Virus record (IMG/VR): IMGVR_UViG_3300009011_000042
Location: 1-32,005 of that record
DNA from: a virus
DNA length: 32,005 nt
Direction: 5' to 3' (one strand)
Shown here: positions 1 to 32,005 of the stretch, piece after piece
How the letters are laid out: each line of letters begins with the position of its first letter
How positions within the stretch are numbered: the stretch's first letter is position 1
Notes under the pieces: model-generated
Seen by the model: the letters and a program-made list of their open reading frames with translations, nothing else
What the model was told of the DNA's origin: nothing
Database searches by the model: none
Program-made: the position numbers and the translations under genes

Positions 1-18
1 ATTGTGACGGGAAAATGA

Positions 19-40
19 AGCGGCGTACCGCAACGCCGCT
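19..40 (-). terminator. mntS intrinsic terminator
   Basis: An 8-bp inverted repeat, AGCGGCGT (19-26) and ACGCCGCT (33-40), encloses a 6-nt loop. It overlaps the mntS stop codon. On the minus strand it is followed by a short, impure T stretch. The position right at the gene end supports a terminator, but the T-tract is weak. Confidence 0.6.
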
Positions 41-168
41 TAGTGGGAAGGTTTGTCGTCCTGATGCGGTTTGTTGTTAAACATATCGCACAGCATGTTC
101 AACAGCATTAAGCGCACTTTAAAAGGAGAGTGAGTAAACACGGTCATGCACCTCTTGAATTCGTTCAT
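40..168 (-). CDS. mntS: Small manganese-response protein MntS (host gene)
   Basis: This is a 42-residue protein starting MNEFKRCM and containing HSPFKVRLMLL. It has the same length as E. coli MntS (formerly the RybA RNA locus) and is nearly identical to it as I remember that sequence. MntS is known to raise available intracellular manganese, and MntR with Mn represses it. The start is fixed by a strong ribosome site (AGGAGGT on the minus strand, 173-179). A longer frame reaching 234 has no comparable ribosome site and would run through the operator. The gene should be divergent from mntR, but here a 31.6-kb prophage lies between them. The promoter sequence upstream of about 247 is now phage DNA. 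Confidence 0.9.
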   Translation of the reverse strand: MNEFKRCMTVFTHSPFKVRLMLLNMLCDMFNNKPHQDDKPSH

Positions 169-225
169 AAGACCTCCTGAGTTTTGATCCCTTCGATCCG
201 TGAAGGGTGACTGCATTACATACAG

Positions 226-243
226 ATATAGCACAGGCTATAT
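226..243. promoter_or_regulatory. MntR-type operator at mntS (left box)
   Basis: A perfect palindrome, ATATAGC-ACAG-GCTATAT, lies 58 bp upstream of the mntS start. The ATAGC-N4-GCTAT core resembles the MntR box of enteric mntH/mntS promoters as I remember it. Its right half is part of the att core. On the minus strand a TACAAT -10 candidate (242-247) overlaps it, which fits repression of mntS by Mn-MntR. Confidence 0.75.
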
Positions 244-247
244 TGTA
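237..247. other. attL core (11-bp direct repeat, left copy)
   Basis: GCTATATTGTA is repeated exactly at 31883-31893. The left copy sits about 90 bp from the end of int, where a P2-type attachment site is expected. It contains the right half of the MntR palindrome and the presumed mntS -10 box (TACAAT on the minus strand). Host sequence lies to the left and phage sequence to the right. Confidence 0.8.
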
Positions 248-286
248 AAGCATTAACAATCTACGAAAAACAATAAGTTATATATT

Positions 287-299
287 TATCAATGGGTTG
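287..299 (+). promoter_or_regulatory. IHF binding site, left att arm
   Basis: TATCAATGGGTTG matches the IHF consensus WATCAA-N4-TTR at every defined position. It starts 40 bp inside the core, mirroring an inverted match on the right (31833-31845). IHF bending is a normal part of att complexes of tyrosine integrases. Confidence 0.65.
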
Positions 300-334
300 T
301 GATAGTTAATAAAGGTTAGTATTCGGCAGTATTC

Positions 335-1375
335 CTAAGCTGTCGCGACATTTTTGCGACATTTTAAAGGATTAAGTCGCACGGCATCTTCAAGGTGGCT
401 AGGGGCGAAATGCGCATAACGCATAGTCATGGTGATGTCAGCATGGCCAAGAATTTTTTGCAGAACCAGAATGTTCCCGCCGTTCATCATAAAGTGGCTG
501 GCAAATGTATGGCGCAGAACATGGGTAAGTTGGCCGGAGGGAAGTTGAATTTTCGCACGCTCAAGAGCAGAGCGGAAAGCGTTATAACAGGGCTGCGGAA
601 ACAGAGCGCCTTTCGTGTCAGGCATTTCAGACAGAAGTTCTTCATCAAGGGGGATTGTTCTGTTGCGCTTTCCTTTGGTTTTGATGAACGTGACTTTTCC
701 GCCAGCAACTTGAGAGCTTTTAAGGGTTGCTGCCTCATTCCATCTTGCGCCGGTAGCAAGACAGATTTTCACGACTAGCTCTAAGCTTTTCACTTTGCTT
801 CGTTTGCATTCCAGTAACAGCCGATCAATTTCTTCAGCTGAAAGGAAAGCCATTTCGGATTCATCAGTACGATACTGTCTAACGTTTTCCAAAGGGTTGG
901 GCGCTGACCATTCCCCGATCCGCTTCAGTTCGTTGAACATGGCAAGAAAGTAAGCATGCTCAAGATTCATTGTTTTCGGGGAAACCTTCGAAACTCTGTT
1001 GGTACGAGCATAGTGCCCATCAAGCCTTTTAGCGCGGTATGCCGTGAACAGTTGCGCATTGAACTCTGTAGCCAGCGGGAACCCCATGCATTCTGCCGCC
1101 CAGGTCATAGCGTCTTTACGCTTTTGGCCGTTGCGCAAAGCCACGCCATGGCGTTCGTGCCACATCGTAATTAGGTCGATTAAAGTTCGTTTGTCTTTCC
1201 CTTCACCCAACCATGGTGCACTGTCTACCTTCTGTAGCGTATGGTTTTCAAATGCCAGGGCTTCCCCTTTTGTGGCAAATTTTTTACGTATTCGCTTCCC
1301 GCTCTTGCCATTGCTGCGGTTGACTGTGTAGAAGTCGGCGATCCATTCGCCATGAGGTGTTTTTCTTACTGGCAT
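335..1375 (-). CDS. int: Tyrosine recombinase (P2-type phage integrase)
   Basis: The integrase catalyses site-specific integration and, with Cox, excision of the prophage. The protein has a P2-type N-terminus and core-binding region, then the catalytic domain with ATGAR (near residue 210), HVLRH (H287 and R290 counted from the longer start), LGH (H313) and the nucleophile in MRYAH (Y322). Two starts are possible, at 1381 and 1375. I prefer 1375 (MPVRKTPHGEW) because AAGTGA sits at a proper distance from it, whereas at 1381 that sequence abuts the ATG. About 346 residues is normal for the family. It is the last gene of the leftward operon cI - membrane protein - int. No terminator is visible between its stop and mntS. 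Its last codons carry a tandem arm-type repeat. Confidence 0.96.
   Translation of the reverse strand: MPVRKTPHGEWIADFYTVNRSNGKSGKRIRKKFATKGEALAFENHTLQKVDSAPWLGEGKDKRTLIDLITMWHERHGVALRNGQKRKDAMTWAAECMGFPLATEFNAQLFTAYRAKRLDGHYARTNRVSKVSPKTMNLEHAYFLAMFNELKRIGEWSAPNPLENVRQYRTDESEMAFLSAEEIDRLLLECKRSKVKSLELVVKICLATGARWNEAATLKSSQVAGGKVTFIKTKGKRNRTIPLDEELLSEMPDTKGALFPQPCYNAFRSALERAKIQLPSGQLTHVLRHTFASHFMMNGGNILVLQKILGHADITMTMRYAHFAPSHLEDAVRLNPLKCRKNVATA
346..363 (+). repeat. Arm-type integrase repeat, left copy
   Basis: CGACATTTTTGCGACATT lies in the 3' end of int. Near copies in the same orientation occur at 30067-30084 (17 of 18 identical) and 31776-31793 (15 of 18). It can also be read as a tandem 11-bp unit, (C/T)GCGACATTTT, at 344-354 and 355-365. 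Its position about 100 bp from the core suits an Int arm-binding site; this role is inferred. Confidence 0.6.
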
Positions 1376-1393
1376 AAGCATTCACTTTTGAAA

Positions 1394-2113
1394 TTAATTA
1401 ACAACATTATTTCTTTTTTCTTTAACTAACTTGAGGTTTTCGAATTTAAAAATACAAATTGAGTTATCTTTTAAAGACAGCGCAAAAGCTTTATCTGCCA
1501 TAACATCAATATATCTGTATTTGTCATTTTCGCTACTACTACATAAAGCATTTGATTCGACTAAATAAGTGTTTTCTCCCGCAAGGATTCTATCTCCTTC
1601 TAAGACACCCCGCGAAAGGAAAAAAACAGGCATAAAGCAAAGTATGCTATAAAAAAGAGCTTTGTTTTTGAAAGGAATATATGCCATTAACTCTTGATTT
1701 CTACATGTAGTAAAAAAAACAATCGAAGCCAATATCCAAGCAATGGCAGCATATCGAATCATTTTATTACCTGTAACAAGGTTGTATATTACACTCCCTA
1801 AAAAGAGGCATACCATTATGATTACGTAGCTATATCTTAAAATATAATCAAATTTCTCATGTTTTGACATTTCGGAGTATTTTGCAGATACGTCTGTTCG
1901 CGGACCGTTGTAGTTGTTCATCGCTACCTGAACGAGATACATAGCTAGCGCGATTATCATTGGCCATATTGCTGATTTAATGATATCAGAAACACCTATG
2001 TAATTTAGTATGTTGATATCAAAGCGTCCCCAAAAACCCCAAAGGTAGGATATGCTAATAAACAAGGCATACGCGGTAATCAAGGTACTATTCAGTACGG
2101 TTTTGTTTTCCAT
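1394..2113 (-). CDS. Unrecognised polytopic membrane protein in the lysogeny operon
   Basis: I do not recognise this 239-residue family. Five hydrophobic stretches are visible, near residues 9-31, 44-64, 92-112, 118-138 and 150-170. A soluble tail of about 65 residues follows. The start has a good ribosome site (GAAGGA on the minus strand). The gene lies 23 bp after cI and 18 bp before int on the same strand, so it is probably transcribed with cI in the lysogen. That position is typical of lysogenic conversion or superinfection exclusion genes. Base composition is markedly AT-rich against its phage neighbours, which suggests separate acquisition. Superinfection exclusion is my guess from context only. 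Confidence 0.8.
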   Translation of the reverse strand: MENKTVLNSTLITAYALFISISYLWGFWGRFDINILNYIGVSDIIKSAIWPMIIALAMYLVQVAMNNYNGPRTDVSAKYSEMSKHEKFDYILRYSYVIIMVCLFLGSVIYNLVTGNKMIRYAAIAWILASIVFFTTCRNQELMAYIPFKNKALFYSILCFMPVFFLSRGVLEGDRILAGENTYLVESNALCSSSENDKYRYIDVMADKAFALSLKDNSICIFKFENLKLVKEKRNNVVN

Positions 2114-2136
2114 TCTGTCTATCCTTCAAAAATAAA

Positions 2137-2715
2137 TTATCTTATTTGAAGTACTACCCGCCCAATTATTTTAATGTCGTCAATGCCACAATCAAAAGCC
2201 ATACCAATACCGCTAACTCTTACTTGTTTAATAGGGATTCGTGTAAGAGTTCTAATACTATTTTTACCTTCAATTTCAACAAGCCATTCATCGTCGTAAA
2301 CTTCGGAGAAGTCCTGCTCAATGATATATTGTTGAGAACCTTCGATTACACAGAGTGGGCTTTGGGGTAACGGTTTGCCGGGTAAAAAAGTAACTTTATC
2401 AAGCATTAAAAAGCCAGCGTCATATAATTTTCCATCAACTATTTTCTGGCGTGACATTTTCATAATGTCAAGCTCTTCATCATTGAATTTCTTTCCCTGA
2501 CCCGTTGCAAGCCATTCAAGCGTAGCTCCAGTCTCTGCGATACATCTAACGACAATGTCAGAGGGGAAAAAATCCCTCTTATAACGGTTGGCCAAACTGC
2601 TGCTTGCGATATCAAGATGATTGGCCAAGGCTAGTTTTGATGTGAACCCATAAGCCTGAATGACCCGGTCAAGCACTTCTGATCCACCTTTTGAGAACTC
2701 CAGTTGTAGCTTCAC
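2137..2715 (-). CDS. cI: CI-type phage repressor (186/P2-like)
   Basis: This is the lysogeny repressor. The N-terminal ~75 residues resemble the Phage_CI_repr helix-turn-helix family, with SKLALANHLDIASSSLANR as the probable recognition unit. The C-terminal part (about 100-192) resembles the oligomerisation domain of 186 CI. No Ser/Lys autocleavage pair is evident to me, so induction may need an antirepressor rather than RecA cleavage, as in 186. Length 192 matches the family. Translation starts at a GTG (2713-2715), with AAGG about 10 nt upstream. The gene is divergent from cox, and repeated operator half-sites lie between them (2734-2778). It heads the leftward operon with the membrane protein and int. 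Confidence 0.92.
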   Translation of the reverse strand: MKLQLEFSKGGSEVLDRVIQAYGFTSKLALANHLDIASSSLANRYKRDFFPSDIVVRCIAETGATLEWLATGQGKKFNDEELDIMKMSRQKIVDGKLYDAGFLMLDKVTFLPGKPLPQSPLCVIEGSQQYIIEQDFSEVYDDEWLVEIEGKNSIRTLTRIPIKQVRVSGIGMAFDCGIDDIKIIGRVVLQIR

Positions 2716-2733
2716 GAAAATTTTACCTTGAAT

Positions 2734-2778
2734 TGTAGCTCTGAGTGAGTTTACACTTCGAGCTGTAGCTTTAAGTGA
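2734..2778. promoter_or_regulatory. CI operator cluster and divergent promoters
   Basis: Three copies of a half-site, AGCT-N3-AGTG, lie in the cI-cox gap. TGTAGCTCTGAGTGA (2734-2748) and TGTAGCTTTAAGTGA (2764-2778) are in direct orientation, and CACTTCGAGCT (2754-2764) is inverted between them. Candidate promoters overlap them. Leftward there is a TAAACT -10 (minus strand, 2748-2753). Rightward there is TTGAAT (2728-2733) with TACACT (2752-2757), spacing 18. The arrangement fits a repressor controlling both early promoters. The assignment to CI is inferred from position. Confidence 0.6.
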
Positions 2779-2795
2779 ATATTGCCCGTTACAGA

Positions 2796-2822
2796 CCTGT
2801 ATTGCCGTACAGGTTAACCTGT
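2796..2822. promoter_or_regulatory. Palindromes in the cox leader, one LexA-like
   Basis: Two overlapping dyads precede cox. CCTGTA-N6-TACAGG (2796-2813) contains CTGT-N8-ACAG, the invariant LexA-box core, but its centre is GC-rich. ACAGGTTAACCTGT (2809-2822) is a perfect 14-bp palindrome ending at the cox ribosome site. They could be operators for LexA, Cox or CII, or alternative mRNA hairpins that tune cox translation. Confidence 0.45.
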
Positions 2823-2834
2823 GGAGTTTGCCTT

Positions 2835-3056
2835 ATGCGTCCTAACATTACAATCGTCATCCCAGAGCCATACCTGCCATTAGATGAGTACTGCCGCCGT
2901 ACTGGCACTAACAAAGAAACAGCTAGGAACCTGATTGAATACGGGAAATTGCCTATTAAGCCGAAAGGAAAGCAGAAGAAAGGCCTGATTGAAGTCAACA
3001 TGGCCGCGCTAACCATTCAGGCGTTAAGCGAATGCGATATTTCGCTTAACGCTTAA
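2835..3056 (+). CDS. cox: Cox/Apl-type excisionase and early repressor
   Basis: This 73-residue DNA-binding protein is in the standard P2-group cox position, first gene of the rightward early operon. PYLPLDEYCRRTGTNKETARNLIEYGKLP looks like the winged helix-turn-helix of Phage_Cox proteins, with a basic wing (KPKGKQKKG). These proteins repress the lysogenic promoter and direct excision with Int. I chose the ATG at 2835, preceded by GTGGAG. An in-frame upstream GTG at 2775 would lie inside the operator region and add 20 residues unlike the family. A small inverted repeat (TAATCC/GGATTA, 3054-3072) separates it from cII. Confidence 0.8.
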   Translation: MRPNITIVIPEPYLPLDEYCRRTGTNKETARNLIEYGKLPIKPKGKQKKGLIEVNMAALTIQALSECDISLNA

Positions 3057-3086
3057 TCCATCGTACGGATTAGGGAGAGGCAAACA

Positions 3087-3590
3087 ATGTTTGATTATCA
3101 GACTTCTAAACATGCTCATTTTGATGCAGCTTGCCGAGCGTTTGCGCTGGCGCACAATCTGGAAGATGTAGCCGCTGCCGTTGGTATGCGTCCGCAGATT
3201 CTCCGAAATAAGTTGAATCCGGTTCAACCGCACCGGCTGACCTGCGATGAGCTTTTGGCTATCACCGATTATACCGAAGATGCGCGGTTACTGGATGGGA
3301 TGCTGGGGCAGATTAACTGCCTACCGTCCGTTCCTATCAATAACGCCACTGAAGCCAACATGCAGTTTTGTGCGTTGAGCGCCACCGCAAATGTGGGGGC
3401 AATCGCTGGGGAAGCTGTATCAACTGAGCACATGACAGCGGCACGCCGCACACAAATTCTCGATCGTGCCCGTGATGCTATCCGTTCCCTTTCCGTCCTG
3501 GCTTACACCGTTGAAAGCCGTCTCCACTCTGCGCCGGTTCTCGCTGCTGCCGTCGATATCGTTACTACCAGCGCCAGCGGCATGATGTGA
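3087..3590 (+). CDS. cII: CII-type phage regulatory protein
   Basis: The 167-residue product resembles the CII/CP76 family (Phage_CP76) of 186-like phages, which activates repressor synthesis when lysogeny is established. The N-terminal ~75 residues (HFDAACRAFALAHNLEDVAAAVGM then LRNKLNP) form the DNA-binding region. The rest is helical, with an Ala-rich C-terminus. A strong ribosome site (GGGAGAGG) precedes the ATG. It is second in the early operon, after cox. Length and position match the family. Confidence 0.85.
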   Translation: MFDYQTSKHAHFDAACRAFALAHNLEDVAAAVGMRPQILRNKLNPVQPHRLTCDELLAITDYTEDARLLDGMLGQINCLPSVPINNATEANMQFCALSATANVGAIAGEAVSTEHMTAARRTQILDRARDAIRSLSVLAYTVESRLHSAPVLAAAVDIVTTSASGMM

Positions 3591-3599
3591 GGGATATCC

Positions 3600-3794
3600 A
3601 TGAAAGCTTTTGTTACGTACCTGAAAAAAGAATCTCCAGCCATGCAGCTGCCCAGCGGGTCAACCGGATGGCTTGAGCTGCCAAACGGCCAGCGCTGGAA
3701 CCCTGGCCACCAGTACAAATTCATTGCTCGCTCGTCACGTCGTCCATGGTGGTTTCGTTTGTTCGAGATTATCAGGGGGCGTTATGGCCATTAG
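3600..3794 (+). CDS. Fil-like small protein (DUF2724 type)
   Basis: This is a 64-residue basic protein. MKAFVTYLKKESPAMQLPSGSTGWLELPNGQRW resembles the filamentation (Fil) family of 186, also called DUF2724, in which a short conserved motif around GWLxLPxGxxW is followed by a basic tail. In 186, Fil blocks host cell division. The gene has a ribosome site (GAGGGATATCC), starts 9 bp after cII and overlaps the next gene by 11 bp. The family call is from memory of pattern only. Confidence 0.6.
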   Translation: MKAFVTYLKKESPAMQLPSGSTGWLELPNGQRWNPGHQYKFIARSSRRPWWFRLFEIIRGRYGH

Positions 3795-4212
3795 CTCAAA
3801 ACAGCAGGAGATAGGTCTTAAGTGGCTGGGGAATATCCGCCGCAAATACTGGAGCGAGAAAAGCGAGGCCGCCGAATGGTGGGAAAAATTAACACCAGAA
3901 TGGCGCGGGGTTGTTTTGCATGCGGCCGCAGTTGCTTCCGGGCTGGACGTTTTCAAAGCCCACCTGTGTAAATGCTGTTGTTCTGAGTTATTCGAACGCC
4001 TGGACTACCGGGCAATGATTCAGCTGCGCCAGGGCATATCCAGGGCACGTTTGACGTTTGAAGGGTTCGGTAGTTTGAGTGACAGCGATTTTTCTAAGCG
4101 CAGCGCCAACCGCCAGGTGAAAAAGGCACATCCGATCCACAGCAGTAATGGCGTACAGATGATTATCGCGCCTCATATCGTTCATAAGATGCAACAGCAG
4201 GAGAATCATTAA
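3784..4212 (+). CDS. Early-operon protein of unknown function, Cys-rich centre
   Basis: I do not recognise this 142-residue protein. I chose the ATG at 3784, preceded by GGGGGCG and overlapping the fil-like gene by 11 bp; an open frame extends further upstream but has no ribosome site. Visible features are a Trp-rich N-terminal half (WLGNIRRKYW, AAEWWEKL), a cysteine cluster CKCCC near residues 65-69, and a basic C-terminal region (SANRQVKKAHPIH) with several histidines. The cluster could bind metal. It is tightly coupled to the next gene (TAATG). Confidence 0.7.
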   Translation: MAISSKQQEIGLKWLGNIRRKYWSEKSEAAEWWEKLTPEWRGVVLHAAAVASGLDVFKAHLCKCCCSELFERLDYRAMIQLRQGISRARLTFEGFGSLSDSDFSKRSANRQVKKAHPIHSSNGVQMIIAPHIVHKMQQQENH

Positions 4213-4613
4213 TGTCCATTATCTCTGTAAACGCCAAAGAACTGGGGCAGGAGCTTGCTGCGTGGGGTGTTCCGCATAATTACGCCATTCTCTTTCTGGA
4301 GAAAAGCACCGTTAAAAATGGCCGTGTGGCCTTACATCCATTTTTCTTTAATGACACCGAGCACATGACAAACAAGCGGCACTGGCTGGCCGTAAATGTT
4401 GCTTACTGGTGCTGTGTTTATCGTGAAGCGGTAAGCCCGTTCCAGCAGGTTGAAGCGCTGGCCGGTATTCGTTCCATGTATTACGTCGCGGGATCATTGG
4501 GTGCTGGCGAAATAAAAGCGCTGATCCAGGAGTGGTGGCGCAATACCTACGAGCTGCACAAAGTGCCAGCGCCGAGCTACTCAGCCGCACCCGTTACCGT
4601 CTCTTTCCACTAA
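4212..4613 (+). CDS. Early-operon protein of unknown function
   Basis: This 133-residue protein has no family I recognise. Its ATG overlaps the preceding stop by one base (TAATG), so translation is probably coupled. It appears soluble and globular, with many aromatic residues (HPFFFNDTEHM, WLAVNVAYWCCVY, EWWRNTYEL) and no signal or membrane segment. Its place between regulatory genes and replication genes suggests a role in early takeover or replication; this is inference only. Confidence 0.7.
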   Translation: MSIISVNAKELGQELAAWGVPHNYAILFLEKSTVKNGRVALHPFFFNDTEHMTNKRHWLAVNVAYWCCVYREAVSPFQQVEALAGIRSMYYVAGSLGAGEIKALIQEWWRNTYELHKVPAPSYSAAPVTVSFH

Positions 4614-4635
4614 TTAACTGCCTGAATTTTTGGCT

Positions 4636-4662
4636 ATCCCTGCGGTGGCCGGGGATTCTTTT
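4636..4662 (+). terminator. Possible attenuator hairpin before the DUF2732 gene
   Basis: ATCCC (4636-4640) and GGGAT (4652-4656) flank an 11-nt loop, followed by TCTTTTG. It lies in the only sizeable gap of the early operon (4614-4679). The stem is short, so partial termination or an mRNA stabiliser are both possible. Confidence 0.3.
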
Positions 4663-4679
4663 GTCCTGAGGAAACCAAA

Positions 4680-4913
4680 ATGCAAACAACACGCATGTTT
4701 TTACCCGTCAACCAATCCGGTACTGACCTGCTGGCAATGCTGGCAAAAGCTACTGAGGAAGGAAAAGCGGCCTCCGCCGATCTGTGTTCTGCCCGTCTGG
4801 ATAAGCTGGCCGCATATGCCGCTAACGAAGGTTTAAGCGCTGCCGAAATTGTTGATCTGATCCGTGAAGAGGCTGCGGCCATTTGCAGTAAAGGCGGTGC
4901 AGCATGGCAGTAA
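4680..4913 (+). CDS. DUF2732 family small protein
   Basis: This is a 77-residue helical, alanine-rich protein. LLAMLAKATEEGKAASADLCSARLDKLAAYA followed by LSAAEIVDLIREEA matches the pattern of DUF2732 proteins, found upstream of replication genes in P2-group phages. Function is unknown. A GAGGAAAC ribosome site precedes the ATG. It overlaps the methylase gene by 10 bp. Confidence 0.75.
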   Translation: MQTTRMFLPVNQSGTDLLAMLAKATEEGKAASADLCSARLDKLAAYAANEGLSAAEIVDLIREEAAAICSKGGAAWQ

Positions 4914-5755
4914 AAACCCCTCTTAAATGGGTGGGCAGCAAAGTCCGCCTTATGCCGCAGCTGCGTGACCATTTGCCGGAAGGCAAACGCCTGGTTGAGC
5001 CGTTCGCGGGTTCGTGCGCCGTCATGATGAACACGGACTATGACGAATACCTGATTGCTGATCTGAACCCGGATTTAGTCAATCTGTATAAGGTCATGGC
5101 CTACCATACCGACGCGTTTCTTGTGGAGCTTGAAACCCTGTTTTCTGCCGGGGCGTTGGGTGAACAGGAGAGCCGCGCTATTTTTTACTATGCCGTCCGG
5201 GACGCGTTCAATTTGTCCGGAAAGGGGCATGGAGCGGAAAGCGTTGAAGCCGCTGCCCGTTTCATGTACCTGAACCGCCACTGCTTTAACGGGCTTTGCC
5301 GTTACAACCGCCGTGGCCAGTTCAATGTCCCATTCGGGAAGTACAAGAAAAACTATTTCCCACTAAAAGAAATCCGTGCATTTGCTGAAAAGGCGAAGCG
5401 CGCGACGTTCATCACCGCACATTACTCTGAAACGCTGGCGCTGGTTAGTGCCGGGGATGTGGTCTATTGCGATCCACCGTACCTGACGGAATCAGGCAAT
5501 TTCACCTCATACACAGAAAGCGGCTTTTCACATCTTGATCAGGGGCGACTGGCCAGAAAGCTACGCCGCCTTACTGAGAACGGCGTGAGTGTTGTTGCGT
5601 CAAATAGCGATCTGGAGATGGTGCATTACCTTTACGCCGGATTTGAGGCAGTGAAGGTCAACGCGCCCCGCAGTGTTGGTGCCGCAGCTGCAAGCCAGAA
5701 AACTGCCGCAGAGCTGATCCTGAAATCCCCGTCAGTTGCAAAGGCTCGTGCATGA
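4904..5755 (+). CDS. dam: DNA adenine methylase (Dam/D12 class)
   Basis: This is an N6-adenine DNA methyltransferase of the D12/Dam family, which commonly targets GATC. Visible motifs are the SAM-binding LKWVGSK (residues 7-13), LVEPFAGSCAV (motif I region) and the catalytic DPPY at 190-193. Length 283 is normal. The start overlaps the upstream gene and is preceded by AAAGGCGG. Its stop overlaps gpA (ATGA), so both are translated together. Likely roles are protection from host restriction, or marking replicated DNA or promoters. No cognate restriction gene is present, so it is an orphan methylase. The target sequence is inferred from the family. Confidence 0.9.
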   Translation: MAVKTPLKWVGSKVRLMPQLRDHLPEGKRLVEPFAGSCAVMMNTDYDEYLIADLNPDLVNLYKVMAYHTDAFLVELETLFSAGALGEQESRAIFYYAVRDAFNLSGKGHGAESVEAAARFMYLNRHCFNGLCRYNRRGQFNVPFGKYKKNYFPLKEIRAFAEKAKRATFITAHYSETLALVSAGDVVYCDPPYLTESGNFTSYTESGFSHLDQGRLARKLRRLTENGVSVVASNSDLEMVHYLYAGFEAVKVNAPRSVGAAAASQKTAAELILKSPSVAKARA

Positions 5756-7773
5756 CGCTCGTTGCTAATGGCCAACATCACGCCGTCGATATCTGGCGGC
5801 GTGATACCTTTGCGCCCGGAACGCCAGCGAACGCGACGATCACAGAGCGCCGTTTGTGGGCAGTTAACCCACAGGACTACGAATGGCGTTCACAGTTTCT
5901 TCACGAGATACCGGACTGGTTAGCCGGGTATTTTGGCAACCGTTACGAAAAGCTGTTTGCTGGCCGTGACGGCCGCCGCCGTGCCAATACATTCCTGCGC
6001 AAAACTATCGGTGAGAATGTATTGCCACGTCTGCGGAAAGTGGCTGCGCGTTACCAGCTGGCCGCTGATGTAAGCGATCTCCCATTCGGAAAGTCATTGC
6101 AGCGCTTGCCGTCGCTTGACCGCACCGATCTCAAAAAGCTGTCTGGCCAGATATCTGGCTGGATCGCTCAGATGTTTTATGACTTCACCGACACGCTGAA
6201 GGGAAAACCAAAAGACGAAAGGGAAATGCGCCAGCGCACGCTGAAGGCTTACCGCAACCTTTGTTCGCTTTCCCTCATGCTGAACAATCAGCCGCCGTAC
6301 TGGGCAGAGCATGAAGCCAATGAAGGCCATCTGGAAACCCGAAAGGCGGAGTCCGGTATTTTGCGTCTCATGGCGCCGGAATGGTGGTATCAGCGCCTGA
6401 AGCGTGCCCGTGATCTGCAACGTGAACATCTGGCCATCGCCGTTGGCCAGGTGCAGAAATCTGCCAGCGCCTACGTATCACGTAAAACCCTGGGCGAATG
6501 GATAGAGCAGAAAAAACGAAATCTGGAGTTCTTCAAAAACTTTGATCTGATGGACGAAGAGGGCAACCGTATTGCGCTGGACAGCATGGTACACCGCAGC
6601 GTTGCTAACCCGGCCATTCGTCGCTGTGAACTGATGGTGCGTATGCGCGGGTTTGAAGATATCGCCAATGAACAGGGGCTGGCTGGCGAGTTTTACACAA
6701 TCACTGCGCCTTCACGTTATCACGCGGTACACAGCAAAGGCGGCTTTGTGTCTCAGTGGAACGGATTAAGCCCACGGGACACGCAGCGTTATTTATGCAA
6801 CGTCTGGGCAAAAGCACGCGCGGCGATCTCCCGTGCCGGTATTCATGTTTTTGGTTTTCGCGTGGTGGAGCCTCACCACGACGGGACACCGCACTGGCAT
6901 ATGCTGCTGTTCATGCGTTCGCAAGACGTTGAGGCGGTGCGGGATATTCTTTGCTATCACGCCAGGATTGCCGATTCAGAAGAGCTTCAAACACCCAACG
7001 CACTTAAGGCGCGTTTTCATGTTGAACCTATTGATCCCGCTAAAGGGTCTGCCACGGGCTATATCGCTAAATACATCTCAAAAAATATCGACGGCTTTGC
7101 GCTCGATGGCGAACAGGATGAAGAAACCGGGGAAAACCTGCGTGATATGGCCAAATCCGTATCAGCCTGGGCATCCCGCTGGCGTATTCGTCAGTTTCAG
7201 CAAATTGGTGGTGCGCCAGTGACTGTCTGGCGGGAGCTGCGCCGCCTGGGCGATCAGCGCCTGACTGATAGCCGCATGGATGCGGTGCTGGCGGCGGCAG
7301 ATGTTGGGGACTGGGCTGCCTATACCCAGTTGCAGGGTGGCGCACTGGTTGCGCGTTGTGATCTAGTTGTTCGTCTGGCGTATGAAATCACAGAGCAGGG
7401 TAACGAGTACGCCGAAGATGTTCAGCGTGTGCAGGGTATCTATTCGCCTTTGATCCCGGATTCGGAAGTATGCACCCGTCTGGTCAAGTGGCAGAAGGTT
7501 GCGAAGTTGGCCGAAGCGCCAGCGGAGGCGGGTTTTTCTGGCGGCAGCGCCGCCCCTTGGAGTTCTGTCAATAACTGTACGGAGGGTGGAACCCGGAGAC
7601 GGTTAAAACTGGAACTGAACCAGCGAGGTTTTGCCGGAACGGATGACGAAATCGGCATTCTCAGGCGCGGCGGTGGTCTTAAATTTGGCCGTTCTGCCCT
7701 GATTTACAGACAGGGGCGGTTGCAGGAGAAGCGGAATAATCCGGAAGAGGAACAATGGCCAGGCTGGCAGTGA
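5752..7773 (+). CDS. A: Replication initiation nickase gpA
   Basis: This is the rolling-circle initiator of P2-group phages. It nicks its own origin and stays bound through a tyrosine. The HUH motif is PHWHMLLF (H381, H383), with a paired HH at 375-376. The two active tyrosines are Y437 and Y441 in YIAKYISKNID, as in P2 gpA. At 673 residues it is somewhat shorter than P2 gpA (about 760) but includes the whole catalytic region. It is coupled to dam by an ATGA overlap and ends the early operon. In P2 the origin lies inside the A gene; I could not locate the nick site here. Confidence 0.95.
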   Translation: MTLVANGQHHAVDIWRRDTFAPGTPANATITERRLWAVNPQDYEWRSQFLHEIPDWLAGYFGNRYEKLFAGRDGRRRANTFLRKTIGENVLPRLRKVAARYQLAADVSDLPFGKSLQRLPSLDRTDLKKLSGQISGWIAQMFYDFTDTLKGKPKDEREMRQRTLKAYRNLCSLSLMLNNQPPYWAEHEANEGHLETRKAESGILRLMAPEWWYQRLKRARDLQREHLAIAVGQVQKSASAYVSRKTLGEWIEQKKRNLEFFKNFDLMDEEGNRIALDSMVHRSVANPAIRRCELMVRMRGFEDIANEQGLAGEFYTITAPSRYHAVHSKGGFVSQWNGLSPRDTQRYLCNVWAKARAAISRAGIHVFGFRVVEPHHDGTPHWHMLLFMRSQDVEAVRDILCYHARIADSEELQTPNALKARFHVEPIDPAKGSATGYIAKYISKNIDGFALDGEQDEETGENLRDMAKSVSAWASRWRIRQFQQIGGAPVTVWRELRRLGDQRLTDSRMDAVLAAADVGDWAAYTQLQGGALVARCDLVVRLAYEITEQGNEYAEDVQRVQGIYSPLIPDSEVCTRLVKWQKVAKLAEAPAEAGFSGGSAAPWSSVNNCTEGGTRRRLKLELNQRGFAGTDDEIGILRRGGGLKFGRSALIYRQGRLQEKRNNPEEEQWPGWQ

Positions 7774-7852
7774 TGGCCTGTAAGTGTGTGATATTTAATA
7801 GCAAAGTCATTACTTGAAAGAATAATTATTTCACATATCGTGCTTTTAGGTG

Positions 7853-7872
7853 TACTGTATGTTCGTACAGTA
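7853..7872. promoter_or_regulatory. LexA (SOS) box
   Basis: TACTGTATGTTCGTACAGTA keeps the outer TACTGTAT and TACAGTA of the E. coli LexA consensus, with CTGT-N8-ACAG intact. It is centred about 33 bp before the small ORF at 7896. A TACAGT -10 candidate (7866-7871) lies within it. The gene downstream should therefore be induced by DNA damage, as the antirepressor gene tum is in phage 186. Confidence 0.85.
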
Positions 7873-7895
7873 TTTTGTGATTTTGTGGAGGCTGC

Positions 7896-8102
7896 ATGGA
7901 TATCTTAGAGGCATCAGTAAAGCTGGAGCGCATCGAACTGCTGGCAAAAATAGCCCATGCAAGTGAAATGAGCTCGAAGGAAAAAACTATTGCCTTAACA
8001 TGGATCGGTGAGATTGCTGAAGAAATGCGATGCGTGGTCAGGGGGGAAATAAAACCCCCCCGGAGCGGGGGCGTTTCAGGCGGCGGGTGCAGCCTTCAAT
8101 AA
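7896..8102 (+). CDS. LexA-controlled small protein, candidate antirepressor
   Basis: This is a 68-codon ORF with a strong ribosome site (GTGGAGG) just after a near-consensus LexA box. The first ~53 residues (MDILEASVKLERIELLAKIA, then EKTIALTWIGEIAEEMRCVV) look like a compact helical protein. The last ~15 codons are translated terminator and ogr 3' sequence, which suggests that the ancestral stop was lost. It resembles neither DinI nor 186 Tum as I remember them. The context argues for an SOS-induced inducer of the lytic cycle: it is monocistronic, SOS-controlled, and follows gpA. The function is inferred only from regulation and position. Confidence 0.7.
   Translation: MDILEASVKLERIELLAKIAHASEMSSKEKTIALTWIGEIAEEMRCVVRGEIKPPRSGGVSGGGCSLQ
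8051..8071 (-). terminator. Terminator of the P-Q-ogr operon
   Basis: CCCCC (8057-8061) and GGGGG (8067-8071) form a GC stem with a 5-nt loop. On the minus strand it is followed by TTTTATTT. It sits just after the ogr stop. It may also act weakly on rightward early transcription, although the T-run on that side is only three bases. Confidence 0.7.
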
Positions 8103-8345
8103 ATCCAGTGCCATTTGTTTTTGGTCGGGTGACAGGTTTTTGAGCAATGTTTGCACCAGTGCGTCACCCGTTTTAGCGCTGGGGCTGAGGGTGTGGGAAA
8201 ACGTCAAATTCATAACAAAGGTGTGCCCACACTCCACATCAGCACAGGCGCAGTAAATATCTGCAATCTGGCGGTGTTTCCGGTTGGTCTTGCGAATCAC
8301 AGCCTTTGAGCCACATTCAGGGCATTCAATCTTCAGGACTCTCAT
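8076..8345 (-). CDS. ogr: Ogr/Delta-type late transcription activator
   Basis: This is a zinc-finger activator of phage late promoters that contacts host RNA polymerase. The N-terminus has C8, C11, C34 and C39, which is the CX2CX22CX4C spacing of the Ogr/Delta family. Length 89 fits. I chose the ATG at 8345 (MRVLKIECPEC), which has GGAGAG upstream. An upstream ATG at 8399 overlaps the portal stop (ATGA) and would add 18 basic residues. In P2 itself ogr follows gene D at the other end of the tail genes. Here it ends the leftward P-Q operon, which its own product should activate. Confidence 0.85.
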   Translation of the reverse strand: MRVLKIECPECGSKAVIRKTNRKHRQIADIYCACADVECGHTFVMNLTFSHTLSPSAKTGDALVQTLLKNLSPDQKQMALDLLKAAPAA

Positions 8346-8395
8346 ATTCCGCTCTCCAGCTGTGAAATAATGCCTGGATTTTAGCCTTTTTTGTC

Positions 8396-9448
8396 TCATG
8401 CTGCACCCTTCTCCGTTGTTTCCATTGCAAAATTCAGATGCAGGTGGCGCGGGATTTCCGGATCGCTGTTGATGGCCATCGCCAGGCGGCGCTGAATGGG
8501 CAAGACTTCATTCTTTTTGTAGGTGCGTTCCACCTTTTCCGGGTCGCCCAGTCCGGCAGTGTTCTGCGGAACGATACCCGCCAGCCCGGCCGGGAAGCGG
8601 TGCGCGTTCAGAATGTCCTGGGCGCTGATGTTCTTCACGCTCGCAAACTCATCTTTGGCCGAAATATCCCCCATCTCAATAAACTTGATCGCGTCCCCGT
8701 CGCCGCCAGGGATGTTTACTAGGATGGTGGAGAAGTTGCCGATCCCCTTGCTGTCCCGCAGCTGCTGTTCAATCTCCTCCTCCATTTCGTCCGTCATGCT
8801 GGGGTCACGGGTATACAGAATGCCGCCCGTGTGTGCGCCGTTGTGGTAGTAGCGACGGCGGAAAATGACCGCCTCACTGTTCAGCAGGGCAGAATGAACG
8901 CCGCCGATGTAGTCCGGCAGACCATAGATGTGCTGCTGCGGGTCATACATCTTGATGAAAATGATATCGTCAGGCGGGAACGCCAGCGGCTCACCTTCCT
9001 GTAAAACCACGTAATCCCCTGGCACAGTCTCCGCGTTTTCTTTCTCCTTACGGCGGCGCAGGTAAAGCCCCGGAAGTGGCTGAAGTCCGATCACATCGCC
9101 CCAGCCATTACGGACTTTGGCCAAGGCTATATCCCCGAAAGTCAGGTAATCAAACACAGCGGCTTCGAGCTCGTCGAACGTCAGGCCGCCGCCCTGATAG
9201 TCCGCCGTGACCATGTTTTTACGGGCGTGGATAATCCCGCCGTGCTGGCCGTTCAGGTTGATAAGCTGCGCCAGCGCCAGGCGGTCAATCGGCTGGGTGT
9301 AGTGATCGGCGGCGTTGTCGTACCAGATTTCCCGGTAATCGGTTCCGGTTGTCAGTACCGGTTCCGGCTTGCCGAAGCTGATAATGCTCATTTTTTTGGA
9401 TTTGTCACCGCGCTTCTCGCGTTTCACAAAGCGTTTCTTTTTGCTCAT
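8396..9448 (-). CDS. Q: Portal protein (gpQ family)
   Basis: This is the head-tail connector portal of P2 type. At 350 residues it is close to P2 gpQ (344). It has the characteristic basic start MSKKKRFVKREK, the segment MSIISFGKPEPVL and the conserved motif AHRFPAGLAGI near the C-terminus. The start overlaps the terminase stop (ATGA). It is read leftward, opposite to the capsid genes, as in P2. Confidence 0.95.
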   Translation of the reverse strand: MSKKKRFVKREKRGDKSKKMSIISFGKPEPVLTTGTDYREIWYDNAADHYTQPIDRLALAQLINLNGQHGGIIHARKNMVTADYQGGGLTFDELEAAVFDYLTFGDIALAKVRNGWGDVIGLQPLPGLYLRRRKEKENAETVPGDYVVLQEGEPLAFPPDDIIFIKMYDPQQHIYGLPDYIGGVHSALLNSEAVIFRRRYYHNGAHTGGILYTRDPSMTDEMEEEIEQQLRDSKGIGNFSTILVNIPGGDGDAIKFIEMGDISAKDEFASVKNISAQDILNAHRFPAGLAGIVPQNTAGLGDPEKVERTYKKNEVLPIQRRLAMAINSDPEIPRHLHLNFAMETTEKGAA

Positions 9449-11220
9449 GCTGCCTGTTTCCTTACACCCCAGCGGGATTTTGGTTTGTTTTCGTAGTTAA
9501 GTGGCTCGTTATGCAGGGCGTGGGTAATTGCCCAGAATGCCTCTGCGTGGCCAGTGTCCTGGCTGCGATCTGCAACGAAGGTCATGGCGTTACCGCTTTG
9601 CGTGGTGGTACGCCGCACGGACATAAAGCTGGCGGGGATTTCCTTCAGGTTTTTGTCCCACTCGATACGCTGGCTTTCCACCACGTCCGCGGCTTTCAGT
9701 ACCAGCTGGTTTTTGGTGTTCATGTCATAGCGAATCGGCACAACAACCTTCATGGCAAAGTGCTGGATGTTGTCAAAAACACCCTGGCCGATCCCGGTTA
9801 CATCCACCCCCAGAAAAGTGAAGTTGTACTGGTCGAACAGTTTTTCGATCTGCTTTGCCTGGTAGCGGAAGTTCATGCCCTTCCAGTAAATCACCTTCAG
9901 CACGCGGAATTTTTCAACGGCGAACATCGGCGGGGCGACAATCACGAAACACGACAAATCGCCGCTGCGTGCCGGGTCAAAGCCGCCCCAGACTGGCCTG
10001 TCTCCAAACGGCCGTTTTGCATCCGGGTTATGATCCTGCCAGGTGTCCACCTCCACGCCGCACGCTTCCAGATCGGAAAAGCTGAAAACGGAATCCTTGC
10101 TGTCCACGAACACGCACATATAAAGCATGTCGAATGTGGCGGTGTTGTAGCGATTGCGCAGCTTCTCGATGTTGGCCAGGTTGAAGCCGCCCGCAATGGC
10201 ATCCTCCATTGTGATGACGTATCGCCACTGGCCATCCGGGCAGAGCCGGCCGCCGTCCCGCATTTCATCAAACAGCGGAAATTTTATGGCGGCGCGTTTC
10301 TTGCTGCCCTGTTTCCACTCTTCACCCGTCCAGAACGGGTACGCCTGGTGTGTTTTGGCTGATGGCGTGGAAAAATAGGTGGTACGCCATTTGTCATGGG
10401 TGGCCATCGCGCTGGCCACCTCGTTCAGTTTTGCGAAGTTGGGAACCCAGAAATATTCGTCACAGTAAAGATGGCCACTGTATGACTGGGCGGTGTTTTT
10501 GTTGGTAGACAGGAAGCGCAGCTCTGCGCCGTTGCTTAAGCGGATCGGGTTCCCGGTCAGCGTGATACCAAAATACTGCTCTGCAATGTTGACGATGTAA
10601 GACCGGAACACTTCCGCCTGGGCTTTGGACGCGGACAGGAAGATTTGTGGATCGCCCGTCATTACCGCATTTTCGAACGCCTCAAACGCAAAGTACCAGG
10701 TTGCACCGATCTGGCGGCTTTTCAGGATGTTCCTGACCAGCTGGCCGATGTTGCGGCGCAGGTGTTTCTGATATTCGAAAAGATGCTCATCCGCCCAGGT
10801 GTCAAAATCATCCTGAGTCAGTGACGAGATATCGTTTTTCTTGTACTTGCGTTTGCTGCGGGGTTCGTCCTCGCTATCCCCTCGCGCAGCTGCTTGCCGT
10901 TCTCCCTTGCTGCTGGCCAGCTTTTCTTTATGTTTATTGCTCTGGGCACGCAGCTTTGTGGCGTGAGCAATAAGCAAATCCATTTCTTTTAAATCCAGAT
11001 CCGTTTTATTGTCACGCCCGGCTAACAGCTGGTAACGGCGTTCAATTGCCTCCTCTGTGCTTTCAAAACTGAGCAGGTCAGCCCATTTATATTTTTCCGC
11101 CCAGTAGTAAACGATCCGCGCATTCGGCAGATTTAATTCTGATGCAATTTCTTTCGGCGTGTAGCGGCGCAGGTAAAGAGCGCGGACAACGCCTTTTAAT
11201 TCGTCTGAGTATTTAGCCAT
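9445..11220 (-). CDS. P: Terminase large (ATPase) subunit, gpP family
   Basis: This is the DNA packaging motor. The N-terminal part has a helix-turn-helix (YTPKEIASELNLPNARIVYYW). The ATPase has a Walker A-like KSRQIGATW near residue 168 and a Walker B-like LYCDEYFW. The C-terminal nuclease-type fold begins with WGGFDPARSGD. Length 591 equals P2 gpP (590). I see no good ribosome site before the ATG at 11220. It is the first gene of the leftward late operon. Confidence 0.95.
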   Translation of the reverse strand: MAKYSDELKGVVRALYLRRYTPKEIASELNLPNARIVYYWAEKYKWADLLSFESTEEAIERRYQLLAGRDNKTDLDLKEMDLLIAHATKLRAQSNKHKEKLASSKGERQAAARGDSEDEPRSKRKYKKNDISSLTQDDFDTWADEHLFEYQKHLRRNIGQLVRNILKSRQIGATWYFAFEAFENAVMTGDPQIFLSASKAQAEVFRSYIVNIAEQYFGITLTGNPIRLSNGAELRFLSTNKNTAQSYSGHLYCDEYFWVPNFAKLNEVASAMATHDKWRTTYFSTPSAKTHQAYPFWTGEEWKQGSKKRAAIKFPLFDEMRDGGRLCPDGQWRYVITMEDAIAGGFNLANIEKLRNRYNTATFDMLYMCVFVDSKDSVFSFSDLEACGVEVDTWQDHNPDAKRPFGDRPVWGGFDPARSGDLSCFVIVAPPMFAVEKFRVLKVIYWKGMNFRYQAKQIEKLFDQYNFTFLGVDVTGIGQGVFDNIQHFAMKVVVPIRYDMNTKNQLVLKAADVVESQRIEWDKNLKEIPASFMSVRRTTTQSGNAMTFVADRSQDTGHAEAFWAITHALHNEPLNYENKPKSRWGVRKQAA

Positions 11221-11274
11221 AGATTTAATTATGCCGTGGTGCTGATGAAAAAACGGCGGGGTTAATTCGGGGCT

Positions 11275-11299
11275 GTTCGGTAATGGCTTATAACCGAAC
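11275..11299. promoter_or_regulatory. Dyad between divergent late operons, candidate Ogr site
   Basis: GTTCGGT (11275-11281) and ACCGAAC (11293-11299) form a perfect 7-bp dyad with an 11-bp spacer. CTGTTC is repeated at 11273-11278 and 11299-11304. It is almost equidistant from gpP (start 11220) and gpO (start 11393). Ogr-type activators bind dyads about 55 bp upstream of late start sites, so one dyad could serve both promoters. The exact P2 consensus (TGT-N12-ACA) is not present. The 11221-11392 gap holds no gene. Confidence 0.5.
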
Positions 11300-11392
11300 T
11301 GTTCAGAATAAAGCGTAATGCGGGGAAGTGTTTAATTAGCAATAATCAAATCCACAGCAAGGGAAACAGTTAATCGACAGAGGGGGAAATAT

Positions 11393-12187
11393 GTGTCGCA
11401 TTTAAAAACTGGCTGGCTGTGTGTTGCTACTGAAGGCGATACGGTTGATGGACGGGTGCTGGAACGGCAATGGATTATCGACATGGGGGAAACCTATGAC
11501 CCTAAACATTACGCCGCATTACTCTGGCCGGAACATGAGCGCTACGCCGGAAACTTTGGTGAGGTGCTGGAAGCGATGTGGCAGGACGGTGATGACGGGC
11601 TGGCGCGGCTGTATGTCAGTCTGTGCCCGAATAAGCGCCTGATTTATGCAAACGACGAAGGCCAGCTGCTTTATTTCTCTGTAGAGCCGGAGCTGAACTG
11701 GCGCGGAGGGGATCGTACATATCTGAAGGGGCTGGCTGTTACTGACAACCCGGCAAGTGTGGGAACTACACGGCTGCGCTTTAGTCGGCGCAAATTAAAC
11801 AAACAGGGATATTACAGTTGTGTGATTTCCCGTAACGGTAAAATTACGCAGGAAGGGAAGATGAAAAACTGGCAAAAATTGTTTGGTATTAAGCCGAAAT
11901 TTGAAGATGAAAATTCGCAGGACGATCCACCTGCTGATGATAAATTGCAGGCGCTGGCAAGTGCTCTGAACGATCTGGAAGCGCGTGTGGGTGCAATTGA
12001 AACCCAGCTTAATTCCGTGCAGGACGATGTGGACACTATTACTGAAGTAGTGGACACGGAAGAGTTTGCCGCTATTCGTGATAATGCAAAAGAGATTGTT
12101 ACCCGCTTTAATGATTTGGGTAACAAAGGCGGCAAACGTAAAGAGCGTCAGATGCCGTCTAAATCCGGTCAGTTTAAATACCTGTAA
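11393..12187 (+). CDS. O: Capsid scaffolding protein/protease, gpO family
   Basis: P2-type scaffold with an N-terminal autoprotease and a C-terminal scaffolding helix. KTGWLCVATEGDTVDGRVLERQWI is typical of the family start. A coiled segment near 190-235 (DLEARVGAIETQLNSVQDD) is the probable scaffolding part. The 264 residues compare with 284 in P2. It starts at GTG, with GAGGGGGA upstream; an overlapping ATG two bases earlier is in another frame and stops after four codons. It is the first gene of the rightward late operon. Confidence 0.92.
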   Translation: MSHLKTGWLCVATEGDTVDGRVLERQWIIDMGETYDPKHYAALLWPEHERYAGNFGEVLEAMWQDGDDGLARLYVSLCPNKRLIYANDEGQLLYFSVEPELNWRGGDRTYLKGLAVTDNPASVGTTRLRFSRRKLNKQGYYSCVISRNGKITQEGKMKNWQKLFGIKPKFEDENSQDDPPADDKLQALASALNDLEARVGAIETQLNSVQDDVDTITEVVDTEEFAAIRDNAKEIVTRFNDLGNKGGKRKERQMPSKSGQFKYL

Positions 12188-12246
12188 TTAACCGCAACGC
12201 GAATAAGCAAAACATTTTTATTATCGCTTAATTGCGAGGGAGTCTT

Positions 12247-13269
12247 ATGTTACTGAATAACCGTGCGCGGGATTTACTGGACAATTATACGGCGGGTATG
12301 GCGCAGCATTTTGGCACGCAAAACCCTGGTCGTTATTTTTCGCTAAATGACCCGCAGGAAACCGCGCTGCGTCTGGCCATGCTGGAGTCAGTCGAGTTTC
12401 TGAACTGGATCACCACGCTGGACGTTGACCAGCTGAGTGGCCAGGTCGTTAACGTGGGGGCGTCTGTGCTTCACACCGGGCGCAGTGAAACAGGACGTTT
12501 CGTCCGCCAGGTGGGTGTTGATGGCAATACCTATTCACTGGTTGAAACGGACAGCTGTGCGGCGCTGCGCTGGGATCTGCTTTCCGTCTGGGCGAACGCC
12601 GGAAAGGAAGAAAACGAGTTTTACAACCTGGTGCAGACCTTCAGCACTCAGGCGTTTGCGATGGACATGCTGCGTATCGGCTTTAACGGTACACACCGCG
12701 CCAAAACCACAGACCCGATCGCCAATCCGAACGGCGAAGATGTGAACATTGGCTGGCATGAAATCATGAAAACGATGCTGGGTGGCAAGCAAATCATGAC
12801 CGATCCGGTGGTGCTCGATCAGGCGGGTGATTATAAATCGCTGGATGCGATGGCCTCCGATCTGATTAACGCCAAAATCCCGGCACAGTTCCGCAATGAC
12901 CCGCGCCTGGTGGTGCTGGTAGGTGCTGACCTGGTGGCTGCTGAACAGTACCGCTTGTTCCAGGCTGCTGACCGCCCAACGGAAAAAATCGCGGCGCAGC
13001 TGCTGGGTAACACCATCGCTGGCCGTCAGGCGATTATCCCGCCGTTCATGCCGGGCAAACGCATGGTGGTAACGCCGCTTTCCAACCTGCACATCTACAC
13101 CCAGCGTAATACGCGCCAGCGTAAAGCCCGGTTTGAAGATGACCGCAAGCAGTTTGAGAACAGCTATCTGCGTAACGAAGGCTACGCGATCGAGGTGCCG
13201 GAGCTGTACGCGGCGATTGATGAAGATGCAGTGACGATCGGCAAGCCGTCTGAGCCAGTGGAGGGTTAA
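12247..13269 (+). CDS. N: Major capsid protein, gpN family
   Basis: P2-type HK97-fold major capsid protein of 340 residues (P2 gpN 357). Recognisable segments are RYFSLNDPQETALRLAMLES, GVDGNTYSLVETDS and FMPGKRMVVTPLSNLHIYTQ. The N-terminus is probably cut by gpO during maturation. I chose the ATG at 12247, preceded by GAGGGAG. It is followed after 3 bp by gpM. Confidence 0.96.
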   Translation: MLLNNRARDLLDNYTAGMAQHFGTQNPGRYFSLNDPQETALRLAMLESVEFLNWITTLDVDQLSGQVVNVGASVLHTGRSETGRFVRQVGVDGNTYSLVETDSCAALRWDLLSVWANAGKEENEFYNLVQTFSTQAFAMDMLRIGFNGTHRAKTTDPIANPNGEDVNIGWHEIMKTMLGGKQIMTDPVVLDQAGDYKSLDAMASDLINAKIPAQFRNDPRLVVLVGADLVAAEQYRLFQAADRPTEKIAAQLLGNTIAGRQAIIPPFMPGKRMVVTPLSNLHIYTQRNTRQRKARFEDDRKQFENSYLRNEGYAIEVPELYAAIDEDAVTIGKPSEPVEG

Positions 13270-13272
13270 TCA

Positions 13273-13974
13273 ATGTCTCTTTCACCCGCGCAGCGTCATA
13301 ACCAGCGCATTGCGATGGAACAAAAGCTAAAGCAAAGCCTGGCCGTTGGCACCACGGAAAGCATGCACCTGCTGATTAAGGCACTGGAAACAGACGTGGA
13401 GCAGGTGCGAAGCCTGCCGCTGATTGCAGATCGCGTTGAGCATAAGCGCAGTGTGCTGCTTCCGAAATGGGTTCCGACTGTGGAAGCGTATCTGGCCAGC
13501 GGCCAGGTATATGCCAATCCGGTTCTGGCGTGGTGCGTGATCTGGCTGTTTGACGTGGGCGATCTGGATAAGGCGCTGGAGTGGGCTGATATCGCTATTG
13601 CCCAGCAACAGGCCACGCCGGAACGGCTGCGCAGCAATTTCCCGACGTTCGTGGCCGATACGATGCTGGCCTGGGCGGAGGAGTCTGCCGGGCGCGGGGA
13701 AAGCATTGAGCCGTATTTCTCACGCACGTTTGAGAACGTGGCCACCAGGTGGCGGCTGCATGAGCAGATAACAGCGAAATGGTTCAAGTTCGCCGGGTTG
13801 CAGCTGCTGCGCGGTGAGGATGGTCAGAAAACAGCGGCGGGTGTGGATGATGTGGAAACACTTCAGAAAGCCGATCAGCTGCTGGCCTCCGCTGAACAGT
13901 ATTACTCAAAAATCGGCGTTAGAACGCAGCGGCAGACTATTGCCGCACGCATCCGAAAACTGACGCAGGGTTAA
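13273..13974 (+). CDS. M: Terminase small (endonuclease) subunit, gpM family
   Basis: This P2-type endonuclease subunit cuts cos DNA during packaging with gpP. The 233 residues compare with 247 in P2 gpM. Typical features are the start MSLSPAQRHNQRI, VLAWCVIWLFDVGDLDKAL and NFPTFVADTMLAWAEE. A ribosome site (GGAGGG) precedes it. It partners with gpP, which is encoded on the other strand. Confidence 0.93.
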   Translation: MSLSPAQRHNQRIAMEQKLKQSLAVGTTESMHLLIKALETDVEQVRSLPLIADRVEHKRSVLLPKWVPTVEAYLASGQVYANPVLAWCVIWLFDVGDLDKALEWADIAIAQQQATPERLRSNFPTFVADTMLAWAEESAGRGESIEPYFSRTFENVATRWRLHEQITAKWFKFAGLQLLRGEDGQKTAAGVDDVETLQKADQLLASAEQYYSKIGVRTQRQTIAARIRKLTQG

Positions 13975-13989
13975 AGACTACCGCAAGCC

Positions 13990-14063
13990 AGGCGGGCGCG
14001 GTGGAGGGCAGAAACACGATGTGAAGCTGCGCCGTGGAAACCGGACAGCCCGCCTATTTTTTC
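13990..14063 (+). terminator. Long-stem hairpin with T-run inside the capsid operon
   Basis: AGGCGGGC (13990-13997) pairs perfectly with GCCCGCCT (14048-14055). This is followed by ATTTTTTC and then the gpL ribosome site. The apical part is about 50 nt and partly GC-rich. It looks like an intrinsic terminator with a large loop in the only real gap (13975-14072) of an otherwise tightly packed operon. It may attenuate or process the late mRNA. Confidence 0.4.
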
Positions 14064-14072
14064 GGGGGTTCC

Positions 14073-14525
14073 ATGTTTAGTGGAAAGCCGCTTGATTATC
14101 AGGATGAGCCGCTAAAAAACGAAGGGTTCTGGCCAGACCTGAACCTGAAAGACTTTCAGGCACAGCGAGCGATCCCGGCTGATGTTGACGCGGACACCGT
14201 TGCCCAGGCGCTGCTGGCGGCTGTGGCGGAGGTGAATGCGGAGCTGGAAAAAGTGGAAGCCAGCTGGAAGGCAAGGGGGATTCTGAGCGCAGAGGACGCG
14301 CCGGGGGCAAGGATGGGGGAATTAAATGCCCTTTGTGCGCAGTACATAAAGGCGGTTTTCGCCAGAGCAAAAGCGGACTTGTTGGGAGAGTTCGCCACGG
14401 TTGGACGGCGCGATTCTCACCCCGGGCAGGAAAGCACGGAAACCCGCGCCGGGTTGCTGACTGAAGCCTCTGTGGTGATCCGACGCATAAAGGGACTGAA
14501 ACGGGCAACGGTGAAAAAGGTATGA
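14073..14525 (+). CDS. L: Head completion/stabilisation protein, gpL family
   Basis: P2 gpL-type head completion protein of 150 residues (P2 169), involved in finishing filled heads for tail joining. The start MFSGKPLDY with FWPDLNLKDFQAQRAIPADVD is typical. I chose the ATG at 14073 after GGGGG; an open frame runs back to 14034 without a ribosome site. Its stop overlaps the next gene (ATGA). Confidence 0.9.
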   Translation: MFSGKPLDYQDEPLKNEGFWPDLNLKDFQAQRAIPADVDADTVAQALLAAVAEVNAELEKVEASWKARGILSAEDAPGARMGELNALCAQYIKAVFARAKADLLGEFATVGRRDSHPGQESTETRAGLLTEASVVIRRIKGLKRATVKKV

Positions 14526-15028
14526 AACAGACACAGCTTGAAAATCTGACGGCGTTCTTTACCGACAACGTGCCAGCCCGTGCGATGCAGTCATTTGGCA
14601 GCGTAGTGGATGAAATGGAGTTCGTTCCGGCTGCAAAGGATATGGGGCTGGGGCAGTACCGTCAGGCGGTGATCCGCTATGACGCGGTACTGAGCTGGGA
14701 GCGTTTCCCGTATCGCCTGTGTCCGCCGCAGCTGCTTATGTCCCTGATGGCTGCCTGGCTCGATGAGGCAGACCGGGAGTTACTGGACGAAATCGGGGTA
14801 ACTGAGGCCGATCCGCAGTGGGATGTGTCAGTGGCCGATGAAGAAACCGCCGATATCGTTCTGACGGTTCCTATGGCGGAAGAGCTGGTGATCCGTGAGG
14901 ACGAAAAGGGGCGAATCCCCTGGCAGGGTAAACGCTGGTCGCTGGTTGAGCCGGAAATCTGGACGGCGCTGACAGCAACGATTTACGGCGTGGATGAATC
15001 CGGTGCGCCTGTGGGTGATGTGCCGTGA
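14522..15028 (+). CDS. R: Tail completion protein, gpR family
   Basis: P2 gpR-like tail terminator of 168 residues. LTAFFTDNVPARAMQSF and LGQYRQAVIRYDAVLSWERFPYR fit the family. Both ends overlap its neighbours (ATGA at the start, GTGA at the end), so translation with gpL and gpS is coupled. It lies directly behind the head genes because the lysis genes have moved downstream, as in HP1. Confidence 0.88.
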   Translation: MKQTQLENLTAFFTDNVPARAMQSFGSVVDEMEFVPAAKDMGLGQYRQAVIRYDAVLSWERFPYRLCPPQLLMSLMAAWLDEADRELLDEIGVTEADPQWDVSVADEETADIVLTVPMAEELVIREDEKGRIPWQGKRWSLVEPEIWTALTATIYGVDESGAPVGDVP

Positions 15029-15732
15029 TTGCCGGAGGGGAGCTTAACAAGCGCCAGCTGGCGGAGCTGCAAAAGGCGCTGACCAGCATGGAGCTACCGC
15101 CCAAAAAACGGCAGCGGCTGCTGTGGCGAATGGCGAAATACGGCGTGATTGCCGCAGCTAAACGCAACGTGCGGAACCAGGAAACGCCGGAAGGGGGAGC
15201 CTGGGCAGGACGCAAAACAAAGCGCAAAGGAAAGATGCTGCGCAACATGCCGAAACTGCTGCATATCCGTGAAATGCCTGAAATTCAGGCCGTGCGGATC
15301 TACTTGCAGGGCGGCGGCTACCGGAACGGGGAAACGCCTGTACCCGCTGGCACGGTTGGCTATTCGCAGCAAAACGGCATGCGCGTCCGGGTAAGTCGCG
15401 CCAGCCAGCCAGGGAAGGCACAGCCAGGCAAGATGGCCACTGCTGCGCAGGGAAAAAAACTGCGTGCGCTGGGCTACCGGGTGCGCCGGGGGAAGCGCTG
15501 GAAGAAGCCCACTGTCCGGGAAATAACCAGCGAAATGCCATATGCACAGGCAGGGTTGCTTATCCGGAAGTTAAGCGGCAAGGCCGTAAAAACGAGCTGG
15601 ACTATCGATCTCCCTTCCCGCGTATTTCTGGGAATGGGTGATGAAGACTTTAACAAGGCGCTGGCACGCCAGCTTCAGGCCATTGGCTTTGGCTGGGATG
15701 TAAATGCGCAGGATATCAGGGGGAGAACATGA
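15025..15732 (+). CDS. S: Tail completion protein, gpS family (virion morphogenesis)
   Basis: Phage_tail_S (virion morphogenesis) protein. At 235 residues it is longer than P2 gpS (150), with extra sequence in the middle. Typical are LTSMELPPKKRQRLLWRMAKYGVI and the C-terminal PSRVFLGMGDEDFNKALARQ. The protein is very basic. It starts with GTG inside the gpR stop (GTGA) and ends overlapping the sheath gene (ATGA). Confidence 0.88.
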   Translation: MIAGGELNKRQLAELQKALTSMELPPKKRQRLLWRMAKYGVIAAAKRNVRNQETPEGGAWAGRKTKRKGKMLRNMPKLLHIREMPEIQAVRIYLQGGGYRNGETPVPAGTVGYSQQNGMRVRVSRASQPGKAQPGKMATAAQGKKLRALGYRVRRGKRWKKPTVREITSEMPYAQAGLLIRKLSGKAVKTSWTIDLPSRVFLGMGDEDFNKALARQLQAIGFGWDVNAQDIRGRT

Positions 15733-16856
15733 CCTGGCCAAATGTGACCGTTAACCAGGTAAATCAGCTACTGGGCGAAACCAATGAGGTGGAACGCGCG
15801 GTGCTGTTTATCGGTACGGGAACCAAAAATACAGGCAAGACCATGGCTGTGAACACTCAGAGCGATTTTGATGCGCTACTGGGTGAGGCTGACAGTCAGT
15901 TAAAAAGTGACGTGCTGGCGGCGGTGTCGAATGCTGGCCAGAACTGGTGGGGGTTCGTTCATGTGCTGGCTGCTGACAGTGAGCCGGACGCATGGTTTAA
16001 AGCGGTGCTGGCCGCGCAGGTGTCGTGCTCGGTTGAAGGCGTGGTGCTGAGTAATGACATTTCAACGAAGGCGGAAATTAATCAGGCCATTAAGCTGCGT
16101 GCGGATCTGATTGCGAAGTATGGCCGCTGGGTATGGTTCATTCTGGCCACGCAGGGAATGCAGGACGAAGAGGGACAGGCGGACTATCTCACCAGAATGT
16201 CCACGCTTCAGGCTGGCATTGCGGAAAAAGCCGTGCAGCTGGTTCCCCGTCTCTGGGGCAATGAACCGGGCGTACTGGCTGGCCGCCTGTGCAGTCGTGC
16301 TGTAACCGTGGCGGACAGTCCGGCGCGTGTCAAAACGGGTGCGCTGGTAAGCCTGGGCAGTGATGAACTGCCGCTGGACGGGGCGGGGGAAGTGCTTGAG
16401 CTGGCCACGCTTCAGGCGCTGGAGGCGCAGCGCTTCAGCGTGCCGATGTGGTATCCGGACTATGACGGTTTTTACTGGTCTGACGGCCGCACGCTGGATG
16501 TTGAGGGCGGGGATTATCAGTCCATTGAAACGCTGCGCGTTGCCGATAAAGCCGCACGCCGGGTGCGTCTGCTGGCCATCGGCAAAATTGCAGATCGTTC
16601 GCTTAACAGCACGCCGGGCAGCATTGCCGCGCACCAGACGCTGTTTGCGAAACCGCTGCGAGAAATGTCCACAGCAGCGAATATCAATGGCGTGTCGTTC
16701 CCTGGCGAGGTGAAGCCGCCGCAGGATGGCGATGTGACCATTGTCTGGAAAAACAAAAAGGCGGTGGAGATTTACATTGTGGTGCGCACCTGGGAAGTGC
16801 CGCTGCAAATCACCATTAGTCTGTTACTGGATGCCAGCCTGGAGGCCGCCGCATGA
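15729..16856 (+). CDS. Contractile tail sheath protein (DUF2586/HP1 type)
   Basis: Tail sheath of 375 residues of the DUF2586 type found in HP1/K139-like phages rather than the P2 gpFI type. The position directly before the tube gene and the overlaps on both sides support this. MTWPNVTVNQVNQLLGETNE and the C-terminal WKNKKAVEIYIVVRTWEVP are characteristic as I remember the family. It contracts to drive the tube through the envelope. Confidence 0.85.
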   Translation: MTWPNVTVNQVNQLLGETNEVERAVLFIGTGTKNTGKTMAVNTQSDFDALLGEADSQLKSDVLAAVSNAGQNWWGFVHVLAADSEPDAWFKAVLAAQVSCSVEGVVLSNDISTKAEINQAIKLRADLIAKYGRWVWFILATQGMQDEEGQADYLTRMSTLQAGIAEKAVQLVPRLWGNEPGVLAGRLCSRAVTVADSPARVKTGALVSLGSDELPLDGAGEVLELATLQALEAQRFSVPMWYPDYDGFYWSDGRTLDVEGGDYQSIETLRVADKAARRVRLLAIGKIADRSLNSTPGSIAAHQTLFAKPLREMSTAANINGVSFPGEVKPPQDGDVTIVWKNKKAVEIYIVVRTWEVPLQITISLLLDASLEAAA

Positions 16857-17308
16857 GTAAGCGTATTTCGGGAATGTCGTTTGATTCTTATGTTGACGGT
16901 GATCTGATCCACATCGAGAAAATTTCTCTCGATATCACGGACAACAGCGCGGCAGCGCAGACCCGTGGCGTGCCGGATGGCCACGTTGATGGTGATGTGG
17001 CCGCAGAGGGTGAGATTGAAGTCAGTTCCAAGGTGTTGAGCGTACTGACGGCAAAAGCGCGATCGGCGGGTTCATGGCGCGGTATTGAGCCCGTGGAGTT
17101 CCTCTTCTATGCCAAAGCGGGGAGTGAGGAAGTGAAGGTGGAGACGTTCGGCTGCAAGCTCCAGCTGAGTAACCTGCTGGATATCGATCCGAAGGGCGGC
17201 AGCGTGTCCACGCACAAAATCAAATATTTTGTGACCAGTCCGAAGTTCGTAAACATCAACGGCGTGCCATATCTGGAAGCGGCAGCCACGGAAAACCTGA
17301 TCGGTTAA
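16853..17308 (+). CDS. Tail tube protein (DUF2597/HP1 type)
   Basis: This is a 151-residue tube subunit of the DUF2597 type. RISGMSFDSYVDGDLIHIEKISLDITDNSA and the run DGHVDGDVAAEGEIEV are typical. It starts in the sheath stop (ATGA), the usual sheath-tube pairing. The gene ends 9 bp before holin, so the lysis cassette is inserted within the tail module. Confidence 0.85.
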   Translation: MSKRISGMSFDSYVDGDLIHIEKISLDITDNSAAAQTRGVPDGHVDGDVAAEGEIEVSSKVLSVLTAKARSAGSWRGIEPVEFLFYAKAGSEEVKVETFGCKLQLSNLLDIDPKGGSVSTHKIKYFVTSPKFVNINGVPYLEAAATENLIG

Positions 17309-17317
17309 GGGGCAGGG

Positions 17318-17611
17318 ATGCAGGAGTATGAAAAAGGGTTTATCGCGCTGGCTCTGATGGGGGCACTGATTGCCCTGGGCAAAATGCTTAACAGTGACGA
17401 GCCGATCACGTTACGCCTGGTTCTGGGGCGCGTCATTGTCGGCAGCGCCTTATCGCTGGCCGCAGGGGTTGCGCTCTACTTTGTGCCGGACATTCACCCT
17501 CTGGCGCTTGCCGGAATTGGTTCTGCGCTGGGTATTCTGGGGCTTAACGGTGTAGAAGCCTGGCTGCGTAAAAAAGGGATTAACTTTCTGGGTAAAGGAG
17601 TGGGGAAATGA
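17318..17611 (+). CDS. Holin
   Basis: This 97-residue inner-membrane protein has three predicted helices (about 7-24, 34-56 and 60-80) and a basic C-terminus (WLRKKGINFLGKG). It lies directly before the endolysin and overlaps it by 4 bp. It should form lesions that start lysis at a set time. The exact holin class is not assigned from sequence alone. Confidence 0.85.
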   Translation: MQEYEKGFIALALMGALIALGKMLNSDEPITLRLVLGRVIVGSALSLAAGVALYFVPDIHPLALAGIGSALGILGLNGVEAWLRKKGINFLGKGVGK

Positions 17612-17949
17612 CGTTAAGCGAGAAACAGCAGCTGTTTACCGTAAAGGTGGCCAGTCTGATCCACTGGGCTGAAGAGCACGGCTATCGCCTGACATTTGGC
17701 GAGGCGTACCGCACGCCGGAACAGGCCGCGCTGAACGCTAAAAAGGGCAGCGGCATCACTAACAGTTTGCATACCCAGCGCCTGGCCGTGGACTTTAATC
17801 TGTTCGTGAATGGCCAGTACAAAACAGACACCGCCGATTATCTCCCGCTGGGTGAGTACTGGGAATCGCTGGGCGGTACGTGGGGCGGGCGCTTCAAATC
17901 CCGTCCGGACGGTAATCACTTCAGCCTGGAACATAACGGGGTGCGCTGA
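17608..17949 (+). CDS. Endolysin, M15-family peptidase
   Basis: This is a 113-residue peptidoglycan peptidase that cuts cross-linking peptides. The zinc ligands of the M15 family are visible: H55 and D62 in SLHTQRLAVDFNLF, and H104 in DGNHFSLEHNG. R35 lies in GEAYRTPEQA. There is no signal peptide, so export depends on the holin. It is shorter than typical M15 proteins but includes the whole core. P2 uses a different (muralytic) endolysin, so this is a modular swap common in HP1-like relatives. Confidence 0.92.
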   Translation: MTLSEKQQLFTVKVASLIHWAEEHGYRLTFGEAYRTPEQAALNAKKGSGITNSLHTQRLAVDFNLFVNGQYKTDTADYLPLGEYWESLGGTWGGRFKSRPDGNHFSLEHNGVR

Positions 17950-18317
17950 TGACAAACGGCCAGTGGCTGGTAGTGGTTGCGCTGGCATTTGTCTGGGGCT
18001 GGCTGTCCTCTGACTGGCGGCGTGACAGTCTGGAGCTGGCAATCAACTCCGCCGCGCAGGTTGCGGGTAACAAGTCCCAAAAGGCGATGCTGGAGATAGC
18101 CAGCGAATCCGCCAGGGGGCTGGAAGATAAACTGGAGGCGCTGGAGAGTGGCAGACCGAAGGAAATCAGGACGGAAATTCTTAAGCCGGTATTCACTAAT
18201 GTTTGCGTGTCTGATGAATTTATCCGGATGTATAACGCAACCGTCGAAAATACCGAACGTACCCTATCAGGAAAACCTGAAGCGCAAATGCCCAACGGAA
18301 AATCTTCCGCGCATTAA
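17949..18317 (+). CDS. Rz-like inner-membrane spanin
   Basis: The 122-residue i-spanin has one N-terminal membrane helix (WLVVVALAFVWGWLSS), then a helical, coiled-coil periplasmic part (about 25-75). It shares one base with the endolysin stop. Together with the embedded lipoprotein it should fuse the inner and outer membranes at the end of lysis. Confidence 0.85.
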   Translation: MTNGQWLVVVALAFVWGWLSSDWRRDSLELAINSAAQVAGNKSQKAMLEIASESARGLEDKLEALESGRPKEIRTEILKPVFTNVCVSDEFIRMYNATVENTERTLSGKPEAQMPNGKSSAH

Positions 18318-18435
18318 AGGTAATACCGGGGCGGATATTGCTGCCCCTGCTGTTGAATATCAGGATTTATATTCTGTGTGTGCGGCGCGTCATAACGCGC
18401 TGATTGACGAAATAAATAAACGAGAGAGCTTTTAA
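18148..18435 (+). CDS. Rz1-like outer-membrane spanin lipoprotein
   Basis: This frame overlaps the Rz 3' part (18148-18317) in another reading frame and runs beyond it. A basic N-terminus and hydrophobic stretch lead to a lipobox, LSGC, with C28 as the lipidated residue when translation starts at GTG 18148. GGAGG lies 9 nt upstream. Starting at the internal Met18 would leave too short a signal. The mature part contains prolines and several cysteines, as in o-spanins. Confidence 0.85.
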   Translation: MADRRKSGRKFLSRYSLMFACLMNLSGCITQPSKIPNVPYQENLKRKCPTENLPRIKGNTGADIAAPAVEYQDLYSVCAARHNALIDEINKRESF

Positions 18436-18696
18436 ATGGAACAGAAAATTGCACTGGTTGTATGTGGTAAAGAACTTGTTTTTGCACCGAACCAGACCGC
18501 CTATAACAAATTCATTAATGAAATGGCAATGGATAACAAAGTTGCCCCGGCGCATAACTATCTGACCCGCATTGTGGAGCCAGAAAGTAAGGATGCGCTC
18601 ATTGAGGTATTAAAACGTCCCGGTGCGGCGTTGCAGCTAACGGGTAAGGTAAATGATATTTACGCGCCTGAGCTGGAAATTGAAGTAAAAAACTGA
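18436..18696 (+). CDS. Tail assembly chaperone, short (0-frame) product
   Basis: An 86-residue protein resembling the DUF2765 tail assembly chaperones. Its ATG follows the Rz1 stop directly, with GAGAGAG as ribosome site. It should bind the tape measure protein during tail tube assembly. It ends GTA AAA AAC TGA, and the bases before the stop form a -1 slippery site. Confidence 0.82.
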   Translation: MEQKIALVVCGKELVFAPNQTAYNKFINEMAMDNKVAPAHNYLTRIVEPESKDALIEVLKRPGAALQLTGKVNDIYAPELEIEVKN

Positions 18697-18887
18697 CAAA
18701 GCGAGTCCGGGCGATAGAGAAAAACGGACTCGATCAGTATTTAATTTTACGCCGCCACTATTTACCCCACGGGGAAGATTCCATTGATGATATCGCTGCC
18801 GCTGTCTGGCTGGATAATCGTTACTGGGAATATATGCGTATTGCCACGGCAAACGGAATAAGCACTGCTTTTAAAGGCACTGAATGA
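18436..18887 (+). CDS. Tail assembly chaperone, -1 frameshift fusion
   Basis: Slipping back by one base at 18687-18693 opens a second frame of 64 codons (18693-18884) that ends at TGA 18885-18887 and overlaps the tape measure ATG. The extension (LTKRVRAIEKNGLDQYLILR, then YLPHGEDSIDDIAAAVWLDN) looks like real protein and has no start or ribosome site of its own. The fusion of about 150 residues corresponds to the E+E' (P2) or G-GT (lambda) pairs. Confidence 0.85.
18687..18732 (+). promoter_or_regulatory. Programmed -1 frameshift signal
   Basis: The slippery heptamer A AAA AAC (18687-18693) is in frame. After 8 nt comes a perfect 8-bp stem, CGAGTCCG (18702-18709) and CGGACTCG (18725-18732), with a 15-nt loop. 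The heptamer, spacing and stem-loop together are the classic signal. The 0-frame stop directly follows the heptamer. Confidence 0.85.
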
Positions 18888-20887
18888 AACAGTTAGATTT
18901 TACATTAAGCCTGATCGATAAATTGTCCCGCCCGTTAAAACAGGTGCAGAACAATGTGACCGGCTTTGCGGATAAATCAAAAGCAGCGTTTATGCGTATT
19001 GGCGGCGGCGTGCTGGCGCTGGCCGGAACGGGGATGGCCATTAAAGGCGCGTTGTCTCCGGCCATTGAAATGTATGACGCGCTGAATGATGCGGCTGCAA
19101 AAGGAATTGACAGTACCGCGCTTAAAACAGTTCAGCGTGATGCGCTGACGTTCAGTACCACATACGGAGCCAGCACGGTGGAGTTTGTTAAATCCACGGA
19201 GGAAATCAACGCTGCCATCGCCGGGCTCACGGGCAATGAGCTGCCGAAAGTGACTAAGGTTGCCAACGTCCTGGCGTTTGCCATGAAATCAACCGCTGCG
19301 GAAACGTCGGAATTCATGGGGCAAATGTTCGGTAACTTTTCCTCTGATGCCGCACGCCTGGGAAAAGTGCAGTTTGCTGAACAGCTGGCCGGAAAAATGG
19401 TTTTCATGCGCAAAACGTTCGGCACGGAAATGGCCACTATCAAAGACCTGATGGAAGGTGCGCGCGGCGTGGGAACCAACTACGGCGTCGGGCTGGATGA
19501 ACAGCTGGCCGTGCTGGGACAGCTGAGCCGCACCCTGGGAACGGAAGCGAGCAGCGCCTATGAGGGCTTTATGACGGGCGCAATTGATGGCGCTAAAAAG
19601 CTGGGGCTGTCCTTCACTGATGCAACCGGAAAAATGCTTTCCATGCCTGAAATGCTGGCGAAGCTACAGGGAAAATATGGCAAGAGCCTGGAAGGGAACC
19701 TGAAGGCACAGGCGGAGCTGGATGAAGCCTTTGGGGACAGTTCGGCGGTGGTTAAGCAGTTGTATGGAAACGTGGCATTACTTCAGCGAAATATCACCGA
19801 GCTGGGCGGCGCTGACGGGCTGAAACGTACCCAGGAAATGGCAACCAAAATGGTGAAACCGTGGGATCGCTTCATCGCGATCCTGACGGCCATTAAAACC
19901 GTTATTGGCCTGACGCTGATCCCGGTGCTTTATCCGCTGCTGAATCGCCTGGCAAATATGGGGCAGACCTTTGCTCGCTGGATGCAGCTGTTTCCCAATA
20001 TCGCGCGGGTAGTGGGTTATGCCGCGATGGCACTGCTGGGCTTTGCAGCTGTAGGTGCTGTGACCAATATCGTTATGGGCGTTTCCTCGTTTGTAATGGG
20101 GGGACTGCGTGGGCTCTGGAAAGCCCTTACATCGGTAACGAAGATTTACACCGCTACAATCTGGCTGGCGCAAAAGGCGGTGCTTATCTGGAATATTACG
20201 CTGGGTGCGCTGCGCGGAATACTGCTGGCGGTTCGAATGGCAGCGATTTTGGCCGGGGTTGGTATTAATTTTATGAGCTGGCCTATTCTCCTGATTATTG
20301 GTGCTTTAGCTCTGCTTGCCGTTGGTTGCTATCTCCTGATTAAACACTGGGATGCGATCAAAGCTGCGGTAATGAATACGGAAGCCTTTACTACCGTCGC
20401 CGCTGTAGTGGAATGGCTGGGGGGGGTATTTTCCAGCGTCTGGCAGTATATCAGTGAGGGATGGGATAATTTTATTGCGTTACTCAAAGGTTTTTCACCT
20501 TCTGAGGCATTAAGCGGAATGGCAAGCGGTATTATCACGATGTTTGATAATGTCTGGAAAACCATTAAAGGAAGCTTTCAGAAGTCGTGGGGATGGATTG
20601 TTGGGAAATTAAATAAAATCCCCGGCGTTAATATTTCTTTAGGAACTGAAGCGCAACAGTTACCGCAAAATACATTATTGCCTGAGCCACCCTCTGTGAT
20701 TTCTCCTAATACTCTTTTAACGGGTGGTGAGCTTAAAGGGATTGAACGAGGCGGAATCAGTAAAACCATAAACAGTAATACCAAATCTGTGACGGACAAC
20801 AGCCGGAAAATTGGAACGGTAAATATTTATCCGAAAGAGACGCTTTCACCGGGACAATTGCAGGAGTGGCAGGAGCTAAACGCATGA
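18884..20887 (+). CDS. Tail tape measure protein
   Basis: This 667-residue protein sets tail length. The N-terminal half is helical, with a TP901-type core (MKQLDFTLSLIDKLSRPLKQ, EFVKSTEEINAAIAG, EMATIKDLMEGARGVGTNYG). Several hydrophobic segments lie about 325-495, as expected for a protein that may help DNA cross the inner membrane. It overlaps the chaperone extension (ATGA) and the next gene (ATGA). Confidence 0.93.
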   Translation: MKQLDFTLSLIDKLSRPLKQVQNNVTGFADKSKAAFMRIGGGVLALAGTGMAIKGALSPAIEMYDALNDAAAKGIDSTALKTVQRDALTFSTTYGASTVEFVKSTEEINAAIAGLTGNELPKVTKVANVLAFAMKSTAAETSEFMGQMFGNFSSDAARLGKVQFAEQLAGKMVFMRKTFGTEMATIKDLMEGARGVGTNYGVGLDEQLAVLGQLSRTLGTEASSAYEGFMTGAIDGAKKLGLSFTDATGKMLSMPEMLAKLQGKYGKSLEGNLKAQAELDEAFGDSSAVVKQLYGNVALLQRNITELGGADGLKRTQEMATKMVKPWDRFIAILTAIKTVIGLTLIPVLYPLLNRLANMGQTFARWMQLFPNIARVVGYAAMALLGFAAVGAVTNIVMGVSSFVMGGLRGLWKALTSVTKIYTATIWLAQKAVLIWNITLGALRGILLAVRMAAILAGVGINFMSWPILLIIGALALLAVGCYLLIKHWDAIKAAVMNTEAFTTVAAVVEWLGGVFSSVWQYISEGWDNFIALLKGFSPSEALSGMASGIITMFDNVWKTIKGSFQKSWGWIVGKLNKIPGVNISLGTEAQQLPQNTLLPEPPSVISPNTLLTGGELKGIERGGISKTINSNTKSVTDNSRKIGTVNIYPKETLSPGQLQEWQELNA

Positions 20888-21213
20888 GTGAATTGCTTTA
20901 CATCGATCTTCTGATTGAAAACGGTAATTTCGTACTGAATACCGGGAAAGAGCCGGAACTGTGTAATAACAGAAAAAGTATCGGGCAGGACATTATTCAC
21001 AGCATTCTGGAAAGTGGGCTGGCCACGCAATTAATTGGTGAGCGCAGCCCGACTTTACGCGCCGATATCTTCACGCAGCTGGAGCTGCTGATTGAAGAGG
21101 ATGAACGGATTGTGCCTGGCACGGTGGAGGTCAGCGAAGAAAACCAGAAGCGTTTATGGGTAACGGCCAGCACGTACGACTTTGGCGGAATATCGGCACA
21201 GGTGGATTTATGA
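20884..21213 (+). CDS. DUF2590 baseplate-wedge type protein
   Basis: This 109-residue protein starts MSELLYIDLLIENGNF. It resembles DUF2590 and the gpW/gp25-like wedge proteins by position (before J) and by the segment LRADIFTQLELLIEEDERI. AGGAG precedes the ATG. The start and stop overlap the neighbours (ATGA). It is probably a baseplate wedge component. Confidence 0.75.
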   Translation: MSELLYIDLLIENGNFVLNTGKEPELCNNRKSIGQDIIHSILESGLATQLIGERSPTLRADIFTQLELLIEEDERIVPGTVEVSEENQKRLWVTASTYDFGGISAQVDL

Positions 21214-22394
21214 CGGAAAAGCCGCAGGTTGATTTTGAAGAGGTAGTGAAGTCCAGCGGGATGCCCGTGACTGAAGAGGCTGTGCGCACCCGTTTTAATG
21301 CGATTGCAGCCCAGGAAGGGCTCATTACTAACACGTCGCGCATGTCGCCATTCTGGCGACTCATTACCGCGATTGTGACCGCGCCAGTGATGTGGCTTAA
21401 GGACGCGCTGGTTTCTGTAGTCATGGTCAATATGTTTGTGGCCACGGCGGGTGGGCAGATGCTGCGCCTGTTGGCCTGGGCGGTGAACGTTACGGCTAAA
21501 CCCGCCAGCGCGGCGGAAGGGGTGATCCGATTCTACAAAGAGGATGTAAACCAGTCCGTCACCGTGAAGGCCGGGACGGTTATTCAGACTGAAAGGATTA
21601 ACGGCAAAATTTACGCCGTGGCAACCGTAGCTGATGTGGTGATCCCGTCCGGCACGGCCAGCGCTTTGCTTGCCGTCAAAGCTACGGGAACAGGCGGCGC
21701 GTACAACCTCGCGCCGGGTTATTTTCGCATTTTGCCCGTGGCCGTGGATGGCATCAGCCATGTAGCCAGTGAAGAGGACTGGCTGACAGTACCGGGCGCG
21801 GATGAGGAAAGCGATGATGAACTGCGTGAGCGTTGCCGCAATCAGTTCAACCTGGTGGGGAACTACCACACGGATGCAGTTTACCGTTCGATGATTGCCA
21901 GTGTGGCAGGGCTGAGTATTGATCGCATCTTCTTTCTTCACGATGCGCCGCGTGGGCCAGGTACGGCGAACGCGTATTTATTGCTGGATAGCGGGGTAAC
22001 GTCCGAGCCGTTTATTGAGGCGGTAAATGACTATATCAACACGCAAGGACACCACGGCCACGGGGATGATATGCAGTGTTTTGCCATGCCGGAAACCCGG
22101 CACGATCTGAGCGTTACGGTTTATGTCAGGAGCCTGGGCAACCTTGAACCGGAACAGCAGGACACGCTGAAAAAAGGGATTGAAAACCTGATCCGCTGTG
22201 CTTTCAGGGAAAACACGGATTACGACGTGAAAAAGACGTGGCCTTATTCCCGGTTTTCATTCTCTCAGCTGGGGCGGGAGATTCATAAAACCTTTTCTGA
22301 TGCGGATTCGGTTGAGTTTTCACTGAAAGATATTACGAGCGTTCTGGATGTACCGCGCCTCAACTCTTTAACGGTGGTTTTGCAAGATGACTGA
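21210..22394 (+). CDS. J: Baseplate assembly protein J
   Basis: Baseplate wedge protein of the gpJ/gp47 family, 394 residues. Typical features are MTEKPQVDFEEVVKSSGMPVTEE, GTVIQTERINGKIYAV and DDELRERCRNQFNL. I chose the ATG at 21210, overlapping the previous stop (ATGA); the open frame upstream has no ribosome site. It overlaps gene I by 8 bp. Confidence 0.92.
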   Translation: MTEKPQVDFEEVVKSSGMPVTEEAVRTRFNAIAAQEGLITNTSRMSPFWRLITAIVTAPVMWLKDALVSVVMVNMFVATAGGQMLRLLAWAVNVTAKPASAAEGVIRFYKEDVNQSVTVKAGTVIQTERINGKIYAVATVADVVIPSGTASALLAVKATGTGGAYNLAPGYFRILPVAVDGISHVASEEDWLTVPGADEESDDELRERCRNQFNLVGNYHTDAVYRSMIASVAGLSIDRIFFLHDAPRGPGTANAYLLLDSGVTSEPFIEAVNDYINTQGHHGHGDDMQCFAMPETRHDLSVTVYVRSLGNLEPEQQDTLKKGIENLIRCAFRENTDYDVKKTWPYSRFSFSQLGREIHKTFSDADSVEFSLKDITSVLDVPRLNSLTVVLQDD

Positions 22395-22974
22395 ATTTCT
22401 GAAAAAGCTGGCCAGTATGGCGCTGCCGTCCTGGATGAATAAGGGCGAGCCGCTGAAATTGCTTAAGACCGCGCGGACGTTCTGGGCGGAGGTGTACGAC
22501 TGGATAACATGGCCGCTGCGGCAGTTTGAGCCGCTGACCTGTATTGAGCCGGTTCTGAATTTAATCGCTTATGACAGGGACATTACCCGCTTTAGCGGTG
22601 AACCCTTAAGCCTCTTTCGTAAGCGTGTGGCCTACGCCTTTATTAACGCGCGGGATGCAGGTTCGGTTGAGGGATTTATTAACATTTTCGAGCGGCTGGG
22701 GATTGGTTACGTGGAGCTGGTTGAACGCCAGCCGGACATTGACTGGGACGTGATCATGGTGCGCGTCACGGATAGCCAGATAGCAGACAACACGCAGCTG
22801 ATGATTCAGATAATCCGGCAGTACGGACGAACCTGCCGCCGCTATCAGTTTGAAGTGATTACGTCGGAGCGCCTGGCCATCCGGGCGGGATGGGATCAGG
22901 GTGAATATGTGGTTTATCCGGCACGGCTAAACAGCACGGAAGCCATAGGCGCTACGTTTAGCGCGAGTTTATAG
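22387..22974 (+). CDS. I: Tail protein I (baseplate)
   Basis: A 195-residue P2 gpI-type baseplate protein, in the normal order after J and before the fibre. RDITRFSGEPLSLFRKRVAYAFINARDAGSVEGF is the family core. It links the baseplate with the tail fibres. Confidence 0.85.
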   Translation: MTEFLKKLASMALPSWMNKGEPLKLLKTARTFWAEVYDWITWPLRQFEPLTCIEPVLNLIAYDRDITRFSGEPLSLFRKRVAYAFINARDAGSVEGFINIFERLGIGYVELVERQPDIDWDVIMVRVTDSQIADNTQLMIQIIRQYGRTCRRYQFEVITSERLAIRAGWDQGEYVVYPARLNSTEAIGATFSASL

Positions 22975-22983
22975 GGAGTATTT

Positions 22984-24939
22984 ATGTCACAGACTGCTAT
23001 CACACTGGCTTTTGAGCAGTGGAAAGCAAGCCAGTCCGTCACTGGTGAGCCCGTTCTGCTGGATGAATTTGTTTTCGCCAGCGTACCGGGACTGGATGCC
23101 ACTAAGCCAATTGATCGAAATGAAACGCTGCCGCCAGATGCGCAAATTGTTCACCGTCAGGCTGTAAGCCGTAAGGGCGTTGTAAACGAAAATGCTGTGG
23201 TGCACTCCGTTGTGCTGGGTGCTGACGTGGGCGATTTTTCATTTAACTGGATCGGCCTGATTAACAAAGCAAGTAACACGCTGGCCATGATTGTGCACGC
23301 ACCATTACAGCAAAAGCTGAAATCGAAAGATGGCCAGCAGGGGAACGTTCTTACCCGTTCGTTTTTAATGGAGTTTAACGGCGCACAGACTGAAACAGGA
23401 ATCAACACGCCAGCGGAAACCTGGCAGATTGACTTCACTGCCCGCATGGCCGGGATGGATGAACGCCAGCGCCTGGAGAATATCGACATTTACGGCGCGG
23501 CGGCATTCTTCGGTGACGGCTATCTGGTTGGTAAAAATGGCGCGCAGTATTACGTAACTCCAGGTGTGGGGTACGTACGCGGGCTGCGTACACAGCTCAC
23601 GGTAAGCCAAAATATTATTGTGACAACGAAACCGGTAAAAATCTGGCTGGACGTAGCCTGGGCAGGGACGCTGACAGGCGCCTGGGCAGTGGATAGTAAA
23701 ATCACCGTCACCAATGAACTGGCCGATTATGTGCAGAATGGTGTGCAGCACTTCGTGTTTGCAGTAGCCAGCATTGATGCAAACGGCAATATCACAGATC
23801 TGCGCCCGAAAGGAACGCTAAATGATCAGTCCGCCAGTGATGCGCTAAAAAAGCATGAACAATCCCGAAATCACCCTGACGCAACAACGGCTGCCAAAGG
23901 CTTTACCCAATTAAGTAGCGCCACTGATAGCGATTCTGAGGCGCTAGCGGCAACGCCGAAAGCAGTAAAGGCGGCTAACGACAATGCAAATGGCCGCGTG
24001 CCGTCAGGGCGGAAGGTTAACGGGCGAGCGCTGACAGAAGATATCAATATCACTTCGCAGGACATTTTTAACGGTCAGGCCATGCTGATTGGGAATGCTG
24101 CCGATCTGAATAGCTTTACTACACCGGGATTATATTACCAGTCATCCAATGCGCAGGCGGAAGCTGGAACTAATTACCCCGAAAAGGTGGCCGGGTCGCT
24201 TGAAGTATACAAACATGCAGGTGTTACGCAGGTATACCGGATATATGCCGATTCACGCTCATTCATCCGCATTTATTATAATGGTACATGGACGCCATGG
24301 GCAAAACAGTATGACTCAGCCAATAAACCTACACCATCAGATATCGGTGCGGTGTCTGCGAATGGAGGTGATTATAACGCCACATTCAAGCTGGGAAGAG
24401 TTGAAACCTTGCCAACAGAATCAAATATGTCTGCTCTTTATAATGTGCGGGCTGGTGATGGCGGGGTTGTGTCAGGTGTTGAATTTAACTGGTACGGTCA
24501 AAAATTCGCAGTCGGCATTACCCGCGACGGAAGCACCGGCACAAACGGTTTAGTATTTCAACACAACGGATATACGCGCCTGAGAATAGATAAGGATGGT
24601 AATTTAATATCTACCGGTGCAATTTCCGCAGGTGACAAAGTAGTAGCTGGCGCTGGCGTTTTCGATACTCCAGGTGTGCGGGTTTATTCTTCAAACAACC
24701 CCCCAAATTTAAGCGCTTATGCAACAACATCATGGACTATCGCTAACTTCCTGCAAGGGGGGCTTAGGCTGGCTTCGGCAGGAGTCGCCACAAACGGAAA
24801 TAATGATAACGAATTTGCGTATGCGCCTAACGGAACGGTAGTTACTGCTGTGCAACAAAGAACGAATTACACGGCGGTACAGTATCGTTCTCTTCAATAT
24901 AACATCGGCGGAAACTGGTACACAGCATGGGTGGCTTAA
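22984..24939 (+). CDS. H: Tail fibre protein (gpH-like)
   Basis: This 651-residue receptor-binding fibre has a conserved N-terminal tail-attachment domain (about 1-160; ITLAFEQWKASQSVTGEPVL and FNWIGLINKASNTLAMIVHA, phage tail-collar fibre type). A shaft follows with the fibre repeat KHEQSRNHPDATTAAKGFTQ near 290 and the segment ALTEDINITSQDIFNGQ. The C-terminal part (about 370-651) should carry host specificity and is less conserved. AGGGAG precedes the ATG. It is followed by its assembly chaperone. Confidence 0.92.
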   Translation: MSQTAITLAFEQWKASQSVTGEPVLLDEFVFASVPGLDATKPIDRNETLPPDAQIVHRQAVSRKGVVNENAVVHSVVLGADVGDFSFNWIGLINKASNTLAMIVHAPLQQKLKSKDGQQGNVLTRSFLMEFNGAQTETGINTPAETWQIDFTARMAGMDERQRLENIDIYGAAAFFGDGYLVGKNGAQYYVTPGVGYVRGLRTQLTVSQNIIVTTKPVKIWLDVAWAGTLTGAWAVDSKITVTNELADYVQNGVQHFVFAVASIDANGNITDLRPKGTLNDQSASDALKKHEQSRNHPDATTAAKGFTQLSSATDSDSEALAATPKAVKAANDNANGRVPSGRKVNGRALTEDINITSQDIFNGQAMLIGNAADLNSFTTPGLYYQSSNAQAEAGTNYPEKVAGSLEVYKHAGVTQVYRIYADSRSFIRIYYNGTWTPWAKQYDSANKPTPSDIGAVSANGGDYNATFKLGRVETLPTESNMSALYNVRAGDGGVVSGVEFNWYGQKFAVGITRDGSTGTNGLVFQHNGYTRLRIDKDGNLISTGAISAGDKVVAGAGVFDTPGVRVYSSNNPPNLSAYATTSWTIANFLQGGLRLASAGVATNGNNDNEFAYAPNGTVVTAVQQRTNYTAVQYRSLQYNIGGNWYTAWVA

Positions 24940-25547
24940 TGACAATGCAGTCTGGAGTGTTTAAAAAATATGATCCATTAGATACGTGGGGAAAATACAC
25001 CCCGGCGAAGGTAGCTAAACTATCGCCGGAGGAGCTTGAATTATATTACGTTGCAAAATCTCCAGAGGTGAATATCGTTTTCCTGAAAGATGACAACGGC
25101 AATGACTGGTATCTGTGGCTTAAGACGCTTTCGCAGGAAACGCTAAAAATATCATTTAACCCTGACACGAAAGAAATTATCCATTTCTCTTATGATGCAA
25201 GCGCGATATTCCCGATTAATCAGGTTGTCGTTGAAGTCGCGCCGGAGAATGTACCGGATGAATTTACCTCAGCGGGCGAGAAAGCATTAGGTGGCGCATT
25301 TCTTTTTGATGGTGGAAAGATTATTGCCGCGCCAGTCGATTATGCAGCTGAAGCGCAAAGCAGAAAACAGGAGCTACTGAACCAGGCTAATAACGTGATT
25401 GCCACGCTTCAGGATGCGGTTGAACTTGATATGGCCACTGTAGAAGAGGCTGACCATCTTACGCAGTGGAGAAAATATCGTGTCTTATTGAGTCGGGTTG
25501 ATGTTACTGCCCCTGTCTGGCCGGAGGTTCCGGGAAATGTGGCGTGA
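24939..25547 (+). CDS. Tail fibre assembly protein
   Basis: Fibre chaperone of the caudo_TAP type, 202 residues. The C-terminal third (SRKQELLNQANNVIATLQDA, LTQWRKYRVLLSRVDV) is the conserved part. I chose the ATG at 24939, which overlaps the fibre stop (TAATG). An in-frame ATG at 24927 inside the fibre gene is also possible but less likely. It should pair with the C-terminus of the fibre next to it. Confidence 0.88.
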   Translation: MTMQSGVFKKYDPLDTWGKYTPAKVAKLSPEELELYYVAKSPEVNIVFLKDDNGNDWYLWLKTLSQETLKISFNPDTKEIIHFSYDASAIFPINQVVVEVAPENVPDEFTSAGEKALGGAFLFDGGKIIAAPVDYAAEAQSRKQELLNQANNVIATLQDAVELDMATVEEADHLTQWRKYRVLLSRVDVTAPVWPEVPGNVA

Positions 25548-26262
25548 GGCTCGGATTGCATTCAGCGATTCTGTTGCGGCTTTGAATTGTTCCGTTATCC
25601 CTGCTCACCCGTGGATTTACGGGCTGGGGCAGCAGACGGATAACGGCGCTTATCTCAGCCCGGTTAATGCAATCACGTATCTGGCTGAAAAACTGGCCGG
25701 AACGGGCGGAGAGGCTGATCTGGTGATCATTATGGTTTCTGGCCAGACGCATGAAAATTTCATGAAAAGCCTGAATAGCCTTGTTGAAGTATTCCCCAGT
25801 CCGGTATTCACCCAGGTGCGGAGGCTGGCACAGTCCGCCGCGCAGCTGGCAGCTGAGAAGATGCAAATACCGGCAAAATACAGTCAGAGTATGCCAGCGG
25901 CGATCCCGCTTTCTGTGCCTACAAGCCGCACTGCTCTGGCGGCCGCAGCGGTGAAGAAAGCCCAGCAGGAGGCCGCAGCCGTCGCTGATTTGACGGGCGT
26001 AAAAAAGCTGATGGGGGATTTTAAACAGCAGCGCGAAAGCCTGATTTCTGGCATTGCCAGCGGGTTGGCGGAATTACAGGGCAAAAGCGCCAGGGCATGG
26101 GTATTTACCGCCAGCGGCGATCTGCCGTCCACGCTTCTGGAGCTGGTAAAAGGGATACCGCTTCAGTCCTCCGTGTATACCGCAGCGATGTTGCTGGTTG
26201 GCGACAATCTCGACGGCATAAAAGGAATGATACATGACATCGAACCCGACACTGGCGCTTAA
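25537..26262 (+). CDS. HP1-type late tail/baseplate protein
   Basis: A 241-residue protein with no named fold that I recognise. It is the first of three genes after the fibre genes, an arrangement I associate with HP1-like phages. The N-terminal half contains NAITYLAEKLAGTGGEADLVIIMVSGQTHENF. The centre is alanine-rich and helical (AALAAAAVKKAQQEAAAVADL in outline). GGAGG precedes the ATG at 25537. It overlaps both neighbours and belongs to the late operon. By position and its hydrophobic helices it is probably a baseplate or hub accessory. Confidence 0.72.
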   Translation: MWREARIAFSDSVAALNCSVIPAHPWIYGLGQQTDNGAYLSPVNAITYLAEKLAGTGGEADLVIIMVSGQTHENFMKSLNSLVEVFPSPVFTQVRRLAQSAAQLAAEKMQIPAKYSQSMPAAIPLSVPTSRTALAAAAVKKAQQEAAAVADLTGVKKLMGDFKQQRESLISGIASGLAELQGKSARAWVFTASGDLPSTLLELVKGIPLQSSVYTAAMLLVGDNLDGIKGMIHDIEPDTGA

Positions 26263-26782
26263 CGGCGAAGCCATCCTGCTGAAGAACATGCGCGTTACGG
26301 TTTCCCAGCAATTCCAGGATAAAGACCAGTCCGGCCAGACAAGTGCCACGACAAAATCAGAGCAGGGCATAAAAGGCAAAGAGCTGCGCGTTTCAGGGGA
26401 AATCCCGTATAGAAATCCGGAGATCCTGCGTCGTATCTTTGAGCTGGGCAGCGCGACGGATGCCAGCGGCCAGCGCCAGAAATACCGCGTAGCGCATGAG
26501 GCGGCGCGGGCTGTTAATTTTCGTGAGGCGACGTTTACCGGAACCCTGGACGCGCCGCCGCAGGACGGGCGCATGTCCTGGCTGGTTACGTTCACGCTGA
26601 CCGAACATATCAGCGTGCAGGAAAAACGTGAGGCCAGGGCAAGCGGCAAAACCAAAGCCGTGAAACAAACGGCGGGAAGTGGCAGCGGCCAGAACGGAAG
26701 CCAGGCAGCTGGCGAGGATGAAGAAAAACTGACGTGGTTTGAACGCAAGGTACTCAAGCCCGTAAATGATGCACTGGGATAA
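26234..26782 (+). CDS. HP1-type baseplate protein before the hub-spike
   Basis: 182 residues. The body is beta-rich (NGEAILLKNMRVTVSQQF, GKELRVSGEIPYRNPEI, MSWLVTFTLTEH). The C-terminal region is low-complexity and Ser/Gly/Lys-rich (about 128-155). The start overlaps the previous gene by 29 bp with AAGGAA upstream. It lies directly before the hub-spike gene, so it may link hub and tube, as gp43/gp44-type proteins do in Mu. The function is inferred from order. Confidence 0.7.
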   Translation: MTSNPTLALNGEAILLKNMRVTVSQQFQDKDQSGQTSATTKSEQGIKGKELRVSGEIPYRNPEILRRIFELGSATDASGQRQKYRVAHEAARAVNFREATFTGTLDAPPQDGRMSWLVTFTLTEHISVQEKREARASGKTKAVKQTAGSGSGQNGSQAAGEDEEKLTWFERKVLKPVNDALG

Positions 26783-26784
26783 AA

Positions 26785-28461
26785 ATGAAGCCGATTAAAC
26801 GCCTGTACCTTTCAACGGATGAGATCCACCTGGCTGATGCCAGCCTGGTGCTGGAGCTGAATAGCTGCGGCCGGGGGTTTATTACTGCCGGGACAACGCA
26901 GGACTATACGGGCAAACTGGTGCGTCTCGATGTGGGTTATACCGATCTGGTTTTGCGCTGGTTCACCGGGTATGTGGAGCGCTCGCAACCTGCTGAAAAT
27001 GGTTTCCAGCGGTTGTTTGTTCGTGAGCTGGTCGGCGTTTTTGAACGTCTGTGGCCATGCTCATTCCAGCATCCTACGCTGCGCGATGTAGCCAGCTGGT
27101 TGACGGAGCATAGCGGGCTGACAATCAGTGTACCGGATGCAGAGTATTCAGACCGTCCGATCCCACATTTCACCCATAGCGGTACGGGTTATCAGTTGCT
27201 GGATAATCTGGGTAAAGCTTTTAGCGTTACGGATTACGTCTGGTACCAGCTGCCGGACGGCGGGGTGTATATAGGCGGCGCGGAAAAAGCCCTGTTTGCT
27301 GATCGCCCGATTGAGATCCCCAATGAATTTAACCAGGGGGCGGCTGGCGGGAACTCCATGACGCTTCCCCTGGTGCAGAGCCTGCGCCCCGGGGTGGATC
27401 TGAACGGGGAGAGGGTGACAAAAGTCCACCTGCAAAATGACACGATGGCCGTAACCTGGACGCCTCGCAACCGTGCCACGGGTCAGGCACTCCAGAAAAC
27501 GCCCGTGCAGCGCCAGATTGAAAGCCATTATCCGGAACTGGCATCCGGGATGCACTTACCTAAATTTGCCCGCGTCATGAATCCCGTTGAAGCGGTGAAA
27601 AGCGGTAAATTCTCCGATCCGTTCCGTCCTCGTTATGCGGTTGATGTGCAGCTGTTAGACGCGGACGGCAACCCGGATAAAGACACGCCTGTTTACTCAG
27701 CTGTGCCTCTGCCGGTTCCTATGGCGGGTAACGATTCCGGGATGTTTCAGTTTCCCCCTGAAGGGACGCTGGTTGAAATTGCCTTTACTGGCGGAAGGCC
27801 GGATAAGCCCTTTGTGCGGCAGACCGTGCCGGAGGGAACCAGCTTACCGGATATCCAGCCAGGCGAGCAGCTGCAACAGCAGCGTGCGGAAGTGTCGCAG
27901 CGCGTCACCCAGGCGGGCGACTGGGTGAGGCAGACAGACCAGACGATCAGTGAAATATCTATGGCGCGGATGGTTAAGGCCGATACGGAACAGCGGGAGC
28001 TGGTGAGCCGGGAAACTACCATTAAGGCCACGGATAAAGTTACGGTGCTGGGCACGTCCACACTGATGGCCGGAGCCATTCAGCAGGTATGCACGGGTGA
28101 TTACAGCCAGGCAGTGAATAACCGCGTTGCGAGTATCGGCGGCGATGATGAAACGGACATAGCCGGGAGCCAGACAGTCACCACGGGTAAAGACCTGATT
28201 GAGAAAATTGGGCTGATACGTAAAAGCGTGGCGGCCGTTCAGCAGCAGATTATTGCCCCGGTAGTGTGGATTGGCTCTGGCACCATCAACGTGGCGCAGC
28301 TGATGCTGGACACGCTGGACGTGGTAAAAGAGCTGGCAGAGCAAACGGCAGACCACACGCACAGCAATACGGGAGCACCAACCAACGCGGGAGCCATCCG
28401 GAGCACCGGAGCGAAAGCGGACACGCTGAACGGCAAATACTCCCCGGTGATTGGCAAATAA
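26785..28461 (+). CDS. Fused baseplate hub and spike (gpD-gpV like, VgrG type)
   Basis: 558 residues that appear to join two P2 proteins. About 1-230 resembles the gpD/VgrG hub (VGVFERLWPCSFQHPTLRDV and GTGYQLLDNLGKAFSVTDYVWYQ in outline). About 255-360 is an OB-fold of gpV/gp45 type (KSGKFSDPFRPRYAVDVQLLD, MFQFPPEGTLVEIAF). The rest is repetitive and fits a beta-helix spike. Near the C-terminus, DHTHSNTG gives the H-x-H motif that binds iron at spike tips. It is the last gene of the late operon and is followed by a strong terminator. Confidence 0.85.
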   Translation: MKPIKRLYLSTDEIHLADASLVLELNSCGRGFITAGTTQDYTGKLVRLDVGYTDLVLRWFTGYVERSQPAENGFQRLFVRELVGVFERLWPCSFQHPTLRDVASWLTEHSGLTISVPDAEYSDRPIPHFTHSGTGYQLLDNLGKAFSVTDYVWYQLPDGGVYIGGAEKALFADRPIEIPNEFNQGAAGGNSMTLPLVQSLRPGVDLNGERVTKVHLQNDTMAVTWTPRNRATGQALQKTPVQRQIESHYPELASGMHLPKFARVMNPVEAVKSGKFSDPFRPRYAVDVQLLDADGNPDKDTPVYSAVPLPVPMAGNDSGMFQFPPEGTLVEIAFTGGRPDKPFVRQTVPEGTSLPDIQPGEQLQQQRAEVSQRVTQAGDWVRQTDQTISEISMARMVKADTEQRELVSRETTIKATDKVTVLGTSTLMAGAIQQVCTGDYSQAVNNRVASIGGDDETDIAGSQTVTTGKDLIEKIGLIRKSVAAVQQQIIAPVVWIGSGTINVAQLMLDTLDVVKELAEQTADHTHSNTGAPTNAGAIRSTGAKADTLNGKYSPVIGK

Positions 28462-28478
28462 GCCGTTTAAGACCTGAG

Positions 28479-28499
28479 CCCGCGCAAGCGGGTTTTTTT
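28479..28499 (+). terminator. Late operon terminator
   Basis: CCCGC-GCAA-GCGGG (28479-28492) followed by seven T residues is a strong intrinsic terminator, 17 bp after the last late gene. Confidence 0.9.
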
Positions 28500-28500
28500 A

Positions 28501-29074
28501 TGCCCTTCATCCCCTGCGGGGTGTCTCTTCTCTATCCTCACAAACAGACTTTGCCACGCGCAATCAGTAGCGCTCTGGCGTGTTCCAGCCTTTCAGGCAG
28601 TCAGCGTCACCCTTAAAGCAGATCGTACCCTCAGCAGGGCGCTGGCGCGTCACAGCACGGCAAAAAAAATCTTTCGCAGACAAAAATCGCACTACACCGC
28701 ACCCGCCTGCGGTTTTTGGATCATAAAAATTTTTCAGTTTTATTTTTCTTCAAACCTGACCGCCAGACCGCGCCAGTGCTGACGGCTTTGAGGAAAATCA
28801 GAACTGAAAAGATTGAAAAGATTTTCAGTATTTTCCAGTTTTAAGGATCAAACTAAAATCTTTGAAATAACCTAACCAGCAGAAATATAAAGATATTTTT
28901 GTTTTTTTTGGCCACCTTTGGTGTTATGCACATCATGTATTAATAATTCATGTCTGACTTCTTTGAGGTAGTACTGGTGCGGGTTTGTGCACGAGTACTG
29001 CTCCTACCAAAGATGAAATAAAATGGAATGAAGCAAGTAATTAAACAAAGGGACGTCTAAACTCTAGCTCCTCG
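28501..29074. other. Non-coding stretch, candidate cos region
   Basis: No convincing gene is visible. It contains CCCCTGCGGGG (28511-28521), a second terminator-like hairpin CCGCA-N6-TGCGG with TTTTT (28697-28717), TTTTCAGT repeats (28731-28738 and 28822-28829) with an inverted copy ACTGAAAA (28803-28810), and a long imperfect dyad (28961-29012). In HP1, as I remember it, cos lies between the last late gene and attP, which is this place. The cohesive end itself cannot be identified by eye. Confidence 0.45.
28961..29012. repeat. Long imperfect inverted repeat
   Basis: AGTACT-G-GTGC (28970-28980) pairs with GCAC-G-AGTACT (28989-28999) with one mismatch across an 8-nt loop. The outer flanks CTTTG (28961-28965) and CAAAG (29008-29012) also pair. 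It lies downstream of the leftward cargo gene. No T-run follows on either strand, so it is not a clear terminator. Confidence 0.55.
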
Positions 29075-29965
29075 TCACCCGCGTCTTTTTCTAACCACTT
29101 CTTCCTTATAATTTCCTAAAATGTAACCCCTAATTTCCGAACCTAATTTTTCGCAAACAAATGGGTAGTGAGGATCGGAAAAGTAAAATTGTATATTGCA
29201 ATTGTCAATGAAATCACCTTCCTCATAAAACTCATGCTTTATGACTGGCATGTAATTGTATCTATTCCGATAAATGCCCTGAACGATATTAAATACATGA
29301 ATATCTTCGTAGGTTTTATTGCTGAATTTTTTCAAAAGCATTTTCAAGTCGTTAGAATCTAAAGAAAAGACTTCATCGACTTCCTTCCTGTGCTTTTCGT
29401 CAAATAGTTGAATTATAGCATCTTTATATAATGAATTGATTGTGCAATAAGTATGTTTTTTATCTATTCTATGCTGTGGTAGTATTATTTTGTTTTCAAG
29501 TAATCCCAGAAGTGCATTATTGTGTGATTCCCCGACAGTTGTACCTGACTCAATGGTACAATCATCATCCTTTAATTTTAGTAGTATTTCTTTAGCATCC
29601 GGTGAGTAATCGTTGAAACTTTTCTTAAATAGCTCTACTTTTCGAAGTTCATTTGCCTTTCTAGCTTCTTCTTCTTTTTTTGTTTCACGTTGTTTATTTA
29701 TTGAGTCGATTTTCCTTGTTACAAATTTTATTGCCAAATCGAATGTGTTAAACAGAGTGGCAGATAATAAAGCACCTAATGAGAATCCTATTACAGTTAT
29801 TAATGTTAATGATAATTCATTTGGCAACTTGAAAGGGTTGAGTTTTGGCTCGATAAATACCCAGCAACAAATTATCGAACCAGCGATCATAAGTAGCCTT
29901 AAAGATGACCTAAAGGTTACAAGGTTAGTTAAGTGCGACAATACCGTCGCAATAGGATCAGCCAT
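29075..29965 (-). CDS. SieB-like membrane protein (candidate superinfection exclusion)
   Basis: 296 residues. Two N-terminal membrane helices (about 22-40 and 51-75) are followed by a charged helical linker (RETKKEEEARKANELRK) and a cytoplasmic domain. FNDYSPDAKEILLKLKDD and NNALLGLLENKIILP resemble the pattern of the SieB superinfection exclusion family. SieB proteins of lambda and P22 abort infection by other phages. The gene has a strong ribosome site (GGAGG) and is monocistronic and AT-rich, as expected for a moron gene. The family call rests on layout and a weak motif match; an unrelated two-helix protein is possible. Confidence 0.75.
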   Translation of the reverse strand: MADPIATVLSHLTNLVTFRSSLRLLMIAGSIICCWVFIEPKLNPFKLPNELSLTLITVIGFSLGALLSATLFNTFDLAIKFVTRKIDSINKQRETKKEEEARKANELRKVELFKKSFNDYSPDAKEILLKLKDDDCTIESGTTVGESHNNALLGLLENKIILPQHRIDKKHTYCTINSLYKDAIIQLFDEKHRKEVDEVFSLDSNDLKMLLKKFSNKTYEDIHVFNIVQGIYRNRYNYMPVIKHEFYEEGDFIDNCNIQFYFSDPHYPFVCEKLGSEIRGYILGNYKEEVVRKRRG

Positions 29966-29980
29966 TCTTGCCTCCTTGGT

Positions 29981-30086
29981 TTCATGAACTGTAACAGTTT
30001 ACATCAGTCATCATACGGAAGGGAGATGCAAACCACGTTAATTACTACAGCAAAGTGAGTCTCATACGACACTTTTGCGACATTCA
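29981..30086 (+). repeat. Duplicate phage right-end sequence (copy A)
   Basis: It begins TTCATGAACTG and ends with CGACACTTTTGCGACATT (30067-30084). The same two blocks, and a recognisable TTACT-N4-5-AAGTGA-N-TCT between them, recur in order at 31716-31793. Copy A is longer by about 26 bases. It lies just before the tRNA fragment as copy B lies before attR. It also contains AACTGTAACAGTT (29987-29999), a perfect odd palindrome upstream of the SieB-like gene that may be its operator. Confidence 0.55.
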
Positions 30087-30097
30087 TACTATTAGTG

Positions 30098-30121
30098 AAA
30101 AAAAACCACTCGATTGAGTGG
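30098..30121 (-). terminator. Terminator of the PIN gene and tRNA fragment
   Basis: On the minus strand CCACTC-AATC-GAGTGG is followed by eight T residues, a very strong intrinsic terminator. It lies downstream of the PIN-domain gene and the tRNA-like fragment, and before the promoter of the SieB-like gene. Confidence 0.92.
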
Positions 30122-30153
30122 CTTAATTATATGATTTTAAATCTAAAACTCAA

Positions 30154-30194
30154 TAGCCCAGCTGGGCTTGAACCAGCGACCAAGCGATTATGAG
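30154..30194 (-). tRNA. tRNA-Ile(CAT) 3' fragment (pseudo; relic att site)
   Basis: Read on the minus strand, the fragment starts with the anticodon loop CTCATAA (30188-30194, anticodon CAT). It matches E. coli ileX-type tRNA-Ile2, as I remember it, for 28 consecutive bases, through the variable loop and T-arm (GGTTCAAG), then diverges slightly in the T-stem and acceptor. No D-arm, 5' anticodon stem strand or 5' acceptor strand is present upstream, so it is not a complete tRNA. The 3' end forms AGCCCAGCTGGGCT (30155-30168), a palindrome. Integrases of this class often use the anticodon loop, and their phages carry exactly this 3' part. Confidence 0.75.
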
Positions 30195-30228
30195 TAGAAC
30201 ATTTTCTTTACCTACTCACAATGATTTA

Positions 30229-31632
30229 TTATAGAATATGTTTTAGATATTCATGTCCTTTTTCAATCGTTGATTCCATAATAAAGTTATAAAGTTGTAA
30301 TTCTTTCATAATATTATCTGCTTCTGATATATCATTCACTCCAATCGATGATTGATTTAATATCGATTTGAGTTTGGAACAAAGTATGTCGATTTGTGAT
30401 AAGTTTGTTTTAATATTATTAATAAATCCTGTTAGAGTATCCTGTTCAATATGTTGATTTAACTCTGATTCAAATGTTTGAAGGTCTGACAACAACGACA
30501 AGCATCGGTGTTTTAAACTAGATGCCTCATATAACGATTCGTCAGCACTATTAGTTAGTAAAAATGATGAGGATTTTGAAAAGTTTTTATAAACTTGGTT
30601 AGTCGCAATTTTCTTGAATAAACTTGCGTTGTTTTCGAAGCTTTTTCTTATTAACTCTAGTTTACTTTGCGACCATAATTCCTTATTTTCATCTTCAATA
30701 TATGGCGATGTATTATTAGATAACTCTTCAACCTCTTTTAAAGAGGAGTCGCGTATTTCAATATTTGCAAGGTGCTCTTTTGATTCATGTAAAAAAGTAA
30801 GTTGATTTACTATTTTAAAGTTTTTGACTTGAGCTTTTTCACATATTTCGGTTTTAAGTGAAGCTAAAGCTCCATGTGTTTTCCCTTCATGGATGTACCA
30901 CCAATCTTCTTTGAGGTCATCACATACAAATATTACGTTATGTATGTTATCTGATTTTGATTTTTCTATGATCTCATGCCATAGATAAAGATCTCCATAT
31001 TTTGCTTGAATCTCTACGCCTGAAAAGAAATATGTCTCACTTTTCTTAACATCCATAAAGCCAGGTGGGATTTTATTCTTATAACGCTGTTCACCTTCAG
31101 CATTTATAGCATTTATTTCTTCTGCAGTAGGGGGGGTGCCAACATTATTTCCGATGATTAAGTCGATTTCATCTCTTATAAAATCATGTTGCGATATTTT
31201 TTGTTTGCTTTGAATACGTGGTGTGATTTTATCACGTATGTAATCCTCAATAGGATTTTTAATTTTGTTTTGTAATTCAGATATTTCATCGTTTAAAGAG
31301 TTATAAAGATGTTTTTTAACCCCACCAGAGGATAAAATGTTTTGTGAATGGATTTTTTCTAATTCTTTTTGTATTTTGGTCAAACTGGAAATACTGTCTT
31401 CAATTACTATACGTCGCTTTCTTTGATATTCAAATCCTACTTGAAATGGTATCCAAATTTTTGATGAAATTTCTTTCATTACTTTGATAATGTCTTCTCT
31501 AGTATGATCTTCGCAACGATAGAGATTAAGTAGACAATTAGTATCAAAGACAAATAAGGTTGTATCAGATAACCAAATTTGTCCTAATGATTCGCTTGGG
31601 GTACTGTAGAATCCAGCAAAAGTAGATTTCAA
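30229..31632 (-). CDS. PIN-like domain protein (DUF4935/PIN_8 type), cargo gene
   Basis: 467 residues. The N-terminal domain has the PIN nuclease pattern: LFVFDTNCLLNLYR (D30, N32), a basic helical insert (EYQRKRRIVIEDSISSLTKI), and a distal acidic site, NVIFVCDDLKEDWW, near residue 240. Such PIN_8/DUF4935 proteins are predicted RNases and occur among prophage and defence genes. The C-terminal half (about 290-467) is helical with no recognised domain. Translation starts at TTG (31630-31632) with GGAG 7 nt upstream. The gene is AT-rich and alone on its transcript. No partner antitoxin is adjacent. Anti-phage action is an inference. Confidence 0.8.
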   Translation of the reverse strand: MKSTFAGFYSTPSESLGQIWLSDTTLFVFDTNCLLNLYRCEDHTREDIIKVMKEISSKIWIPFQVGFEYQRKRRIVIEDSISSLTKIQKELEKIHSQNILSSGGVKKHLYNSLNDEISELQNKIKNPIEDYIRDKITPRIQSKQKISQHDFIRDEIDLIIGNNVGTPPTAEEINAINAEGEQRYKNKIPPGFMDVKKSETYFFSGVEIQAKYGDLYLWHEIIEKSKSDNIHNVIFVCDDLKEDWWYIHEGKTHGALASLKTEICEKAQVKNFKIVNQLTFLHESKEHLANIEIRDSSLKEVEELSNNTSPYIEDENKELWSQSKLELIRKSFENNASLFKKIATNQVYKNFSKSSSFLLTNSADESLYEASSLKHRCLSLLSDLQTFESELNQHIEQDTLTGFINNIKTNLSQIDILCSKLKSILNQSSIGVNDISEADNIMKELQLYNFIMESTIEKGHEYLKHIL

Positions 31633-31715
31633 AGTTAAGCTCCGTTTCTCTGAAACATCAGTTATGGAAGCTAATTTAAATCACAGTGCGCAGATTTTCC
31701 AGCATACCCCTTAAC

Positions 31716-31793
31716 TTCATGAACTGATGACTATCACGACATAACCTATTACTTCTGGAAGTGAATCTTTTAGTGCGACAATTTTGAGGCATT
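31716..31793 (+). repeat. Phage right-end sequence (copy B) with arm-type repeat
   Basis: It begins TTCATGAACTG (31716-31726) and ends with CGACAATTTTGAGGCATT (31776-31793), a 15/18 match to the arm repeat in int. It lies 90 bp from the attR core, mirroring the distance on the left. It also holds the upstream region of the PIN gene. Confidence 0.55.
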
Positions 31794-31832
31794 TAATGAT
31801 TTTGGCATTTTATTTATAACTAATTTTTTATT

Positions 31833-31845
31833 TAATGTATTGATT
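31833..31845 (-). promoter_or_regulatory. IHF binding site, right att arm
   Basis: TAATGTATTGATT is a perfect match to the reverse complement of WATCAA-N4-TTR. It ends 38 bp before the attR core, within an AT-rich tract (31796-31880). Confidence 0.65.
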
Positions 31846-31882
31846 TATATGATATAAATTGAATGTTCTATTTTTACATCAA

Positions 31883-31893
31883 GCTATATTGTA
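31883..31893. other. attR core (11-bp direct repeat, right copy)
   Basis: This is an exact copy of GCTATATTGTA at 237-247. To the right is host DNA leading to mntR. Its last base is the first base of the second MntR-type box. Confidence 0.8.
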
Positions 31894-31906
31894 TAGCTAT
31901 GGCTAT
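31893..31906. promoter_or_regulatory. MntR-type operator (right box)
   Basis: ATAGC-TATG-GCTAT has the same core and spacing as the box at 226-243. Without the prophage, the two boxes would be separated by three bases, with centres 19 bp apart, between mntS and mntR. Confidence 0.65.
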
Positions 31907-31918
31907 TTCGTTAATTTT

Positions 31919-31946
31919 TTGTGCTTGCGGAGCTATGGTTTACAAT
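31919..31946 (+). promoter_or_regulatory. Possible mntR promoter
   Basis: TTGTGC (31919-31924) and TACAAT (31941-31946), 16 bp apart, could be the -35 and -10 of mntR. They lie wholly on the host side, so the prophage should leave them intact. Confidence 0.45.
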
Positions 31947-31997
31947 GTGCGCTCTCCAAACCGGGCGCTGGAAGCGTCACCCCACTGAGGAAGTACA

Positions 31998-32005
31998 ATG
32001 AACCG
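31998..32005 (+). CDS. mntR: Start of mntR (partial)
   Basis: The ATG follows a GAGGAAG ribosome site, and only Met-Asn and part of a third codon are inside the window. The identification rests on synteny: in E. coli, mntR is the gene divergent from mntS, and MntR-type boxes lie in both flanks. MntR is the Mn-dependent repressor of mntH and mntS. Confidence 0.65.

Follow-up and report, generated by a model that had tools for sequence, protein, structure and literature searches.

The window analysed here, a stretch of 32,005 nucleotides from a viral sequence record (IMG/VR IMGVR_UViG_3300009011_000042), contains a complete-looking 186/P2-like prophage of 31.6 kb that sits between the host genes mntS and mntR. 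That the phage entered this site by site-specific recombination is strongly supported, and we hold it with very high confidence. We favour, with moderate confidence, the broader reading that a double MntR operator serves as the bacterial attachment site, that this specificity arose by a single switch of site, and that the prophage modestly rewires mntS, as phage HK022 does its own neighbour; we infer the part on expression from the layout of the locus. The features on which the argument draws are as follows, in window coordinates.

40 to 168, minus strand: mntS, an intact open reading frame for a 42-residue small protein, identical in the empty relative G240; the E. coli orthologue is annotated as mntS
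226 to 243, unstranded: MntR-type box 1, ATATAGC-ACAG-GCTATAT, overlapping the mntS start region
237 to 247, plus strand: att core copy in attL, GCTATATTGTA, an exact repeat that holds the right half of box 1
242 to 247, minus strand: probable mntS -10 sequence, TACAAT, inside the core
248 to 334, unstranded: phage left arm (P' side), upstream of mntS and in place of the native mntS -35
335 to 1381, minus strand: int, a 186-type tyrosine recombinase (PF00589, PHROG integrase), reading outward toward attL and mntS
1394 to 2113, minus strand: accessory gene for 239 residues between cI and int, without a family match
2137 to 2715, minus strand: CI-like repressor (phrog_4)
2775 to 3056, plus strand: Cox/Apl-like excisionase and repressor (phrog_575)
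3087 to 3590, plus strand: CII-like activator (phrog_101)
5752 to 7773, plus strand: GpA-type replication endonuclease (PF05840, phrog_91)
8396 to 9448, minus strand: portal protein (PF04860)
31883 to 31893, plus strand: att core copy in attR, GCTATATTGTA, an exact repeat
31893 to 31906, unstranded: MntR-type box 2, ATAGC-TATG-GCTAT, intact in attR and adjoining mntR
31909 to 31914, minus strand: probable native mntS -35 sequence, TTAACG, left behind at attR in the lysogen; joining the flanks brings it to a 15-bp spacing from the -10
31919 to 31946, plus strand: probable mntR promoter, TTGTGC-16-TACAAT, which integration leaves untouched
31999 to 32005, plus strand: start of mntR (ATGAACC...), the window ending inside the gene

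A scan of the window found the 11-bp sequence GCTATATTGTA exactly twice, at 237-247 and 31883-31893; shuffled windows gave 0.01 expected matches per shuffle, and none of them contained two copies. When the flanks are compared, attL and attR are identical over exactly these 11 bp, the identity ending on both sides. Three features fall within the core: box 1 contributes its right half, box 2 its first base, and the mntS strand TACAAT (247-242). Joining the flanks with one core kept gives GATATAGCACAGGCTATATTGTATAGCTATGGCTATTTCG, in which the centres of the two boxes lie 19 bp apart. In the lysogen the boxes are parted by about 31.6 kb (~32,000 bases), box 1 (226-243) staying with mntS and box 2 (31893-31906) with mntR. 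The original prediction had given both core copies, the 19-bp spacing, the half box and probable -10 sequence inside the core, and the division of the boxes between the two host genes, and each of these agrees with the positions found.

The joined site, with a single core in an empty mntS-mntR gap, had been expected in prophage-free relatives, and this is where it was found. In G240, a prophage-free member of the host family, a 176-bp joined sequence was matched end to end at 99% identity, with an identical MntS before it and an intact 157-residue protein of the MntR/DtxR family after it; most relatives with a match also have the empty site. For E. coli, 5391 of 5426 genomes gave a match, the gap being uninterrupted in 5362 of the 5391 and interrupted in 29. 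The genomes in which the match to the left end of the window runs into the phage arm likewise number 29, as many as the split ones, and the empty and occupied sites of E. coli have the same joint, with the core GCTATATTATA. This E. coli version of the core lies at both junctions in strain LH13-b, where the annotated order is opgE, mntS, integrase, the remainder of a P2-like prophage, mntR and ybiR.

Occupied sites were also found outside E. coli. The GTDB species collection gave a single match, Buttiauxella sp. A111, whose attR lies at a distance of 33 kb, and in the scan of the host family the junction is present in 2 of 392 genomes; another lysogen is G208, in which the prophage has shrunk. 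A third match to the pattern in the family scan, in G061, was set aside as chance, having neither an integrase nor mntS alongside. In IMG/VR, the phage arm followed by the core occurs in 24 records, 23 of which run on into mntS; a degenerate scan of the same collection for attR gave no matches, and the record ends that were read stop in the phage, short of mntR.

The gene content of the prophage (integrase, CI, Cox/Apl-like, CII-like, GpA, portal and tail genes) places it among the 186/P2-like phages (Peduoviridae). CI is read leftward, Cox/Apl and CII rightward, a GpA nuclease is present, and portal and terminase are on one strand with the capsid genes on the opposite one. The head, tail and lysis module extends to about 28.5 kb in the window, and the gene order matches that of the LH13-b prophage. 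The integrase has the tyrosine integrase pattern R...HxxR...H...Y, with the motifs GARWNE, HVLRHT, LGHAD and MRYAHF, and is 60.9% identical to the Int of coliphage 186. The likeness to 186 extends to the order cI, cox/apl, cII and gpA and to an att-arm geometry as in the relatives that use a tRNA site; unlike in phages of the 186/Eganvirus type, the tail module includes a DUF2586 protein.

Integrases at least 82% identical to that of the window all adjoin mntS, except one from an attP record described below. None of those at most 76% identical is at mntS, and every readable site among them is a segment of tRNA-Ile with anticodon CAT, an identity taken from the E. coli annotation. A maximum-likelihood tree built from 57 integrases places the mntS-site group in one clade with a support of 100/100, and the attP record falls inside it. 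Nearest outside the clade are tRNA-Ile(CAT) prophages (L007-L009, L017, L029 and L038) with integrases 70-76% identical, whose site is the segment of the tRNA gene from the anticodon loop to the 3' end; ARAGORN gave no complete tRNA at these loci, where just the 3' half is present at the int end. Between the two groups the attL arms can be aligned and share their geometry, the mntS core taking the place of the anticodon-loop sequence CTCATAATCGC. The single clade and the aligned arms argue for one switch from the tRNA site to the operator site; they point to an mntS-site clade that arose once from 186-type users of tRNA-Ile(CAT), one very conserved target apparently having been exchanged for another. 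Whereas the 186-type relatives in the records searched are at tRNA-Ile(CAT), the mntS clade is at the operator, with an 11-bp core, and the mntS-mntR operator constitutes a new attachment specificity within a known phage family. Among 50,697 phage records no integrase is closer than about 75% and the att arm is absent, and the open-access papers that pair mntS, mntR or rybA with prophages do not describe the site. The expectation that no described phage uses it is thus borne out for these records and for the open-access literature, in which the coverage of P2-like integrase surveys is incomplete.

The one clade member that does not adjoin mntS comes from IMG/VR record G296 (L001, 29624 bases). 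It begins with 30 right-arm bases, followed by the core and then the left arm, and it ends with its own first 41 bases, the terminal overlap stopping exactly at the core GCTATATTATA. Since this 41-bp overlap joins right arm, core and left arm, the record is closed at attP. When a short stretch is compared, its right arm and the attR arm of E. coli SC477 are 91% alike. The source could be an excised circle or a tandem prophage. A reading of L001 and L086 as a secondary integration site was rejected, as the flank is the phage right arm and the record closes on itself at the core, making it attP.

Both MntR-type boxes of the joined site, put forward earlier, show conservation. An alignment of 78 distinct empty sites of the host family has near-invariant half-sites in each box, the varying parts being the 4-bp dyad spacers and one core position. 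Conserved half-sites with varying spacers are as expected for two operators, which argues that box 2 is real and not a coincidence; from its conservation and symmetry we infer that it binds MntR. At the place of the mntS -10, most empty and occupied sites have TANAAT. The core and the next four host bases form a near-invariant inverted repeat, GCTATA-TTN-TATAGC, built from the two halves that face each other, the right one of box 1 and the left one of box 2, with GCTATATTNTAAAGC as its counterpart in attP; its symmetry suggests that it is likely a pair of core-binding half-sites for the integrase. The ninth core base differs by host (G, A, T or C). Among the lysogens with both ends read (the window, E. 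coli LH13-b, Buttiauxella and G208) it is the same in attL and attR, as expected if the base lies in the strand-exchange region. In the favoured reading we picture a 186/P2-like temperate phage whose integrase would use as attB the double MntR operator that separates the divergent genes mntS and mntR, binding the inner half-sites of both boxes (GCTATA-TTN-TATAGC) and exchanging strands inside the 11-bp core GCTATATTNTA.

Integration leaves the two open reading frames and the two boxes whole, together with the mntR promoter and the mntS -10; in all lysogens where mntS was read as far as its end, the gene is complete. The mntS -35 and the whole region upstream of it are exchanged for phage DNA. 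The native -35 candidate, TTAACG, has a 15-bp spacer and matches at four of six positions in most sites; the candidate in the phage arm, TTTTCG/A, has a 16-bp spacer and mostly three matches, rarely four, while the -10 sequence (TATAAT/TACAAT) stays in place. As the native -35 is itself weak and the phage gives a near substitute, a large loss of promoter strength is not certain. The claim that the prophage replaces the mntS -35 region therefore stands as to the DNA, but with four native matches against three in the phage it perhaps matters less than had been supposed.

A second possible route to altered expression runs through the integrase gene, which points outward at mntS; a search of the minus strand between them (248-334) gave no intrinsic terminator. 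In phage 186, CI and integrase are made from one lysogenic operon (PMC8538670), which makes some read-through into mntS plausible in the lysogen. MntR represses mntS (PMC4361602, PMC9806134). Loss of MntS weakens manganese use, and its overproduction makes E. coli manganese-sensitive (PMC4361602), so even modest read-through could matter; it might also be stopped by Rho, or by MntR at box 1. The prophage places mntS directly downstream of the lysogenic cI-x-int string, and most likely mntS would lose part of its native promoter and of its two-box control and gain some phage read-through, with Mn-MntR at box 1 still opposing. Rewiring of mntS regulation by the prophage is plausible on this analysis and probably modest.

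The closest precedent for such an effect is phage HK022, which with its relatives likewise inserts in the regulatory gap of two divergent control genes, torS and torT of E. coli; there too, int reads outward and is the final phage gene next to a host gene with a replaced promoter region (PMC6814406). There, a transcript leaving the int end reads through into torS and rewires it (PMC6814406). HK022 is a lambdoid phage with demonstrated read-through into torS, whereas the mntS-site phage is P2/186-like, sits in the operator of a metal repressor and has a predicted effect. Attachment sites that overlap a transcriptional control region are also found in elements of the KplE1/P4 type (PMC2951348, PMC7498355); the controlled gene there is the phage's own int, and here the operator belongs to the host.

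A serious rival, to which we give an appreciable but smaller probability, is that the operator is a neutral landing site, chosen for its near-invariance as tRNA genes are, and that lysogeny leaves mntS, mntR and manganese without meaningful change. The att site is among the most conserved parts of the mntS-mntR intergenic region, the related integrases use an equally conserved tRNA, and the survival of boxes, reading frames, mntS -10 and mntR promoter, with mntS intact in the fully read lysogens, fits such a use well. It accounts less readily for the separation of the boxes and the swap of the mntS -35 with everything upstream, and the demonstrable effect of HK022 on its neighbour, from the same outward-int layout (PMC6814406), speaks against it. 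It is improbable, in our estimate, that Mn-MntR competes with the integrase for the shared half-sites, so that low manganese would favour integration and perhaps excision too. The core and adjoining bases do coincide with the inner half-sites of both boxes, and with box 1 overlapping attL and box 2 attR, MntR could cover both prophage ends; however, integration requires only brief access, and many phages integrate into bound or transcribed DNA. We regard with the same doubt the fuller version, in which the integrase reads the operator of a metalloregulator, lysogeny and excision are coupled to manganese through competition with Mn-MntR, and the prophage resets mntS. An artefact of assembly or chance, in which the repeat would be a coincidence and the two flanks unconnected, has a negligible probability: the repeat is only 11 bp of AT-rich sequence, but empty and occupied sites occur in many independent genomes, complete E. 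coli chromosomes among them, and the empty site of G240 with the 29 complete E. coli lysogens already refutes it.

With the double operator as attachment site, the P2/186 family gains a new site, and one clade offers a clean example of a switch from a tRNA gene to the operator of a repressor. Nearly all E. coli and many relatives have the site unoccupied, which would make tests in isogenic lysogens easy. As both excess and loss of MntS alter manganese handling (PMC4361602), the system may show how prophages rewire metal homeostasis; it also bears on whether a bound repressor can gate phage integration.

Several minor observations concern the ends of these prophages. The mntR end is a probable accessory slot: the window has a gene for 467 residues with a PIN_8 domain there (PF18476; 30229-31632, minus strand), for which PADLOC gave no match, and the accessory genes at this end differ between lysogens (a serine acetyltransferase, a reverse-transcriptase (RT) domain, DUF6338). 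E. coli 160-11H1 has a gene with a reverse-transcriptase domain near mntR. At the other end, a P-loop NTPase occupies in the LH13-b prophage the slot of the window's 239-residue gene (1394-2113), and accessory genes lie between int and att in several of the prophages at the tRNA site. The prophages of 160-11H1 (L110, 1056-10090) and G208 (L187, about 1400-7650) are shrunken and defective, at the same site; most lytic genes are lost, with mntS and mntR still parted.

Partial matches of 30 bp in G214, G287, G104 and others were rejected as lysogens, being MntR-type boxes beside another gene. In the more distant relatives G214, G287, G104 and G292 (L211-L214) the same MntR-type box stands upstream of a gene that begins with a signal peptide resembling MntS, probably sitA, and box 2 is weaker there. 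The layout of these four loci agrees with the proposal that MntS derives from a SitA signal peptide.
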